Source: Streptomyces spectabilis
GTDB taxonomy: Bacteria > Actinomycetota > Actinomycetes > Streptomycetales > Streptomycetaceae
NCBI RefSeq assembly: GCF_008704795.1
Contig: NZ_CP023690.1
Span: forward strand, 4,474,501 to 4,538,500
Direction of reading: 5' to 3'
Length of the DNA: 64,000 bases
Of this stretch, positions 1 through 64,000 are shown piece by piece (positions within the stretch are counted from its first letter, which is position 1; each line of letters begins with the position of its first letter). The position numbers were made by a program, and so were the translations under genes. Below the pieces are notes generated by a model that saw only the letters and a list, made by a program, of their open reading frames with translations, was not told the DNA's origin and ran no database searches.

Positions 1-88
1 GGCCCCACGCGCCCCGCCGGGCGGAGCCCTGCCGCGCGCCGGTCGCGGAGCCCGCCGCCCGCCACGGACTTTGCCCGCAGCCCCATTC

Positions 89-127
89 CTGACAGGCCGT
101 CAGTTCAGTAATCTGACTAAGCGTCAG
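89..127. promoter_or_regulatory. Two palindromic operators upstream of acyl-CoA synthetase
   Basis: CTGACAGGCCGTCAG (89-103) and CTGACTAAGCGTCAG (113-127) are two CTGAC-N5-GTCAG palindromes, 24 bp apart, 96 bp before the ATG at 223. The same motif recurs at four other sites in the first 15 kb, always upstream of CoA-catabolism genes, so this is read as a TetR-type repressor operator. The regulator itself is not visible in the window. Bases 1-88 contain nothing I can support. Confidence 0.7.
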
Positions 128-222
128 TTACGAGTCCCGGCACTGTCGCAGCCGCCCGCGGCCCCCGTCCACCGGGGCCCGGCCGGCCCAGTCGTCGCTG
201 TCACACAGGAGCGGGCGTACCG

Positions 223-2448
223 ATGCTTGGATCGACGTACGGCACCTTCACCTCCGACCCCCGCCGCGCACGCGCCGTCGCCTGCGGCAACCTCCCCGCC
301 GCCACCGTCCACGGCCGTGCCGCCACCCCCGGAGACCTGGACGTCAGCGGGCGCCCGCTGTACGCCGACGCCCCCGATCTCGACCGCTTCTTCCGGCCGG
401 AAACCGTCGCCGTCATCGGCGCGTCCGACGCCGAGGGGCGGCCCCACACCGGCATCACCCGCAAGCTCGTCGACTGGGCCGGGCGCGTCGGCGCCCGTCT
501 GTACCCGGTGCACCCCACCCGGCCCGCCGTCTTCGGCATCCCCTGCGCCCGCTCGGTCGCGGACCTGCCGGGCCCCGTCGACGTGGCGGTCGTCCTGGTG
601 CGCGACCCGCTGCCCGTCGTCGAGGAACTCGCCGAGGCCAAGGCGCGCTTCGCGGTCGTCTTCGCCTCCGGCTTCGCCGAGACCGGCGCGGCGGGCGCCG
701 CCGCGCAGGCCCGGCTCGCCGCCGCCGTGAGCCGCTCGGGCCTGCGCCTGCTCGGCCCGAACACCAACCTCAACGCCTTCGAGGAGTTCCGCGAGGACCT
801 CCAAGGCCCCGCCATCGCCCTCATCACCCAGTCCGGCCACCAGGGCCGCCCCCTGTTCACCCTCCAGGAGCTGGGCATCCGCCTCTCCCACTGGGCGCCC
901 ACCGGCAACGAGGCCGATCTGGAGACCGCCGACTTCGTCTCGTACTTCGCCGAGCAGCCGGACGTCGGCGCCATCGCCGCGTACGTGGAGGGCCTCAAGG
1001 ACGGCCGCGCCTTCCTGCTCGCCGCCGACCGGGCCGCCCGGCGCGGCGTCCCGGTCGTCGCCGTCAAGGTCGGCCGCACCGAGACCGGCGCCCGCACGGC
1101 CGCGTCCCACACCGGCAAGCTGACCGGTGCCGACACCGTCGTGGACGCGGCGATGCGGCAGTTCGGCGTGATACGCGTCGACGGGCTCGACGAACTCCAG
1201 GACACCGCGGCCCTGTTGGCCCGTGCCCGGCCGCCCCGCGCGGACGGCGTGGCCGTCTACTCGATCTCCGGCGGCACGGGCGCGCACTTCGCCGACCTCG
1301 CGACGGCTGCGGGCCTCAGTCTGCCGACGCTCGCGGAGCCGAAGCAGACCGAGCTCCACCAGTGGATCCCGCACTATCTGAACGTCTCCAACCCCATCGA
1401 CAACGGCGGCCACCCCGTCGGCGACTGGCGCGGCCGCAAGATCATCGACGCGATCCTGGCCGACCCCGCGATCGGCGTCCTGATCTGCCCCATCACGGGT
1501 CCGTTCCCGCCGATGAGCGACCGCCTCGCCGAGGACCTGGTCGCCGCGGCGGAGGAGACGGACAAGCTGATCTGCGTGGTCTGGGGCTCCCCGGTGGGCA
1601 CGGAGGAGGCCTACCGCTCCACGCTGCTCGGCTCGTCCCGCGTCGCCACCTTCCGCACCTTCGCCAACTGCGTCACGGCCGTGCGCGCGTACGTGGACCA
1701 CCACCGCTTCACCACGGCCTACCGCTCCCCCTTCGACGAGGCGCCGCGCACCGCCTCGCCCTCCTCCCGCAAGGCCGAGGCCCTGATGCGCCCCGGCCAG
1801 CTGCTCAGCGAGCACGCCGGGAAGCAGCTCCTGCGCGCGTACGGCATCCGCGTGCCGCGCGAGCAGCTCGTCACCAGCGCGGCCGGGGCCGTGCGCGCCG
1901 CCGGGCAGGTCGGCTACCCCGTCGTCATGAAGGCCTCCGGCGCGCGCATCGCCCACAAGACCGAACTCGGCCTCGTCCGGATCGGCCTGACCTCCGCGAG
2001 CCAGGTCCGCGACGCCTACCGCGACCTCACCGACATCGCCCGTTACGAGGACATCGACCTGGACGGCGTCCTGGTCTGCCAGATGGTGGAGCGCGGCGTC
2101 GAGATGGTCGTCGGCGTCAGCCAGGACCCGCTGTTCGGCCCCACCGTGACCGTGGGGCTCGGCGGGGTGCTCGTGGAGGTCCTGCACGACACCTCGGTCC
2201 GGGTGCCGCCCTTCGGCGAGGACCAGGCCCGCGCGATGCTCGACGAACTGCGCGGCCGGGCCCTCCTGGACGGCGTGCGCGGGGCACCACCGTCCGACCT
2301 GGACGCCCTCGTCGAGGTCGTCCTGCGGGTCCAGCGGATGGCCCTCGAACTGGAGGGGCAGCTGGCGGAGCTGGACATCAACCCGCTGATGGTCCTCGGC
2401 CGCGGCCAGGGGGCGGTGGCCCTGGACGCCCTCGCGCGCTGCGGGTGA
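223..2448 (+). CDS. Acetate--CoA ligase family protein (ADP-forming acyl-CoA synthetase)
   Basis: A 741-aa one-chain NDP-forming acyl-CoA synthetase: an N-terminal CoA-binding Rossmann domain (around residue 60, VAVIGASDAEG), a succinyl-CoA-ligase-like flavodoxin domain in the middle (conserved SGGTGAHFAD near residue 345) and a C-terminal ATP-grasp domain (about 520-735, with GYPVVMKASG and ELDINPLMV). Family members make acyl-CoA from a free acid, CoA and ATP via a phosphohistidine. The ATG at 223 follows CAGGAG at suitable spacing. Two CTGAC-N5-GTCAG operators lie upstream, linking it to the other acyl-CoA genes of the island. It converges on the GlxA-type regulator with 13 bp between the stops. 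The natural acid cannot be read from the sequence. Confidence 0.9.
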   Translation: MLGSTYGTFTSDPRRARAVACGNLPAATVHGRAATPGDLDVSGRPLYADAPDLDRFFRPETVAVIGASDAEGRPHTGITRKLVDWAGRVGARLYPVHPTRPAVFGIPCARSVADLPGPVDVAVVLVRDPLPVVEELAEAKARFAVVFASGFAETGAAGAAAQARLAAAVSRSGLRLLGPNTNLNAFEEFREDLQGPAIALITQSGHQGRPLFTLQELGIRLSHWAPTGNEADLETADFVSYFAEQPDVGAIAAYVEGLKDGRAFLLAADRAARRGVPVVAVKVGRTETGARTAASHTGKLTGADTVVDAAMRQFGVIRVDGLDELQDTAALLARARPPRADGVAVYSISGGTGAHFADLATAAGLSLPTLAEPKQTELHQWIPHYLNVSNPIDNGGHPVGDWRGRKIIDAILADPAIGVLICPITGPFPPMSDRLAEDLVAAAEETDKLICVVWGSPVGTEEAYRSTLLGSSRVATFRTFANCVTAVRAYVDHHRFTTAYRSPFDEAPRTASPSSRKAEALMRPGQLLSEHAGKQLLRAYGIRVPREQLVTSAAGAVRAAGQVGYPVVMKASGARIAHKTELGLVRIGLTSASQVRDAYRDLTDIARYEDIDLDGVLVCQMVERGVEMVVGVSQDPLFGPTVTVGLGGVLVEVLHDTSVRVPPFGEDQARAMLDELRGRALLDGVRGAPPSDLDALVEVVLRVQRMALELEGQLAELDINPLMVLGRGQGAVALDALARCG

Positions 2449-2461
2449 GCGGGCGCCGGGG

Positions 2462-3484
2462 TCAGCCCTCGTCCGCGTTCCGGAACGTGCGGCGGTAGGC
2501 CGTCGGCGTCACGCCCAGGACCGACTGGAGGTGCTGGCGCATCGACTGGGCCGTGCCGAAGCCGGACTCGCGGGCGACCCGGTCGACGGACAGGCTCGTG
2601 GACTCCAGGAGGTGGCGGGCCCGCTCCACCCGCTGCCGGGTGAGCCACTGGCCGGGGCTGACGCCGACCTCCTCGCGGAAGCGGCGGGTGAAGGTGCGCA
2701 CCGACATCGCCTCCTGCTCGGCCAGGTCGCGCAGCTGGAGCGGCTCGTGGAGGCGGCCGAGCGCCCAGGCCCGCGCGGTGGTCGTCGTCGCCAGCTGCGG
2801 CTCGGGCACCGGGCGCTGGACGTACTGCGCCTGACCGCCGTCGCGGTGCGGCGGTACGACCGTGGAGCGGGCCACCTCGTTGGCGACGGCGGCGCCGTGG
2901 TCGCGGCGCACCACGTGCAGACACAGATCGAGCCCCGCGGCGACCCCGGCGGAGGTGAGCACGTCGCCGTCGTCGATGAACAGCACGTCCGCGTCGACCT
3001 CGATGCGCGGGTGGAGCCGCTGGAAGTGCTCCGCGTGCGCCCAGTGCGTGGTCGCCGGGCGGCCGTCCAGGAGGCCCGCGGCCGCCAGGACGTAGCCGCC
3101 CGTGCAGATCGACACCATGCGGGTGCCGGGACGTACGTGCGCGAGGGCGGCGGCCAGCTCGTCGGTGAGGCGGCCCTCCTCGTACACGGGCCCCAGCTCG
3201 TGCGAGGCGGGCACCACGACCGTGTCGGCCGTGGCGAGCGCCTCGGGCCCGTGCTCCACCACGACGTCGAAGTCGGCGTCGGTGCGGACCGGCCCCGGCG
3301 GCCGCACGGAACAGGTCACGACCTCGTACAGGCGCCGTCCGTCGGCGCTCCGCGCGCGGCCGAAGATGCGCTGGGGAATGCCCAGCTCGAAGGGGATGAC
3401 ACCGTCCATGACGAGAACGGCGACGCGGTGCGGGACCGGTGCCCGCCGCCCCCGCCCGCCCCTGCGCGCCCGCTGCCCGTCCAT
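2462..3484 (-). CDS. GlxA-family transcriptional regulator (DJ-1/PfpI + AraC)
   Basis: A 340-aa regulator with an N-terminal DJ-1/PfpI-like amidotransferase fold (about 18-190; nucleophile-elbow cysteine in SICTGGY) and a C-terminal AraC/XylS double helix-turn-helix (about 235-335; GVSPGQWLTRQRVERARHLLE, then SGFGTAQSMRQHL and GVTPTAYRR). Such proteins are usually activators whose DJ-1 half senses an unknown ligand. The ATG at 3484 is chosen because the basic N-terminal run leads directly into the first beta strand. It is divergent from the MFS transporter with only 71 bp between starts, so it may control that carrier. It has no CTGAC-type operator and looks separate from that regulon. Confidence 0.9.
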   Translation of the reverse strand: MDGQRARRGGRGRRAPVPHRVAVLVMDGVIPFELGIPQRIFGRARSADGRRLYEVVTCSVRPPGPVRTDADFDVVVEHGPEALATADTVVVPASHELGPVYEEGRLTDELAAALAHVRPGTRMVSICTGGYVLAAAGLLDGRPATTHWAHAEHFQRLHPRIEVDADVLFIDDGDVLTSAGVAAGLDLCLHVVRRDHGAAVANEVARSTVVPPHRDGGQAQYVQRPVPEPQLATTTTARAWALGRLHEPLQLRDLAEQEAMSVRTFTRRFREEVGVSPGQWLTRQRVERARHLLESTSLSVDRVARESGFGTAQSMRQHLQSVLGVTPTAYRRTFRNADEG

Positions 3485-3555
3485 GGCCCGATCCTAGCGA
3501 ACGCTGTCCCCCCGGCCACTCGATCGCGCCGGGGCCCGGCCCGATCCTGGCTGAC

Positions 3556-4872
3556 GTGACCCAGACAACCGAGAGCTCCGCACGGCCGGACGGCACCGAG
3601 TCCCCGCGCGGCCGGGGGCGGCGCGCGCCGCGCGTCCACCGCGCCTGGCTCGTCGCGGCCGTCACCTTCGTGACGATCATCGGCGGCGCCGCCTTCAACT
3701 CCCTGCCCGGCCTGCTCATCGACCCCCTGCACGAGGAGTTCGACTGGTCCCGGGGCGAGATCGGCCTCGCGGTCTCCATCGACATGGCGCTCTACGGGCT
3801 CACCGCGCCGTTCGCCGCCGCGCTCATGGACCGCTTCGGCATCCGCAAGGTCGTCGTGAGCGCCCTCGGCCTGGTCGCGGCGGGCGCGCTGCTCAGCGTG
3901 TGGATGACCGCGAGCTGGCAGCTGATGCTCTACTGGGGCCTCCTGGTCGGCCTGGGCACCGGGTCCATGGCGCTCGCCTTCTCCGCCACCGTCACCAACC
4001 GCTGGTTCGTCGAGCGGCGCGGCCTGGTCACCGGCATCCTGACGGCGGCGGGCGCCTCCGGGCAGCTGGTGTTCCTGCCGCTGTGCGCGTGGATCGTGGA
4101 CGAGCACGGGTGGCGGCCCGCGTCCGTGACGGTCGCGCTCGCCGCGCTCGCCGTGGTGCCGTTCGTGTGGCTGCTCCTGCGCGACCACCCCGCCGACGTC
4201 GGACTCGCCCCGTACGGCGGCGCGTTCACACCCAAGCCGGAGCCGACGCGGGGCGCCGCCGCGCGGACCCTGCGGGTGCTGTTCGACGCGGCGCGGACCG
4301 GCCCGTTCTGGCTGCTCGCGGGGACCTTCGCCATCTGCGGGGCGTCCACCAACGGCCTGGTGCGCACGCACTTCGTGCCGTCCGCGCACGACCACGGCAT
4401 GCCCGTCACCGCGGCGGCTTCGCTGCTCGCTGTGATCGGCGTCTTCGACGTCGTGGGCACGATCGCCTCCGGCTGGCTCACGGACCGCTTCGAGGCGCGG
4501 CGGCTGCTCGCCGTCTACTACGCGCTGCGCGGCGTCTCGCTGGTGTTCCTGCCGATCCTCCTCGCGCCCAGCGTGCACGTCCCGATGCTGTTCTTCATCG
4601 TCTTCTACGGGCTCGACTGGGTGGCCACCGTGCCGCCCACGCTCGCCCTGTGCCGGGAGCACTACGGGGCCGACAGCGCGATCGTCTTCGGCTGGGTGCT
4701 CGCCTCGCACCAGGTCGGCGCGGCGCTCGTCGCCTTCCTCGGCGGCGTGGCCCGGGACGTCTTCGGGTCGTACGACGTGGTCTGGTACGCGTCCGGCGGC
4801 CTGTGCGCGGCCGCGGCCCTGATGTCCCTCGTGATCCGGCGCACCGGCCGGGACGCGGAACTCCCGGCGTGA
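3556..4872 (+). CDS. MFS transporter
   Basis: About 438 aa with a cytoplasmic basic N-terminus and twelve probable membrane helices. The first begins near WLVAAVTFVTIIGGAAFN, and the loop after helix 2 carries a major-facilitator signature (MDRFGIRKVVV). The GTG at 3556 gives the polar lead typical of the family; upstream codons in the same frame run back into the divergent regulator and are rejected. The protein resembles monocarboxylate/oxalate-type MFS carriers, and its position in an acyl-CoA island suggests an organic-acid substrate, but this is inference. Its 3' end converges on the flavin reductase gene with 13 bp between. Regulation by the adjacent GlxA-type protein is plausible. Confidence 0.88.
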   Translation: MTQTTESSARPDGTESPRGRGRRAPRVHRAWLVAAVTFVTIIGGAAFNSLPGLLIDPLHEEFDWSRGEIGLAVSIDMALYGLTAPFAAALMDRFGIRKVVVSALGLVAAGALLSVWMTASWQLMLYWGLLVGLGTGSMALAFSATVTNRWFVERRGLVTGILTAAGASGQLVFLPLCAWIVDEHGWRPASVTVALAALAVVPFVWLLLRDHPADVGLAPYGGAFTPKPEPTRGAAARTLRVLFDAARTGPFWLLAGTFAICGASTNGLVRTHFVPSAHDHGMPVTAAASLLAVIGVFDVVGTIASGWLTDRFEARRLLAVYYALRGVSLVFLPILLAPSVHVPMLFFIVFYGLDWVATVPPTLALCREHYGADSAIVFGWVLASHQVGAALVAFLGGVARDVFGSYDVVWYASGGLCAAAALMSLVIRRTGRDAELPA

Positions 4873-4885
4873 GCCCGGGCGGGCC

Positions 4886-5485
4886 TCAGGACAGGCGGCC
4901 GCGGTGGAACAGGAGCGGGGCCGCCTCCCGGTCCGTGGCGTCCAGGGCCTCCACCCGGCCGACCACGATGAGGTGGTCGCCGCCGGTGTGCACCGCGTGC
5001 ACGGTGCAGTCGATCCACGCGGGCGCGCCCGCGAGGCGCGGGGAGCCCGTGACGGGCGCGGCGTCGTAGGAGACCCCCGCGAACTTGTCGGCCCCGCTGA
5101 CCGCGAACGCCCGGCACAGCTCCGCCTGATCCGCACCGAGCACGTTCACGCAGAAGACGCCCGCGCGGGCGATGCGCGGCCACGTCGTGGACGTACGGGC
5201 CACCATGAAGCAGACCAGGGGCGGATCGAGGGAGAGCGAGGAGAACGACTGACAGGCGAACCCCGCGGGGCCGCGGCGGCCTTCGGCCGGGGCCGTCACC
5301 ACGGTGACGCCGGTGGCGAAGGTGCCCAGGACACGGCGGAACTCCGCCGCGTCGAGCGGCGCGCGCTCACCCTCACGGACGGCCCGCAGCCGGGGCCGCG
5401 GCACGGCATCGACCGCCACCGCCGTAGGGGCCCCCACCGACCTGAGGTAGCGCACGACCGTGGCCGCCATTCCCGCGTGTCCCAT
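4886..5485 (-). CDS. Flavin reductase family protein
   Basis: About 199 aa with the flavin-reductase split-barrel fold: FRRVLGTFATGVTVVTA, then SFSSLSLDPPLVCFMVARTS and GVFCVNVL, the pattern of the reductase component of two-component flavin monooxygenases (HsaB/HpaC type), which supplies reduced FMN/FAD. The start is uncertain. ATG 5485 has GGGGGA four bases upstream and is preferred; ATG 5497 is in frame but has no Shine-Dalgarno sequence; ATG 5470 is also possible. A CTGAC-N5-ATCAG operator at 5503-5517 lies directly upstream, placing it in the island's regulon. No partner oxygenase is visible in the window. Confidence 0.85.
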   Translation of the reverse strand: MGHAGMAATVVRYLRSVGAPTAVAVDAVPRPRLRAVREGERAPLDAAEFRRVLGTFATGVTVVTAPAEGRRGPAGFACQSFSSLSLDPPLVCFMVARTSTTWPRIARAGVFCVNVLGADQAELCRAFAVSGADKFAGVSYDAAPVTGSPRLAGAPAWIDCTVHAVHTGGDHLIVVGRVEALDATDREAAPLLFHRGRLS

Positions 5486-5502
5486 CACGTCCCCCATTGA
5501 AG

Positions 5503-5517
5503 CTGACGGCCCATCAG
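5503..5517. promoter_or_regulatory. CTGAC-type operator upstream of flavin reductase
   Basis: CTGACGGCCCATCAG differs from the perfect palindrome by one base in the right arm. It lies 18 bp upstream of the preferred flavin reductase start, so a bound repressor would cover the transcription start. Confidence 0.6.
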
Positions 5518-5534
5518 ATTGGAAGAGGCGGTCC

Positions 5535-5600
5535 CTGGGGGAGCGCCCCCAAAGGGGCGCGGGGAACTGCGCGACCAGCCACGACGAACCCGCAGACGCA
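5535..5600. repeat. Dispersed Streptomyces intergenic repeat with hairpin
   Basis: A GGGGGAGCGCCCCC hairpin is followed by the GGGGCGCGGGGAACTGCGCGA core, which I recognise as a sequence present in many Streptomyces intergenic regions. It lies between the enoyl-CoA hydratase stop and the flavin reductase promoter on the same strand. It may end the upstream operon transcript; function is not known. Confidence 0.5.
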
Positions 5601-5615
5601 CACCCAGCAAAGCGC

Positions 5616-6407
5616 TCAACGCCCCTCAAAGGTGGGGGAACGGCGCTCCAAAAAGCTGGCAACGCCCTCCCGCGCGTCACGGGTACCCATATTGATCTCC
5701 TGGGCGGCAGCCTCCGCGGCCAGCGCGGCGGCACGCCCGGACTCCAAGGACGCGTTGACGAGCTGCTTGGTGAGAGCGAGAGCCCGGGTGGGCCCGGAGG
5801 CAAGGCGCTCCGCCCAGGCGCGGGCGGTCTTCTCCAGGTCGGCGTCCGCCACGACGCGGTTGACGAGGCCGAGCCGCTCCGCGTCGGCGGCGGCGAGCGC
5901 GTCGCCGAAGAACATCAGCTCCTTCGCGCGCTGGGGCCCGACGAGCCGCGGCAGCAGATACGCCCCGCCGCCGTCCGGGACCAGGCCCCTGCGGACGAAC
6001 ACCTCGATGAACGCGGCCGATTCGGCGGCCAGGACCAGATCGCAGGCGAGCGCCAGATGGGCACCGAGCCCCGCGGCGGTGCCGTTCACGGCGGCGATGA
6101 CGGGCTTCTCGCAGTCGAGGACCCCGGTGATCAGCCGCTGCGCCCCCTCGCGCAGCGTGCGGGCGATGTCCCCCGCGACGCGCTCGCCCCCGCCGGAGGC
6201 GCCGCGCAGATCGGCTCCCGCGCAGAAGGCGCCACCGCTACCGGTGATCACGACGGCCCGCGTGGCCGGGTCGCGGGAGGCCTCGTCGAGCAGCCCGACG
6301 AGACGGTCCCGGTCGCCCGGCGCGAGCGCGTTGCGCACATCGGGCCGGTCGAGGGTGATCCAGGTGACGTGGTGGCTGGTGGAGTGGTGGATGCGGGGGT
6401 CGGCCAT
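5616..6407 (-). CDS. Enoyl-CoA hydratase/isomerase family protein
   Basis: A 263-aa crotonase-fold enzyme. The oxyanion-hole segments are GAFCAGADLRG near residue 65 and AAVNGTAAGLGAHLALACD near residue 105. The catalytic loop reads VRRGLVPDGGGAYLLPRLVG, which is PaaG-like: an Asp in PDGGG rather than the two glutamates of classical hydratases, so isomerase activity on a CoA thioester is as likely as hydration. The ATG at 6407 is chosen over one at 6470 because the family starts a few residues before the first strand (VTWITLDRPDVRNAL). It is the last gene of the SDR-ACAD-ADH-ECH operon running down from 9732. Confidence 0.9.
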   Translation of the reverse strand: MADPRIHHSTSHHVTWITLDRPDVRNALAPGDRDRLVGLLDEASRDPATRAVVITGSGGAFCAGADLRGASGGGERVAGDIARTLREGAQRLITGVLDCEKPVIAAVNGTAAGLGAHLALACDLVLAAESAAFIEVFVRRGLVPDGGGAYLLPRLVGPQRAKELMFFGDALAAADAERLGLVNRVVADADLEKTARAWAERLASGPTRALALTKQLVNASLESGRAAALAAEAAAQEINMGTRDAREGVASFLERRSPTFEGR

Positions 6408-6489
6408 GGAGGGGGTCCGCTCTCTGTGAGGGATGGTCGGGCGCGCCGGCTGGGAGGGGGCGGTCCACACCGCCCGGTGAGCGGACGTC

Positions 6490-7539
6490 TCAGAACACCA
6501 TCACCGCCCGTGCCACCCGGCCCGCCTCGGCGTCCGCACGGGCCCGGGCGAAGTCCTCCACCCCGTACGTCCGCGTCACCAGTTCGTCGAGCAGCAGGCG
6601 CCCCGCCAGATACAGCTCCGCGTACAGCGCGAAGTCCCGCTGCGGCCGGGACGACCCGTACCGGCAGCCGAGGATCGACTTGTCCAGGAACAGCGACGAG
6701 ACGACGAACGACGCCTCGGCGGCGGCCGGCGGCATCCCGAGGAGCACCGCCTGCCCGTGCCGGTCCAGGAGGTCGACGGCCTGCCGGGCGAGCTCCACCC
6801 GGCCCACGCACTCGAAGACGTGGTCCGCGCCGGTCGGCAGGGCCTGGGCCACGCCCTCGGCCGACGGCAGGAAGTGCGTGGCGCCGAACTGCCGTGCCAC
6901 CGCCTCCTTGTCCGGGTTCGCGTCGACGGCCACGATCGGCCGCGCCCCCGCGATCCGCGCGCCCTGGAGCACGTTGAGCCCGACGCCCCCGGTGCCGATG
7001 ACGACGACGGAGTCCCCGTACGCGACCTCGGCCCGGTTGAGGACCGCTCCGACGCCGGTGACCACCGCGCACCCGATGAGGGCGGCGGACGCCAGCGGGA
7101 TCTCCTTGGGTATCCGCACGGCCTGCACGGCCTTGACCAGGGTCCGCTCGGCGAAGGAGGAGTTCGCCGCGAACTGGTACAGCGGCGTGCCGCCCCGCGC
7201 GAACGGCCGGTCGGGCATCCCGATCGCCTTGCGGCACATGGTGGGCCGCCCCCGGTGGCACTCGGCGCACGCCCCGCAGTTCGCGATCGTGGACAGGGCC
7301 ACGTGGTCACCGGGCACGACGTGCGTGACGCCGGGCCCCACGGCCTCCACGACGCCCGCGCCCTCGTGCCCGAGCACCACGGGGACCGGGAACGGGATCG
7401 TCCCGTCGAGCACCGACAGATCGCTGTGGCAGAGCCCGGCCGCCGCGACGGCCACCAGGACCTCGCCGGGCCCAGGCTCCCGCACCTCCAGGTCGTCGAC
7501 GACCTCCACGCTCCGCCCGTCGAACACCACGCCCCTCAT
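6490..7539 (-). CDS. Zn-dependent alcohol dehydrogenase (MDR family)
   Basis: A 349-aa medium-chain dehydrogenase. The catalytic zinc site starts at CHSDLSV (near 37) with GHEGAGVVEAVG following; structural-zinc cysteines are in CGACAECHRGRPTMC (about 88-102); the NAD-binding site is GTGGVGLNVLQGARIAGA (near 180). Length and motifs fit class-III-like alcohol dehydrogenases that oxidise hydroxyacyl or primary alcohol intermediates. The start at 7539 lies 10 bp after the acyl-CoA dehydrogenase stop, so it is co-transcribed in the operon starting at 9732. A probable step is oxidation of a hydroxylated side chain to the aldehyde, but substrate assignment is inference. Confidence 0.9.
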   Translation of the reverse strand: MRGVVFDGRSVEVVDDLEVREPGPGEVLVAVAAAGLCHSDLSVLDGTIPFPVPVVLGHEGAGVVEAVGPGVTHVVPGDHVALSTIANCGACAECHRGRPTMCRKAIGMPDRPFARGGTPLYQFAANSSFAERTLVKAVQAVRIPKEIPLASAALIGCAVVTGVGAVLNRAEVAYGDSVVVIGTGGVGLNVLQGARIAGARPIVAVDANPDKEAVARQFGATHFLPSAEGVAQALPTGADHVFECVGRVELARQAVDLLDRHGQAVLLGMPPAAAEASFVVSSLFLDKSILGCRYGSSRPQRDFALYAELYLAGRLLLDELVTRTYGVEDFARARADAEAGRVARAVMVF

Positions 7540-7549
7540 CGCACACCCC

Positions 7550-8755
7550 TCACCGAGGCCCCTCGGCCTCTCTCGGCAGGCCGAGCACCCGCTCGGCGAT
7601 GATGTTCCGCTGGATCTCGTCGGAGCCGCCGTAGATCGTGTCGGCGCGCGAGAAGAGGAAGAGCCGCTGGGCCGCGTCGAGTTCGTAGGGAGCGTCCGCG
7701 GACCAGTCGCCGGGGCCCGCCGCGGCGAGCGCCCCGCGCACCCGCACCGCCAGCTCCCCGAGCCGCTGGTGCCAGCCGCCCCACAGGAGCTTCGCGACGC
7801 TGGGCGCGCCCGGGTCCCCGCCGCCCAGGGTCCGCAGGGCGTTCCACCGCATGACCCGCAACTCACCCCACAGAGCGATGAGTTGGTCCCGCACGACCGG
7901 GTCGCCCGTGGCCCCGCCGCGCACGGCGTCGCGTACGACAGCCGCCAGTTCCGCCGCGAAGCCGATCTGCTGGGCGAGCGTGGACACCCCGCGCTCGAAG
8001 CCGAGCAGCCCCATCGCGACGCGCCACCCCGCGCCCTCGCCGCCGACGACGTGCCCCACGCGCGCGCGTGCCCCGTCGAAGAAGACCTCGTTGAACTCGG
8101 CCGTCCCGGTCAGCTGCCGGATCGGCCGCACCTCGATCCGCCCCGGCTGGTCCATCGGCACGAGCAGGAACGAGAGACCCTCGTGCCGCCGCGCCCCCGC
8201 GCCCCCGGTGCGCGCGAGCACGAAGCACCAGTCGGCCTCGTGCGCGAGCGAGGTCCAGATCTTCTGACCGCTGATCCGGTACGCGTCCCCGTCGCGCTCG
8301 GCGACCGTGCGGACGCCCGCGAGGTCGGAGCCCGCGCCCGGCTCGCTGTACCCCTGGCACCACAGGGTCTCCCCGCGCGCGATGGACGGCAGGAACTCGT
8401 CGCGCTGCTCCTGGTTCCCGTACGCGAGGAGGGTCGGCGCGAGCAGCTTCTCGCCGATGTGGCCACAGCGTCCCGGCGCCCGCACGCGCGCGTACTCCTC
8501 GGCCCACACGACCTGCTGCGTGAGCGAGGCCGTACGGTTGCCGTACGCGCCCGGCGCCGTGTCCCAGCCGATGCCGATCCAGCCGCCGCGCCCCAACTCC
8601 CTTTCCCAGTCCCTGCGCAGGGCCGGGTCCTGGTGCTCGGCCCCGGGCCCGCCGTGCCCCGCGGCCGCCGCGAAGCCGCCGGTCAGATGGCGGTCGAGCC
8701 ACTCCCGCGCCTCGGTGCGGAAGGCCTCGTCCGCGGGCCCGAATGCGAAGTCCAC
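7550..8755 (-). CDS. Acyl-CoA dehydrogenase family protein
   Basis: A 401-aa full-length flavoprotein acyl-CoA dehydrogenase. It has the N-terminal helical domain, WCQGYSEPGAGSDLAG (FAD/substrate loop, about 125-140), the middle beta-domain motif GQKIWTSLAHEADWCFVLART and a C-terminal helical domain ending IYGGSDEIQRNIIAERVLGLP. It introduces alpha,beta unsaturation into an acyl-CoA and passes electrons to ETF. GTG 8755 is used because it follows the SDR stop by 8 bp and yields the normal N-terminus. It resembles the FadE group used on bulky acyl-CoAs in actinobacteria, and is second in the operon after the SDR. Confidence 0.92.
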   Translation of the reverse strand: MDFAFGPADEAFRTEAREWLDRHLTGGFAAAAGHGGPGAEHQDPALRRDWERELGRGGWIGIGWDTAPGAYGNRTASLTQQVVWAEEYARVRAPGRCGHIGEKLLAPTLLAYGNQEQRDEFLPSIARGETLWCQGYSEPGAGSDLAGVRTVAERDGDAYRISGQKIWTSLAHEADWCFVLARTGGAGARRHEGLSFLLVPMDQPGRIEVRPIRQLTGTAEFNEVFFDGARARVGHVVGGEGAGWRVAMGLLGFERGVSTLAQQIGFAAELAAVVRDAVRGGATGDPVVRDQLIALWGELRVMRWNALRTLGGGDPGAPSVAKLLWGGWHQRLGELAVRVRGALAAAGPGDWSADAPYELDAAQRLFLFSRADTIYGGSDEIQRNIIAERVLGLPREAEGPR

Positions 8756-8763
8756 GGCCGGGC

Positions 8764-9732
8764 CTAGGCGGTGGGGCCCGACGGGGACCGGCCGGGCGGG
8801 GCGTCGGGCGGGGCGGTCGGCGCCGCGTTGGGCCTGGCCCCCCGCGCCGCCGCCCGCGCCATCGCCTCCACCCGCTCCAGGAGCGGCATCGGGTCGGTGC
8901 CCACCGCGGTGGGCAGCTGGTCCGCGATCCGCTCCGGCGTCAAGCCGCCGTCGACGTACGCGGCCCGCAGCTCGCGCGGCTGCGCCCACACCGCGATCTT
9001 GGGTCCGGCGACGGTGTACACCTGCCCGGTGATCCGCTCGTCCCGGGCCCGGTCGCTGAGCAGGTACACCACGAGCGCCGCGACGTCCTCCGGCTCGCCG
9101 ATCTCCGTCAGCTCCATGGGGACGTTCGCGGACATCCGGGTGCGCGCCACGGGCGCCACCGCGTTGGCGGTCACGCCGTACTTGTGCAGACCGAGCGCGG
9201 CGCTGCGCACCAGGGAGATGATGCCGCCCTTGGCCGCGCTGTAGTTGGCCTGCGACACGGAGCCCTGGTGGTTGCCGCTGGTGAAGCCGATCAGGGTGCC
9301 GGAGCGCTGTGCGCGCATCACGGCGGACGCGGCCCGGAAGACGGTGAAGGTGCCCTTCAGATGAGTGGCGATGACCGGGTCCCACTCCCGCTCGGTCATG
9401 TTGAACAGCATTCGCTCGCGCAGGATCCCGGCGACGCACACGGCCCCGTCGAGCCGCCCGTACGCCTCCCTGGCCGCGTCGACGACGCGCTGCCCGCCCG
9501 CCATGGTGGAGATGTCGTCGGCGACGGCGACCGCCTCGCCCCCGGCCGCCTCGATCTCCTTGACCACGGCGTCGGCTATCTCGCTCGCGGGCTCACCGCC
9601 CTCGACCGACACCCCGTAGTCATTGACGACGACCTTGGCGCCCTCGGCCGCCGCGGCGAAGGCGACCGCCCTGCCGATGCCGCGCCCGGCGCCCGTCACG
9701 GCGACCACCTTGCCTGCCAAGAAGTTCCCCAC
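8764..9732 (-). CDS. SDR-family 3-hydroxyacyl-CoA dehydrogenase-like oxidoreductase
   Basis: A 322-aa short-chain dehydrogenase: cofactor motif TGAGRGIG (about 14-21), VNDYG after strand 2 as in MFE-2/17beta-HSD4-type enzymes, catalytic Ser in FTSGNHQG and YSAAKGG around residue 170, plus a C-terminal extension rich in Ala/Pro. The VNDYG feature and neighbouring ACADs suggest oxidation of a 3-hydroxyacyl-CoA rather than a free alcohol. GTG 9732 follows GGGAAGGGG. It is the first gene of a four-gene operon; the operator at 9754-9768 lies 22 bp upstream and is shared with the divergent cyclase gene. Confidence 0.9.
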   Translation of the reverse strand: MGNFLAGKVVAVTGAGRGIGRAVAFAAAAEGAKVVVNDYGVSVEGGEPASEIADAVVKEIEAAGGEAVAVADDISTMAGGQRVVDAAREAYGRLDGAVCVAGILRERMLFNMTEREWDPVIATHLKGTFTVFRAASAVMRAQRSGTLIGFTSGNHQGSVSQANYSAAKGGIISLVRSAALGLHKYGVTANAVAPVARTRMSANVPMELTEIGEPEDVAALVVYLLSDRARDERITGQVYTVAGPKIAVWAQPRELRAAYVDGGLTPERIADQLPTAVGTDPMPLLERVEAMARAAARGARPNAAPTAPPDAPPGRSPSGPTA

Positions 9733-9753
9733 ACCGGCCCCTTCCCGCGGTTT

Positions 9754-9768
9754 CTGACGGACCGTTAG
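9754..9768. promoter_or_regulatory. CTGAC-type operator in divergent promoter
   Basis: CTGACGGACCGTTAG lies between the divergent SDR operon (start 9732) and the cyclase gene (start 9816). A further partial copy, TGACCCGTCAG, follows at 9775-9785. A single repressor could shut both promoters. Confidence 0.65.
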
Positions 9769-9815
9769 ATTCTATGACCCGTCAGACACGGTGAGACAAG
9801 CCCCGGGGAGGACCC

Positions 9816-10772
9816 ATGTCGGCTCCGCTGCGCGGACCGGACCTGCCGGCCATGCCGCCCGCGTTCCACGAGCTCGCCGAGCGCGTCAACAACTGGGGCC
9901 GCTGGGGCGCCGACGACGAACTGGGCACCCTGAACCTGATCACCGACGAGGTGGTGCGCGCGGCCGCGGCCACCGTGCGCACGGGCCGCCGCGTCCCGCT
10001 CGCGCTGCCGCTGCGCCACGACGGCGTCCAGGCGGGCCTGATCCCGGGCCGGGTCAACCCGCTGCACACGATGGTCCAGATCAACCAGCGCCTCTTCGGC
10101 CCCGGCACGGTCGCGACCAGCGACGACGCGGTCACCATGGGCCTACAGGCCGCCACCCACTGGGACGCGCTCCCGCACGTCTCGCACTCGGGCCTGCTCT
10201 ACAACGGCCGCCCCGCCGACAGCGTCACGGCCCACGAGGGCGCCCGCTTCAGCGGCATCGAGAAGATCCCGCACGTCGTCTCGCGCGGCGTCCTGCTCGA
10301 CGTGGCGCGCGCCCACGGGCTCGACCGGCTGCCCGGCGATCACGCCGTCACCCCCGAAGACCTGGCCCTCGCCGCGGAGTTCGGCGGCGTCACGGTGCGC
10401 GCCGGGGACGTCGTACTGATCCGCACGGGCCAGGTCCGGCTCTATCTGGCGGGCGACAAGAACGCGTACGCGATGCCGTCCCCCGGGCTCTCCTGCCGCA
10501 CCCCGGAGTGGTTCCACGCGCGGGACGTGGCAGCCGTCGCCAACGACACGCTCACCTTCGAGATCTTCCCGCCGGAGATCGAGAACCTCTGGCTGCCGGT
10601 GCACGCCCTCCACTTGGTGGAGATGGGCATGCTCCAGGGCCAGAACTGGAATCTCGAAGAGTTGTCCACAGCCTGTGGAGAGGAGCGGCGCCACAGCTTC
10701 CTGCTCGTGGCGATGCCCGAGCCGTTCACGGGCGCGACGGGCACCCCGGTGGCACCGGTCGCCGTCTTCTGA
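9816..10772 (+). CDS. Cyclase family protein (kynurenine formamidase-like hydrolase)
   Basis: A 318-aa metal-dependent hydrolase of the cyclase/KynB superfamily. The metal-binding signature usually written HxGTHxDxPxH appears as THWDALPHVSHSG near residue 115, with further conserved GDVVLIRTGQ and the C-terminal HSFLLVAMPEPFTGATG segment. Family members hydrolyse amide or lactone bonds of cyclic acids. The ATG at 9816 follows GGGGAGGA at ideal spacing. It is divergent from the SDR operon and shares the CTGAC-type operator, so it probably supplies or processes the same substrate. The exact reaction is not evident. Confidence 0.88.
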   Translation: MSAPLRGPDLPAMPPAFHELAERVNNWGRWGADDELGTLNLITDEVVRAAAATVRTGRRVPLALPLRHDGVQAGLIPGRVNPLHTMVQINQRLFGPGTVATSDDAVTMGLQAATHWDALPHVSHSGLLYNGRPADSVTAHEGARFSGIEKIPHVVSRGVLLDVARAHGLDRLPGDHAVTPEDLALAAEFGGVTVRAGDVVLIRTGQVRLYLAGDKNAYAMPSPGLSCRTPEWFHARDVAAVANDTLTFEIFPPEIENLWLPVHALHLVEMGMLQGQNWNLEELSTACGEERRHSFLLVAMPEPFTGATGTPVAPVAVF

Positions 10773-11258
10773 CCCCGTACGGAGTTCGGGTGGCGGCGCG
10801 TCGGCGCCCCGCCCCGAGCGCGTGACCGCGCGCCGCCATCCGGCTCCGGCGTACGAGCCCCGCCCCCCTTCTGCCCTGAAGGAGCGCGACGCCGAATCGC
10901 GAACCGCACCTCGCCGAGGACCGGGCCACAGGCGCCACCGTCCCTCGACGTCCCCTCGCGGCGAATCGCTGCACACCAGCGTGATCAGCCGAGTACGGTA
11001 CGTCAACACCCGTCCGGGGATTTATGAACTATGCCGGTTTTGCACCGCACGCGCACGGCCGCGCACCGTGGCACGCGACGGCGCACGCGCCAGCACGCCA
11101 GGGGCACACCAGGCATTCGACGACAAGCGGCGACGGGCACCACCAAGCATTCGACGACAAGCCACGACGGGCACCATCAAGCATTTCTGCGACAAGCCAC
11201 GACGGCCCCATCAAGCCCGTCCGGCGTTTGAGGACAAGGCCGAAGGCCGACAAAACCC
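10773..11258. repeat. Gene-free interval with 34-bp direct repeats and a dispersed repeat
   Basis: No gene is supported in this 486-bp gap. Units beginning GCATTCGACGACAAG start at 11113 and 11147, with a diverged third (GCATTTCTGCGACAAG) at 11181, an exact 34-bp period and no spacers. At 11213-11235 the array runs into the common Streptomyces sequence GCCCGTCCGGCGTTTGAGGA, whose inverse copy is at 63650-63671. The gap separates two genes that converge (cyclase + strand, ATP-binding protein - strand), so a transcription-end role is possible. Confidence 0.6.
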
Positions 11259-11717
11259 TCAGCGCACCCCGAGAGCAACCTCTGAATACCGCGAAGCCGA
11301 AGCGGCAGCGCCCACGCACCGGTCCACCTCGCACCAGATCCGCTTGCCGCCCCCCTCCGGCTGCCACCCCCACCGATCCGCGAGCCCGTCCACGAGTTCG
11401 AGCCCGCGCCCGTTGGTCTCGTCGCCCTCGGCGTGCCGGGGCCGCGGCGGCCGCGCGCAGCGGTCCGCGACCTCGACGCGCACCGTGCCCGGCTCACCGG
11501 TCGGCACACCGGGGAGCAGCATGTGCAGGACGGCCGGACAGCCCGTGTGCACAACGGCGTTGGTGACGAGCTCCGAGATCAGCAGGATGAGCGTCTCGGC
11601 CAGCGGCTCGTCCGCCGCTATGCCGGACCCGGCGAGCCGTGACCGCGCCCATCTGCGGGCCCGGCCCACTTCCGCGGGGTCCGGCTCGACTTCCAGCTGA
11701 ACTTGAAGCACCTGCAC
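11259..11717 (-). CDS. ATP-binding protein (RsbW-like anti-sigma/serine kinase fold)
   Basis: A 152-aa single HATPase_c domain: N-box SELVTNAVVH (about 48-57), a degenerate G1 box VEVADRC, and G2 box GRGLELVDGLADRWGW (about 102-117). This is the small GHKL anti-sigma-factor class that is very abundant in Streptomyces and often phosphorylates STAS anti-anti-sigma proteins. The GTG at 11717 is provisional; GTG 11711 is also possible. No sigma factor or STAS gene is adjacent, although a STAS/sigma cluster lies 5 kb away. No helix-turn-helix or DUF397 partner gene is visible beside it. Confidence 0.85.
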   Translation of the reverse strand: MQVLQVQLEVEPDPAEVGRARRWARSRLAGSGIAADEPLAETLILLISELVTNAVVHTGCPAVLHMLLPGVPTGEPGTVRVEVADRCARPPRPRHAEGDETNGRGLELVDGLADRWGWQPEGGGKRIWCEVDRCVGAAASASRYSEVALGVR

Positions 11718-12221
11718 CGCTCACACCATCCGAACCGGCGGACACAACGCCTCGTGACGCCCCAGGGTCACGGAACGTGAGCCCCTGAGGAGACAGCATG
11801 GTTGACGTACAGTCACCCCAACAAGCGCTTCGGGCATATTCCAGCGCGAAGGAGTACGCGTGCGGCATACTGTGCGACGCGCGCCGCAGGGGGTCGAACA
11901 GGCGGGCGCTCGGCCGCGTCCTGTGCGGCGAGCGGAGCGCGCTACCAGGCACGGAGCTGCCTCGGGGGCAACACCGGCGCGGCTCGGCATCAGGACCACT
12001 CGCATCTCACACAAGGTACCGGAGCCGGACGCCGACTCCGCGTCGCGACGAGTCACGCGTAGGACACAACCCGATATCGACGCTCAGTAGCCTTCGCGCC
12101 GTTCCGAGTTTCTCAAGCCGATCAAGCCGTCCGCCAGCGCTGCGTGACGAAGCGACCCCAACGAGCGAAAGCGGCCCCACGGCGTGGCCCGCGCCCCGGG
12201 ACGCCACGGGCGTCCGTGCCG
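11718..12221. other. Interval without a recognisable gene
   Basis: About 500 bp with lower and more irregular GC than its neighbours. It contains TTGACG-type promoter-like sequence near 11802 and one weakly supported small reading frame (11860-12090). Nothing else is supported. Confidence 0.4.
11860..12090 (+). CDS. Possible small basic protein, doubtful
   Basis: A GTG preceded by AAGGAG at five-base spacing opens a 76-codon frame rich in Arg and Ala (RHTVRRAPQG start, RRTQPDIDAQ end). It sits about 55 bp downstream of a TTGACG element. Third-position GC is modest and I recognise no family, so it could equally be chance. Conservation of the frame in related genomes would decide it. Confidence 0.22.
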   Translation: MRHTVRRAPQGVEQAGARPRPVRRAERATRHGAASGATPARLGIRTTRISHKVPEPDADSASRRVTRRTQPDIDAQ

Positions 12222-13091
12222 TCACAGCGCGGCGGCCAGTTCCTCCTCGGCGCGGGCCGCCGTCGTGCCGAGTCCGGCCCGCACCCAGGCCCGCTTGAGG
12301 TGCAGATGCACGTCCGCCTCCCAGGTGAACCCCATGCCGCCGTGCACCTGCAGGCAGTCGCGGGCGTTGCGCACGGCGGCTTCGTCGGCGAGGAGTTTGG
12401 CCCCGGCCACCTCGCCCGGATCGCCCGTGACGGCGGCCGCGTACACGGCGGCACGGGCGACCTCGGTGCGCACGAGCAGCTCGGCGCAGAGGTGCTTGAC
12501 GGCCTGGAAGGCGCCGATCGGCTGCCCGAACTGCTCGCGCTCGCGGGCGTATTGGACGGCCATGTCGCGGGTGCCGCAGGCGGACCCGAGCTGTTCGGCG
12601 GCCAGCAGCAGCGAAGCCAGGGGCTCCCTCGCGCACGCGCCGGGAACGCGGTGCAGCGGCGTCAGCGGGTCCACGGACCGCAGGGGCGTCGCCCCCGCGG
12701 CGTCCCCCACGACGACGTCGGCCTCGTCGAGCCAGGGCACGAGCGTGCCGTCCACGGCGGTCACGACCGTCTCGCCGGTCGCCGCCCCCTCGACCTCGCC
12801 CGCCGCGAGGAACGTGGCGACCAGCGGCCCGGGCAGCAGCGCCCGCCCGGCCTCCTCGAACACGAGCACCGCCTCCACCGCGCCGAGGCCGAGGCCGCCG
12901 CGCGCCTCCGGAACACGCAGGGCGAAGAACCCGGCGTCACCGACGGCCCGCCACAGCGTCCGGTCGAGGCCGGGCGCGGACACGGCGGCTCGCAGGGCGT
13001 CGCGCCCGAAGCGGCGGGCTAGCAGCGCCCTGAAGCCGTCGCGCAACGCCCGCTGGTCGTCGTCCGGTTGGAGGTCCACGCCGGCCGTCAC
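12222..13091 (-). CDS. Short acyl-CoA dehydrogenase subunit (ChsE1/FadE28-like)
   Basis: Only 289 aa, about 90 shorter than a normal acyl-CoA dehydrogenase. The N-terminal helical domain (RALRDGFRALLARRFG; FEEAGRALLPGP) and C-terminal helical domain (YAREREQFGQPIGAFQAVKH; QVHGGMGFTWEADVHLHLKR) are intact, but the central beta-domain is contracted and lacks the usual WCQG..EP.AGSD loop. GTG 13091 overlaps the upstream ACAD stop in a GTGA junction, so the two are translationally coupled. Actinobacterial ACAD pairs of one complete and one reduced chain form alpha2beta2 enzymes in steroid side-chain catabolism (ChsE1-ChsE2); the same architecture is inferred here. Confidence 0.85.
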   Translation of the reverse strand: MTAGVDLQPDDDQRALRDGFRALLARRFGRDALRAAVSAPGLDRTLWRAVGDAGFFALRVPEARGGLGLGAVEAVLVFEEAGRALLPGPLVATFLAAGEVEGAATGETVVTAVDGTLVPWLDEADVVVGDAAGATPLRSVDPLTPLHRVPGACAREPLASLLLAAEQLGSACGTRDMAVQYAREREQFGQPIGAFQAVKHLCAELLVRTEVARAAVYAAAVTGDPGEVAGAKLLADEAAVRNARDCLQVHGGMGFTWEADVHLHLKRAWVRAGLGTTAARAEEELAAAL

Positions 13092-14221
13092 CGCCCCTTC
13101 GGCAGTCCGAGGATCCGCTCGGCCACGATGTTCCGCTGGATCTGCGAGGTGCCCGCGGCGATGGTGTACGACAGCGAGGAGAGCCGCTCCCGCGCCCAGG
13201 CGTTGCCCAGGTCGAGGCCGCCGTCCCCGAGCACGTCGGCGGCGGCGTCGTACAGCTCCTGACGCGCGTGCGAGTAGCGCAGCTTGAACACCGAACCGCC
13301 CGCCCCGGGCACGCCGCCGGTGCGCTGGGCCTCGCTCACGTTCCGCTGCGTGAGGCGCCACAGGGCCTGGAACTCGGCGCTCAGGCGCCCGAGTCTGCGC
13401 CGCAGCACCGCGTCGTCCCAGCGGCCGTTCGCGCGGGCCTCGCGGGCGAGTTCGCCGAGCACGCGGCGGCAGCCGACCACCTCGCCGACGAAGGCGGTGC
13501 CGCGTTCGAAGGACAGCGTCACCGTGGTCACGCGCCAGCCGTCGTTCTCGGCGCCCACCCTGTTGGCGACGGGCACCGGCACCTCGTCGAGGAAGACCTC
13601 CGCGAACTCCGCGGACCCGGCGAGCGTCCGCAGCGGCCGCACCGTGATCCCCGGCGCGTCCATCGGAAGGGCGAGCCAGCTGAGGCCCCGGTGCCTGGGC
13701 GCCTCCGGGTCGGTCCGCACGAGGAGTTCGCACCAGTCGGCGACCTCGGCGTGCGAGGTCCAGACCTTGGACCCGGTCACCACGTAGTGGTCGCCCTCGC
13801 GCCGCGCGCGCGTGCGCAGCGACGCCAGGTCGGAGCCCGCGTCCGGCTCGCTGAAGCCCTGGCACCAGATCTCGTCGCCGCGCAGGATCGGCTGGAGCCA
13901 GCGCGCCCGCTGCTCGGGGGTGCCCTCGGCGGCGATGGTCGGTCCGGCGTGCAGCAGCCCGACGAAGTTCGCGCCCACGTACGGCGCCCCGGCGCGTTCG
14001 CTCTCCTCCAGGAAGATCATCCGCAGCGTGGGCGAGGCCTCCCAGTGGACGTGCGCGTACCCGGCGTCGTACAGCGCGCGCTGCCAGCCGGAGTCGTACG
14101 CGCGCCGGCCCGGCCAGTCGAGCGGGTCGGGGCGCTCCGGCAGCTTGGGCAGCACCTCCGCGAGCCAGTCGCGCAGGCGGGCGCGGAAGTCCTCTTCCTC
14201 ATCGGTGTACGAGAGGTCCAT
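13088..14221 (-). CDS. Acyl-CoA dehydrogenase, large subunit (ChsE2/FadE29-like)
   Basis: A 377-aa complete acyl-CoA dehydrogenase chain: WCQGFSEPDAGSDLASLRT (about 130-148), GSKVWTSHAEVADWCELLVRTD in the beta-domain, and SYTIAAGTSQIQRNIVAERILGLPKGR at the C-terminus. It starts at ATG 14221 (DLSYTDEEEDFRARL), preferred over ATG 14239 because it gives the usual family N-terminus. It is the promoter-proximal gene of a two-gene operon with the short ACAD, under the operator at 14246-14260, and is divergent from the CoA ligase. The pair probably acts on the CoA ester made by that ligase. Confidence 0.92.
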   Translation of the reverse strand: MDLSYTDEEEDFRARLRDWLAEVLPKLPERPDPLDWPGRRAYDSGWQRALYDAGYAHVHWEASPTLRMIFLEESERAGAPYVGANFVGLLHAGPTIAAEGTPEQRARWLQPILRGDEIWCQGFSEPDAGSDLASLRTRARREGDHYVVTGSKVWTSHAEVADWCELLVRTDPEAPRHRGLSWLALPMDAPGITVRPLRTLAGSAEFAEVFLDEVPVPVANRVGAENDGWRVTTVTLSFERGTAFVGEVVGCRRVLGELAREARANGRWDDAVLRRRLGRLSAEFQALWRLTQRNVSEAQRTGGVPGAGGSVFKLRYSHARQELYDAAADVLGDGGLDLGNAWARERLSSLSYTIAAGTSQIQRNIVAERILGLPKGR

Positions 14222-14245
14222 CGGGAGCACCCGCCTCAACCGTTT

Positions 14246-14260
14246 CTGATGGCCTGTCAG
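14246..14260. promoter_or_regulatory. CTGAC-type operator upstream of ACAD pair
   Basis: CTGATGGCCTGTCAG, 25 bp upstream of the ACAD start at 14221 on the minus strand. Confidence 0.65.
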
Positions 14261-14323
14261 ATGGCAGGCTAGCCCCGCACCCCTGGACCGACAAGGCGTG
14301 GCGCCCTACGCTCTGCGCACGAT

Positions 14324-14338
14324 CTGACGAGCCGTCAG
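14324..14338. promoter_or_regulatory. CTGAC-type operator upstream of CoA ligase
   Basis: CTGACGAGCCGTCAG, a perfect CTGAC-N5-GTCAG palindrome, 53 bp upstream of the CoA ligase GTG at 14391. With 14246-14260 it brackets the divergent promoter region. Confidence 0.7.
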
Positions 14339-14390
14339 CAATGGACGGCGTCGGGCCGTTCCGTCGTCCGGCCGCCTAAGGGGGCACCCC

Positions 14391-15941
14391 GTGACCGACA
14401 CCGCCCACGCGCTCGCCGCCTGCCGCACCCTGTGGGAACTGATCGAGCGGCGCGCCGCCCTCACCCCCCGCGCCCCGGCCCTGATCCAGGCGGCCGACGA
14501 CCCCGGCGACGACCGGACGCTCACCTTCGGCGGCCTGCGGGAGCGCTGCGAGCGGGTCGCGGCGGGCCTGTACGAGCGCGGCGTACGGCCCGGCACCGTC
14601 GTCGCCTGGCAGCTGCCCACGCGCATCGAGACCGCGGTGCTCTCCTTCGCCCTGGCCCGGCTCGGGGCCGTCCAGTCCCCCGTCATCCCGTTCTACCGCG
14701 ACCGCGAAGTCGGCTTCGCGCTGCGCGAGTCGAAGGCGGAGTTCTTCGCGGTGCCCGGGGTGTGGCGGGGCCACGACCACACGGAGATGGCCCGCCGCCT
14801 CGGCGCGCGGTCCGTCTTCACCGCGTACGACGAGCTGCCCGACGGCGACCCGGGCGTGCTGCCCGAGCCGCCGCGCGACGGCACGGCGGTGCGCTGGATC
14901 TACTGGACCTCCGGCACGACGTCCGACCCCAAGGGCGTACTGCACACGGACCGTTCGCTGCTCGCGGGCGGCGCGTGCCTCGCCCACGCCCTGAAGCCCT
15001 CACCGAAGGACGTCGGCTCCATGGCCTTCCCGTTCGCGCACATCGCGGGGCCCGACTACACGGTGATGCTGCTCCTGTACGGCTTCCCGGCCGTGATGTT
15101 CGAGCGGTTCGCCCTGCCGGACGCCCTCGACGGCTACCGGCGGCACGGCGTGACCGTCGCGGGCGGCTCCACGGCCTTCTACTCGATGTTTCTCGCCGAA
15201 CAGCGCAAGGACCCCGCGCGGCCCCTCGTCCCCACCCTCCGGCTGCTCGCGGGCGGCGGCGCCCCCAAGCCGCCCGAGCTGTACCACGCCGTGGTCCGCG
15301 AGCTGGGCTGCGCGCTCACCCACGGCTACGGCATGACCGAAGTACCCATGATCACCATGGGTTCCCCCGACGACACCGCCGAGCACCTCGCCACCACCGA
15401 GGGGCGCCCGCCCGCGGGCATGGAGATCCGCGTCACCGACGCCGCGGGCCGGGAGCTGCCCACCGGCGAGGACGGCGAGGTGCGGCTGCGCGGCGAGGCC
15501 GTCTGCCAGGGCTACCTCGACGCGGCGGCGACCCGCGAGGCCTTCGACGCCGACGGCTTCCTGCGCACCGGCGACCTCGGCCACGTCCTGGCCTCCGGGC
15601 ACCTGGTGCTCACCGGCCGGGCCAAGGACGTCATCATCCGCAAGGGCGAGAACATCTCCGCCAAGGAGGTCGAGGACCTGCTGCACGGTCACCCCGCCGT
15701 GGCCGACGTGGCGGTGATCGGCCTGCCCGACCCCACCCGCGGCGAACGCGTCTGCGCCGTCGTGGAACGCGCCCCCCACACCCCCGACCTCACCCTCGCC
15801 GGGGCGACGGCACACCTGCGCGCCGCGGGCCTGTCCGCCCACAAGCTCCCGGAACAACTGGAGCTGGTGGACGAACTCCCGCGCAACGACGCGCTGCGCA
15901 AGATCCTCAAGTACAAACTCCGCCAGCGCTACGCCACCTGA
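14391..15941 (+). CDS. AMP-binding acyl-CoA ligase (cyclohexanecarboxylate-CoA ligase type)
   Basis: A 516-aa adenylate-forming ligase: P-loop-like WTSGTTSDPKGVLHT (about 171-185), adenine-binding GYGMTEVP near 318, RTGDLGH near 390, hinge region GRAKDVIIRKGENISAKEVE near 405, and C-terminal catalytic lysine in NDALRKILKYKLR. It converts an organic acid to its CoA ester via an acyl-AMP. The overall pattern resembles cyclohexanecarboxylate/alicyclic-acid CoA ligases rather than fatty acyl-CoA synthetases. GTG 14391 follows AAGGGGG. It is divergent from the ACAD pair and carries its own CTGAC operator. Together they suggest activation followed by dehydrogenation of a ring-bearing or branched acid. 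Confidence 0.9.
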   Translation: MTDTAHALAACRTLWELIERRAALTPRAPALIQAADDPGDDRTLTFGGLRERCERVAAGLYERGVRPGTVVAWQLPTRIETAVLSFALARLGAVQSPVIPFYRDREVGFALRESKAEFFAVPGVWRGHDHTEMARRLGARSVFTAYDELPDGDPGVLPEPPRDGTAVRWIYWTSGTTSDPKGVLHTDRSLLAGGACLAHALKPSPKDVGSMAFPFAHIAGPDYTVMLLLYGFPAVMFERFALPDALDGYRRHGVTVAGGSTAFYSMFLAEQRKDPARPLVPTLRLLAGGGAPKPPELYHAVVRELGCALTHGYGMTEVPMITMGSPDDTAEHLATTEGRPPAGMEIRVTDAAGRELPTGEDGEVRLRGEAVCQGYLDAAATREAFDADGFLRTGDLGHVLASGHLVLTGRAKDVIIRKGENISAKEVEDLLHGHPAVADVAVIGLPDPTRGERVCAVVERAPHTPDLTLAGATAHLRAAGLSAHKLPEQLELVDELPRNDALRKILKYKLRQRYAT

Positions 15942-15995
15942 CAACGGCGGGAAAGCGCTACGCGCCGGGGCCCGGCCGACGAAGCCAGGAGCCAC

Positions 15996-16033
15996 GGGTG
16001 GGCGGGTGGGAGAAATCCGCCGCGAAGCGGCGG
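15996..16033. terminator. G-quadruplex motif plus hairpin between convergent genes
   Basis: GGGTGGGCGGGTGGG (15996-16010, four G-triplets with one-base loops) is followed by the hairpin CCGCCGC-GAA-GCGGCGG (16017-16033). It lies between the convergent CoA ligase and EF-hand genes. The same arrangement recurs at 31665-31702, in inverse in the 35.0-35.3 kb array, and at 63750-63790. A bidirectional termination role is inferred from position. Confidence 0.5.
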
Positions 16034-16044
16034 CACAGGGCCCC

Positions 16045-16536
16045 CTACTCAGGAACAGTGAAGTACGCGGCGAAGGCAGCCAGCACCTGATCCTCGGTCA
16101 CCGGACCGAGAGACTGCGCGGCCAGGGACGCGATCTCCCGCTGCACCCCCAGGGCCCGCAGGGCCCGCTCCACGTCCGCCCCCCGCACGGTCCCGTCGCC
16201 GTCCGCCAGGGCGAGGGCCGCGTGCAGGAACGGCCGCGCGATCTCCGCGAACCGCGCCGGGTTGTCCCGCAGCCGCTTCACGGCCCCGCCCACGAACTCG
16301 TCCCGGGTGATCCGCTGGTCCCCGTCGCGGTCGGCGATCCCGGCCATGCCCTGCCAGAACGCCTCGGCCCCGATGTACAGGGCCTGGCCCCTCTCGGACC
16401 GCGCGGTCACCCCGAACTCGGCGAGCAGCGCCGCGGCCGCCGTGCTGAAGTCCTCACGGGAGATGTAGCCGTTGCCGTCCTGGTCGAAGGTGGCGAAACG
16501 GGCCGCGATCTTACGCTCGTACTCGGCACTGTCCAT
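16045..16536 (-). CDS. EF-hand calcium-binding protein
   Basis: A 163-aa calmodulin-like sarcoplasmic-type protein. Two canonical EF-hand loops are visible: DQDGNGYISREDF (about 18-30) and DRDGDQRITRDEF (about 68-80). A third loop (DGDGTVRGADV, near 113) retains part of the ligand set and a fourth (PVTEDQVLAAF) looks degenerate. There is no signal peptide, so it is cytoplasmic. Proteins of this type are common in Streptomyces and are thought to be Ca2+ buffers or sensors during development. It lies next to the STAS and sigma genes; a functional link to them is not shown. Confidence 0.9.
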   Translation of the reverse strand: MDSAEYERKIAARFATFDQDGNGYISREDFSTAAAALLAEFGVTARSERGQALYIGAEAFWQGMAGIADRDGDQRITRDEFVGGAVKRLRDNPARFAEIARPFLHAALALADGDGTVRGADVERALRALGVQREIASLAAQSLGPVTEDQVLAAFAAYFTVPE

Positions 16537-16698
16537 GGTGGTCGGGCCGCCTCACTCTCATGCGGTGGAGTCTTCCGACGCGGCCGGGGGCCGAGCCGGA
16601 CATCCTTCAGGTATCTGTTCAGCGAGCGTACGACGCCGTCGGCCGCCGGGAGGCAGAAAAGCGACGCTTGTGCCAAGACCGAGGGAATTCTGCGACAA

Positions 16699-16843
16699 GG
16701 GCGTGTCGCGGACGCGCTCCGGGCCCGGCGGTGGCGCCGACGGTGGCATCCGCTCGGAACGGTTGTATCAGCAAGCCGATCTTGACGGGTAGACGGGGTT
16801 CCGCTTGTCTTCACGCTGCCTTCCGCGCGTCGGACACGCCCTA
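16699..16843. mobile_element. Possible small inverted-repeat element ending at CTAG
   Basis: GGGCGTGTC...GACGCGC at 16699 is repeated in inverse at the right end (GCGCGTC...GACACGCCC, to 16841), imperfectly, bounding about 143 bp with no coding potential. The right end runs into CTAG. The STAS gene's stop codon (TAG on the minus strand) is this same CTAG. The ends share GGGCGTGTC with the clearer element at 22347-22508, but the interiors differ. Confidence 0.35.
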
Positions 16844-17293
16844 GGCCGACAGCGGCTCCGCGGTGTCGTCGACGGCCCGGTCCGCGTCCGCGTACACCTC
16901 GAACAGACGCCGGACGCCGAGGGCCGCCAGGACCCGGTTGACGTGCGAGCCGTCGACCGCGCCCTGAGCGGGCAGGATCAGCCGCAGGCGCCCCCGGCAC
17001 GAGCGCATCAGACGGCGCGTGGCGATCAGCACGCCCACGCCGCTGGAATCGCAGAACAGCACGTCGGACAGGTCGAGGACCACGCTGCGGCGGCCCTCCG
17101 CCACCGCTTCGTGCACCCGCTGGCGCAGCACGGGCGACGTCAGCAGGTCCAGCTCTCCCGAGACCCGCAGCACGGCCCAGCCCTGCTGCTCGCCGACGGC
17201 AACCTTCAGCGTCACGCGCCACGCCTCTCGTCCACCGAACCCACCGGAACCCTTCCGTCCCTCTTCGTCGCGGCTGCCCCACCGTCGTTCCAT
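16841..17293 (-). CDS. STAS-domain anti-anti-sigma factor
   Basis: About 150 aa; the C-terminal ~110 residues are a STAS domain: LRVSGELDLLTSPVLRQRV, then VVLDLSDVLFCDSSGVGVLIATRR with the conserved phospho-acceptor serine in DSSGVG. Such proteins release sigma factors by binding RsbW-type kinases. The start is uncertain: ATG 17293 adds an Arg/Gly-rich N-terminal tail, while GTG 17215 (behind GAGAGG) gives a compact 124-aa domain. It is divergent from the sigma-factor gene at 17488. Its stop codon lies at the CTAG end of a possible small mobile element. Confidence 0.85.
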   Translation of the reverse strand: MERRWGSRDEEGRKGSGGFGGREAWRVTLKVAVGEQQGWAVLRVSGELDLLTSPVLRQRVHEAVAEGRRSVVLDLSDVLFCDSSGVGVLIATRRLMRSCRGRLRLILPAQGAVDGSHVNRVLAALGVRRLFEVYADADRAVDDTAEPLSA

Positions 17294-17487
17294 GAAACAC
17301 CAGGCCCTTCCCGGCACGTGAAGGGGGCATCGCGGACGAGCCGGTCAATATCATCCGCGGCGCCCCGAAGCCCCGCGTTGCCGCAAAGAGCGGGAAAGCA
17401 CGGGGAAAGAGAGGTGCGCCGTCAGGGTCGCCGACTACATTCGATTCAACGGTGAAGGTGAGCACGGCGAGCGCACGAGGGGGCCGC

Positions 17488-18096
17488 ATGCCGAAGGACG
17501 CGCCGCGTCGCTGGGACCGCCGCATGCAACAGCGGCTCGCGCACGGGGAGGCGGCGGCCCTTGGAGAGCTGTACGACCGCTTCGCCTCGCTCGTGCACGG
17601 CCTCGCGCACCGGGTGCTCGGCGACGTCGCGGCGGCCGACCGCATCACGCGCGACGTGTTCACGCACGTGTGGGAGAACCCCGAGGCGTACGACCCCAAG
17701 CAGGGCCCGCTGCGCTCCTGGATCGCCACGCTCGCCCACCAGCAGGCCGTGCGCCGCCTGCGCCAGACCGAGTCCGCCGCGCTGGCCCGCGGCGGCGCGG
17801 GCACCACGGAGGACCTGGAGCGCAAGGTGCGCCGCGCCTCCGCCGCCGCCCGCGCGGACTACATCGTCACGGCCATGCCCGCCCCGCTGCGCGCCGCGCT
17901 CGAACTGGCCTACTTCCAGCGGCGCGACTACCGCCAGACCGCCGCCGACCTCGGCGTCACCGAGGACGAGGCCCGCCGCAGGCTCCGGCTCGGCCTGCAG
18001 CTCCTGTCCACCGCCCACGACGCCACCGCCGCCGGCTCCGGCGACGGCCCGTCCGATCAGGACCACGGCGCGCACGGGTACGGGAGAGCACTGTGA
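17488..18096 (+). CDS. RNA polymerase sigma factor, ECF-like (sigma-70 family)
   Basis: About 202 aa. Region 2 is recognisable: ELYDRFASLVHGLAHRVLGD, then DRITRDVFTHVWENPEAYDPKQGPLRSWIATLAHQQAVRRLRQ. Region 4 is ALELAYFQRRDYRQTAADLGVTEDEARRRLRLGLQLL. ATG 17488 has GAGGGGG at five bases and starts like its family, so it is preferred over GTG 17452. The stop overlaps the next start in GTGA, the usual arrangement for a sigma factor and its cognate anti-sigma factor. The core-binding segment is well kept; target promoters are unknown. Confidence 0.9.
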   Translation: MPKDAPRRWDRRMQQRLAHGEAAALGELYDRFASLVHGLAHRVLGDVAAADRITRDVFTHVWENPEAYDPKQGPLRSWIATLAHQQAVRRLRQTESAALARGGAGTTEDLERKVRRASAAARADYIVTAMPAPLRAALELAYFQRRDYRQTAADLGVTEDEARRRLRLGLQLLSTAHDATAAGSGDGPSDQDHGAHGYGRAL

Positions 18097-19401
18097 ACTG
18101 GCCGGGCCGCCCCGGTCCGTACGACGGCGGGGACGAGGGCGTGGGCCGCGGGCAGGGCGACGGCGTCGGCAAGCCGCGCATACCGGCACCGCGCGCGTCC
18201 GTGGAGGACACCGGCGCGCCCCTGCCCGACGCGGAGCCCGCCGGCGTGCCGCCCGAGCCGCTGGTGCTCGACCACCACGTCCTCAAGTCCCTCCTCGGCG
18301 CGTGGGCGCTCGCCGCCTGCTCCGCCGCGGAGTCGAGGGCCGTCGAGGAGCACCTCGGCGACTGCGGGCCGTGCGCGGAGGAGGCCCTGCGGCTGCGGGA
18401 CGCCGTCGGGCTCCTCCACCCCGAGGAGAGCCTCGACCTCGACCCCGGTCTGCGCACCCGCGTCCTGGCGAGCTGCCTGGGACGGCGCCCGCCCCGCATC
18501 CCGCTCCCGGAGTGGGCCACTCCGTACGACGCGGAGACCGCCCGGCTCGACGCGCTGCTCCAGGACATCGGGGACTCCGAGTGGCACGCGCCGGTGCGGC
18601 TGCGCTGGTTCGACGACGACCACCCCGTGACCCGCAAGACGACCGTCGCGGGAGTGATCGCCCACCTCCTCGCCGTCGACGGCCTGGTCGGCACCGCGCT
18701 CGGGCTCGACGACCCGCTGGGCGGCGGCGCGCCGCCGAGCCTCGACCCGGGCGAGCGCACGGAGGCGTACTGGCGCGCGTCGCAGTTCCCGCCCACGCGG
18801 GCGGTGCGCGGGCCCTGGCGGGACCAGACGCACGAGCTGATCCGGACGGTGTCGTTCGCGGGCGGCGGGTCCGGGCGGCTCGCGGTGACGTACGGGGTCG
18901 TGCCGGACGCGCCCGGCGGCCCGGCCGGGCGGTTCGAACTCCCGCTGCGCGACTCCATGCTGGAGCGGGCCTTCGAGTGCTGGATCCACGCGGAGGACAT
19001 CGCCCAGGCCGTCGACTACCCGTACGAGCCGCCCGCGCCCCGGCATCTGCACCACATGATCGACCTGGCGGCGCGGCTGCTGCCCGCGACGCTCGCCGAG
19101 CGGCGGCGGTCCGGGCGGGCGGGGCCGCCGCGGGAGCTGGTCGCCGCGGGCGCGCCGGGGCGCAGCCTGCGTCTGGAGGTCGAGGGCGTCGGGGGCGGCG
19201 AGTGGCTGATCCCCCCTCGACTCCCCCGGGGCCAGCGGCTCCGCCGATCTGGAGGTCGCGCACGTGGCGCTCGACGGGGTGGAGTTCTGCCGCCTCGCCG
19301 CGGGCCACGTGTCCCCCGAGGAGGCGGCAGCGGGCCAGGTCGGCGACCGCGAGGCCATCCGTGACGTCCTCTTCGCCGCCGCGTCCCTGAGCCGCATGTA
19401 G
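18093..19401 (+). CDS. Zinc-finger anti-sigma factor with DinB/MDMPI-like domain, frameshifted
   Basis: About 435 codons once corrected. An N-terminal zinc-finger anti-sigma segment has the HxxxCxxC motif (EEHLGDCGPCAEEA, near residue 90). It is followed by a mycothiol-dependent maleylpyruvate isomerase-like four-helix domain (TVAGVIAHLLAVDGLVG) and its C-terminal domain (WIHAEDIAQAVDYPYEP). The GTG at 18093 overlaps the sigma gene stop. After GGGEWLIP, six C's (19211-19216) shift the frame; removing one restores PLDSPGASGSADLEVAHVALDGVEFCRLA...AASLSRM and a stop at 19401. As read, the frame continues to 19364 with an aberrant Arg-rich tail. Sequencing error or a real frameshift cannot be separated here. 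Confidence 0.8.
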
Positions 19402-19419
19402 CCCGGCCGTCGGCCGGGC
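19401..19419. terminator. Bidirectional hairpin terminator
   Basis: GCCCGGCC (19401-19408) pairs with GGCCGGGC (19412-19419) between the convergent anti-sigma and purU genes. Confidence 0.5.
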
Positions 19420-19446
19420 CCCCGGCTCCCGCTCCCGCCGGGAAGG

Positions 19447-20352
19447 TCAGGCGAAGACGACCGTGCGGTGGCCGTTCAGGAGGATGCGGTGCTCCGCGTG
19501 CCACTTGACGGCCCGGGCGAGGGCCTGGCACTCGACGTCCCGGCCGATCGCCACGAGCTGCGCGGGAGTCACCTCGTGCCCCACGCGCTCGACCTCCTGC
19601 TCGATGATCGGCCCCTCGTCGAGGTCCGCGGTCACATAGTGCGCGGTGGCACCGATCAGCTTCACGCCGCGCGCGTGCGCCTGGTGGTACGGCCGCGCGC
19701 CCTTGAAGCTCGGCAGGAACGAGTGGTGGATGTTGATGATCCGCCCGCTGAGCTGCTTGCAGAGGTCGTCCGAGATCACCTGCATATAGCGGGCGAGCAC
19801 GACGAGGTCGACGTTCTCGTCACGGACGAGCTGGAGGAGGCGCGCCTCCGCGTCGGCCTTGGTGTCCTTCGTGACCGGAATGTGGTGGAACGGGATCCCG
19901 TACGAGGCGGACAGCTCGGCGAAGTCCGTGTGGTTGGAGACGACGGCCGCGATCTCCACCGGAAGCGCGCCGATGCGGGAGCGGAAGAGCAGGTCGTTCA
20001 GGCAGTGGCCGAACTTGGACACCATCAGGACGATCCGCATCCGCTCGTCCGCCGCGTGGATCTGCCAGTCCATGTGGAAGGAGTCGCCGATCGCGGCGAA
20101 GCTCGCGCGCAGCTTGTCCAGGGTGACGGGCGACTCCGCCGAGAAGTGGACCCGCATGAAGAACAGACCGGTGTCGTGGTCGCCGAACTGCTGGCTGTCC
20201 TCGATGTTGCAGCCGGTCATGAAGAGGTAGCTCGACACGGCGTGCACGATGCCCTGTTTGTCCGGGCAGGAGAGGGTGAGGACGTACTGCTCGGCGCGGT
20301 CGGTCGTGCGGTCGGTGCGCTTCTCGCTCGCGGCGGCGGGCTGCTCGTTCAT
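19447..20352 (-). CDS. purU: Formyltetrahydrofolate deformylase
   Basis: A 301-aa PurU: an N-terminal ACT domain (LTLSCPDKQGIVHAVSSYL, about 24-100) and a formyltransferase-fold catalytic domain with the N-H-D set in IINIHHSFLPSFKGARPYHQA and ATAHYVTADLDEGPIIEQ. It hydrolyses 10-formyl-THF to formate and THF, balancing one-carbon and glycine pools. The ATG at 20352 gives a 20-residue polar lead before the ACT domain. The neighbouring minus-strand gene encodes a SCO4402-family protein 52 bp upstream, the same pairing I recall from S. coelicolor. Confidence 0.95.
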   Translation of the reverse strand: MNEQPAAASEKRTDRTTDRAEQYVLTLSCPDKQGIVHAVSSYLFMTGCNIEDSQQFGDHDTGLFFMRVHFSAESPVTLDKLRASFAAIGDSFHMDWQIHAADERMRIVLMVSKFGHCLNDLLFRSRIGALPVEIAAVVSNHTDFAELSASYGIPFHHIPVTKDTKADAEARLLQLVRDENVDLVVLARYMQVISDDLCKQLSGRIINIHHSFLPSFKGARPYHQAHARGVKLIGATAHYVTADLDEGPIIEQEVERVGHEVTPAQLVAIGRDVECQALARAVKWHAEHRILLNGHRTVVFA

Positions 20353-20404
20353 CCGCCCAGGGTCCCATATCCGGGCAGGCCCCCCGGCCGCGTACCGGAC
20401 CCGC

Positions 20405-20842
20405 TCAGGCCGACCGCGTGAGGATGCGCAGCACCTCCAGGGTGCGCGGCGCGCTGTCCGGGTCGTCGTTGTCACCGGTCGCGAGCCGTACGTGCGCGTC
20501 CCGCGCCGCCCGCACCGCCTCCGGCCACCCGGGGTGGTCCAGATACGCGGCGACCGCGGCGTCCGGGCCCACCTCGTGCATGATCCGCAGGACCCGCAGC
20601 ACGGCCGAGTCGACGAGGGCCGCCTCCTGGGAGTCGCGGAAGATCGTCCCGACGTATTTCTCCGCGGACCAGTTGTCCAGCCACGTATCCTCGACAAGGC
20701 GGTACACGGCGTCCGTCACGTCCCCGTACTCCTCGCGACCCGCGAGCCAGCACTCCCGCTGGAACTCCTGGTCCGAGAGCATGTGCAGCGCCGAGCGCAC
20801 ATTGCTGCGCCAGCGCCACCACGGCATGTCGTTCGTTGGCAT
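20405..20842 (-). CDS. SCO4402 family protein
   Basis: A 145-aa conserved actinobacterial protein of unknown function, recognised by WWRWRSNVRSALHMLSD and DTWLDNWSAEKYVGTIFRD followed by EAALVDSAVLRVLRIM. It looks cytoplasmic and all-alpha, with no signal peptide or membrane segment. ATG 20842 starts the conserved N-terminus. It sits just upstream of purU on the same strand with a 52-bp gap, so co-transcription is possible, but no biochemical role can be assigned. Confidence 0.85.
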   Translation of the reverse strand: MPTNDMPWWRWRSNVRSALHMLSDQEFQRECWLAGREEYGDVTDAVYRLVEDTWLDNWSAEKYVGTIFRDSQEAALVDSAVLRVLRIMHEVGPDAAVAAYLDHPGWPEAVRAARDAHVRLATGDNDDPDSAPRTLEVLRILTRSA

Positions 20843-21023
20843 GGCGCCTATGGTCCTTGACCGACGGCCACGACGGGAAGAGTTCTCCGAACCTTGCACG
20901 GTCATCGATCGTACGTTCCCACATCCTCCCCTCCTCCCGGGCCCCACCCGTTCACGCGTTCGTCACCATCCGTTGAAGGGGCGTCACTCCCCGGTTGTTC
21001 CCCTCGCGGCATCGTGCGGGTCC

Positions 21024-22322
21024 ATGGCCGCCTTGCGACGCGTCTTCCTCCCCCGCCCCGCCGAGACCGCGCACCGAGCGCGAAAAGCCGTGCTCAGCGC
21101 GGCGGCTCTGGTGGCGTGTGCGTCCCTGGCGGCCGGTTGTGGGGTCATCCCCGGTACCACGGGGGGATCCGGGGACGACCCCATCACCGTCATGACCTGG
21201 GCGCCCGACGGCACCAAGGCCACCAACAAGCCCGGCATGCCCGCGATGGCCAAGGCCTTCGCCCGCTGGGTCAACGCGAACGGCGGCCTCGACGGCCACC
21301 CGCTCGAGGTCATCACCTGCAACGACCACAACGACCCGGTGGAGGCCGCGGGCTGCGCCCGGCAGGCCGCCGAGCGGGACGTGGCCGCGGTCGTCGGCTC
21401 GTACAGCCAGTACGGCCGGTCCTTCATGTCCCCGCTGGAGGTCGCGGGCATCCCGTACATCGGCGGCTACGGCCTCACCGACGAGGAGTTCTCCAGCCCG
21501 CTGTCCTACCCGGTCAACGGCGGCCAGCCCGCGCTGCTCGCGGGCAACGGACGCCAGCTCGCCGGGGTCTGCGACCGCGTGTCCCTGGTCCGGCCCGACA
21601 CCACCACGGGCGACAACCTCTCCAAGCTCCTCGGCTCCGGCATCGCCCAGGACCACCGCGCCGCCCCCGCCGACATCCGGGCGCCCGAGGACGGCACGGA
21701 CTACACCGCACAGGCCGAGCAGGCGCTCGACCACTCCGCGCGTGGCGGCAAGAAGGGCTGTGTGGCGGCGGCGCTCGGCACCCGCACGGACACGTTCTTC
21801 GACTCCTTCCGGCGCGTCGAGGACGGCTACCCGGCGGTGCGCACCGCCTCCGTGCTCGGCAGCGTCGACCAGTCCCTCGTCGACCGTACCGGCGGCGCGG
21901 AAGGCCCGTACGAGGGCGCGTACGTCACCGGCTGGTACCCGGCCGAGAGCGACAGGCGCTGGGAGCCGATGCGGGAGGTGATCCGCGAGCACGCCTTCGA
22001 CGACACCCGCGTGGACCCCTCGGACGCGGGCGTGCAGACCACCTGGATCGCGTTCACCGTGCTGCGGCAGGCCGTCGAGTCGCTCAACGGCGCCGAGGTG
22101 ACGTCGCGCGCCCTGCGCAAGGCCCTCGACCGCGGTCTGCGCGTGGACACCGGCGGGCTCACACCGATGCTGAGCTGGCGCTTCGGCGACATGCTCGCGG
22201 CCGGTGAGTACCCGCGCCTGGTGAACGCGGACGTGACCTTCCAGGTGGTGCGCGACGGCCGCCTGGTGGTGACGCGCAGGTCGTTCGTCAACGTACGGAA
22301 GACCCTGGAGTCCGTCCGCTGA
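21024..22322 (+). CDS. ABC transporter substrate-binding lipoprotein (Leu/Ile/Val-binding type)
   Basis: A 432-aa type-1 periplasmic-binding fold protein with a lipoprotein signal: basic N-region, hydrophobic core VLSAAALVACASLA and lipobox AAGC with Cys39. The mature part begins ITVMTWAPDGTKATN, followed by GHPLEVITCNDHNDPVEAAGCARQA and VAAVVGSYSQYG, typical of the branched-chain amino-acid receptor family. No permease or ATPase genes are adjacent, so it is an orphan receptor or sensor. ATG 21024 supplies the signal peptide. The gene ends just before a small inverted-repeat element (22347-22508). Confidence 0.88.
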   Translation: MAALRRVFLPRPAETAHRARKAVLSAAALVACASLAAGCGVIPGTTGGSGDDPITVMTWAPDGTKATNKPGMPAMAKAFARWVNANGGLDGHPLEVITCNDHNDPVEAAGCARQAAERDVAAVVGSYSQYGRSFMSPLEVAGIPYIGGYGLTDEEFSSPLSYPVNGGQPALLAGNGRQLAGVCDRVSLVRPDTTTGDNLSKLLGSGIAQDHRAAPADIRAPEDGTDYTAQAEQALDHSARGGKKGCVAAALGTRTDTFFDSFRRVEDGYPAVRTASVLGSVDQSLVDRTGGAEGPYEGAYVTGWYPAESDRRWEPMREVIREHAFDDTRVDPSDAGVQTTWIAFTVLRQAVESLNGAEVTSRALRKALDRGLRVDTGGLTPMLSWRFGDMLAAGEYPRLVNADVTFQVVRDGRLVVTRRSFVNVRKTLESVR

Positions 22323-22346
22323 GCCAGGCGGCGGCGGGGCCGCCGA

Positions 22347-22508
22347 GGGCGTGTCCGATGGGTCGGCGTGGAGCAAGGAGCGGCGTCTGGTGCGTGCGAT
22401 CGCAAGGCGCCGGGATGTTCTCGTAGCGGAGCTACTAGGACATTTCGGCAACGCGGCGAGCGTGCGTGCCAGGCGTCGCGACGCCGCGCCGACCCATCGG
22501 ACACGCCC
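22347..22508. mobile_element. MITE-like element with 22-bp perfect terminal inverted repeats
   Basis: The 22 bases at 22347-22368 (beginning GGGCGTGTCCGATGGGTCGG) are repeated exactly in inverse at 22487-22508, bounding 162 bp. No transposase is encoded. The interior contains a short open frame (LVRAIARRRDVLVAELLGHFG) that I recall from many Streptomyces intergenic copies. The right end reads CGCCCTAG; that CTAG supplies the TAG stop of the downstream minus-strand gene. CTAG-targeting suggests mobilisation by an IS5-like transposase, which is inference. Confidence 0.65.
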
Positions 22509-24190
22509 TAGAGCTGGGTCGGGTTCCGCTTGGTCAGGCCGTGCTTGTCGGCGATCGCGTTCCACAGGGCGGCCGCCTGCCGCTTGGCCTTCGTGGCCTC
22601 GCCGCTCGCGCGGTTGCCCGCCGCCGTCTGCGCGGTGGTGCGGGCGCGTCCCTTGTGGCAGCCCTTCTTGCCCCCGGCCTGGTCGGCCCAGGCGGCGTAG
22701 TGGTTGTCGGCCGACGCGGAGGCCTTCCAGGCACGGTTGAGCGCGGCGGTGAGGCGTCCGTTCGCGGGCAGCTTGTCAACGGTCAGGCCCGACAGACGGC
22801 CGACGAGGCCGTTGCGCTGCTTGGCCGCGTCGCGCAGATCGGCCGCGGACTGCCGCAGGTTCTTGCACGTGCCCACGTTGCGCACCGCGCTGATCACCGA
22901 CTCGCGGCTGTCGTTGCTGTCCGCGAGGAGCTTGTCCAGGGCGACGGCCTGCCGCTTGGCGGGGTCCGCCGACGGGGACGGCTTCGCGCTGCCCTTGTCG
23001 TCCGGGGCCTCCGACGAGGTCGAGGCCAGCGGCTCCTTCTTGTCGGTGTTCTCCGCCTTGGCGTCCCCGCCGCCACCGGCGAGCATCGCCCCCGCGCCGA
23101 CGCCGACCACGGCGATGGCCACGCCGACGGCCACGAGCAGCGGCGTCTTGGATCCCGTACGCCCCCTGCGGCGCGGCACGGGCTCCGGCGCCGGGACCGG
23201 CTCGGGCGCCGCCGGGACGCGGGGCATCTGCTGGGTGGCGGAGGCGCCCTCGGGCTCGCGGCGGAAGAGGTTGTCGAACTCGGCGGGCGGCTGCCGCTCG
23301 CCGTACCCCCCGGCGGCGGCCGCGGCGGGCGGACCGTCGTCGGTGACGGGGGCGATGAACTGCGTGGGCGCGTTGTCCCCGTGGAAGGCGGGCTCTTCGG
23401 GTACGACGTCCGCGGCCTGGCCCAGGAACTGCGTGGAGTCGGCGCGGCCGAGGAACTGCGTGGCGTCCCCCGCCTGCCCGGTGTGCCCCGCGTGCCCCGT
23501 GACCCCCGGGTGCCCCATCTGTCCTGTGTGCCCCATGTGCCCCGTGCTCCCCGTGGGCATCTCGGGCGGCAGCGCGCCGGGGGCGACCGGGGGTATGTAC
23601 TGCGTCGCCTGCGCGTCGGGCCCGCCCTGCGGGCCGCTCGGCTGTCCCGGCGACGGGAGGTACGCGTCGTGCCCGACGGGCGGCAGCGGCTGCCCCGCGC
23701 CGGTGGGGCGCAGCACCTGGGTGTGCTCGGCGGGCGGAGAGCCCACGGGCGGCATCGCGTAGTGCTGGCCCGGTGCGGCGGGCGGAAACGTCTCACCGTA
23801 CGTCTGCCGGCCGCGGCCGAGGGGCGGCTGCCCCTGCCCCGGGGAACCGTGCTGCTCCGGCGGCAGCGCGCCCGTCCCGCCCCCGTACGACTGCTGCGGC
23901 GGCGCGCTGGGCGGCAGGGGCGTGCCCTCGGGGGGCAGCGGCATGCCGCCCGCCGGGCGGGGCTCGGCCCCCGCGTCGCCCCAGGCCTGGCCCGGGCCCG
24001 CCGGCGGCTGGGTGGGTTCCGGGCCCCACGGCTCGCCCCAGGGGCTGCCGACCGGCGGGGCCGCCTGGTGGCCGCCGGGCATCAGGGGCTCGCCACCGTC
24101 CGCGGGCAGCACGATGCCCTCGTGGGCGTGCCGCTCCGCGGGCTGCCGCGGGTCGGAGGACGCGGCGCCCTGACCGCTCTGCTGCGTCAC
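22508..24190 (-). CDS. Proline-rich single-pass membrane protein, unknown function
   Basis: A 560-aa protein. Residues 1-345 are low-complexity Pro/Gly/Gln, including a His-Gly run of GHMGHTGQMGHPG type (about 212-236) and repeated A-TQF-G motifs (DATQFLGR, DSTQFLGQ, NAPTQFI). A basic stop-transfer (RRRGRTGSK) precedes one membrane helix (about 352-376, LLVAVGVAIAVVGVGAGAML). The extracellular C-terminus of about 180 aa contains two cysteines (NVGTCKNL, GKKGCHKG) that could form a disulfide. The topology resembles Streptomyces cell-surface proteins with a disordered cytoplasmic tail. I recognise no catalytic domain. The stop codon falls in the CTAG at the end of the adjoining MITE-like element. 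Confidence 0.75.
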   Translation of the reverse strand: MTQQSGQGAASSDPRQPAERHAHEGIVLPADGGEPLMPGGHQAAPPVGSPWGEPWGPEPTQPPAGPGQAWGDAGAEPRPAGGMPLPPEGTPLPPSAPPQQSYGGGTGALPPEQHGSPGQGQPPLGRGRQTYGETFPPAAPGQHYAMPPVGSPPAEHTQVLRPTGAGQPLPPVGHDAYLPSPGQPSGPQGGPDAQATQYIPPVAPGALPPEMPTGSTGHMGHTGQMGHPGVTGHAGHTGQAGDATQFLGRADSTQFLGQAADVVPEEPAFHGDNAPTQFIAPVTDDGPPAAAAAGGYGERQPPAEFDNLFRREPEGASATQQMPRVPAAPEPVPAPEPVPRRRGRTGSKTPLLVAVGVAIAVVGVGAGAMLAGGGGDAKAENTDKKEPLASTSSEAPDDKGSAKPSPSADPAKRQAVALDKLLADSNDSRESVISAVRNVGTCKNLRQSAADLRDAAKQRNGLVGRLSGLTVDKLPANGRLTAALNRAWKASASADNHYAAWADQAGGKKGCHKGRARTTAQTAAGNRASGEATKAKRQAAALWNAIADKHGLTKRNPTQL

Positions 24191-24398
24191 CGGGACTCCT
24201 ACTTATGGGGGACCTTCGGAACGTCGGCTCACGCTACCGGGTCCCCGTGGCCGTCTGCCACGCAGCTCAGAGCACTCCGACGACGCCCTTGTCACAGACG
24301 CCGCGGAAGTAACGGAAGTTGCGCGGGAGACGCTGTTCAAGGGGCGCGACGGCCACACCACGTGTGACCGGGCGCCCCACGCGCGCCTCCCGCCGACG

Positions 24399-25787
24399 TC
24401 ACGCGGCCTGCAACTCGACGCGCGCGCCGAACTCCCTCACCACCGGCTCCTCCCGATACGGCTCCAGGCGCTGCTGGAAGTCGTCCAGGTACTCCGCGCC
24501 GCGGTTGGACCGGAGCGTGCCGAGGAGCTCCACGGCCTTCAGGCCTGTGTGGCAGGCCTGTTCCACGTCGCGCCGCTGCACCTGGGCCGTGGCCAGCAGC
24601 ACGAGGCCGATCGCGCGCCGCCGCGCCCGGGTCTCCGGATGCCCGGCGAGGGCCTCCTCGGCGCGCCTGGCCGCGGCGTCCGCCTGGCCCAAATCACGGT
24701 GGCAGTGCGCCAGTTCGTCGGCCAGATAGGCCTGGTCGAAGTGGCGGATCCAGACCGGGTCGTCCCCGGACCGCTCCCCGCCGACGGCCCGCTCCATCGC
24801 CTCGACCGCGCGGCCCGCGACGGCCTGGGTCGACCGGGCGTCGCCGAGCAGCGCGTGCCCACGGGCCTCGGCGGCGTAGAACATCGACTCCGCGCGCGGG
24901 GTCACGCGCCCGCGCGCCCCCTCCTGCGCCGCCCGCGCGAGCTGGGCGATCTCACGGGGGTTGCCGAGCTGGGCCGCGAGATGGCTCATCGACGCGGCCA
25001 GGACGTAGCCGCCGTACCCGCGGTCGCCCGCGGCCTGGGCCAGGCGCAGGGCCTGGATGTAGTACCGCTGGGCGAGACCCGGCTGGCCCGTGTCCACCGC
25101 CATGTACCCGGCGAGCTCCGTCAACCGTGCGACGGCCGCGAACAGTTCGCGCCCCACCGCTTCCCGGTAGGAGCCCGCGAGCAGCCCGGAGACGACGGAG
25201 TTCAGATAGTGCACGACGACCGGTCGCACGTGTCCACTGCCGTACTGGTGATCCAGTTGCGTCAGTGCCTCCGTCATCGCCTTGACCGCCGCCACGTCCG
25301 ACAGGCCGACGCGCGGCCCGGCCGTCCGGCCCACCTGCGGGTCCGGTGACGAGATCAGCCAGTCGCGGCTCGGCTCGACGAGCGCCGACGCGGCCACGGA
25401 GGAGCCGGACAGGAAGTCCCTGCGCCCCACGTCGCTGCGCCACAGCTCGCAGACCTGCTCGATCGCGCCGAGGACGGTGGGCGAGAACTGCAGGCCGACG
25501 CCGGAGGCGAGGTTCTTGCCGTTCGCCATGCCGATCTCGTCGATCGTGACCGTGCGCCCCAGCTTGCGGCCGAGCGCCTCCGCGATGATGCCGGGGGCGC
25601 GACCGCGCGGCTGCTGCCCGCGCAGCCAGCGCGCCACCGACGTCTTGTCGTATCGAAGATCGAGACCGTGCTCCGCCCCGCACATGTTGACGCGGCGGGC
25701 CAGACCGGCGTTCGAGCAGCCGGCTTCCTGAATGAGTGCTTGCAGCCGTTCATTGGGCTGCCGCGCGACGAGTGGCCTGGCGGCCAT
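24399..25787 (-). CDS. HTH/TPR-repeat regulatory protein (SCO4441-like)
   Basis: A 462-aa protein: an N-terminal XRE-like helix-turn-helix (QALIQEAGCSNAGLARRVN, then DKTSVARWLRGQQPRG, about 16-70) and a long alpha-helical tail of TPR-like repeats (RYYIQALRLAQAAGDRGYGGYVLAASMSHLA; RAVEAMERAV; RRAEEALAGHPETRARRRAIGLVLLATAQ). Proteins of this design are Streptomyces developmental or antibiotic regulators. ATG 25787 follows AGGGGG; longer frames upstream cross the promoter region. It is divergent from the primase-domain protein, an arrangement I recall for SCO4441/SCO4442. The TTGCGATG direct repeats at 25955-25972 could be its own binding sites. Confidence 0.85.
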   Translation of the reverse strand: MAARPLVARQPNERLQALIQEAGCSNAGLARRVNMCGAEHGLDLRYDKTSVARWLRGQQPRGRAPGIIAEALGRKLGRTVTIDEIGMANGKNLASGVGLQFSPTVLGAIEQVCELWRSDVGRRDFLSGSSVAASALVEPSRDWLISSPDPQVGRTAGPRVGLSDVAAVKAMTEALTQLDHQYGSGHVRPVVVHYLNSVVSGLLAGSYREAVGRELFAAVARLTELAGYMAVDTGQPGLAQRYYIQALRLAQAAGDRGYGGYVLAASMSHLAAQLGNPREIAQLARAAQEGARGRVTPRAESMFYAAEARGHALLGDARSTQAVAGRAVEAMERAVGGERSGDDPVWIRHFDQAYLADELAHCHRDLGQADAAARRAEEALAGHPETRARRRAIGLVLLATAQVQRRDVEQACHTGLKAVELLGTLRSNRGAEYLDDFQQRLEPYREEPVVREFGARVELQAA

Positions 25788-26177
25788 GGCGTACCCCCTG
25801 TGTGCACCGTGGACCATCTGGTACTTCGGGTCGGATGACGAATGAGGAACGGTCCCGGACTGGTCCGTCCGAGCCGCCCAGATGATCAATGCCCGGGAAA
25901 CAACCGGAAGATGCACCACAAACACCCACAAACGCACCACACCCTGCTACAACGCATCGCAATACATCGCAACATGGCACAACGCGTCACACGTCAGCGA
26001 GCCGGGTGAACTTGGGTGAACTCCGACTGCCCCTGGACGTGGCTACCCGCGCCCGGACCCCCTTGCCCATGCGCGCCCCCATTCGTGCACCCATGCGCCC
26101 CGTAGCGGGAACGATGCTCCTCCCCCGCGCACATGACGGGCCGTAACCGGAGCTGACGAGGGGAAGTTGAGGACTCC
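25788..26177. promoter_or_regulatory. Divergent promoter region with direct repeats
   Basis: This 390-bp interval between divergent genes is visibly less GC-rich. It contains CATCGCAA twice at exactly 10-bp spacing (25955-25962, 25965-25972) and GGGTGAACT twice near 26004-26024. Helical-phase direct repeats suggest binding of a dimeric HTH protein, possibly the SCO4441-like regulator. Confidence 0.45.
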
Positions 26178-26840
26178 GTGGAAGAGACCATCGGAGTCAC
26201 GTCAGCCGCGCAGATCCCGAAGCAGCGCGGAGAGGCCCTGCAGGATTCGGCCGTACGGTACGCGGAGGAACGGCACTGGGACGTCTTCCCCGGCGCCTGG
26301 CTCGAGTCCGTCGACGGCACGTGGCGCTGCTCGTGCGGCGACGCGGGCTGCCCCGCGCCCGGCGCGCACGCCGTGCGCGACGACTGGCCCACGCAGGCCA
26401 CCGGTAGTGCGACCGTCGCCAGGCGCCTCTGGGCGAAGCAGCCGAACGCCTCGATCCTCCTTCCGACGGGCCGTACGTTCGACGCCATCGACGTCCCCGA
26501 GACCGCCGGGTTCCTCGCCCTCGCCCGCATGGAGCGCATGGAGCTGACGCTCGGCCCGGTCACGTGCACGCCCGACCGGCGCATGCAGTTCTTCGTCCTT
26601 CCCGGGGCCATCGCGAAGGTTCCCGATCTCGTCCGCAAGCTCGGCTGGCCGCCCGCGACCCTCGACCTCGTCACCCTCGGTGAAGGCGCGTACGTGGCCG
26701 CGCCGCCCACGCGTTTCGGCGCCTCCGGAGCCGTCCAGTGGGCCTGCCGCCCCACCGCGGCCAACCGCTGGCTCCCGGACGCGGAGGAAATCATCTCCCC
26801 CCTGGCCTACGCCTGCGGCAGGGAGGCCCGCCGCCGCTGA
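26178..26840 (+). CDS. Bifunctional DNA primase/polymerase N-terminal domain protein
   Basis: A 220-aa protein matching the truncated prim-pol family of Streptomyces: AVRYAEERHWDVFPGAWLE, the cysteine group CSCGDAGCPAPGAHAVRDDW (about 51-66), ILLPTGRTFDAIDVPE, and EGAYVAAPPTRFGASGAVQW. The archaeal-type prim-pol catalytic set is incomplete, so enzyme activity is doubtful and a structural or regulatory role is possible. GTG 26178 follows TTGAGGA. It is divergent from the SCO4441-like regulator and followed 65 bp later by an ABC transporter pair. Confidence 0.85.
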   Translation: MEETIGVTSAAQIPKQRGEALQDSAVRYAEERHWDVFPGAWLESVDGTWRCSCGDAGCPAPGAHAVRDDWPTQATGSATVARRLWAKQPNASILLPTGRTFDAIDVPETAGFLALARMERMELTLGPVTCTPDRRMQFFVLPGAIAKVPDLVRKLGWPPATLDLVTLGEGAYVAAPPTRFGASGAVQWACRPTAANRWLPDAEEIISPLAYACGREARRR

Positions 26841-26905
26841 AGGACCCGCCGTTCCCGCCGACGTATCGTGCGCACACGGACGACGGCGACGGCGAAGGGG
26901 CCCCG

Positions 26906-27679
26906 GTGACCCAGGCGGCAGTACGCGTAGAGAACCTGTGGAAGGCCTTCGGCCGGCAAGTCGCCGTGGCGGGCGTCGACCTCACCCTGCCGGCGGGGAA
27001 GTTCGTCGGCCTCGTCGGCCCGAACGGCGCGGGCAAGACCACCACCCTCTCCATGGTCACCGGCCTCCTCCGGCCCGACCGGGGCACGGTCGAGGTCGTC
27101 GGCCAGGACGTGTGGCGGGACCCCGCCGAGGTCAAGGCCCGCATCGGCGTCCTGCCCGAGGGCCTGCGCCTGTTCGAGCGGCTGTCCGGACGCGAACTCC
27201 TCGCGTACACCGGACGGCTGCGCGGCCTGCCCGGCACGGAGGTCGACAAGCGCGCGACCCAGCTCCTGGACGTGCTCGACCTCGCGGGCGCCCAGCACAA
27301 GCTCGTCGTCGACTACTCCACCGGCATGCGCAAGAAGATCGGCCTCGCCGCGGCGCTCCTGCACAACCCAGAAGTGCTCTTCCTCGACGAGCCGTTCGAA
27401 GGCGTCGACCCCGTCTCCGCGCAGATCATCCGCGGCGTCCTGGAGCGGTACACCGCCTCCGGCGCGACCGTCGTCTTCTCCAGCCACGTCATGGAGCTGG
27501 TGGAGTCCCTGTGCGACTGGGTCGCCGTCATGGCGGCGGGCCGCATCCGCGCCCAGGGGCCGCTCGCCGAGGTCCGGGGCGAGGCCCCCACCCTCCAGCA
27601 GGCGTTCCTCGAACTCGTCGGCGCGAACGGCCGCGACACCGGCTCCGACCTCGACTGGCTCGGCGGCGGGACCCGATGA
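26906..27679 (+). CDS. ABC transporter ATP-binding protein
   Basis: A 257-aa ABC-2-type ATPase: Walker [13 protein letters not shown] (about 34-45), signature YSTGMRKKIGLAAAL (about 135), Walker B VLFLDEPFEGVDP, and H-loop SSHVME. GTG 26906 gives the standard N-terminus just before VRVENLWKAFG. The stop overlaps the next start in ATGA, so it is coupled to the membrane protein that follows. The pair probably forms an exporter; its substrate is unknown. Confidence 0.92.
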   Translation: MTQAAVRVENLWKAFGRQVAVAGVDLTLPAGKFVGLVGPNGAGKTTTLSMVTGLLRPDRGTVEVVGQDVWRDPAEVKARIGVLPEGLRLFERLSGRELLAYTGRLRGLPGTEVDKRATQLLDVLDLAGAQHKLVVDYSTGMRKKIGLAAALLHNPEVLFLDEPFEGVDPVSAQIIRGVLERYTASGATVVFSSHVMELVESLCDWVAVMAAGRIRAQGPLAEVRGEAPTLQQAFLELVGANGRDTGSDLDWLGGGTR

Positions 27680-29319
27680 CGCACCCGCCCACCACCGCGC
27701 CCGGCCCCGGCGCCGCACCCCTGGCCCCCGTCGCGACCGGCCTGGTCCCCGTCTTCGTACGCCTGAAGCTGTCGCTCCTGCGCAACGGCCTGCGCCAGTC
27801 CGGCGGGCGCCGCGCCGCGTACGTCGCCTCCGCGGCGTTCGCCCTGCTCGTCGCCGCGCTCCAGCTGCTCGGTCTGGTCCTGCTGCGCGGCGAGGAGCAC
27901 GCCGCCACGGTCTCCGTGCTCCTCGTCGCGGTCCTCGCGCTCGGCTGGGCCGTGCTCCCGCTGTTCTTCCCCAGCGGCGACGAGACCCTGGACCCCACCC
28001 GCCTGGTGATGCTGCCGCTGCGCCCGCGCCCACTGGTGCGGGCGCTGCTCGTGTCCTCCCTCGTGGGCATCGGGCCGCTGTTCACGCTCTGCCTGGCGCT
28101 CGGCACCGCGATCGCGGTCGCACGGGGCGGTGCGGCCGTCGCGGTGGGCGCGGTGGCCGTCCCCCTCGTCCTGCTGCTGTGCGTCGCGCTCGCCCGCGCC
28201 GTCGCCGCCGCGAACATCCGCCTCCTCACCAGCCGCAAGGGCCGCGACCTCGCCGTCCTCAGCGGCCTCGTCATCGCCGTCGGGGCGCAGCTCGTCAACT
28301 TCGGCGCGCAGCGCATCGGTTCCTCCGACGCGGGCCTGGGCGAGCTGGACCCCGCGGCGGACGTCGTCGGCTGGATCCCGCCCGCCTCCGCCCTGTCCGC
28401 CGTGCACGAGACCGGCGAGGCCCGCTACGGGATCGCCGCCGCCCAACTCGCCCTCTCCGTGGTGGCCCTGGTGCTCCTGCTGCGCCTGTGGCAGCGCAGC
28501 CTGACCCGCCTGATGACCACCCCCGACGGCTCCACGCTCGCCGCGGCCGAGCCGTCCCGCACCCGTCGCGGCGGCAGCCTCGCGGGACTGCTCCCGCCAG
28601 GCCGCACCGGAACCGTCATGGAACGCACCCTGCGCTACGTGTGGCGCGACCCGAAGACGAAGGCCGCCTGGGTCACCCTGCTCGCCATCGGTCTGATCGT
28701 GCCGCTCTTCAACGCCCTCCAGGGCACCGGCTCCGTCTACATCGCCTGCTTCGCGGCGGGCATGCTCGGCATCCAGATGTACAACCAGTTCGGCCAGGAC
28801 ACGTCCGCCTTCTGGATGGTGGCCATGACCATCGCCTCGACGCGCGACGCCTACGACGAACTGCGGGGCCGCGCCTACGCGCTCCTCGTGGTCACGCTCC
28901 CCTACGCGGCCCTCGTGACCGTCATGACCGCGGCGCTGCTCGGCGCCTGGCGCAGCCTGCCCGAAGCCCTCGGGCTCACCTTCGCGCTGCTCGGCGCCAT
29001 GCTGGCCACCGGCGCCTGGGCCTCGGCCCGCTTCCCGTACTCCATCCCGCAGGAGGGCTACAAGAACGCGGCGCCCGGCCAGGGGGGCCTCGTCTGGATC
29101 TCCCTCCTCGGCGGGATGCTCTGCGCCGCCGCCCTGTGCGCGCCCCTCATCGCCCTCGCCATCTGGCTGCACGCCTCGGGCCACGAGTCCTGGTCCTGGC
29201 TGCTGCTGCCCGTCGGCACGGGGTACGGGGCCGCCGTCACCGCCCTCGGACTGCGGCTCGCGGCGCCCCGCGTGGCCGCGCGGCTGCCGGAGATCCTCAC
29301 GGCGGTCAGCAGGGGCTGA
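27676..29319 (+). CDS. ABC transporter permease (ABC-2-like, large)
   Basis: A 547-aa polytopic membrane protein with roughly ten to twelve hydrophobic segments in two blocks separated by a cytoplasmic loop (SLTRLMTTPDG... to GTVMERTLRYVWRDPKTKA). Examples are AAYVASAAFALLVAALQLLGLVL and LVVTLPYAALVTVMTAALLGAW. The cytoplasmic ERTLRYVWRDPK motif recurs in this family of streptomycete ABC-2 permeases. ATG 27676 overlaps the ATPase stop. No solute-binding protein accompanies the pair, which favours export. A multibranched hairpin lies just downstream. Confidence 0.88.
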   Translation: MTHPPTTAPGPGAAPLAPVATGLVPVFVRLKLSLLRNGLRQSGGRRAAYVASAAFALLVAALQLLGLVLLRGEEHAATVSVLLVAVLALGWAVLPLFFPSGDETLDPTRLVMLPLRPRPLVRALLVSSLVGIGPLFTLCLALGTAIAVARGGAAVAVGAVAVPLVLLLCVALARAVAAANIRLLTSRKGRDLAVLSGLVIAVGAQLVNFGAQRIGSSDAGLGELDPAADVVGWIPPASALSAVHETGEARYGIAAAQLALSVVALVLLLRLWQRSLTRLMTTPDGSTLAAAEPSRTRRGGSLAGLLPPGRTGTVMERTLRYVWRDPKTKAAWVTLLAIGLIVPLFNALQGTGSVYIACFAAGMLGIQMYNQFGQDTSAFWMVAMTIASTRDAYDELRGRAYALLVVTLPYAALVTVMTAALLGAWRSLPEALGLTFALLGAMLATGAWASARFPYSIPQEGYKNAAPGQGGLVWISLLGGMLCAAALCAPLIALAIWLHASGHESWSWLLLPVGTGYGAAVTALGLRLAAPRVAARLPEILTAVSRG

Positions 29320-29748
29320 ACCGCACGGCGGGGCCCGGGAACGCAGCAACCCGCGAGCCTGGTCCTCCTGGCCCCTGGGGGCGGGAGGAGCCGGCCGGAC
29401 GCACCGGCGGCTCGCGGGTCGGGTGACTGCTGTGAATTCCGGCCGGCTGCGCGCCTGTCTCACGCGCTGGTCCGGCACCGCACTGAATGTGGTGGCGGGC
29501 CGCTAGCCCGCAGCCACCTCTTCCGTCCGGTTTCCATACATCTGCCGAACCACCTCCTCTCCGAAGTAACACTCACCCTAGGAAGCGGGCCACGGCCGTT
29601 CAACTGTTTTTCCGCGTGCCGGGACTCACAACGATTTGCCTCAACTTCCGGGAACCTACTGTGGTCCGCGTCACGTTCGAGTTGAATGATCTGACGTGCA
29701 GCAGACTCAGCTCATGCGGAAGACGACGCGGCCTGCAGGGGGTTCCAG
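29320..29748. other. Structured intergenic region upstream of the PAS-GAF gene
   Basis: A 429-bp gap without a supported gene. The first 100 bp hold a strong nested hairpin (see 29349-29419). The rest is lower in GC and probably contains the promoter of the gene at 29749. I could not match it to any riboswitch consensus I know. Confidence 0.4.
29349..29419. terminator. Nested hairpin after the ABC permease gene
   Basis: ACCCGCGAGCC (29349-29359) pairs exactly with GGCTCGCGGGT (29409-29419). Within it CTCCT...AGGAG (29365-29369, 29386-29390) forms a second stem around GGCCCC/GGGGGC. It may be a terminator or a structured leader. Confidence 0.45.
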
Positions 29749-31116
29749 GTGAGTGCTTCCCGACAGAGCGGGACGACCGACGAACTGGGCCCGGAAGAGC
29801 CCGAGCCCGGCGGCTCCGAACTGCTCGCGGCGCTCCTCGACGGGATGGACGCGGCGCTGTGCGCCTTCGACTCCGACGGGGTCGTGACGCACTGGAACCG
29901 CGAGGCGGAGCGGATCCTCGGCTGGTCCGCCGCGGAGGCCGTCGGGCGGCGCGGGTTCGCCGGGTGGGCCGTGCGGCCCGCCGACGCCGAGGAGGTCGAG
30001 GAGCGGCTCCTGGCCGCCATGCACGCCCCCGGCCGCCAGGTGCACGAGTTCGCGCTCCTGACCAAGGGCGGCGGGCGCGTCCTCGTCCGCACCCAGTCCG
30101 CGGCCGTGCCCGGCGGCGACGGCAAGCCCGCCGGGGTGTACTGCGCCTTCAGCGAAGTGCACGCGCAGATCGACCTGGAGCGGTCCATCGCCCTCAGCGA
30201 GGCCCTGTTCGAGCACGCCTCCTGGGGCGTCGTCCTCGTCGACGCCGACCTCAGGCCCGCCGTCGTCAACGAACACGCGGCGCGGCTGCTCGGCCTCGGC
30301 CGCACCGCGCTGCTCGGGCGGCCCCTCGGCGAGGTGCTGCTCCAGGGCGTCGAGGAGCTGGAGAGCGCTCTCGCACACGTACTGGCCGAGGGCGCGCCGC
30401 CCGCGCCCGCCGAGATGTGGGTGACGACGCGCGGCGAGGGCGGCGAGGCCGAGAGCCGGTGCTGGCGCAGCGGCTTCCTGCGGCTCGGCTCGCCCCTCGC
30501 CGAGGAGCCGGTGCCGCTGGGCGTCGGCTGGCTCTTCCGGGACGTCACGGACTCCAAGCGGGCCGAGCAGGAGGCCGCGAAGCTGCGCTTCCGCTCGCAG
30601 CAGCTGCACCGCTCCGCGCGGGCCGCCGCCGAGTGCGAGGACCCGATGGAGGCCGCCACCGTGCAGCTGGACTTCTCCCTCGCCGGGTTCGCCGACCACG
30701 CCCTGATCGACCTCCTGACCGCCGCCGAGCCCGCGGTGCGGCTCGTCCGGGCCGCGGCGACGCCCGCCGGCGCCCCCGGGCCCTGTCTGCCCGCCGACAA
30801 GGCCGGGCTTCCCGTGCGCTATCCGGAGGGGCATCCGGCCACGCAGTGCGTGGAGCGCGCGGGCTCCGTACGGGCCAGCGCGGGGCTCGCGGCGCCCGAG
30901 CGGGCCCGCGAGTGGGCTGCCGCCCGGCAGTGGCCCGACTCCTCCGTGCACGCCCTGTGCGCGGTGCTGCGCAGCCGGGGGCGCACGGTGGGCGTCGTGA
31001 CGTTTCTGCGGGGTGGGGCGCGGACGCAGTTCGAGCGGGCGGACGCGGTGTACGCGGAGAGCGTGGCGGCCCGCATCGCCGCCGCCCTCGACCTGGCAGC
31101 CACCCTCCCCGACTGA
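29749..31116 (+). CDS. PAS-PAS-GAF sensor protein
   Basis: A 455-aa soluble sensor. PAS1 spans about 25-135 (LLDGMDAALCAFDSDGVVTHWNREAERILGW), PAS2 about 150-270 (FEHASWGVVLVDADLRPAVVNEHAARLLGL), and a GAF domain about 290-450 (AATVQLDFSLAGFADHALIDL; GRTVGVVTFLRGG). There is no kinase, phosphatase or output domain, unlike the longer PAS-GAF-PP2C proteins common in Streptomyces, so it may act by interaction or be a shortened member of that group. GTG 29749 is preceded by AGGGGG. It is a single gene ending at the left arm of the large inverted repeat. Confidence 0.8.
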   Translation: MSASRQSGTTDELGPEEPEPGGSELLAALLDGMDAALCAFDSDGVVTHWNREAERILGWSAAEAVGRRGFAGWAVRPADAEEVEERLLAAMHAPGRQVHEFALLTKGGGRVLVRTQSAAVPGGDGKPAGVYCAFSEVHAQIDLERSIALSEALFEHASWGVVLVDADLRPAVVNEHAARLLGLGRTALLGRPLGEVLLQGVEELESALAHVLAEGAPPAPAEMWVTTRGEGGEAESRCWRSGFLRLGSPLAEEPVPLGVGWLFRDVTDSKRAEQEAAKLRFRSQQLHRSARAAAECEDPMEAATVQLDFSLAGFADHALIDLLTAAEPAVRLVRAAATPAGAPGPCLPADKAGLPVRYPEGHPATQCVERAGSVRASAGLAAPERAREWAAARQWPDSSVHALCAVLRSRGRTVGVVTFLRGGARTQFERADAVYAESVAARIAAALDLAATLPD

Positions 31117-31164
31117 CCGGGGCCGCGCCAAGGCCCGGGCGCCCCCGGGGCCAGGCTGTCCACC

Positions 31165-31740
31165 GTCGGGGCGGTCGCTGAGCCGCGGTGCCCGCTGCCG
31201 GGGCGGTCCCGCCCACCTGGGCAGGGCCCCCGTAGGCCTCCACCACGGAGCCGCGCCGCCACCGCCGGGCCCGGGCCCGGGCCCGGCCTGGGCATCTGCG
31301 ACGTCCGGGCCCCTACTCAACGGTTGCTCGGCGCCTGGGGCTGTGCCCACCCGTCCCGCCCTGCGGGACGATTGCCCACAGCGGGGGGCATGGGGCCCAC
31401 CCTCAGCGCTCCGTACCGAGACGCGGCTGCGGGGCCGCTACGCGCGTGCGCTCGGCGCCGGGGCCTGGCTGCAAGCCGCCGGGACGGTCCCACCCGCCCG
31501 CCCCCACCCGAGGGCACGGGATCGTGGGGCCGCCACCCGCGAGGGCCCAGCATCGGGGCCGCGCTGCGCGCTGCCGGGGTGGTCCCGCCCACCCGCCCCC
31601 CACCCCGGGGTGGGGATCCGCAGGGCTCCGCTCCGGGCCGAGTCCGGCGAAGCTCCGGAGATTCGGGCGGGCGGGTGGGAAAGACCGCCGCGGTAGCGGC
31701 GGCAGCTGTCCGCTCAGCCGCAGCGCTCCGCGTCGGGGCC
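31165..31740. repeat. Left arm of long inverted repeat
   Basis: This GC-rich, apparently non-coding stretch matches the reverse complement of 35217-35917 over most of its length. For example, 31187-31260 equals the inverse of about 35833-35905 exactly by eye, and the segment around 31340-31460 equals the inverse of about 35640-35760 with few changes. It contains GGGCGGGCGGGTGGG (31665-31679) and the hairpin CCGCCGC-GGTA-GCGGCGG (31685-31702). It fills the gap between the convergent PAS-GAF and SIS genes. Confidence 0.75.
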
Positions 31741-31784
31741 CGGCCGGGCGGGCGGGTGCGCTCCGCGCCCGGCGGAGCCGGGGG

Positions 31785-32576
31785 TCAGTGGCGGTAGAAG
31801 ATGCGGTCGCCGTATTCCTGGAAGACGCGGCCGTTCCAGTCGTGCCCCCCGTCCACGTTCCCCGAGCGGAGCAACGGCGGCTGGATCCCGCGCTCCGCGA
31901 GCCCCGCGGCGGCCGTCGCCATCAGGGCCTGCATCAGCGCGCTCGCGACCATCGTGGAGGCGGGCCCGAAGGGGGTCTCGACGGAGTCGAGGGTCAGCTC
32001 CGCGTCACCGACAGCGATCTTCGTGTCGAGCACGAGGTCGCAGTGGTCCTTCAGGAACGTGCCGGAGGAGTGCCGCGACCTCGTCCCCTCCGCGTACGCC
32101 ACGGACGTCACGCCGATGACCCGCAGGCCGAGCGCGCGGGCGTTCACGGCCATCTCGACGGGCAGCGAGTTCCGGCCGGACAGGGAGATGATCACGAGGA
32201 CGTCGCCGGGCCGCACCGGGCTGGAGTCGAGGACGGCGCCCGCGAGGCCGTCGACCCGCTCCAGGGCGGAGCCGAGGGTCGCGGGCATGACGTCCACGCC
32301 GACGACGCCCGGTACGGACAGCAGGTTCATCAGGGCGAGCCCGCCCGCGCGGTAGACGACGTCCTGCGCGGCGAGCGAGGAGTGCCCGGCGCCGAAGGCG
32401 AAGAGCCGCCCGTCGGCGGCGACGGCGTCGGCGATGAGCTCACCGGCGGCGGTGATGGCGGCGGCCTCCTCGTCGCGCACCCGCTCCAGGAGCCCGATCG
32501 CGGCGTCCAGGTACCGTCCGGCGAGCCCGGCACCACCGGTCCCGCCCGCGCCGCCGTCCCGCGTACCGTTGGTCAT
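31785..32576 (-). CDS. SIS-domain phosphosugar-binding protein
   Basis: A 263-aa sugar-isomerase (SIS) domain protein: GRLFAFGAGHSSLAAQDVVYRAGG (about 52-75) and VLVIISLSGRNSLPVEMAVNARALGLRVIGVTS (about 122-155), the two phosphosugar-contacting loops. The family includes phosphoheptose and N-acetylmuramate-6-phosphate enzymes; lacking further catalytic markers, I call it only by fold. ATG 32576 starts after a Gly-rich stretch. It is divergent from dmdR1 with a 180-bp shared promoter region. Confidence 0.88.
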   Translation of the reverse strand: MTNGTRDGGAGGTGGAGLAGRYLDAAIGLLERVRDEEAAAITAAGELIADAVAADGRLFAFGAGHSSLAAQDVVYRAGGLALMNLLSVPGVVGVDVMPATLGSALERVDGLAGAVLDSSPVRPGDVLVIISLSGRNSLPVEMAVNARALGLRVIGVTSVAYAEGTRSRHSSGTFLKDHCDLVLDTKIAVGDAELTLDSVETPFGPASTMVASALMQALMATAAAGLAERGIQPPLLRSGNVDGGHDWNGRVFQEYGDRIFYRH

Positions 32577-32693
32577 CCGCGAAACCCCTTCGTCCCGCCG
32601 CGTCCCGTCGTGTCGCGGATCACGGTGCGGTCTGAACCAGCGCCCTGTCAATACGGACTCACAGCGCCTCTTCGACCCGGCGCGACCCGGTTG

Positions 32694-33428
32694 TCAGTGG
32701 TATGGGTCAGAATTGAGGGCAGGGCCAGCGCACGAGCGAATTCTGAGGGGCAACCCATGTCGGGGCTTATTGACACCACTGAGATGTACCTGCGCACCAT
32801 CCTCGAACTGGAGGAGGAGGGTGTCGTCCCCATGCGCGCCCGCATCGCCGAGCGGCTCGACCAGAGCGGCCCGACGGTGAGCCAGACCGTGGCGCGCATG
32901 GAGCGCGACGGCCTGGTGGCCGTGGCGAGCGACCGGCACCTGGAGCTGACCGAGGAGGGCCGCCGCCTGGCCACGCGCGTCATGCGCAAGCACCGCCTGG
33001 CGGAGTGCCTCCTGGTCGACGTGATCGGCCTGGAGTGGGAGCAGGTGCACGCCGAGGCCTGCCGCTGGGAGCACGTGATGAGCGAGGCGGTGGAGCGCCG
33101 CGTCCTGGAGCTCCTGCGCCACCCCACCGAGTCGCCGTACGGCAATCCGATCCCGGGCCTCGAGGAGCTCGGCGAGAAGGACGGCGCCGACCCGTTCCTG
33201 GACGAGGGCATGGTCTCCCTCATCGACCTCGACCCGGGCACGGACGGCAAGACGGTCGTGGTGCGCCGCATCGGCGAGCCGATCCAGACGGACGCGCAGC
33301 TGATGTACACGCTGCGGCGCGCGGGCGTGCAGCCCGGCTCCGTGGTGAGCGTGACGGAGTCGGCGGGCGGCGTGCTCGTCGGCAGCAGCGGCGAAGCCGC
33401 CGAGCTGGCGGCGGACGTGGCCTCGCAC
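32694..33428 (-). CDS. Antisense open frame opposite dmdR1 (adm-like), doubtful
   Basis: A 244-codon frame on the opposite strand spans almost all of dmdR1. In high-GC DNA such frames are usually artefacts. However, an antiparallel gene, adm, opposite dmdR1 in S. coelicolor has been reported to produce a protein affecting siderophore and antibiotic production. The frame here is in the same place and of plausible size. It starts GTG and ends in the dmdR1 promoter region. No domain is recognisable; composition is His/Ala/Arg-rich. Confidence 0.2.
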   Translation of the reverse strand: MRGHVRRQLGGFAAAADEHAARRLRHAHHGAGLHARAPQRVHQLRVRLDRLADAAHHDRLAVRARVEVDEGDHALVQERVGAVLLAELLEARDRIAVRRLGGVAQELQDAALHRLAHHVLPAAGLGVHLLPLQADHVDQEALRQAVLAHDARGQAAALLGQLQVPVARHGHQAVALHARHGLAHRRAALVEPLGDAGAHGDDTLLLQFEDGAQVHLSGVNKPRHGLPLRIRSCAGPALNSDPYH

Positions 33429-33449
33429 GTCTTCGTCGCCAAGCGCTGA
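32757..33449 (+). CDS. dmdR1: DtxR/IdeR-family iron-dependent repressor DmdR1
   Basis: A 230-aa DtxR-type regulator: winged HTH (about 4-65; [48 protein letters not shown]), metal-binding/dimerisation domain ([39 protein letters not shown], containing the Cys-Glu-His ligands of primary and ancillary sites) and a C-terminal SH3-like FeoA domain. Length and sequence match DmdR1, the main Fe2+-dependent repressor of siderophore genes in Streptomyces. ATG 32757 follows GAGGGG. No TTAGGTTAGGCT-like iron box is visible upstream, so autoregulation is not evident. The gene lies inside the segment bounded by the long inverted repeat. Confidence 0.93.
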   Translation: [230 protein letters not shown]

Positions 33450-33712
33450 GACCGGCGCACCGGGCTCCGGCCCGCCTCGGCACGGGCGTCAACGGCCGTT
33501 ACCACAGCGGCGGTTGAGGCGAGTCCGAGACGTGTCGGAGCCCAAGATCCAGTGTGCCGAATCGCAGCGCCGGGACGATTTGCGTGCGACGCTGTCGCGA
33601 GAGGCATATGACCTGAGAGCTCTTGATCGCGCCGGTGCCGGGACTTGGCCGAGTGGCCGCCGGGTCCCGGCCGGACGGCCGGACCGCCCGGCCGGAGAGG
33701 GGACAGACGATG

Positions 33713-33976
33713 TGCCCGCCTGGTGGACGGGGGTACGCGGAGCGCGACCCCCGGGCAGCAGAGGGCCCCGGCACCTCGCGGCGCCGGGGCCTGTCCTCCC
33801 CTGTGCTGACCCGGAGCCCCGAGCTCCCAGGGTCATTCCCCTCGGACCGGTCTCCCCGAGCGGCCCGCCTCCCGATGAAGATCTCCCCTCGGCGACGGCG
33901 GTCAATCCTTGAGCATGGTCACCCGAACGAGGGGTGTTGGCGGCAAGACGGCCGCTCTCGAATGATAGTTCGATAG
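33713..33976 (+). CDS. Possible small Arg/Pro-rich protein, doubtful
   Basis: An ATG behind GAGGGGACAGACG opens an 87-codon frame beginning CPPGGRGYAERDPRAAEG and ending RQDGRSRMIVR. Codon bias is weaker than in neighbouring genes, and a strong hairpin (33764-33791) lies inside it. I recognise no family and rank it below the terminator interpretation. Confidence 0.15.
   Translation, partial: CPPGGRGYAERDPRAAEGPGTSRRRGLSSPVLTRSPELPGSFPSDRSPRAARLPMKISPRRRRSILEHGHPNEGCWRQDGRSRMIVR
33764..33791. terminator. GC-rich hairpin downstream of dmdR1
   Basis: GGCCCCGGC (33764-33772) pairs perfectly with GCCGGGGCC (33783-33791), loop of ten bases, 315 bp after the dmdR1 stop. Confidence 0.4.
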
Positions 33977-34043
33977 CGTGCCGGGGAGCGTGAGCTGAGA
34001 ACCCGAGCGGATCCAAGCGGAACCAAGGGGGGTGCCTGGGACC

Positions 34044-34910
34044 ATGGTGCGGCGCATCGACGTGACCGGCGCGGGCGGCGTGAGCCTCGCGGCCTGGGAG
34101 TACGCCGACCCTCCCAAGTCCAGGGAGGCCGAGCAGCCGCGGGGCGGAGTGCTGTTGCTGCACGGGCTCATGGGGCGGGCCTCGCACTGGGCGGGCACCG
34201 CCCGCTGGCTCGCCGAGCGGCACCGCGCGGTCGCCATCGACCAGCGCGGCCACGGGCGCAGCGAGAAGCCCGCCGACGGCCCCTACACCCGTGAGGCGTA
34301 CGTCGACGACGCCGAGGCCGCCCTGGAGCAGCTCGCCCTCTCCCCCGCCGTGCTCATCGGCCACTCCATGGGCGCCCTCACCGCCTGGCAGCTGGCCGCG
34401 CGCCGCCCCGACCTCGTCCGGGGCCTGATCATCTGCGACATGCGGGCCTCCGCGCTCGGGGCGGCCTCGCAGCGGGAGTGGGAGGCGTGGTTCAAGTCCT
34501 GGCCGGTGCCGTTCGCGACGCTCGCGGACGTGCGCAAGTGGTTCGGCGAGGACGATCCCTGGGTGGAGCGGCCCAACCCCTCGCGGGGTGCCTTCTTCGC
34601 CGAGGTCATGGCCGAGGGCCCGGACGGCTGGCGGCCCGTCTTCGACCCCGCGCAGATGCTCAAGTCCCGCGAGACGTGGGTGTACGACGCGCACTGGGAG
34701 GAGCTCGTCCAGGTCCAGTGCCCCGCTCTCGTCGTGCGCGGCCTCGACGGGGAGCTGGGGCGGGCGGAGGCCCAGGAGATGGTGCGGGTGCTGCCGCGAG
34801 GGGCCTATGCGGAGGTCTCCGACGCGGGGCACCTCGTGCACTACGACCGCCCCGAGGGCTGGCGCGAAGCCATCGAGCCCTTCCTGGACCGGGCCCTCGC
34901 CGAGGGCTAG
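34044..34910 (+). CDS. Alpha/beta hydrolase
   Basis: A 288-aa alpha/beta-hydrolase fold: oxyanion HGLMGRASHW (near 35), RGHGRSEKP (near 74), nucleophile elbow LIGHSMGALTAW with Ser at about 107, acid in the VVRGLDGELG strand, and general-base His in SDAGHLVHYDRPEGW. It could be an esterase, lipase-like or C-C hydrolase; the substrate is unknown. ATG 34044 lies 11 bases after a GGGGGG tract; GTG 34032 overlaps that tract and is less likely. It lies 3' of dmdR1 but is separated by 594 bp and a hairpin, so it is probably its own unit. Confidence 0.88.
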   Translation: MVRRIDVTGAGGVSLAAWEYADPPKSREAEQPRGGVLLLHGLMGRASHWAGTARWLAERHRAVAIDQRGHGRSEKPADGPYTREAYVDDAEAALEQLALSPAVLIGHSMGALTAWQLAARRPDLVRGLIICDMRASALGAASQREWEAWFKSWPVPFATLADVRKWFGEDDPWVERPNPSRGAFFAEVMAEGPDGWRPVFDPAQMLKSRETWVYDAHWEELVQVQCPALVVRGLDGELGRAEAQEMVRVLPRGAYAEVSDAGHLVHYDRPEGWREAIEPFLDRALAEG

Positions 34911-35000
34911 CCCCCCGGCTTCGCCAGGCGCGGCCCTGGCACGGAGCGCTCCCGCCGCTACCGCGGCGCTCTTTCCCACCCGCCCACCCGATTCACCCGA

Positions 35001-35319
35001 GCTTCGCCGGACTCGGCCCCGACGCGGAGCGCTGCGGCTGAGTGGACAGCTGCCGCCGCTACCGCGGCGGTCTCTCCCACCCGCCCGCCCGAATCTCCGG
35101 AGCTTCGCCGGACTCGGCCCCGACGCGGAGCGCTGCGGCTGAGTGGACAGCTGCCGCCGCTACCGCGGCGGTCTCTCCCACCCGCCCGCCCGAATCTCCC
35201 GAGCTTCGCCGGACTCGGCCCCGACGCGGAGCGCTGCGGCTGAGTGGACAGCTGCCGCCGCTACCGCGGCGGTCTTTCCCACCCGCCCGCCCGAATCTCC
35301 CGAGCTTCGCCGGACTCGG
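35001..35319. repeat. 101-bp tandem repeat array
   Basis: GCTTCGCCGGACTCGGCCC starts at 35001, 35102, 35203 and 35304, an exact 101-bp period. Each unit carries CCGCCGC-TACC-GCGGCGG (hairpin) and CCCACCCGCCCGCCC (complement of a G-quadruplex motif). A decayed half unit precedes it (34936-35000). The last unit merges into the right arm of the inverted repeat. Long apparent open frames here (Arg/Pro/Ser-rich, periodic) are products of the repeat, not genes. Confidence 0.85.
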
Positions 35320-35917
35320 CCCGGAGCGGAGCCCTGCGGATCCCCACCCCGGGGCGGGGGGCGGGTGGGCGGGACTACCCCGGCACCGCGCAGCCAGGCC
35401 CCGGCCCTGAGCCCTCGCGGGCGGCGGCCCCACGACCCCGTGCCCTCGGGCGGGAGCGGGTAGGCGGGGCTGCCCCGGCGGCTTGCAGCTGGGCCCTGCC
35501 GCTGAGGCCTCGCGGGCGGCAGCCCCACGATCCCGTGCCCTCGGGCGGGAGCGGGCGGGTGGGACCGTCCCGGCGGCTTGCAGCCAGGCCCCGGCCCTGA
35601 GCCCTCGCGGGTGGCGACCCCGCGCCCTCGGCCCGACGCCGAGCGCCCGCGCGTAGCGGCCCCGCAGCCGCGTCTCGGTACGGAGCCCTGCGGGTGGGCC
35701 CCATGCCCCCCGCTGTGGGCAATCGTCCCGCAGGGCGGGACGGGTGGGCACAGCCCCAGGCGCCGAGCAACCGTTGAGCAGGGGCCCGGACGTCGCAGAT
35801 GCCCAGGCCGGGCCCCGCGGTGGCGGCGCGGCTCCGTGGTGGAGGCCTACGGGGGCCCTGCCCAGGTGGGCGGGACCGCCCCGGCAGCGGGCACCGCGGC
35901 TCAGCGACCGCCCCGAC
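35217..35917. repeat. Right arm of long inverted repeat
   Basis: The reverse complement of 31165-31740, longer because of internal duplication: a roughly 95-bp segment beginning CACGACCCCGTGCCCTCGGG is repeated at 35431 and 35526. With the 101-bp array it accounts for nearly the entire 34911-35950 gene-free gap between the convergent hydrolase and pdxH genes. Confidence 0.75.
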
Positions 35918-35950
35918 GCCGGGCACCCGTTGAGCCGGGGCGGAGGGGGA

Positions 35951-36649
35951 TCAGGGGCTGAGGCGGTGCAAGGTCCAGGTGGAGGCTTCGCGGGTGTAGC
36001 GGAGGCGGTCGTGGAGGCGGTTGGTGCGGCCCTGCCAGAACTCGACCGTGTCGGGCAGGACCCGGAAGCCGCCCCAGTGCGGCGGCGCCGGAACCTGCTC
36101 GCCCTCGGGATAGCGCGCGGCCAACTCCGCGTACGCCGCGTCCAGTTCGTCACGCGAGGCGATCACCGAGGACTGCGCGCTGGCCCAGGCGCCGAGCTGG
36201 GAGCCGTGCGGGCGGCTGCGGAAGTAGCGGACGGTCTCCTCGCGCCCGGTCCGCTCCGCCGTGCCCGTCACGATCACCTGACGCCCCATCGGATGCCAGG
36301 GGAAGAGCAGCGACACGTGTGCGTTGCCCGCGATGTCCCGCGCCTTGCGGGACTCGTAGTTGGTGAAGAAGACGAAGCCGCGCTCGTCGACGCCCTTCAG
36401 GAGCACCGTGCGCGAGCTGGGCCGCCCCTCGCCGTCGACCGTGGACACGATCATCGCGTTCGGCTCGGCGAGCACCCCCGCCGGGTCCGCCGCCTCCGCG
36501 GCCGCCTGCTCGAACCAGCGCGCGAACTGCTGGAACGGCTCCTCGGGGAAGTCGGCCTCGGCGATGCCGTCGGTGCGGTACTGCGCACGCATGGCGGCCA
36601 GGTCGACGGCCGCTGCGGACTCGGAGGCGATGGCACGGGACTCGGTCAC
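35951..36649 (-). CDS. pdxH: Pyridoxamine 5'-phosphate oxidase
   Basis: A 232-aa FMN-dependent PNPOx: substrate/FMN segments [43 protein letters not shown] (about 64-107), [33 protein letters not shown], and the C-terminal [27 protein letters not shown]. It makes pyridoxal 5'-phosphate, the cofactor of SerC encoded later in the window. GTG 36649 is the only in-frame start that gives the usual N-terminus ([10 protein letters not shown]). It is divergent from the citrate synthase gene with about 280 bp between starts. Confidence 0.95.
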
Positions 36650-36931
36650 GCGGTCATCTTGCCGTATACGAATGCCGGGGCGCGCAGCGGCAGTCGGCGG
36701 GCGCGCGGCCCCGGCGCGCCCCACCATGAGGTGATGTGTGGCACTGAGTGCCGCAGTCCATCGCGAAGGGTGGCACCAAGGGTTATCGTGCCGAAACCGT
36801 TTCGGTTGGGTGACCTCCGGCCGCGCGGGGCATCACCGGGTTACCCCAGAGCATCGCCAGATCACTGGTCGCACGCATCTGTCGCACAGAGCTGTCGTAC
36901 ACATCTCGTACCCATCATGAGGAGCCGCCTG

Positions 36932-38032
36932 ATGTCCGACTTCGTACCCGGACTTGAGGGAGTCGTCGCGTTCGAGACGGAGATCGCCGAACCGGACAAG
37001 GAGGGCGGTGCCCTGCGCTACCGGGGCGTCGACATCGAGGACCTGGTCGGCGGCGTCTCCTTCGGCAACGTGTGGGGCCTGCTCGTCGACGGCGCGTTCA
37101 ACCCGGGCCTGCCGCCCGCCGAGCCGTTCCCCATCCCCGTCCACTCCGGCGACATCCGCGTCGACGTGCAGTCCGCGCTCGCCATGCTCGCCCCCGTGTG
37201 GGGCCTGCGGCCGCTGCTCGACATCGACGAGGCGCAGGCCCGCGACGACCTCGCGCGGGCCGCCGTGATGGCCCTGTCGTACGTCGCCCAGTCCGCGCGC
37301 GGGCAGGGCCTGCCGATGGTGCCGCAGCGGGAGATCGACAAGGCGGAGACCGTCGTGGAGCGGTTCATGCGGCGCTGGCGCGGCGAGCCCGACCCGCGGC
37401 ACGTCCAGGCCGTCGACGCGTACTGGACGTCGGCCGCCGAGCACGGGATGAACGCGTCCACGTTCACCGCGCGGGTCATCGCCTCCACCGGCGCCGACGT
37501 CGCGGCCGCGCTCTCCGGGGCCGTCGGGGCCATGTCGGGGCCGCTGCACGGGGGCGCGCCCTCGCGGGTCCTGGGCATGATCGAGGAGATCGAGCGCACC
37601 GGGGACGCCGTGGCGTACGTGAAGCAGGCGCTCGACCGGGGCGAGCGGCTCATGGGCTTCGGGCACCGGGTCTACCGCGCCGAGGACCCGCGGGCGCGGG
37701 TGCTCCGGCGGACCGCGCGGGAGCTGGGCGCTCCGCGCTTCGAGGTGGCCGAGGCGCTGGAGAAGGCGGCGCTCGACGAGCTGCACGCGCGGCGGCCCGA
37801 CCGGGTGCTTGCCACGAACGTGGAGTTCTGGGCGGCGATCGTCCTCGACTTCGCCGAGGTGCCGGCGCACATGTTCACGTCCATGTTCACGTGTGCGCGG
37901 ACCGCCGGCTGGTCGGCGCACATCCTCGAGCAGAAGCGGACGGGGCGCCTGGTGCGGCCGTCCGCCCGCTACGTGGGGCCCGCGGCCCGCAGTCCGCGTG
38001 ACATCCCGGGGTACGCGGACATCTCGGGCTGA
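36932..38032 (+). CDS. Citrate synthase (second, CitA-like)
   Basis: A 366-aa citrate synthase family enzyme: YRGVDIEDLV, active-site histidines in SGPLHGGAP (about 205) and MGFGHRVYRAEDPRA (about 245), the aspartate region VEFWAAIVLDFAEVPAHMFTSMF, and C-terminal HILEQKRTGRLVRPSARYVGP. It is shorter than the main type-II Gram-negative enzyme and fits the actinobacterial citrate synthase 2 group; methylcitrate synthase activity is also possible. ATG 36932 is preceded by GAGGAG. It is a single gene, divergent from pdxH and convergent with the TetR gene (26 bp between stops). Confidence 0.92.
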   Translation: MSDFVPGLEGVVAFETEIAEPDKEGGALRYRGVDIEDLVGGVSFGNVWGLLVDGAFNPGLPPAEPFPIPVHSGDIRVDVQSALAMLAPVWGLRPLLDIDEAQARDDLARAAVMALSYVAQSARGQGLPMVPQREIDKAETVVERFMRRWRGEPDPRHVQAVDAYWTSAAEHGMNASTFTARVIASTGADVAAALSGAVGAMSGPLHGGAPSRVLGMIEEIERTGDAVAYVKQALDRGERLMGFGHRVYRAEDPRARVLRRTARELGAPRFEVAEALEKAALDELHARRPDRVLATNVEFWAAIVLDFAEVPAHMFTSMFTCARTAGWSAHILEQKRTGRLVRPSARYVGPAARSPRDIPGYADISG

Positions 38033-38058
38033 CCCTGGCGCCCAGCCCCGTGAGCGGG

Positions 38059-38664
38059 CTAACCCAACGCCCCCGCGACCAGGTGGCTCCACTGGTGGAC
38101 CACCCGGTCGCGGCGGTGGGCGTCGTCCGTGAGGAGGTTGGCGAGGCCCAGGCCGCGGGCCATGTCGAGGAGGCCCTGGACGGTCTCGCGGGCGCCGGGG
38201 CGGGACTCGTCGACGGCGAGGAGCTCGACGGCTATGCGATGGGTCTCGCGGCCGACGCGGGCCTCCAGCTCGGCGACGCGCGGCCCCAGTTGGGGCTCGT
38301 TGGAGGCGGCCACCCACAGCTGGAGGGCGGCGCGGAACAGCGGGCCGGTGTAGAGGTCGACCAGGGCGCGCACGACCGCGGCCCGGTCGGCGGCACCGGC
38401 GCCCTCGGGGAACAGGCCCCGCAGCGCCGCGGAGCGCTCCTCGGCGACGTACTCCACGGCGGCCGTGAAGAGGTCCTCGCGGGTCGGGAAGTGGTGCTGG
38501 GCCGCGCCCCGCGACACCCCGGCGCGCTCGGACACGACGGTGACCGTCGAGCCGGTCCAGCCGTGTTCGGCCAGACACGCCACGGCCGCCTCCAGGAGCC
38601 GCTGCCGGGTGGCCCGGCTGCGGTCCTGCTTGGGCGAACGGTCGGCCTCCGTCACAGCACCCAT
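38059..38664 (-). CDS. TetR-family regulator of the atu/liu-like operon
   Basis: A 201-aa TetR protein with N-terminal HTH (RQRLLEAAVACLAEHGWTGSTVTVVSERAGVSRGAAQHHFPTREDLF, about 20-66) and a ligand domain. Two starts are possible: ATG 38664, overlapping the upstream gene by 13 bp, or GTG 38655, forming a GTGA overlap with the enoyl-CoA hydratase stop as at the other junctions of this operon. It is the last gene of a seven-gene operon that starts at 46708, so it is probably the autoregulated repressor, binding near 46722-46787 and sensing a pathway acyl-CoA (inference). Confidence 0.9.
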   Translation of the reverse strand: MGAVTEADRSPKQDRSRATRQRLLEAAVACLAEHGWTGSTVTVVSERAGVSRGAAQHHFPTREDLFTAAVEYVAEERSAALRGLFPEGAGAADRAAVVRALVDLYTGPLFRAALQLWVAASNEPQLGPRVAELEARVGRETHRIAVELLAVDESRPGARETVQGLLDMARGLGLANLLTDDAHRRDRVVHQWSHLVAGALG

Positions 38665-39389
38665 GGGCGCTCCCGTCGTTCCAGGAACGCCGCCATGCCC
38701 TCCTGCGCCTCGGCCGAGCGGAACCGGCCCGCGGACAGGGCGATGACAGCGTCCGACTCCTCGTCGAATGCGCTGAGAACCTTAGCCGTGAGGAGTTTCT
38801 TCGTGTCGGCGAGTGCCCCGGGGGCCGCCTCGCGCAGCCCGTCCAGGACGGGCGCGAGGGCCCTGTCGACGTCGTCGTCGTACGCGGTGACCAGGCCGAT
38901 CCGGGCCGCCTCCGCCGACTCGAAGCGCTCGCCGGTGAGGAAGTAGCGGCCGGCGGCGCGCGCGTCGACACGGGCCAGGAGCGGTATCGAGATCACCGCG
39001 GCGACGACTCCGATGCGCACTTCGGTCAGGGCGAAGGAAGCGCCCTCACCGGCGACGGCGATGTCGCAGGCGGCCAGGAGGCCGAGGCCGCCCGCCCGCA
39101 CATGGCCGCGCACCCGCGCCACCACGGGCTTCGGCAGGGTCACGATCCGCCGCATCAGCGCCACGAAGGCCGCGGGGTCGGGCGGCTGCCGCAGGTCCGC
39201 GCCCGAGCAGAACGTCGAGCCCGTGTGCGTGAGCACCACGGCCCGTACGCCGTCGTCCGCCCCGGCCCGCTCCAGGGCGGCCGTCAGCTCGGCGACCAGG
39301 GCCGCGGAGAGCGCGTTGCGGTTGGCGGGCGAGTCGAGGGCGAGGGTCACGACGCCCCGTTCGGGCTTCGAGGCGGTCACCACGGTCAT
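38652..39389 (-). CDS. Enoyl-CoA hydratase family protein (LiuC/AtuE-like)
   Basis: A 245-aa crotonase-fold protein: LALDSPANRNALSAALVAEL, oxyanion segment TFCSGADLRQP (near 62), second oxyanion RVRGHVRAGGLGLLAACDIAVAG, and ASFALTEVRIGVVAAVISIPLL with a glutamate at the position of a catalytic Glu. ATG 39389 follows GGGAAG. It lies 40 bp after the acyl-CoA dehydrogenase. By analogy with liu/atu clusters it hydrates the carboxylated enoyl-CoA (methylglutaconyl- or isohexenylglutaconyl-CoA type), but the substrate is inferred only from neighbours. Confidence 0.9.
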   Translation of the reverse strand: MTVVTASKPERGVVTLALDSPANRNALSAALVAELTAALERAGADDGVRAVVLTHTGSTFCSGADLRQPPDPAAFVALMRRIVTLPKPVVARVRGHVRAGGLGLLAACDIAVAGEGASFALTEVRIGVVAAVISIPLLARVDARAAGRYFLTGERFESAEAARIGLVTAYDDDVDRALAPVLDGLREAAPGALADTKKLLTAKVLSAFDEESDAVIALSAGRFRSAEAQEGMAAFLERRERPWVL

Positions 39390-39429
39390 GGGCACTTCCC
39401 TTCCCACGGGGTGCGGGGGCGGCGGGACT

Positions 39430-40605
39430 TCAGTAGGACTTGGGCAGGCCCAGGGTCTGGTGCGAGACGTAGTTGAGGATCATCTCGCGACTCACCGGGG
39501 CGATCCGGGCCACCCGGGACGCGACGATCAGCGAGGCCAGGCCGAACTCGGCCGTCAGGCCGTTGCCGCCGAGCGTGTGCACGGCCTGGTCGACGGCCTT
39601 CACACAGGCGTCGGCGGCGGCGAGCTTCGCCATGTTCGCGGCCTCGCCCGCCGCCACGTCGTCCCCGGCGTCGTACAGGTGGGCGGCCTTGCGGGTCATC
39701 AGGCCCGCGAGTTCGAGGTCGACGTGGCACTGCGCGAGCGGGTGCGCGATCGCCTGGTGCGCGCCGATGGGGGCCTTCCACACGGTGCGGTCCTTCGCGT
39801 ACTCGACCGCGCGCGCGAGGGCGAAGCGGCCCATGCCGAGTGCGAACGCGGCCGTCATGATCCGCTCGGGGTTGAGGCCCGCGAAGAGCTGGAGGAGGCC
39901 CGCGTCCTCGTCGCCGACGAGCGCGTCGGCGGGCAGCCGCACGTCGTCGAGGACCAGCTCGAACTGCTTCTCCGCCGCCTTGAGTTCCATGGCGATGGGG
40001 CGCCGCCGGAAGCCCGGCGCGTCCCGGTCCACGATGAACAGGCACGGCTTCAGGCTGCCGGTGCGGGCGTCCTCCGTGCGGCCCACGATCAGCGTGGCGT
40101 CCGCGATGTCGACGCCCGATATGAACACCTTGCGGCCGGTCAGGAGCCAGTCGCCGGTGCCGGGGTCCTTGCGGGCGGTCGTGGTGATGCGGTGCGAGTT
40201 GGAGCCCGCGTCCGGCTCGGTGATGCCGAACGCCATGGTGCGGCTGCCGTCGGCGAGGCCCGGGAGCCAGGCGCGCTTCTGCGCGTCGGTGCCGAAGCGG
40301 GCGATCACCGTGCCGCAGATCGCCGGGGAGACCACCATCATGAGCAGCGGACAGCCCGCCGCACCCAACTCCTCCAGGACGAGGGAGAGTTCGGCGATGC
40401 CGCCGCCCCCGCCGCCGTACTCCTCCGGCAGGTTCACGCCCAGGTAGCCCAGCTTGGCGGCGTCCGCCCACAGCTCGTCGGGGTGGGCGCCCTCGCTCAC
40501 GACGCGGGTCAGGTAGTCGCGGCCGTAGCGGCGGCCGAGCGCGGCGACGGCGGCGCGCAGCGCGGCGTGTTCCTCGGATTCCAGGACTGTGCTCATGCCG
40601 GTCAT
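39430..40605 (-). CDS. Acyl-CoA dehydrogenase (LiuA/AtuD-like)
   Basis: A 391-aa complete acyl-CoA dehydrogenase: LPEEYGGGGGGIAELSLVLEELGAAGCPL, FGITEPDAGSNSHRITTTARKD (FAD/substrate loop), LTGRKVFISGVDIADATLIVGRTED, and the C-terminal TLGGNGLTAEFGLASLIVASRVARIAPVSREMILNYV. It resembles the citronellyl/isovaleryl-CoA dehydrogenase-like branch by operon context. ATG 40605 overlaps the biotin carboxylase stop (ATGA); an in-frame ATG at 40596 is an alternative. Within the operon it is the first oxidation step before carboxylation. Confidence 0.9.
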   Translation of the reverse strand: MTGMSTVLESEEHAALRAAVAALGRRYGRDYLTRVVSEGAHPDELWADAAKLGYLGVNLPEEYGGGGGGIAELSLVLEELGAAGCPLLMMVVSPAICGTVIARFGTDAQKRAWLPGLADGSRTMAFGITEPDAGSNSHRITTTARKDPGTGDWLLTGRKVFISGVDIADATLIVGRTEDARTGSLKPCLFIVDRDAPGFRRRPIAMELKAAEKQFELVLDDVRLPADALVGDEDAGLLQLFAGLNPERIMTAAFALGMGRFALARAVEYAKDRTVWKAPIGAHQAIAHPLAQCHVDLELAGLMTRKAAHLYDAGDDVAAGEAANMAKLAAADACVKAVDQAVHTLGGNGLTAEFGLASLIVASRVARIAPVSREMILNYVSHQTLGLPKSY

Positions 40606-42608
40606 GCTGAGACTTCCTCCCGAGACGTGGGTTCCTGGCCTGATGCCTGGCCTGATGCCTGCGCTGATTCCTCTGCTGATTCCTCTACTGATTCCTCTAC
40701 TGATTCCTCTGCTGATTCCCGTACTGACTCCTGTACGACGGCGAGGAGCGCGCCCATCTCCACCTGTCGGCCCGGCTCCGCGTGCAGCGCGGTGAGCGTG
40801 CCGGACGCGGGGGCGGTGACGCGGTGCTCCATCTTCATGGCCTCCAGCCAGATCAGCGGCTGCCCCGCCGTGACCTCGGCGCCCACCGCAAGCCCCTCGG
40901 CCACCCGGACGACCGTCCCCGGCATGGGCGCGAGCAGGGAGCCGGGCTCCTGCCGGACGGTGGGCTCCGGGAGCGGGGGCAGCGCCACGAGGGTCACGTT
41001 CCCGACGTGGACCCGGCCGGAGTCGTCGTAGCGGGAGACCGTGAACTCCCGTCGTACGCCGTCGACTTCGAGGACCACGCGGTCGGGGGCGACGGCGAGG
41101 ACGCGGACGCCGTCCGCCCGGAGGCCGTCCCTGGTGTGCGTGTACCGCACCTCGTGCTCGGTGCCGTCGGCCGCGTCGCGGTACCGCTTCACCTGCGGCT
41201 GCGAGCGCAGGTTGCGCCAGCCGCCGAAGCGGGACCGGCCGCGCGATTCGGCAAGGGCGGCGGCCAGCGGGGCGTACCGGACCTGCGGGCCCGCGTCGTC
41301 GGGCCCTGTCAGCTCGGGCAGGTGCCGGTCGTAGAAGGACGTGTCCACGCGCCCGGCGGCGAACTCGGGGTGGCGCAGCGAGCGGACGAGCAACTCGCGG
41401 TTGGTGACGGGCCCGTGGACCACGGTCCGCTCCAGGGCGCCCGCCAGCTTGCGGACGGCTTCGGCGCGCGTGGGCGCGTACGCGACGACCTTCGCCAGCA
41501 TGGCGTCGTAGTGCACGCCGATGGTGTCGCCGCCGGCGTAGCCCGTGTCCAGGCGCACCCCGTCGGGCACGGCGAGGCGGTGCAGGGTGCCGGTCTGCGG
41601 GGCCCACCCGGCCGCCGGGTCCTCCGCGTACAGACGGGCCTCGACGGCGTGTCCGACGGGCCGGGGCGGGTGCGGCCCCTGAAGGGCGTGGCCCTCGGCG
41701 ACGCGGATCTGGAGCGCCACCAGGTCGACCCCGCACACCTCCTCCGTCACGGGGTGCTCGACCTGGAGGCGGGTGTTCATCTCCAGGAAGTGCGGGGTGC
41801 CGTCCGCGGCGAGCAGGAACTCGACGGTGCCCGCGCCCCGGTAGCCGACCTTGTGGGCCGCGCGCGTGGCCAGTTCGTGGAGGCGCTCGACGAGCGCGTC
41901 GGGCAGGCCGGGCGCCGGGGCCTCCTCGATGACCTTCTGGTGGCGGCGCTGGAGGGAGCAGTCGCGCGTCCCGAGGGGCCACACGGTGCCGTGCGCGTCG
42001 GCGAGGAGCTGCACCTCCACGTGCCGCCCACCCTCCACATAGGGCTCGACGAACACCTCGCCGTCACCGAAGGCGCTCGCCGCCTCCGCCGACGCGGCAG
42101 CCAACTCGCCCGCGAGGTCGGCGAGTTCCCGTACGACGCGCATGCCGCGGCCGCCGCCTCCGGCCGCCGCCTTCACCAGGACGGGCAGATCGGCGCCGGT
42201 GACATCCGCCGGGGCGAGCGGCGCGATCCCCATCAGCTCCTTCGCCCGGGTCTTGGAGGCCATCGCCTCGATGGCCTCCGGGGGCGGCCCGATCCAGGTG
42301 AGCCCCGCGTCGACGACCTCGCGGGCGAACGCGGCGTTCTCGGAGAGGAAGCCGTAGCCGGGGTGGACCGCGTCCGTGCCCGTGGTCCGCGCGGCCGCCA
42401 CGATCAGGTCGCCGCGCAGATAGGTCGCGGCCGGGGCCGCGCCGGGCAGGCGTACGGCCTCGTCGGCGGCGCGGACGTGCAGGGCGTCGGCATCGGCGTC
42501 GGAGTACACGGCGACGGTGGCGATGCCGAGCTCCCGGCAGGTGCGGAAGACCCGGACGGCGATCTCGCCCCGGTTGGCCACGAGCAGCTTCGAGATCACG
42601 GGGACCAC
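40602..42608 (-). CDS. Acyl-CoA carboxylase alpha subunit (biotin carboxylase + BCCP)
   Basis: A 668-aa biotin-dependent carboxylase alpha chain: biotin carboxylase domain (about 5-450; KLLVANRGEIAVRVFRTCRELGI, VKAAAGGGGRGMRVV, HFLEMNTRLQVEHPVTEEV) and C-terminal biotinyl domain with the biotinylated lysine in EAMKMEH (about 588). After it comes an unusual acidic tail built from 12-bp repeats (E-S-[AV]-E units, plus strand 40664-40735). Start GTG 42608 is one base after the carboxyltransferase stop. This chain and the next form the carboxylase of the operon, equivalent to LiuD/AtuF. Confidence 0.95.
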   Translation of the reverse strand: MVPVISKLLVANRGEIAVRVFRTCRELGIATVAVYSDADADALHVRAADEAVRLPGAAPAATYLRGDLIVAAARTTGTDAVHPGYGFLSENAAFAREVVDAGLTWIGPPPEAIEAMASKTRAKELMGIAPLAPADVTGADLPVLVKAAAGGGGRGMRVVRELADLAGELAAASAEAASAFGDGEVFVEPYVEGGRHVEVQLLADAHGTVWPLGTRDCSLQRRHQKVIEEAPAPGLPDALVERLHELATRAAHKVGYRGAGTVEFLLAADGTPHFLEMNTRLQVEHPVTEEVCGVDLVALQIRVAEGHALQGPHPPRPVGHAVEARLYAEDPAAGWAPQTGTLHRLAVPDGVRLDTGYAGGDTIGVHYDAMLAKVVAYAPTRAEAVRKLAGALERTVVHGPVTNRELLVRSLRHPEFAAGRVDTSFYDRHLPELTGPDDAGPQVRYAPLAAALAESRGRSRFGGWRNLRSQPQVKRYRDAADGTEHEVRYTHTRDGLRADGVRVLAVAPDRVVLEVDGVRREFTVSRYDDSGRVHVGNVTLVALPPLPEPTVRQEPGSLLAPMPGTVVRVAEGLAVGAEVTAGQPLIWLEAMKMEHRVTAPASGTLTALHAEPGRQVEMGALLAVVQESVRESAEESVEESVEESAEESAQASGQASGQEPTSREEVSA
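40664..40735. repeat. 12-bp tandem repeat inside the carboxylase alpha gene
   Basis: Six units of CTGATTCCTCTR (last two diverged) at 40664-40735, preceded by two related units with GCCT near 40637-40660. Translated on the minus strand they give four-residue repeats E-S-[AV]-E following the biotinyl domain. Repeat number is likely to vary among strains. Confidence 0.8.
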
Positions 42609-42609
42609 C

Positions 42610-44208
42610 TCACATCCGGAAGACGCCGAAGCCGCCGCGCGCGCCTTCGTAGGGGGCTGTGTGCAGGGCCGAGAGGCAGATGCCGAGGACGGTGCGGGTG
42701 TCGCGCGGGTCGATCACGCCGTCGTCGTAGAGCCGCCCGGAGAGGAACATCGGCAGCGACTCCGCCTCGATCTGCTGCTCCACCATGGCGCGCAGGGCCG
42801 CGTCGGCCTCCTCGTCGTAGGGCTGTCCCTTCGCCGCGGCCGACTGCCGGGCGACGATCGACAGGACGCCCGCGAGCTGCTGCGGGCCCATGACGGCCGA
42901 CTTGGCGCCGGGCCAGGCGAAGAGGAAGCGGGGGTCGTAGGCGCGGCCGCACATGCCGTAGTGCCCGGCTCCGTAGGAGGCGCCCATGAGCACGGACAGG
43001 TGCGGGACCTTCGAGTTGCTCACCGCGTTGATCATCATCGAGCCGTGCTTGATGATGCCGCCCTGCTCGTACTCCTTGCCGACCATGTAGCCGGTGGTGT
43101 TGTGCAGGAAGAGCAGCGGGATGTCGCGCTGGTTGGCGAGCTGGATGAACTGCGCGGCCTTCTGCGACTCCTCGCTGAACAGCACGCCCTGGGCGTTGGC
43201 GAGGATCCCCACGGGATAGCCGTGCAGGCGCGCCCAGCCGGTGGTGAGCGAAGTCCCGTACAAGGGCTTGAACTCGTCGAAGTCGGAGCCGTCGACGATC
43301 CGGGCGATGACCTCGCGCGGGTCGAAGGGGGTGCGCAGATCGCCCGGGACGACGCCGAGGAGTTCGTCGGCGTCGTACTTCGGGGGCTCGGCGGGCGGCG
43401 GATCGGCGTACGCCTTGCGCCAGTTGAGGCGGGCGACGACCCGGCGGGTGCGGCGGAGCGCGTCGTGCTCGTCCTGCGCGAGGTAGTCCGCGAGCCCCGA
43501 GGTGCGGGCGTGCATCTCGGCGCCGCCGAGCGACTCGTCGTCGCTCTCCTCCCCGGTGGCCATCTTCACCAGGGGCGGGCCGCCGAGGAACACCTTCGCC
43601 CGCTCCTTGACCATGATCACGTGGTCGCACATGCCGGGTACGTAGGCACCGCCCGCGGTGGAGTTGCCGAAGACGACGGCGATGGTCGGGACGCCCGCCG
43701 CCGAGGCCTGCGTGAGGTGTTTGAACAGGGCGCCGCCCGGGATGAAGATGTCCTTCTGCGAGGGCAGGTCGGCGCCGCCGGACTCCACGAGGTGGATCGA
43801 GGGGAGCCGGTTCGCCTGCCCGATCTCGTGGGCGCGGAAGGCCTTCTTCAGCGTCCAGGGGTTGCTGGCGCCGCCGCGCACGGTCGGGTCGTTGGCGGTG
43901 ATGAGGCACTCGACGCCCTCGACGACGCCGATCCCGGTCACCATCGAGGCGCCGACGGGGTACTCGCTGCCCCAGGCGGCAAGGGGGGACAGTTCGAGGA
44001 AGGGCGTGTCGGGGTCGAGCAGCAGCTCGATCCGCTCCCGGGCGAGGAGCTTGCCCCGCTCGCGGTGCCGCCGGACGTACTTCTCGCCGCCGCCCTCCAG
44101 GGCCTTGGCCTGCTCGGCGTCGAGTTCGGCGAGCTTGGCGAGCATGGCCTCGCGGTGGGCGGCGTACTCGGGGCTCGCGGTGTCGAGCGCGGACGCGAGG
44201 ACGGTCAC
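42610..44208 (-). CDS. Acyl-CoA carboxylase beta subunit (carboxyltransferase)
   Basis: A 532-aa carboxyltransferase: [27 protein letters not shown] near 55, [29 protein letters not shown], then the two oxyanion regions [14 protein letters not shown] and [20 protein letters not shown]. The pattern [23 protein letters not shown] and [14 protein letters not shown] fits the methylcrotonyl/geranyl-CoA carboxylase beta group (LiuB/AtuC) better than propionyl-CoA carboxylases. GTG 44208 overlaps the AtuA-family stop (GTGA). It pairs with the alpha subunit encoded immediately downstream. Confidence 0.93.
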
Positions 44209-45908
44209 AGGAGCACCTCCGGGATGTCCAGGTACCGGGAGCGCAGCCATTCGGCGAGGCCCTTGGCCTGGGGGTCGAAGCGGGACCGCGAGGCGACGCC
44301 CTCGCCGAGGATGCCGTGGACGGTGAAGTTGAGGGCGCGGAGGTTCGGCAGCAGGTGCCGGGTGACCTTCAGCGGCCCGCTCTCGGGGATCAGCTCCTGG
44401 AAGGCGTCGGCCGTCAGACGGTGGGCCAGCCACCGCCACGCCTCGTCGGTGCGCGCCCACACCCCGACGTTCGCGTCGCCGCCCTTGTCGCCGCTGCGGG
44501 CGCCCGCCACGTACCCGAGCGGAACCCTGCGGGTCGGTCCCGCGTGCGCCAACGGCTCGGGCAGGGGCGGCGGTTCGGCGTCGGCCAGGTCGCGGGTCCC
44601 GGCCGCCGCCGGTATCTCCAGGCGCCGCCCGTCCGGGAGGACCGCGACGTGCCGTACGGTGCCGGCCGGGACGTAGGCCGCCTCGAAGACCCCGTACGGC
44701 GTGCCCTTGCCGGGCGGGGCCGTGACGTGGAAGCCCGGGTAGCTGCCGAGGGCGAGCTCCACCGCGGCGCCGCTGAGGGCGCGGCCGACCGCCGCCGCGT
44801 CGGGGTCGCGGACGACGAGGCGGAGCAGGGCGCTCGCGCTCTCCTCGGTCGCGGCGTCGCGGTGGTCGGTGCGGGCCAGCTCCCAACGCACCTCGGCCGG
44901 GCGCGACTTGGCGCTGCCGAGGGCGTCCTCGACCTGGGCGCGGACCAGCTCGGCCTTGGCGTCGACGTCGAGTCCCGTGAGCACGAACACGACCTCGTTG
45001 CGGTAGCCGCCCAGGCGGGACAGGCCGACCTTGAGGGCGGGGGGCGGCGGCTCGCCGACGACCCCCTCGACCCGGACGCGGTCCGGCCCCTCCTGGCGCA
45101 GCCGCACCGAGTCCAGGCGCGCGGTGACGTCGGGGCCCGCGTACCGGGCGCCGGAGGTCTCGTACAGGAGTTGCGCGGTGACCGTGCCGACGTCCACGAC
45201 GCCGCCCGTGGCGGCGTGCTTGGTGATGACGCAGGAGCCGTCCGCGTGCACCTCGGCGAGCGGGAAGCCGGGGCGGCGCAGGGCGGCGGGGTCGTGCTCG
45301 GTGAAGAACGCGTAGTTGCCGCCGGTCGCCTGGGTGCCGCACTCCAGGATGTGCCCGGCGACGACGGCGCCCGCGAGTGCGTCGTACGCGTCCGGGGCCC
45401 AGCCGAAGTGGGCGGCGGCGGGCCCGGTGACGAGGGCGGCGTCGGTGACGCGCCCGGTCACCACGACGTCGGCGCCCGCGCGCAGGGCCTCGGCGATGCC
45501 GAAACCGCCGAGGTAGGCGTGGGCGGTGAGGGCGCCGGGGAAGCGGGCGCCCAGGTCGTCGCCCTCCACGTGCGCCACGCGCGTGGGCAGGCCGAAGCGG
45601 GCGGCCGCCGTGCGCAGGGCCTTGGCGAGTCCGGCCGGGTTCAGGCCGCCCGCGTTGGCGACGATGCGGACGCCCCGGTCGTGGGCCTCGCCCAGGCACT
45701 CCTCCATCTGCTTCAGGAAGGTCTTGGCGTAGCCGAGGTCGGGGTCCTTGAGGCGGTCGCGGCCCAGGATGAGCATGGTCAGCTCGGCGAGGTAGTCACC
45801 GGTCAGGACGTCGAGGGGGCCGCCGGTGAGCATCTCGCGCACGGCGTCGAAGCGGTCGCCGTAGAAGCCGGAGGCGTTGCCGACGCGCAGGGGTCCGGGG
45901 GCCGTCAC
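44205..45908 (-). CDS. Acyclic terpene utilization AtuA family protein (DUF1446)
   Basis: A 567-aa protein of the AtuA/DUF1446 family: [41 protein letters not shown] at the N-terminus, [55 protein letters not shown], and [19 protein letters not shown] toward the C-terminus. AtuA is required for citronellol/geraniol catabolism in Pseudomonas, but its chemistry is unknown. GTG 45908 overlaps the upstream stop. The C-terminal ~100 residues correspond to the small domain that in some genomes is a separate protein. Its presence distinguishes this operon from a plain leucine-degradation cluster. Confidence 0.92.
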
Positions 45909-46708
45909 CCCCGCCCGCCCTTCGGCGCGCGCCCGGCGCCGGGTGGGCCCGCGAACGCCTGGGCGATGTCCAGCCAGCGGTCGGCGGCGACGCCCTCCGC
46001 GCGGACGGCGAGGTCGTCGCGGTGCGCGCGCCGGGTGACCAGGAGGCAGAAGTCGAGCGCGGGCCCGGTGACGCGCTGGGCGGCGTCCTTCGGCCCGTAC
46101 GTCCACAGCGAGCCGTCCGGGGCGGTGAGTTCGACGCGGAACTCCTCGCCGGGGGCGTCGAGTCCGCGCACGGCGTGGGCATAGTCCCGCGCCCGCACCC
46201 CGATCCGGGCGACGTGCCTCAGACGGGCCGTGGGGGCGCGCGTCACGCCGAGCGCCTCGGCGAGGTCCTGGCCGTGGGCCCAGGTCTCCATGAGCCGCGC
46301 GGTCGCGACGGCCGCGGGCGACATGGGCGGCCCGTACCAGGGGAAGCGGGCCTCGGGCGGGGCGGCGCGCAGGGCCCGCTGGAGCGCGTCGCGGCCGGTG
46401 CGCCAGCTCTTGAGGAGCGCGGCGGGCGCCTTGGCCGCGCCCTCGCGGGCACCGTCGTCGACGAAGGTGTCCGGCGCCTTCAGGGCGGCGGCCGCCTGCG
46501 CGGCGAACCCGTCGGGGTCGGTCGCGGCGAGCAGCGCGGCCCGGTCGGTCCAGGCGAGGTGCGCGATCTGGTGGGCGACGGTCCAGCCGGGCGCGGGCGT
46601 GGGCAGGGACCACCGCTCGGGCTCCAAGGCGTCGACGAGGCGGTCGAGTTCGTCGCTCTCGTCGCGCAGATCGTCGAGTACGCCGATGACGGCGCGGGCG
46701 TCGGACAC
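45905..46708 (-). CDS. TIGR03084 family metal-binding protein (DinB-like)
   Basis: A 267-aa DinB/MDMPI-fold protein: VLDDLRDESDELDRLVDALEPERWSLPTPAPGWTVAHQIAHLAWTDRAAL (about 9-58, with the first metal-site His) and later METWAHGQDLAEALG (second His region), followed by a C-terminal domain LRHVARIGVRARDYAH. This family habitually precedes AtuA homologues in actinobacteria. Mycothiol-dependent or other metal chemistry is likely but unproven. GTG 46708 is the first gene of the seven-gene operon, downstream of two inverted repeats. Confidence 0.9.
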   Translation of the reverse strand: MSDARAVIGVLDDLRDESDELDRLVDALEPERWSLPTPAPGWTVAHQIAHLAWTDRAALLAATDPDGFAAQAAAALKAPDTFVDDGAREGAAKAPAALLKSWRTGRDALQRALRAAPPEARFPWYGPPMSPAAVATARLMETWAHGQDLAEALGVTRAPTARLRHVARIGVRARDYAHAVRGLDAPGEEFRVELTAPDGSLWTYGPKDAAQRVTGPALDFCLLVTRRAHRDDLAVRAEGVAADRWLDIAQAFAGPPGAGRAPKGGRG

Positions 46709-46721
46709 GGTGCGCTCCCCT

Positions 46722-46743
46722 CAGGGCACGGCGGTGTGCCCTG
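46722..46743. promoter_or_regulatory. Inverted repeat at the operon start (CAGGGCAC-N6-GTGCCCTG)
   Basis: CAGGGCAC (46722-46729) and GTGCCCTG (46736-46743) are exact inverses spaced by six bases, 14 bp upstream of the TIGR03084 gene start. It could be an operator or an mRNA hairpin near the ribosome-binding region. Confidence 0.45.
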
Positions 46744-46768
46744 GGAGCATGGCAGCGCCCGGAGAAAC

Positions 46769-46787
46769 AATCAAGCGTGCTTGGATT
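46769..46787. promoter_or_regulatory. Candidate TetR operator AATCAAGCGTGCTTGGATT
   Basis: A near-perfect palindrome with core CAAGC-GT-GCTTG, the size and symmetry of a TetR-family site, in an AT-rich patch 61 bp upstream of the operon start. It overlaps the stop codon of the EamA gene, the only other space available for a promoter. Confidence 0.5.
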
Positions 46788-47868
46788 ATTTTTCCGGGGT
46801 CGCCGGGGTCGCCGGACCCTCCTCGACCGGAGCCTCCGACGGGGCCGAACTCGCCCGCGCCGCACCGCCCTTGGACTCCTCCGGGAGCCCCTTCGCCCTG
46901 CCGCGCCCCACCTGGGTGCGCACCGCGCCCATGCTCGCGGCGATGACCAGGGTGATGGCCAGGCCCTCGACGAGGGTCAGGCCCTGGTCGAGGATGAGGA
47001 ACCCGGCCACCGCGGCGATGGCCGGCTCCAGGCTCATCATGACCGCGAAGGTGGACGCGGGCAGGCGCCTGAGGGCGAGGAGTTCGAGGGTGTAGGGCAG
47101 CACGGAGGACATCAGGGCGACGGCCGCGGCGAGGCCGAGGGTGCTGGGCACGGTGAGCTTCGAGCCGGACTCCGCGATGCCGAGCGGGAGCGCGAGCACG
47201 GCGCCGACGGCCATGGCCAGGGCGAGCCCGTCGGCCTGCGGGAAGCGGCGGCCGGTGCGGGCGCTGAAGACGATGTACACCGCCCAGGCGGCCCCCGCGG
47301 CGAGTGCGTAGGCGACGCCGACCCGGTCGAGGCCGCCGAAGCCGCCGCCCCCGCCCAGCAGGAAGACGCCGCAGAGGGCGAGCCCCGCCCAGACCACGTT
47401 CACCAGGCGGCGGGACGCGAGGACGGAGAGCGCGAGCGGGCCGAGCACTTCGAGGGTGACGGCCGGGCCGAGCGGGATGCGGGCGACGGCCTGGTAGAAG
47501 AGGCCGTTCATGGCGGCCAGCGTGGCGCCGAAGGCCAGGACCGTGCCCCAGTCGGCGCGCGAGTGCCCACGCACGCGCGGCCGGCACACGACGAGGAGGA
47601 TCACGGCGGCGAAGAGGAGCCGCAGCGTCACGATGCCGAGCGCGCCCGCGCGCGGCATCAGACTGACCGCGACGGCCCCGCCGAACTGCACGGAGACGCA
47701 GCCCGCGAGCACCAGCCCGATGGGCCCGAGCCCGGCCCCCCGCGCGGCGCCGCCCTGGTCGGCGGGCGCGATGCCCGCGGGTGCGGCGTCGGCCACCCCC
47801 GCCGCCTCCGGCTGCGCCACTGTGGCAGGGGCGGCCACGGCCGCCCGATCCGTCCGGGATACGTTCAC
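46786..47868 (-). CDS. EamA/RhtA-like DMT-family transporter
   Basis: A 360-aa drug/metabolite exporter with ten predicted helices in two EamA repeats (GPIGLVLAGCVSVQFGGAVAVSLM... and AYALAAGAAWAVYIVFSARTGRRF...). The conserved LPYTLELLALRRLPASTFAVMMSLEPAIAAVAGFLILDQ fits RhtA-like threonine/homoserine exporters. The N-terminal ~45 residues are a disordered Ala/Pro-rich tail and the C-terminus is also unstructured. GTG 47868 is the start. It lies 77 bp upstream of the AtuA operon on the same strand, but the operator-like palindrome between them suggests separate control. Confidence 0.9.
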   Translation of the reverse strand: MNVSRTDRAAVAAPATVAQPEAAGVADAAPAGIAPADQGGAARGAGLGPIGLVLAGCVSVQFGGAVAVSLMPRAGALGIVTLRLLFAAVILLVVCRPRVRGHSRADWGTVLAFGATLAAMNGLFYQAVARIPLGPAVTLEVLGPLALSVLASRRLVNVVWAGLALCGVFLLGGGGGFGGLDRVGVAYALAAGAAWAVYIVFSARTGRRFPQADGLALAMAVGAVLALPLGIAESGSKLTVPSTLGLAAAVALMSSVLPYTLELLALRRLPASTFAVMMSLEPAIAAVAGFLILDQGLTLVEGLAITLVIAASMGAVRTQVGRGRAKGLPEESKGGAARASSAPSEAPVEEGPATPATPEK

Positions 47869-48001
47869 ATCAAGCCCGCCTCACAGTCCATCCTCCTGCA
47901 CCCTCTCGTACAAGGTAATGGACCATGCCGGGGATGTCGAAGGTGTTCGCGGCGTACGGAGCCGGGCGGGGGCCGATGCGCCCCGTCGGCCGGGGCCCCG
48001 G

Positions 48002-50833
48002 CTAGGCCCCGTCGTCCAGGGCGTCGGCGAGCACCTCCGCCAGATGGCGTCCGCGCACCCCCGCCAGCTGCTCCAGCTGCGTACGGCAGGAGAACCCGTC
48101 CGCCAGGATCGCGGTGCCGGGCGCGGCCGCGGCCACGGACGGCAGGAGCTGCTCGTCGGCGCAGGCCTTCGACACCTCCCAGTGGCCCTTCTCGAAGCCG
48201 AAGTTGCCCGCGAGGCCGCAGCAGCCGCCGCTCAACTCGCCCGTCAGGCCCGCCTTCTCCCGCAGCCCGCGGTCGGCCGCGTCGCCCAGGACCGCGTGCT
48301 GGTGGCAGTGGGTCTGGCCCGCCACGGGCCGGTCCAGACGCGGGGGCCGCCAGTCGGGGGCGTACTCCTGAAGCGCCTCGGCGAAGGTGCGGACGGAGTC
48401 GGCGAGCACGCGCGCGTGCGGGAAGTCGGGGGTCTCACCGGCGAGCTCCACCAGGTCCGCCTTGAGGGCCGCCGCGCAGCTCGGCTCCAGGACGACGACC
48501 GGGGTGCCCGCCTCCAGGAACGGGCGCATCCGGGCGAGGGTGCGCCGCTGCACGGCACGCGCCCGGTCCAGCTGGCCCGTCGAGACGTACGTCAGACCGC
48601 AGCACACGTCCCCCGGCGGCAGCTGGACGGTCAGGCCCGCGGCCTGAAGGACGCGCACGGCGGCCCGCCCCACGGACGGCGCCAGATGGTCGGTGAACGT
48701 GTCCGGCCACAGCACCACCGCACGCCCCCCGCCGTGCGTCCGCGGCCGCCCGCGCCACCAGCGGCGGAACGTCACCGGAGCCACCCGCGGCAGCGCACGG
48801 CGCGGCTCGATACCGCCGACGCGCTTGGCCACGGCCGCGAACGGGGGCAGCGCGGCCAGGGCGTTGACGAGACGCGCGGTGCGCGTGGCCGCGACGGCGC
48901 GCAGCCAGCGCGGCAGCCAGCCGAGGGCGTAGTGCGCGGCGGGCCGCACCCGGCCCGCGTAGTGGTGGTGCAGGAACTCCGCCTTGTACGTGGCCATGTC
49001 CACGCCCACCGGGCAGTCGGACGCGCAGCCCTTGCAGGACAGGCACAGGTCGAGGGCGTCCCGCACCTCCGTCGACCGCCAGCCGCCGGTGACCACCTCG
49101 CCCGCGAGCATCTCGTGCAGCAGCCGGGCCCGGCCGCGCGTGGAGTGCCGCTCCTCGCCCGTGGCACGGAACGACGGGCACATGACGCCGCTGCCCGTTG
49201 TCGCCGCCGTCGCCGTCGTCGTACGGCACTTGGCGACGCCCACGCAGCGGCGCACGGCGGCGGCGAAGTCGCCGTTGTCGTGCCGGTAGCCGAAGGCCGT
49301 GGCGGGCGGGCCCACCGGCTCGCGCGGCAGGACCTCGAAACGGAGGTTCGCGTCGAGCGGGGCCGGACGGACCAGCATGCCCGGGTTCAGCAGGCCCGCG
49401 GGGTCCCAGAGGTCCTTGGCGCGCTCGAAGAGCCGCACCAGGTCCGGCCCGTACATCCTGGGCAGCAGCTCCGCGCGGGCCTGCCCGTCGCCGTGCTCGC
49501 CCGACAGGGAGCCGCCGTGCGCGACGACGAGGTCCGCGAGGTCTTCCGAGAACCGCCGGAAGCGGGCCACGCCGGGCCGCGTCAACAGGTCGAAGTCGAT
49601 GCGGACGTGGATGCAGCCGTCACCGAAGTGACCGTACGGGGTGCCGCGGAGGCCGTGTTCGGCGAGGAGGGCGCGGAAGTCCTTGAGATAGGGGCCGAGG
49701 CGGGCGGGCGGGACCGCGCAGTCCTCCCAGCCGGGCCAGGCCTCGCTGCCGTCGGGCATCCGGGTCGCCGTGCCCGACGCGTCCTCGCGCACCCGCCACA
49801 GGGCGCGCTGCGCGGCCTGCTCGGTGACCACCACGGCGTCGCCGCAGTCCGCGGCCCGCGCGATCGCGGCGGCCCGGGCCCGCGCGTCGGCCGGGGTCTC
49901 GCCGCCCGTCTCCACGAACAGCCAGGCGCCGCCCTTGGGCAGCCCTTCCGCGTCCCGTACGAGGTCCGCGGCCATGCCCTCGACCGTGAGCGGCCCGTAC
50001 GGCAGGAGTCCCGCGGCCGCCTGGGCCGCCGCGCTCTCGTCCGCGTACCCCAGGACCGCGAGCGCGCGGGCGCGCGGCGCCTCGACGAGGCGGACCGTGG
50101 CCTCCGTGAGGAGGCCGAGGGTGCCCTCACTGCCGCAGAAGGCGCGGGTCAGGTCGGGGCCGCCGCCCTCCGGGAGCAGGGCGTCGAGGGCGTAGCCGGA
50201 GATGCGCCGGGGCAGGTCGGGAAAGCCCGTCCGCAGCGGGGCGAGGTGGGCGTCGACGAGGGCCCGCAGTCCCTCCGGGGCCCCGTCCCAGGTGCCGGGC
50301 GCGAGCGTGACGGCGGCGCCGTCGCCGCGCACGACCGCCAGCTCCGCCACGTTGTCCGCCGTCGTCCCCCAGGCCACCGAGTGCGATCCGCAGGAGTTGT
50401 TGCCGATCATGCCGCCGAGGGTGCAGCGGCTGTGCGTCGACGGGTCGGGGCCGAAGGTGAGGCCGTGCGCGGCCGCGGCGGCCCTGAGCGTGTCCAGGAC
50501 CACGCCCGGCTGGACCCGGGCCGTCCGGGCCTCCGGGTCCAGGTCCACGATCCGCGTCATGTACGCGGTGAAGTCGAGCACCACGCCCGTGCCGGTCGCC
50601 TGGCCCGCGATGGAGGTGCCGCCGCCGCGGGCCACCACGGGTGTGCCCCGTTCGCGGCAGACGGCCAGGGTCGCCGCCACGTCCGCCGCGTCGCGCGGGG
50701 CGACCACGGCCGTCGGGACCCTGCGGTAGTTGGAGGCGTCCATGGTGACCAGGGCCCTCGCCGTGGGCGAGGCGTCCACCGCGCCCCGCACCGCACGCCG
50801 CAACGCCCGCACGAGCTCCGCATCCTCACCCAT
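48002..50833 (-). CDS. FAD-binding and (Fe-S)-binding oxidoreductase (D-2-hydroxyacid dehydrogenase type)
   Basis: A 943-aa fusion. FAD-binding type-4 domain (about 40-215; VVARGGGTSIAGQATGTGVVLDF, LGGMIGNNSCGSHSVAWG); FAD-oxidase C domain (to about 480; GDGCIHVRIDFDLL and SLSGEHGDGQARAE); Fe-S domain with CVGVAKC (about 528), CPSFRATGEERHSTRGRA and CLSCKGCASDCPVG (about 600); then two CCG cysteine-rich modules (GDVCCGL about 744; GGCCGLAG about 869). The family oxidises D-lactate or similar 2-hydroxyacids into the respiratory chain. A Thr/Ala-rich insert of about ten residues follows the first cysteine pair. ATG 50833 starts after a 1.2-kb non-coding region. Confidence 0.92.
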   Translation of the reverse strand: MGEDAELVRALRRAVRGAVDASPTARALVTMDASNYRRVPTAVVAPRDAADVAATLAVCRERGTPVVARGGGTSIAGQATGTGVVLDFTAYMTRIVDLDPEARTARVQPGVVLDTLRAAAAAHGLTFGPDPSTHSRCTLGGMIGNNSCGSHSVAWGTTADNVAELAVVRGDGAAVTLAPGTWDGAPEGLRALVDAHLAPLRTGFPDLPRRISGYALDALLPEGGGPDLTRAFCGSEGTLGLLTEATVRLVEAPRARALAVLGYADESAAAQAAAGLLPYGPLTVEGMAADLVRDAEGLPKGGAWLFVETGGETPADARARAAAIARAADCGDAVVVTEQAAQRALWRVREDASGTATRMPDGSEAWPGWEDCAVPPARLGPYLKDFRALLAEHGLRGTPYGHFGDGCIHVRIDFDLLTRPGVARFRRFSEDLADLVVAHGGSLSGEHGDGQARAELLPRMYGPDLVRLFERAKDLWDPAGLLNPGMLVRPAPLDANLRFEVLPREPVGPPATAFGYRHDNGDFAAAVRRCVGVAKCRTTTATAATTGSGVMCPSFRATGEERHSTRGRARLLHEMLAGEVVTGGWRSTEVRDALDLCLSCKGCASDCPVGVDMATYKAEFLHHHYAGRVRPAAHYALGWLPRWLRAVAATRTARLVNALAALPPFAAVAKRVGGIEPRRALPRVAPVTFRRWWRGRPRTHGGGRAVVLWPDTFTDHLAPSVGRAAVRVLQAAGLTVQLPPGDVCCGLTYVSTGQLDRARAVQRRTLARMRPFLEAGTPVVVLEPSCAAALKADLVELAGETPDFPHARVLADSVRTFAEALQEYAPDWRPPRLDRPVAGQTHCHQHAVLGDAADRGLREKAGLTGELSGGCCGLAGNFGFEKGHWEVSKACADEQLLPSVAAAAPGTAILADGFSCRTQLEQLAGVRGRHLAEVLADALDDGA

Positions 50834-53162
<2,329 letters not shown>

Positions 53163-53201
53163 CCCCCCGGGCCCCGCACGCGGCGCCCGCACCACAGCAC
53201 C

Positions 53202-53242
53202 CCGAAGGGCCCGGCACGCAGCGCGCGTGCCGGGCCCTTCGG
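53202..53242. terminator. Strong 18-bp hairpin terminator
   Basis: CCGAAGGGCCCGGCACGC (53202-53219) pairs perfectly with 53225-53242 around a five-base loop. It lies between the convergent serC and ABC permease genes and can serve both. Confidence 0.85.
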
Positions 53243-53262
53243 CGTCCCCGTCCCTGCGGAAC

Positions 53263-54117
53263 TCACCGGCTGAGCGCCTTGAACTTCCGTACGGCCAGCG
53301 GCAGGAACAGCGCGGTCACGGCCAGCGGCCACGCCACCGACATCAGGACGGCGTGCTGCTCGACCCAACTGGCGCCGCCCGCGCCTGGGTTGCCGAACAG
53401 TTCGCGGGCGGCCGTGCCCGTGGACGAGACCGGGTTCCACGCCGCGACGGGCGCGAGCCAGTCGGGCATCAGGGACGGCGCCACGAACACGCTGGAGATC
53501 ATCGTGAGCGGGAAGGCCACCGCGTACAGGCCGCCCGCCGCCTCCGGGGTCGGCACGACGAAGCCGAGCCACACGCCGACCCAGATCAGGCTGAAGCGCA
53601 AGAGCAGCAGCAGGGCGAAGGCGGTCAGGGCGTTGCCCACGCCGTTGTCGGGGCGCCAGCCGATGGCCACGGCCGTGAGCGCGAGGATCGTCAGCTCGGC
53701 GCAGGCCACGACGAGGTCGGCGACGCCGCGCCCGGCGGCCACGGCGGAGGGTGCCATCGGCATGGAGCGGAAGCGGTCGATGACGCCCTTGGAGGCGTCG
53801 GTGACGACGCCCATCGCGGTGTTCATGAAGCCGAAGGCCATGGTCATCACGAACATGCCGGGCATCAGGAAGTCCTTGTAGTCGCCCTCGCCGCCGGGCA
53901 CCTTCATCGCCTCGCCGAAGACGAATCCGTACAGGAGCACGCTGATGATGGGGAAACCGAGCTGCCAGGCGATCATGACGGGCATGCGCCGGAAGTGGGT
54001 CAGATAGCGCCGGGCGATGTTCAGGGTGTCGGCGACGGCCCACTGGGCCCGGCCACGCGCGGGGGCCGCGGCCAGGTCCAGGTCCCCGCTCAGGTCCCGT
54101 GTCAGTACGTCGCTCAT
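53263..54117 (-). CDS. ABC transporter permease (DrrB-like, ABC-2)
   Basis: A 284-aa ABC-2 permease with six probable helices. The amphipathic N-terminus precedes [31 protein letters not shown], followed by the conserved [16 protein letters not shown] and [19 protein letters not shown] loops and [17 protein letters not shown] at the end, typical of daunorubicin-resistance DrrB proteins. ATG 54117 overlaps the ATPase stop by four bases. With DrrA it should form a drug or lipid exporter under control of the divergent TetR. Confidence 0.92.
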
Positions 54118-55100
54118 GCCGCCGCCTCCGCCGGTGAGGTCTCCGCGCTCTTCGTGCCCGTCAGTTTCAGGAACACGTCGTCGAGGCTCGGCCGCCGCAG
54201 ACCCAGGTCCTCCACGGCGACGCCCTCGTCGCGCAGGGTGCGGGCGACGTCGGCGAGGGCGCCGACGCGGTCGGTGACCGCGGCCCGCACGCGCCGCTCG
54301 GCGTCGACCGTCTCCGGTTCGCCGTCGGCGACGCGCGCCACGGCCTTCACCGCGGCGGGCAGGTCGGCCGCCGCGCTGACGACGACCTCCAGCTGGCTGC
54401 CGCCGATGGTGGCCTTCAGGCCGTCGGGGGTGTCGTCGGCGATGGCGCGGCCCTGGTCGATGACGGTGATGCGGGACGCGAGCCGGTCGGCCTCCTCCAG
54501 GTACTGCGTGGTGAGTAGAACGGTCGTCCCACTCGCCACCAGGTCCCGTACGGAGTCCCAGACCTCGCTGCGGCCGCGCGGGTCGAGGCCGGTGGTCGGC
54601 TCGTCGAGGAACAGCACGGACGGGGCGAGGATCATCGAGGCGGCGAGGTCGAGACGGCGGCGCATGCCGCCGCTGTACTGCCCGGCGCCCTTGTCCGCGG
54701 CGGCTTCGAGGCCGAACTGGGCGAGCAGCTCCCGGGCCCGGCGCTCGGCCCGGCGCGCGCCGAGGTGGAAGAGGCGGCCGAACATCTCCAGGTTCTGCCG
54801 CCCGGTGAGGATCTCGTCCACGGCCGCGTACTGACCCGTCAGGCCGATGCGGCCGCGCACGGCGGCCGCGTCGCGCACGACGTCGGCGCCGCCGACCGCG
54901 GCCCGGCCGCCGTCGGGGCGGACCAGGGTCGCCAGGACGCGCACGGCCGTGGTCTTGCCCGCGCCGTTCGGCCCGAGCAAGCCGTGGACCGTGCCGTGGG
55001 CGACGGTCAGGTCGAAGCCGTCCAGGGCCTTCTTCTCGCCGTACCGCTTCTCCAGGCCGCGGGCCGCCACCGCGTGCTCCCCGCGTGTGTGCTCACTCAT
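54114..55100 (-). CDS. ABC transporter ATPase (DrrA-like)
   Basis: A 328-aa DrrA-type ATPase: Walker [13 protein letters not shown] (about 41-52), Q-loop TGQYAAVDE, signature [15 protein letters not shown], Walker [15 protein letters not shown]-loop TTQYLEEAD, and the DrrA C-terminal regulatory region ([16 protein letters not shown]). It energises the permease encoded directly downstream. ATG 55100 lies about 38 bp from the first operator palindrome (55138-55154) shared with the divergent TetR gene. Confidence 0.94.
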
Positions 55101-55137
55101 CGAAGCTCCACCGTCCGTTCCCCTCGCCGAGCCCTGC

Positions 55138-55173
55138 TGAGTACACCGTACTCAATTGAGAGTACATCGTACC
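55138..55173. promoter_or_regulatory. Paired TetR operators between drrAB-like genes and tetR
   Basis: TGAGTACACCGTACTCA (55138-55154) is a perfect 7-3-7 palindrome. GAGTACATCGTACCC (about 55160-55174) is a second, imperfect copy with the same GTAC half-sites, centred 21 bp away (two helical turns). Both lie in the divergent promoter region. Confidence 0.7.
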
Positions 55174-55205
55174 CAGTTTCTGTCCGAGGGCTTATCGTGA
55201 GATCC

Positions 55206-55967
55206 ATGACGACCACGGAGACCAGCGGAAGCGGCGACATCACCCGCAGCCTCGAACTGCTCTGGGGCGAGGGGGAGCGCCGCGCGCGGGGCCCCAAACC
55301 GGCCCTGACCCTGGACCGGATCGTCACCGCCGCGGTCGCCCTCGCCGACGCCGAGGGCATCGCCGCCGTCTCCATGCGCCGTCTGTCGCAGGAGCTGGGC
55401 ACCGGCACGATGTCGCTGTACCGCTATCTGCCGGGCAAGGCGGAGCTGCTCGACCTGATGCTCAACCACGTCCAGGCGCCCACCGAAGACGAGGACGCCT
55501 TCGAGGGCGGCTGGCGCGCGGGCGTGGAGGCGTACGCCCGCGAGGCCCTGGACCGCTACCACGCGCACCCCTGGCTGCTCCAGGTCAACCAGTCGCGGCC
55601 CGTGCTCGGCCCGAGCGCCGTCGGCGGCCTGGAGAAGGTCCTGTCCCGCATCAAGCCCATGGGCCTGCGGGACCCCGAGCTGATCTCGGTCCTGATCCTG
55701 GTCGAGGGGTACGTCACCGGGGTCGCGCGCATGCACGCGCAGTCGGTGGAGGCCGACGCCGCCGGGCTCTCCGAGGAGGCCTTCTGGGAGAAGCAGGGGC
55801 CCGTGCTCGGCCGGGTGATGACCAGCGGCCGCTATCCGCTCGTCGCCGGTCTCTCGGACGACACGTTCGGCTCGGACTTCGACCACTTCGAGTTCGGCCT
55901 GCAGCGGATCCTGGACGGCCTCGACACCCTCGTCGAGCAGCGCGAACGCGCGGCGGGGCGGGCCTAG
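55206..55967 (+). CDS. TetR/AcrR-family regulator of the adjacent exporter
   Basis: A 253-aa TetR protein with N-terminal HTH after a 30-residue lead (LTLDRIVTAAVALADAEGIAAVSMRRLSQELGTGTMSLYRYLPGKAELLDLML, about 33-85) and a TetR_C-type ligand domain (GGWRAGVEAYAREALDRYHAHPWLLQ; FEFGLQRILDGLD). This subclass regulates divergently transcribed DrrAB or other exporters by binding a drug-like ligand. ATG 55206 is preceded by TATCGT at seven bases, so the mRNA may be leaderless. It probably binds the two GTAC palindromes in the shared promoter. Confidence 0.92.
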   Translation: MTTTETSGSGDITRSLELLWGEGERRARGPKPALTLDRIVTAAVALADAEGIAAVSMRRLSQELGTGTMSLYRYLPGKAELLDLMLNHVQAPTEDEDAFEGGWRAGVEAYAREALDRYHAHPWLLQVNQSRPVLGPSAVGGLEKVLSRIKPMGLRDPELISVLILVEGYVTGVARMHAQSVEADAAGLSEEAFWEKQGPVLGRVMTSGRYPLVAGLSDDTFGSDFDHFEFGLQRILDGLDTLVEQRERAAGRA

Positions 55968-56069
55968 GGGCGCGGCGCGCCACGGGTGCGCGGCGCAAAG
56001 AGGCGCATGGCCTCGGGGCACGGCGGCACCCCGCGTGACAGACCGGCCCGCCCGTGTCTGTATGGAGGG

Positions 56070-56501
56070 ATGAAGCCGAGTCCCGCGCGTCCGGCGAGCC
56101 CCGAGCTCGCCCGGTTCGAGAAGCAGCAGGCGGTCCTGCTGACCAGCCACAAGAAGGACGGCACCGGCGTCGGCACCCCCGTCCACTTCGCGGTCGACGG
56201 CGACCACGCGTACTTCCGCACCTTCGGCAGGGCGGGCAAGGTCAAGCGGCTGCGCCGGGACCCCCAGGTCGAGATCGCCCCCTCGACGCTGCGCGGCAGG
56301 CCGACCGGGCCCGGACTCAGGGCCCGGGTGCGGCCGCTGGAGCGCGGCAGCGGCGAGTACGCGCGCGCGGCCCGTCTGATCAACCGCAAGTACCCCGTGC
56401 AGCAGGGCGTCCTCGTGCCCCTGTGGCACAAGTTCCGCCGGGACGCGACGCTGCACTACGAGGTGCGGCCCGTCCCCGAGGAGGCTCCCCCGGCGCCTTA
56501 G
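56070..56501 (+). CDS. PPOX-class F420-dependent oxidoreductase
   Basis: A 143-aa split-barrel flavin/deazaflavin reductase-like protein: ARFEKQQAVLLTSHKKDGTGVGTPVHFAVDGDHAYFRTFGRAGKVKRLRRDPQVEIAPSTLRG is characteristic of the actinobacterial F420-binding PPOX family. ATG 56070 sits behind GGAGGG. It is a single gene convergent with the propeller protein (15 bp between stops). F420 use is known for the family; the substrate is not known. Confidence 0.9.
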   Translation: MKPSPARPASPELARFEKQQAVLLTSHKKDGTGVGTPVHFAVDGDHAYFRTFGRAGKVKRLRRDPQVEIAPSTLRGRPTGPGLRARVRPLERGSGEYARAARLINRKYPVQQGVLVPLWHKFRRDATLHYEVRPVPEEAPPAP

Positions 56502-56516
56502 TGGGCACCGGGGCGC

Positions 56517-57506
56517 TCACCCGCGGCGGAACAGCCGTTTCAGGCCGAGTACCGCGAGCACCACCGCGCCCAGGACGACCGCGCCCTTGGTCGCGCCGCC
56601 GGAGAAGCCGCCGTTCCCGTCGCCGGAGCCCCCGCCGTCCGACGACGAGCCGCCCCCGGCACCGGCGCCCTTCACCTCGACGGCCTCGACGTCGCTCTGC
56701 TCGCCCTCCGTGCCGTACATGAGCCGGCTGCCGTCGGGGCTGTACGTCACGGACTCGCCCTGGCGCTGGAGCGGGACGCTCAGCCGGCCCTCGCGCTTGA
56801 TCCTGCCGCCGTCGCGCCAGGTGAAGCCGACGCCGCCGAGGTAGCCGCGCAGCGCGAGGTGCTTGCCGTCGGGCGAGAAGGCGCCGTCGGTGACCCACAG
56901 ATCGGTGCTCGCCACCCGGCGGAAGACGTTGGTGCCCGAGGTGGACATCCGGGCCGGGCCCTCGTAGAGGGAGCCGCCGTCCTCCTTCTTGTCGGCGATG
57001 TAGACCCGCCCCGTCTTGGGGTGGACCATCAGCGCCTCGGCGTCGCGCGGCCCGTCGGCGTACTTCACGACGTACTGCGTGGCCCGCACGGACTGGTCCT
57101 TCAGCTCCTTGGGCTCGGGCAGCTTGTAGACCCACACGTACGACCACTTGCCGCCGAGGTTGTCGCCGATGTCACCGACGTACAGGCTGCCGTCGGGACC
57201 CATCGAGATGGCCTCGACGTCGCGCGGCTTGCCGACGCCGGTCATGGTGATCCGGGCGACGGTCTTGCCCGTCCTGCTGTCGACGGCGTACAGATACGCG
57301 CCGCTGTCCTGGTCGTTGTGGGTCCAGTAGACGCCGGGGTGGGCGCGGGACGCCACCAGGCCGCTGGACTCGGTGATGCGCGGGTCCTCGATCGTGAACC
57401 CGTCGTTGCCCGCCTCGTCCGCGGCCAGGGCGGGACCGCCGGACGCCACCAGGACCGCAGCCACCACCGCAGCGGCCCCGGCCGCACACACCCTCGAAGA
57501 ACGCAT
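56517..57506 (-). CDS. Secreted, membrane-anchored beta-propeller-like protein
   Basis: A 329-aa exported protein: signal peptide (SSRVCAAGAAAVVAAVLVASGGPALA, cleavage after about residue 29), a repetitive beta-rich body with blade-like segments (ESSGLVASRAHPGVYWTHNDQDSGAYLYAVD; DVEAISMGPDGSLYVGDIGDN; DAEALMVHPKTGRVYIADK; DGAFSPDGKHLALRGY; GESVTYSPDGSRLMYGTEG), a Gly/Ser linker, and a C-terminal helix plus RLFRRG anchor. It is likely a surface protein or inactive esterase-like propeller. ATG 57506 is used. It is divergent from the SGNH hydrolase. Confidence 0.82.
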   Translation of the reverse strand: MRSSRVCAAGAAAVVAAVLVASGGPALAADEAGNDGFTIEDPRITESSGLVASRAHPGVYWTHNDQDSGAYLYAVDSRTGKTVARITMTGVGKPRDVEAISMGPDGSLYVGDIGDNLGGKWSYVWVYKLPEPKELKDQSVRATQYVVKYADGPRDAEALMVHPKTGRVYIADKKEDGGSLYEGPARMSTSGTNVFRRVASTDLWVTDGAFSPDGKHLALRGYLGGVGFTWRDGGRIKREGRLSVPLQRQGESVTYSPDGSRLMYGTEGEQSDVEAVEVKGAGAGGGSSSDGGGSGDGNGGFSGGATKGAVVLGAVVLAVLGLKRLFRRG

Positions 57507-57591
57507 GGCTCAAGCCTGCCACCCCGCAGCCCGGTGCCAGGTGTCAAGGCTCACATCGCTGCGCACGGGCGTGATCCGCGATGATGAGCGG

Positions 57592-58269
57592 ATGCTCAGG
57601 TTCATGTTCGTCGGCGACTCGATGACCATCGGCAGCGCCGGGGAACACACCTGGCGCTACTGGATGTGGCGCCACCTGTGCGCCACCCTCGGCGCCCCCT
57701 TCAAGGTCGTCGGCCCCCGCGAGGCCCTCTACGACAAGGTGGCCGAGGCCCCCACGTCGTACGCGTACGCCCAACCGGACTTCCCGCGCCGCCACTTGGC
57801 GGGCTGGGGCGAGGGCTGGCTGCACATGGCGCCGCTGATCGGCGACGCCGTGCGGCGCGAGCGGGCGGACGTGCTGCTCGTCTCGCTCGGCCTGATCGAC
57901 CTCGGCTTCTACACGAACGCCGAGCAGACCGCCGCGAACGTCCGGGCCTTCGTGACGGCGGCCCGCGCCGCCAACCCGCGCGTCGCGATCGCCGTGCTCC
58001 CCGTCATCCCCAACGTCCGCGCGCACGACGACGCCGCCTTCGCCGCCGAAGTCGCCCTCTTCAACGAGCTGCTCGCCAAGACGGTCGCCGACCTGGACAC
58101 CCCGGCGTCCGCCCTCCTCCTGGCCTCGCCCCCCGAGGCGTACGACATCCACTACGACACGTACGACGGCACCCACCCCAACGAACGCGGCGAACAGAAA
58201 CTGGCCGACGCCTACGCCCAGGCCCTCTCCCAGGCCTGGGACCTGGGCTCGGTCCCGGAGCCGCACTGA
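57592..58269 (+). CDS. SGNH/GDSL hydrolase
   Basis: A 225-aa SGNH-fold hydrolase: block I FMFVGDSMTIGSAGEH with the catalytic Ser near residue 10, block III-like region LLVSLGLIDLGFYTN, and block V DGTHPNERGEQKLADAYAQAL with Asp/His. There is no signal peptide, so it is probably intracellular. Typical reactions are ester hydrolysis or deacetylation. ATG 57592 opens directly on the first strand. It is a single gene between the propeller protein (divergent, 85 bp) and the DUF418 gene. Confidence 0.88.
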   Translation: MLRFMFVGDSMTIGSAGEHTWRYWMWRHLCATLGAPFKVVGPREALYDKVAEAPTSYAYAQPDFPRRHLAGWGEGWLHMAPLIGDAVRRERADVLLVSLGLIDLGFYTNAEQTAANVRAFVTAARAANPRVAIAVLPVIPNVRAHDDAAFAAEVALFNELLAKTVADLDTPASALLLASPPEAYDIHYDTYDGTHPNERGEQKLADAYAQALSQAWDLGSVPEPH

Positions 58270-58388
58270 CCCGGCCGGGCCGTCCGGACCGGCTCCACCG
58301 CCCGACGGCCGCCCTTCGGCGCCGGGCCCTCGACTTTCGGCATCCGCTCCTGGCCGGAAGGCCGACGTGCGGGGGGTGTCCCGCTTCC

Positions 58389-58400
58389 TAGGTTCGGGGC
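58389..58400 (+). promoter_or_regulatory. Possible leaderless promoter of DUF418 gene
   Basis: TAGGTT (58389-58394) ends six bases before the ATG at 58401, with no Shine-Dalgarno sequence; the same geometry as upstream of serC. Confidence 0.35.
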
Positions 58401-59768
58401 ATGACGGTCACGACCCCTCCCACCCGCACCGCAGAACGGGCGCTCGCGCCGGACCTCGCGCGCGGGCTCATGCTGCTCCTCATCGCCCTGTCGAACACCG
58501 CCTTCCATCTGTGGCGGGCCGAGCGCGGGCCGTCGGGGTGGCAGCCCGTGGACGGGTCGTGGCTCGACCACGTCGTGCAGTTCACCATGATCACGACACT
58601 CGACCTGCGGATCTACCCGCTGTTCGCGTTCCTCTTCGGGTACGGGATGACGCAGATGTATCTGCGCCAGACCGCCCACGGCACCGAAGGGCGCGCCGCC
58701 GTGGGCGTGCTGCGCAGACGGAGCCTGTGGATGGTCGTCATCGGGCTCAGCCACGCCACGCTCCTGATGGCGGGCGACATCATCGGCTACTACGGCGTCC
58801 TGAGCCTCTTCCTCGGCTGGATCTTCGTGCGCAGGAGCGACCGGGCCCTGAAGTGGTGGATCTGGATCGGCGTGGCGCAGACGCTGCTCTTCACGATGGC
58901 GCCGTTCGTCGCCGCGCTGCTGCGCGGGGACCTGGGCTCGATGGGGGACGCGGGCGCCGAGCCCGGCTACCTCGCGTACGGGGCGGACGAGGAGAGCTGG
59001 TCGGCCGCCGCCGGGACGCGGGTCGTGACCGGCCTCTTCGTGACGTCCGCGGCGCTGCTGTCCCTGGTCGGCGGCGGGTACCTCGTCTTCCTGCTCGGGT
59101 TCTGGGCGGCGCGGCGGCGGATCCTGGAGGAGCCGGGCCGCCATCTGCCGCTGCTGCGCCGCACCGCCGTGATCGGTGTCGCGGTGGGCTGGCTCGGCGC
59201 GCTGCCCGCCGCGCTCGCCCACGTGGGAGCGGTCCGCGTACCGGACGACGCGCAGAGCGAGGAGGGCGCCCTGACGGTGCTGCGGGAGGTCACGGGCACC
59301 GCGGGCGGCGTCGGATACGTGGCCGCGGTCGCGCTGTTCGTCGTGTGGTGGACCAACCGGCCCGGGCGCAGGGGCGGCACGGCCGTGACGGCCGTCGCGG
59401 CCGTCGGCAAGCGGTCGATGTCCTGCTACCTCACCCACTCCCTGCTCTTCGCCCCGCTGCTCGCGGCCTGGGGCCTGGGCCTCGGCGGGCAGCTGGGCAG
59501 CGCGACGACGGCCCTCGTCGCGACGGCCGTGTGGCTGGTGACCGTCGCGGGCGCGTACGCGCTGGAGAAGGCCGGACGGCGGGGCCCGGCCGAGGCGTTG
59601 CTCCGGCGCCTCGCCTACGGCGCCCGGACGGCCTCGGCCCGGACGGCGGGCTCGACCGGGGCCGGGGCCGGGGCCGGGGCCGGGGCCGGGGCCGGGACCG
59701 GGATCGGGGCCGGGGCCGAAGGGGCCCGGAAAGCCGACGCCGGGGCCAGTCTGCGCAGCCCCCGCTGA
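58401..59768 (+). CDS. DUF418 domain-containing membrane protein
   Basis: A 455-aa polytopic membrane protein with about ten helices: DLARGLMLLLIALSNTAFHLW at the start, then LDLRIYPLFAFLFGYGMTQMYLR, RRSLWMVVIGLSHATLLMAGDIIGYYGVLSLFLGW, and the conserved C-terminal DUF418 region VGKRSMSCYLTHSLLFAPLLAAWGLGLGGQLG. It is related to acyltransferase-3-like transporters but its function is unknown. The C-terminal 50 residues are cytoplasmic low complexity, including (GA)n encoded by a GGGGCC repeat, and overlap the 3' end of the opposite AfsR-like gene by 154 bp. Confidence 0.9.
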   Translation: MTVTTPPTRTAERALAPDLARGLMLLLIALSNTAFHLWRAERGPSGWQPVDGSWLDHVVQFTMITTLDLRIYPLFAFLFGYGMTQMYLRQTAHGTEGRAAVGVLRRRSLWMVVIGLSHATLLMAGDIIGYYGVLSLFLGWIFVRRSDRALKWWIWIGVAQTLLFTMAPFVAALLRGDLGSMGDAGAEPGYLAYGADEESWSAAAGTRVVTGLFVTSAALLSLVGGGYLVFLLGFWAARRRILEEPGRHLPLLRRTAVIGVAVGWLGALPAALAHVGAVRVPDDAQSEEGALTVLREVTGTAGGVGYVAAVALFVVWWTNRPGRRGGTAVTAVAAVGKRSMSCYLTHSLLFAPLLAAWGLGLGGQLGSATTALVATAVWLVTVAGAYALEKAGRRGPAEALLRRLAYGARTASARTAGSTGAGAGAGAGAGAGTGIGAGAEGARKADAGASLRSPR

Positions 59769-62700
59769 GCCTGGTCCCGCCAGTGCGGGGCGTCGGCCCG
59801 GCGCGCCAGGGACAGGGCCTGGCAGTAGTGCGTGACGGCGTCGTCGGCGCGGCCCAGGTGTTCGGCGATCTCACCGAGGTACTGGGCGACCGGGCCGAGC
59901 GTGGCCATCCCGGACCCGGCGCCCGCCAACTCCCCCGCGGCGGGCAGGAGTTCCTCGTACGCGGCCTCCGCGATGTCGTCCTCGCCGAGGCGGACGGCGG
60001 CGAGCCCGGCGGCCACGAGGCGCAGCTCGTACAGGAAGTCCCGGCGCATGGTGAGGAGTTCGGGCAGCAGCGCGCGGGCCCGCGCGCCGTGCCCCGCGGC
60101 GGCGAGGGTCAGCGCGTGGGTGGCGCCGCAGCCCGCGCCGCGCCCCCACGTCTCGTACTCGCGCAGCGACAGGTCCACGTGCTCGGCCAGGCGCCCGTCC
60201 TGCTGGCGCAGACAGAACAGCGCGAGCCCGTACACGGCGTGCTCGGCGCCCCACAGGCCGAGCGCGCCGAAGGTGTCGCGCGCGGCGGCGTAGCGCCGCG
60301 CGGCCTCGTCGTGCCGGTGGGCGACGGCCGGGCGCAGCGCCCCGTACAGCGTGGGCACGAGGTCGAGCACCGGGACGCCGAGCCCGGCGGTGAGCCGCCG
60401 CACGGCCGCCGCCTGCTCGTCCGCCTCGCGGAAGGAGGCACGGGCGGCGTGCGCCTGGAGCAGGGCGGTGCGGGCCACCGCCTCGGCCGCGCCGAGGCCC
60501 GCGCCCCGGGCGACCGACAGCATCTCCTCGGCGACGCGGGCGCGGCGCGGCGCGAGCCCCGCGGCGCCGTGTGTCTGCAGGAGGCGGCTGTTCAGCGCGT
60601 GCACGAGCAGCCGCGGGTCGCCACTGCGGCGGGCGAGGCGCTCGGCCTCCGCGGCGGCGCCCTTGGCCCGCTCGCCGCCGACGCCGTCGAGTTCGCGGGC
60701 GAGGACGGCGAACAGCCGGCACCTCACCTCGTCGTCCGCCTCCGGGACGTGGGCGAGCAGCCGCTCCACGGCGCCGGTGACGCGTGGGTCAGGCCCGCCC
60801 GCGTAGTCCCGGTGGTACCAGAGCGTGGGCATGTCGTCGCAGGCCACGAGGTGCGCGAGGGCGGCCGGTTCGCCGTCGGCGGGGAAGCGTTCCAGGGCGC
60901 TGAGGCGCTGGGCCCGCGCACCCTGGAGATCACCGGCGAGCGTGAGGCTGCGGACCAGGCCGACGACGCGGTCGCAGCCGTCGGGGGCGGCCACCAGCGG
61001 GGCGGTGCCGAGGCGTTCGTGGACGGCGAGCGCGCGCCGCCACAGGCGCGCGGCCTCCTGGTGGTCACCGCCCTGCCGGGCGGCGGTGGCGGCGGCGTGC
61101 ACGTGCCGCACGGCGCGGTCCACGTCGCGGGGGCCCGCGGACTCCAGGCAGTGGTGGGCGAGCGCGCCCGTGTCGGCCGGGCGCAGCCGTTCGACGGCGG
61201 CGGCGGCGCGGGCGTGCCAGCTGGTGCGGCGCAGCCGGGAGGTGTCCTGGTAGAGGGCGTCGCGGACGAGGGCCGACGCGAAGCGGAGACGGCCGGGCCC
61301 CGGTTCGCCGATGAGCCCGGAGCGCAGGGCCTCCTCCAGGACCTCGACGGCGGCGCCTCGGTGCGCGGGGCCACCGTCGGGTCCGAGGCCCCCGTCATGT
61401 GCGAGGCCCCCATCGGGTGCGGGGCCGCCGTCGCCCTCCGGCGCGCACATCTCCAACAGGACATCGATGTCAACTTCCGTCCCCACGACGGCCGCCCGCC
61501 GCAGCACGGTCTGCGCACCGGGGCTCAGCGCGCCGAGGCGATGCCTGACCACATCGGCCACGCCGGGCGGGACCCGGGTCAGGGCGGCATCCGCTCCCTC
61601 CGCCGTCAGGAGCCGTGCGGTCTCGCGTACGAAGAAGGGGTTGCCGCCGGTGCGCTCCGTGAGGCGGCGCACGGTGTCCTCGTCGAGGTCCGGGGCGGGC
61701 TCGTCCGTACGGCCCGCGAGGTCGCGGAGCACGGCGGCGACGGCGGTCGCGTCGAGCCCCTGGAGCTCCATCCGGGCCGGTTCGCAGCGGGCGAGCGCGG
61801 CGAGCGTGTCGCGGGCCGCGGCGGTCAGCTCCTCCGTGCGGAAGGTGACAAGGAGCAGCACGGGGCTCGCCGCCAGGGCCGTGGGCAGGCGGCGCAGCAG
61901 CGTGAGGGTGTCGTCGTCGGCGTGGTGCAGGTCCTCCAGGACGACGGCGAGCGGGGCGCGGCGGGCCGCGGCGGCGAGGTGCGCGGTGGCCGCGGTGTGC
62001 GTACGGAACCGGAGGGACTCGGGGACGGCCCCGGCACCGGGGTCGAGGAGCGGGGCGAGGTCGGGCGGGGCCGGCTGCCCGGCGCCGCCGAGCGTGCGCA
62101 GGAGCTCCGCCCAGGCGTGCGCGGGCGGGGCGCCCGCCTCCTCCGGGCAGCGGCCGCGGGTGGCCGTCCAGCCGGGGGCGAGCCCGTGCAGGGCCGCCTC
62201 GGCGAGCGCGGTCTTGCCCGTGCCGGGGGCTCCGCCCACGAGGGCCACGCGGAGCACGCCCCGCGCGGCGGCCTGCTGCGCCTCCCGCCCGAGGCGCTCC
62301 AGCGCCGGGCCCCTGCCGGGCAGGGGTCTTCGGGCCTCGGGCAAGGGCTGCTCCACCCGCCCGGAGGGACGGCTGGCCACGGCGGGGACCGCGGCCCGGA
62401 CGGGCGGCCCGGGCTCCCGCTCCACGGCCCCGGCGAGGCTGCGGCGCTGGCGGAGGATGTCCTCCTCCAGGGTCCGCAGCGCGAGCCCCGGGTCGATGCC
62501 CAGTTCCTCCTTGAGCACGGCGCGTGCCGTACGCAGGGCGGTGAGGGCGTCGGCCTGGCGCCCGGTGCGGTACAGGGCGAGGGCGAAGAGCCGCCAGCCC
62601 TCCTCGCGCAGCGGGTGGGCCCGGGTGTGGGCCTCCAGGTCGGCGACGACCCGGGCGGCCGCGCCGAGGGCGAGCTCCGCGTCGGCGAGGCGCTCGGCCG

Positions 62701-63196
62701 CGAGCAGCCGCAGCTCGCTGAGCCGGGTCACCTCGGGCGCGGCCCAGGCCTCCGCCGCGAACTCCGCGTAGGCGCCGCCCCGCCACAGGTCGAGGGCGGC
62801 GGTCAGCCGGTCCCTGGTCTCGGCGGCCCGGCCCGGCACGGACGGCTCGGCGGCCCGCCGTACGAGGTCCTCGAACCGCCAGGCGTCGACCGACGCGAGG
62901 TCCAGGCGCAGCGCGTAGCCGGGCGGCGCGGTGACCAGGGTCTGTGCCGGGGTGCGGGTCGGGCGGCCCGGTTCGAGCGCCTTGCGGAGCGTGGAGACGA
63001 GCGTGCGCAGGGAGCCGAGCGCCCGCTCGGCCGGGGTGTCCCGCCACAGGTCGTCGATGAGCTGGTCGAGCGGTACGACCCGGCCGCGGGCCATGAGCAG
63101 CCGGGCCAGGACGGCCCGGTGGCGCGGCCCGCGCAGATCGGCGCGGCGCCCGTCGTCCCACGCCTCCACCGCCCCCAGTACGCGCAGTTCGATCAC
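59615..63196 (-). CDS. AfsR/SARP-like regulator with BTAD, AAA ATPase and TPR domains
   Basis: A 1193-aa transcriptional activator. OmpR-type winged HTH (about 1-90; VLGAVEAWDDGRRADLRGPRHRAVLARLLMARG) and bacterial transcriptional activation domain (about 95-245; YALRLDLASVDAWRFEDLVRRA; TGRQADALTALRTARAVLKEELGIDPGLALRTLEEDIL). Then an NTPase with Walker A GGAPGTGKTALAE (about 320) and Walker B LAVVLEDLHHADDDTL, and a long TPR-like C-terminus. GTG 63196 follows AAGGGGGAA. Such large SARPs regulate secondary metabolism or development; no biosynthetic cluster is nearby. The C-terminal tail is a (PA)n run from the GGGGCC repeat. Confidence 0.92.
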   Translation of the reverse strand: MIELRVLGAVEAWDDGRRADLRGPRHRAVLARLLMARGRVVPLDQLIDDLWRDTPAERALGSLRTLVSTLRKALEPGRPTRTPAQTLVTAPPGYALRLDLASVDAWRFEDLVRRAAEPSVPGRAAETRDRLTAALDLWRGGAYAEFAAEAWAAPEVTRLSELRLLAAERLADAELALGAAARVVADLEAHTRAHPLREEGWRLFALALYRTGRQADALTALRTARAVLKEELGIDPGLALRTLEEDILRQRRSLAGAVEREPGPPVRAAVPAVASRPSGRVEQPLPEARRPLPGRGPALERLGREAQQAAARGVLRVALVGGAPGTGKTALAEAALHGLAPGWTATRGRCPEEAGAPPAHAWAELLRTLGGAGQPAPPDLAPLLDPGAGAVPESLRFRTHTAATAHLAAAARRAPLAVVLEDLHHADDDTLTLLRRLPTALAASPVLLLVTFRTEELTAAARDTLAALARCEPARMELQGLDATAVAAVLRDLAGRTDEPAPDLDEDTVRRLTERTGGNPFFVRETARLLTAEGADAALTRVPPGVADVVRHRLGALSPGAQTVLRRAAVVGTEVDIDVLLEMCAPEGDGGPAPDGGLAHDGGLGPDGGPAHRGAAVEVLEEALRSGLIGEPGPGRLRFASALVRDALYQDTSRLRRTSWHARAAAAVERLRPADTGALAHHCLESAGPRDVDRAVRHVHAAATAARQGGDHQEAARLWRRALAVHERLGTAPLVAAPDGCDRVVGLVRSLTLAGDLQGARAQRLSALERFPADGEPAALAHLVACDDMPTLWYHRDYAGGPDPRVTGAVERLLAHVPEADDEVRCRLFAVLARELDGVGGERAKGAAAEAERLARRSGDPRLLVHALNSRLLQTHGAAGLAPRRARVAEEMLSVARGAGLGAAEAVARTALLQAHAARASFREADEQAAAVRRLTAGLGVPVLDLVPTLYGALRPAVAHRHDEAARRYAAARDTFGALGLWGAEHAVYGLALFCLRQQDGRLAEHVDLSLREYETWGRGAGCGATHALTLAAAGHGARARALLPELLTMRRDFLYELRLVAAGLAAVRLGEDDIAEAAYEELLPAAGELAGAGSGMATLGPVAQYLGEIAEHLGRADDAVTHYCQALSLARRADAPHWRDQAQRGLRRLAPASAFRAPSAPAPIPVPAPAPAPAPAPAPVEPAVRAEAVRAP
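59658..59717. repeat. GGGGCC hexanucleotide repeat coding on both strands
   Basis: Six GGGGCC units, then GGGACC, GGGATC and two more GGGGCC (ten hexamers). The plus strand reads Gly-Ala repeats at the end of the DUF418 protein; the minus strand reads Pro-Ala repeats at the end of the AfsR-like regulator. Confidence 0.9.
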
Positions 63197-63488
63197 AGCG
63201 TTCCCCCTTCGGCGCAGGGGGACGCGGCCGCGCCGGTCCACGCGGCGGATGTGTTCCCCCCTGGTGCCGGACTACCCCGCGCTCGTTCTCCCTCGAGCCC
63301 GGCGTCCCGGCCACGGCATCCATTGGACGCGGGCGCCTCACCCCGCGTCAATTCGCTGCCGATTCTGGGCGGGTCCCGCCGTTTGCGCAGGCCAGGGCGT
63401 TACGCGGCAACACCGCCCGCAAGTACAGGAGTACGCGGACCTGCCCGACGAGCACGGCGTCGAACCGGGCGGGGCGGCCCGGCGGCGG
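63197..63488. other. Interval upstream of the AfsR-like gene
   Basis: About 290 bp that should contain the AfsR-like gene's promoter on the minus strand. I see no supported gene or clear repeat. Confidence 0.35.
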
Positions 63489-63578
63489 CTACTGTCCGGC
63501 TGCCGCCGCCACGGCCACGACGACGAACATCAGCACGAGCACACCGGCCATGATCCGGTTCCTGGTCTTGGGATCCAC
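63489..63578 (-). CDS. Small single-pass membrane protein (29 aa)
   Basis: A GTG-initiated frame of 29 codons: DPKTRNRIMAG, then a hydrophobic stretch VLVLMFVVVAVAAAAG and a stop. A basic amphipathic start followed by one transmembrane helix makes this a plausible micro-membrane protein. Codon bias is strongly G/C-ending. Short membrane proteins of this look are conserved in Streptomyces; this one is not confirmed. No clear Shine-Dalgarno sequence precedes it. Confidence 0.45.
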   Translation of the reverse strand: MDPKTRNRIMAGVLVLMFVVVAVAAAAGQ

Positions 63579-63879
63579 ACCATCGAGCGTAACCGCCCCG
63601 CTCCCGCCCCCAGACGCTGGACCGCTTCAAACACCGCGCTACCGCGCTCGTCCTCAAACGCCGGACGGGCTGAAACGCCCCGGCGGGCCAGCCGAACGAC
63701 GACGCGCGAGCCGCCAGGCCGGGGCCCGGCCAGGTCGCTCGGGTGTCATGGGTGGGCGGGTGGGAGAGAAACCCGCCGCGGCAGCGGCGGAGAAAGCAAA
63801 CGACGGCGGGAGAGCCGCCAGGCCGGGGCCGGGCCGGGTCACCGGGGCAGGTACGGGTGGGTGGGAGGCGAGGGCGGCG
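63579..63879. other. Repeat-containing interval at the right edge
   Basis: No gene is supported. It contains an inverse copy of the dispersed sequence TCCTCAAACGCCGGACGGGC (63650-63671; partner at 11213-11235), then GGGTGGGCGGGTGGG (63750-63764) with the hairpin CCGCCGC-GGCA-GCGGCGG (63773-63790). Confidence 0.55.
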
Positions 63880-64000
63880 TCAGCCGCGCAAGGCCCACCC
63901 GGCCAAGGGCTCGTAGCGAGGCCGCGCTCCAGGCTCCCCGCCCCGGGGCAGGTGGCTGCGGACCAGCGAAAGCTCCCGCACCTCCCACTCCACCCCCTCG
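63880..64000 (-). CDS. C-terminal fragment of an unidentified protein (runs off the window)
   Basis: The last 39 codons of a minus-strand gene entering from the right edge: EGVEWEVRELSLVRSHLP, then GARPRYEPLAGWALRG and TGA at 63880-63882. Codon usage is strongly G/C at third positions with a regular alternation of charged and hydrophobic residues, unlike the flanking repeats. Too short to name. Confidence 0.45.
   Translation of the reverse strand, partial: EGVEWEVRELSLVRSHLPRGGEPGARPRYEPLAGWALRG

Follow-up and report, generated by a model that had tools for sequence, protein, structure and literature searches.

A palindrome array in Streptomyces spectabilis, its probable TetR reader and a putative role in the catabolism of steroid-like acids

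We analyzed a stretch of 64,000 nucleotides of the Streptomyces spectabilis genome (hereafter the window; short coordinates are counted from its first base). The left part carries a + strand gene for an ADP-forming acyl-CoA synthetase (223..2448) with the Pfam domains CoA-binding, Succ_CoA_lig and ATP-grasp_5, followed by a gene for an AraC/DJ-1-type regulator (2462-3484). Further to the right we found, on the - strand, a gene for an HsaB-like flavin reductase (4886..5497; PF01613) and genes for an SDR protein, an acyl-CoA dehydrogenase, a Zn alcohol dehydrogenase and an enoyl-CoA hydratase (5616..9732). These are followed by genes for a cyclase-family hydrolase (9816..10772, + strand; PF04199), a two-chain acyl-CoA dehydrogenase (12222..14221, - strand) and an AMP-forming CoA ligase (14391..15941, + strand). 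The best solved relative of the large dehydrogenase chain (13088-14221) was 4x28 chain A (E 3e-47), and that of the small chain (12222-13091) was 6wy8 chain A (E 2e-22). The dehydrogenases, the ligase and the flavin reductase of the window all scored under the cut-offs of the named families; the flavin reductase reached 192 bits with NF045630, below the cut-off of 230. Gene calls and family profiles agreed with a first-pass annotation of this DNA in the genes that it had named and in the positions of their promoters.

The same annotation had described six palindromes in these promoters. We recovered all of them, three as exact copies of CTGAC-N5-GTCAG and three with one mismatch, and all were intergenic. 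Two exact copies, CTGACAGGCCGTCAG (89..103) and CTGACTAAGCGTCAG (113..127), lie upstream of the synthetase gene and scored 22.6 and 27.2 bits, respectively, with a weight matrix built from the sites of relatives. The third, CTGACGAGCCGTCAG (14324..14338, 24.5 bits), lies upstream of the CoA ligase gene. The sites with one mismatch are CTGACGGCCCATCAG upstream of the flavin reductase gene (5503..5517, 28.5 bits), CTGACGGACCGTTAG in the divergent promoter of the SDR and cyclase genes (9754..9768, 25.8 bits) and CTGATGGCCTGTCAG upstream of the two-chain dehydrogenase (14246..14260, 23.6 bits). As had been claimed, the window holds no further site: bases 15001-64000 contained no match at up to one mismatch. 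A weight-matrix match at 36278 falls inside a gene.

We compared these counts with 100 first-order Markov simulations. Three exact matches were present in the window, while the chance mean was 0.13 and the maximum 1, and a chance origin was rejected for the exact sites. The number of sites at up to one mismatch was by itself within chance (six, simulated mean 2.96, maximum 6) and does not reject such an origin. Matches with two mismatches were rarer in the window than in shuffles (19 vs 38.65). The strength of the site set is in its placement and conservation, not in its number.

In 98.5 kb (4440501-4538500) we detected 16 sites at up to one mismatch, all of them inside 4448522-4488838, where intergenic DNA makes up 18%. 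The array spans approximately 40 kb and starts 26 kb left of the window, so that the six sites of the window are its right part. The ten further sites, together with a gene for a TetR protein, lie at window coordinates -25978 to -1411. The first-pass annotation had suspected a regulator left of base 1, and the TetR gene is located there, approximately 7.3 kb from the edge (-7261 to -6614). All 16 sites are between called genes, with that at 4467231 lying across the start codon of the TetR gene. The palindrome is thus found both in target promoters and in that of the regulator, the site over the start codon being weak by the weight matrix.

The TetR protein scored above the cut-offs of PF00440 and PF19352. 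Its closest solved sequence was EthR (E 6e-6, residues 15-77). The gene was single-copy in all 61 genomes of the genus that were sampled, the start-codon site was conserved at 50 of the 51 TetR loci from Streptomyces, and the helix TSPATFYQYF was unchanged in 57 of 58 TetR loci. A viral collection returned only two distant TetR matches. The sites in the window were conserved too. Five other Streptomyces have sites at corresponding positions, with changed middle bases. The synthetase promoter has a site in 5/5 other Streptomyces laid out (a pair of sites in 4/5) and the flavin reductase promoter in 4/5. Among the relatives covered, the SDR/cyclase divergent promoter carries CTGACGGnCCGTTAG in 4/4, and the gap before the two-chain dehydrogenase holds one or two sites in 4/4.

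The pairing of site and regulator was also observed in a second order. In two Actinomadura records (L131, L132) the TetR gene with its start-codon site is followed by two sites, the ADP-forming acyl-CoA synthetase gene directly downstream, two more sites and an amidohydrolase gene. We modelled the Actinomadura ortholog, and the predicted structure had the TetR fold, with EthR nearest and FadR-type proteins also among the nearest; the model is modest (mean pLDDT 73.7, from three sequences).

The annotation had named scatter over unrelated promoters as the outcome that would count against a regulon. For the bare core this fear was half justified. Outside the cluster there were 38 exact core matches; of the 35 inspected, 18 were intergenic and flanked on one side by a gene start, 16 were inside genes and 1 was between convergent ends. 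It did not hold for a 21-base weight matrix, trained on relatives only and run over 467 kb of selected loci. This matrix gave 29 sites of at least 20 bits, 28 of them upstream of genes and none inside genes. Fifteen of these sites are outside the cluster, and 10 precede the same kinds of enzymes. We predict an extended operator of about ATCTGACGGnCCGTCAGAT.

We consider it probable that the TetR protein, whose gene lies 7.3 kb from the left edge of the window, uses the palindromes as its operators and governs the catabolism of steroid- or isoprenoid-like acids. A TetR dimer would sit on the site in each promoter, as well as over its own start codon, and block transcription. The TetR protein would probably be freed by a CoA thioester that one of the CoA-activating enzymes under its control produces. 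Regulon enzymes would convert steroid- or isoprenoid-like acids to CoA esters, which would be oxidised by acyl-CoA dehydrogenases, then hydrated, and finally cleaved by enzymes of the Ltp2/OB-fold aldolase type and the thiolase type. The F420-type and flavin oxidoreductases may act at other parts of the molecule.

The substrate class is suggested by the enzyme families. The target enzymes are similar to components of steroid side-chain degradation, namely Ltp2, ChsH2/OB-fold proteins, FadE-type dehydrogenases and a FadD3-family ligase, the last scoring above its cut-off. An Ltp2-like protein, for which aldolase activity is predicted, reached 320 bits to 6ok1, which we take to be Ltp2, and the domains OB_ChsH2_C and zf-ChsH2 were found among the target proteins. 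The proposed link to steroids is one of family resemblance. The genome also has a CYP125 gene (513 bits to CYP125) and a FadA5 gene above the steroid thiolase cut-off, with a site between them; this site is weak (14.6 bits) and we downgraded the pair from the firm targets. Cyclohexanecarboxylate, which the annotation had listed among the acids for transcript profiling, is disfavoured because the models of its ligase and dehydrogenase families scored far below their cut-offs (TIGR03208, 320 vs 792 bits; TIGR03207, at most 88 vs 575).

The annotation had also joined the units into one acid pathway. One motif does link units that are not contiguous. The single linear pathway fared less well: the target set includes several CoA-activating enzymes, two amidohydrolases, several LLM/F420-type oxidoreductases and the Ltp2/ChsH2-type parts, and with targets so diverse several related routes are equally likely. 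This diversity also speaks for a less probable but serious alternative, in which the TetR protein controls these genes for several unrelated acids, or for the developmental turnover of the cell's own isoprenoids or lipids. Five of the 15 strong outside sites precede no gene of these kinds. In addition, the part of PMC3878966 available to us describes S. coelicolor SCO4421, which we took as the ortholog, as expressed in spore chains, reduced in a whiA mutant and without phenotype upon deletion. Against this alternative, the Ltp2-like protein, the ChsH2-type OB-fold and the FadD3-family ligase point to chains of the steroid or isoprenoid type.

It is improbable that the regulon is real and has another reader, either a different TetR protein or the AraC/DJ-1-type regulator, the nearby TetR being a bystander. 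An AraC-type gene is among the targets; it has no site directly upstream, and neither of the two Actinomadura loci contains a matching gene. According to the portion of PMC12093943 available to us, the S. coelicolor TetR Sco4385 adjoins CoA ligase and hydratase genes and has a 23-bp consensus. Four Streptomyces (G043, G010, G037, G047) kept the TetR gene while nearly all catabolic genes are absent, which implies another use of this protein or a looser link. No clear target set emerged from the exact core sites of G043 (5), G010 (5 of 9 inspected) and G280 (5), and three genomes with a TetR match (G071, G078, G086) had just 7, 5 and 6 core copies. On the other side stand the start-codon site, the adjacency in Actinomadura and the co-distribution of core and regulator in two families. 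In family f14 the core counts were 21, 21, 24, 21 and 10 with the TetR gene and 6, 3 and 1 without it. In family f16 they were 16-38 in 6 genomes with a close ortholog and 0-16 in 13 without one. Within the genus, the amidohydrolase was present in 43 of 61 genomes, and their median count was 39; in the 18 others the median was 22, and counts still were as high as 64. A reversed-pattern control for the genome counts was considered too lenient, since it is exceeded also in genomes that lack the TetR gene.

We regard an assignment of the sites to the KstR or KstR2 sterol regulon as very unlikely, even though the enzyme classes overlap and the genome has genes of both types. KstR2 was ruled out as the regulator. 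It is a separate gene (4w1u, E 8e-57) in a cluster of IpdABC/EchA20-type genes (7.750-7.763 Mb), none of which has a CTGAC site at up to one mismatch nearby; the sole such site in the 60 kb around is at 7777162. The best KstR-like gene of the genome, at 3.13 Mb, scored 203 bits where the cut-off is 280, and is not the TetR gene of the array, whose product is related to KstR and KstR2 in general fold only.

In family f13 there were 232-473 core copies per genome, most of them outside promoters. The 33 copies listed for one genome (G072), which include two places counted twice owing to overlapping loci, were inside genes (14), at gene ends (12) or between genes (7). This family at first looked like the strongest support for the TetR protein and was set aside, as many copies are in genes or at gene ends and have no AT flanks; it would be too strong to call all of the copies convergent-end elements. 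The abundance in f13, and the fact that some genomes carry the core where convergent genes end, would speak for structural or terminator-like elements, the least credible reading of the array, where the sites precede gene starts, have the AT flanks absent in f13 and keep their promoter positions across species.

The probable operators of the TetR protein would also bear on a regulator of S. coelicolor. We took the protein as the ortholog of SCO4421 by synteny with afsK. A gene for a kinase with PQQ repeats (AfsK-type) lies near the TetR gene, as an AfsK-like gene does in 9/9 other Streptomyces laid out, with a VOC gene in between in 8; in S. coelicolor SCO4421 is close to afsK (SCO4423), as stated in the available part of PMC3878966. 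The same part gives no operator, regulon or function of SCO4421. Our search of titles and abstract openings, with subscription journals mostly outside its range, did not return the operator either.

Further, we tentatively suggest a wider reading that is possible and on the whole doubtful. Besides KstR and KstR2, actinomycetes may have a third, hitherto unrecognised master regulator for the assimilation of steroid-like acids, namely the SCO4421-type TetR protein, with an F420-rich route opened by an ADP-forming acyl-CoA synthetase. In Streptomyces it would also be wired to sporulation and would shut off the use of foreign sterols or related polycyclic acids, for example from fungal prey, at spore formation; in f13 the recognition sequence would now be a genome-wide element in hundreds of copies. 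For a TetR protein present in every Streptomyces genome sampled (61/61) we thereby obtain a predicted operator, a set of promoters and a functional hypothesis. Streptomyces were recently reported to take up yeast sterols, with cyp125A13 raised in co-culture (PMC13170338, available part). Steroid catabolism pathways, on the other hand, were reported to be absent from 55 of 57 Streptomyces genomes (PMC4810484, available part). If such a regulon is widespread, it would be relevant to both reports.

In summary, the array shares features with several known systems. Like SCO4421, its TetR gene is near an AfsK-type kinase gene. EthR and FadR-type TetR structures match the modelled ortholog in fold, at only about 14-24% identity. 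The KstR2 (HIP, steroid C/D ring) regulon is similar in that a TetR repressor stands over FadD3, acyl-CoA dehydrogenase, hydratase and thiolase genes, and differs in having another TetR and another operator. In family f14 a TetR gene of the array type adjoins IpdA/IpdC/EchA20-type genes. The inducer of KstR2 is a CoA ester, and the operators of both KstR and KstR2 are palindromes different from CTGAC-N5-GTCAG. With the KstR regulon (sterol side chain, A/B rings) there is partial overlap in functions of the CYP125, FadA5, Ltp2 and ChsH2 types; however, the TetR class is another one and the CYP125/FadA5 site is weak here. Since a KstR2 cluster and a KstR-like gene are present elsewhere in the genome, the array would be a third system and, if our reading is true, a third TetR-controlled steroid-like catabolic system besides those of KstR and KstR2.

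We recovered all six 15-bp palindromes (core CTGAC-N5-GTCAG) where the first-pass annotation had placed them; three match the core exactly and three carry one mismatch. Its claim that the window holds no further site also stood, as none was detected in bases 15001-64000 when one mismatch was allowed. When the window was simulated 100 times with a first-order Markov model, the exact core occurred 0.13 times on average (maximum 1; 3 seen), and the core with at most one mismatch 2.96 times (maximum 6; 6 seen). Since the latter maximum equals the observed count, the number of sites is by itself unconvincing. The convincing evidence is their position. In 4440501-4538500 of the 9.81-Mb chromosome we counted 16 sites with no more than one mismatch, all within 4448522-4488838 and all between called genes, while 18% of that stretch is intergenic. 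The array therefore reaches beyond the window (4474501-4538500), which holds part of it. Its left part comprises genes for an aldehyde dehydrogenase, two LLM/F420-type oxidoreductases, an SDR, an amidohydrolase, a FadD3-family ligase (782 bits to NF005801, cut-off 657), an Ltp2-like protein neighboured by OB-fold and enoyl-CoA hydratase genes, an acyl-CoA dehydrogenase accompanied by an F420H2-dependent quinone reductase-like gene, and a second thiolase-like, an OB-fold and an FMO-like gene. An AfsR-like gene (BTAD, NB-ARC, TPR) and an AfsK-like gene (kinase, PQQ) are interleaved among them.

The first-pass annotation had suggested that a regulator may lie just left of base 1, and a TetR gene of 215 codons is present 7.3 kb to the left of it (4467239-4467886, window -7261 to -6614). 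It is single-copy in all 61 sampled genomes of the genus, with 64-93% identity in the 60 others. The site at 4467231, CTGACGGCATGACAG, spans its start codon. The right half of this site falls within codons 1-3, where it dictates ACA for Thr, a codon seldom used in genes this rich in GC. From 52 Streptomyces TetR loci we read the upstream region of the 51 with the exact recognition helix (L058, without it, was left out). We observed CTGACG[G/A/T]CATGACAG in 50 of them; in L082 none was found upstream of TetR even with one mismatch allowed. The start-codon site is weak, scoring below 13 bits with a 21-base matrix. The helix TSPATFYQYF was exact in 57 of 58 TetR loci. An Acidimicrobiales bin also encodes a TetR relative (L134, about 6400-7000) whose helix reads ASPATFYQYF, and an exact core site (5433-5447) lies about 1 kb away.

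Further, we compared five Streptomyces with the cluster (G013, G036, G055, G049 and G040). The synthetase promoter contained a site in all five and the flavin reductase promoter in four (not in G055). In all five the flavin reductase gene lies downstream of the synthetase and hydratase genes, in the orientation opposite to that in S. spectabilis, so the site moved along with the gene. Both remaining gaps were covered in four genomes. In each of them the SDR/cyclase gap held CTGACGGnCCGTTAG, its odd half unchanged, and the dehydrogenase/ligase gap held one or two sites, adjoined by a second amidohydrolase gene in three; G036 has no ligase there. Across these genomes the arms of the sites were constant and the middle bases variable. 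In four other Streptomyces (G043, G010, G037 and G047; L161-L166, L169, L170) nearly all catabolic genes are absent, and TetR is kept beside the gene of AfsK type. What is left of the cluster is an FMO-like gene in each of the four and, in G010, genes of MFS, AraC and PNPOx type as well. The start-codon site was present in the three of these genomes that were read, G043, G010 and G047. Core copies were more numerous in the 43 of 61 genus genomes with the amidohydrolase (median 39, range 26-64) than in the 18 without it (median 22, range 5-64; P = 9e-5).

The pairing of regulator and site extends outside the genus. Two Actinomadura records carry CTGACGGTATGCCAG over the start codon of a TetR ortholog (52-55% identity to S. 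spectabilis TetR over the aligned part, 43-44% to the f13 query). The order there is TetR, two sites, ADP-forming acyl-CoA synthetase (64-65% identity), two sites and amidohydrolase (62%); farther along, sites precede a gene of CaiB type by eye. TetR was found at E 1e-20 or better in 47 of 246 genomes of the class (24 of 24 in the genus, 23 others). In family f14, genomes with TetR had 21, 21, 24, 21 and 10 cores and those without it 6, 3 and 1 (P = 0.018). In family f16, six genomes with a close ortholog had 17, 21, 24, 16, 31 and 38, and 13 without one had 0 to 16 (P = 0.0004); both P values ignore kinship within families. Four f16 genomes with a distant match had 15, 11, 11 and 9. Against the link, three genomes with a TetR match (G071, G078, G086) had only 7, 5 and 6 copies. 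In one f14 genome (G073), six of eight sites examined (of 21) lie upstream of genes that, judged by eye, encode an enoyl-CoA hydratase, aldehyde dehydrogenase, LLM protein, ligase, hydrolase or acyl-CoA dehydrogenase. The f14 TetR adjoins a hydratase above the cut-off of NF005925 (presumably EchA20-type), an IpdA (E 5e-93 to 6co6, which we take to be IpdA) and, by eye, IpdB and IpdC, with sites carrying one mismatch; TetR sits there as if substituted for KstR2. The accessible text of PMC5380842 agrees with the name of 6co6. This arrangement, TetR beside IpdA/IpdB/IpdC/EchA20-type genes, was observed in L118 (2947-7862) and, by eye, in L120 (1374-6242).

In four sets of sites (own genome, other Streptomyces, Actinomadura and f14) the flanks favour A at -2 (50-79%) and T at -1 (37-83%), and four f16 sites show this preference weakly; this suggests an operator of approximately ATCTGACGGnCCGTCAGAT. 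The exact core has 45 copies in the S. spectabilis genome, against 3 for the reversed pattern, a control that is often exceeded in genomes without TetR too. Scatter over unrelated promoters had been named as evidence against a regulon, and for the bare core it was seen in part. Among 35 of the 38 exact cores outside the cluster, 18 are intergenic and face the start of a gene on one flank, 16 are intragenic and one lies between convergent gene ends. The 21-base matrix was trained on 47 sites from three other Streptomyces and two Actinomadura and applied to 466.7 kb of own-genome loci, chosen for holding or adjoining core matches. It returned 29 sites of at least 20 bits, 28 upstream of genes, one away from any start and none intragenic; 14 lie inside the cluster and 15 outside. 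Ten of these 15 (nine promoters) are upstream of similar enzyme genes and five are not. The ten precede genes for an amidohydrolase (two sites), a MaoC+ChsH2-type protein, two LLM proteins, an SDR, a lipid-transfer thiolase, a MaoC protein, a ligase/hydratase pair and a short protein resembling OB-fold/zinc-ribbon proteins, though without a Pfam match. Five f13 genomes of 4.3-5.5 Mb (G072, G090, G104, G117, G130; loci L117, L119, L123-L128 and part of L095-L116) carry 232-473 exact cores against 2-7 for the reversed control. All five have a TetR match, and the two printed (G072, G130) have the helix TSPATFYQYF. In G072 they are spread throughout the stretch of chromosome that was listed; of 33 listed, 14 are intragenic, 12 sit at the ends of genes and 7 are intergenic. 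Perhaps f13 uses the same recognition sequence genome-wide.

The solved sequences nearest to the two-chain dehydrogenase are 4x28 chain A, which we assume to be FadE26-FadE27, and the pair Tcur3483/3481, presumably from Thermomonospora. The Ltp2-like protein scores 320 bits against 6ok1, taken here to be Ltp2. These matches, along with the FadD3-family ligase and the parts of ChsH2 type, suggest acids of steroid or isoprenoid type as the putative substrates. Two other loci of this kind were observed in the genome. The first (3107102-3144567; L019, L142, L143) contains MaoC, SDR, ADH, lipid-transfer thiolase, LLM, KstR-like TetR, steroid thiolase and CYP125 genes. A weak core-like site at 3143202 (14.6) lies in the promoter region common to CYP125 (513 bits to 5dqn) and the steroid 3-ketoacyl-CoA thiolase (over the cut-off of NF005889), and the KstR-like gene at 3.13 Mb scores under its family cut-off. 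The second (7750274-7763620; L188, L189) holds KstR2, IpdA, IpdB-, IpdC-, EchA20- and thiolase-like genes. Its IpdA is 61% identical to that of f14, and such a cluster is unusual here if most Streptomyces lack steroid pathways. Given the separate KstR2 cluster and the KstR-like gene below cut-off, the TetR regulon looks like a third system.

In summary, the regulon is almost certainly real, and TetR is very likely its regulator. Steroid-like acids have an even chance of being the substrate class. With the class kept broad, we consider it probable that TetR, acting on the palindromes, controls breakdown of steroid- or isoprenoid-like acids.

According to the available excerpts of PMC3878966, SCO4421, of which we take our gene to be the ortholog by synteny with afsK, is a TetR gene near afsK whose expression rises during development and is lower in a whiA mutant. 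It is active in spore chains, its deletion gave no phenotype, and its function is described there as unclear. Mycobacterial TetR motifs are presented as logos rather than letters in the accessible portion of PMC4482099. For Sco4385, a further TetR of S. coelicolor encoded close to a CoA ligase gene, a 23-bp consensus is mentioned but its bases are not written out in the available part of PMC12093943. The operator of MftR, a TetR protein responding to long-chain acyl-CoA, as it appears in the excerpt of PMC8728441, differs from the palindromes described here.
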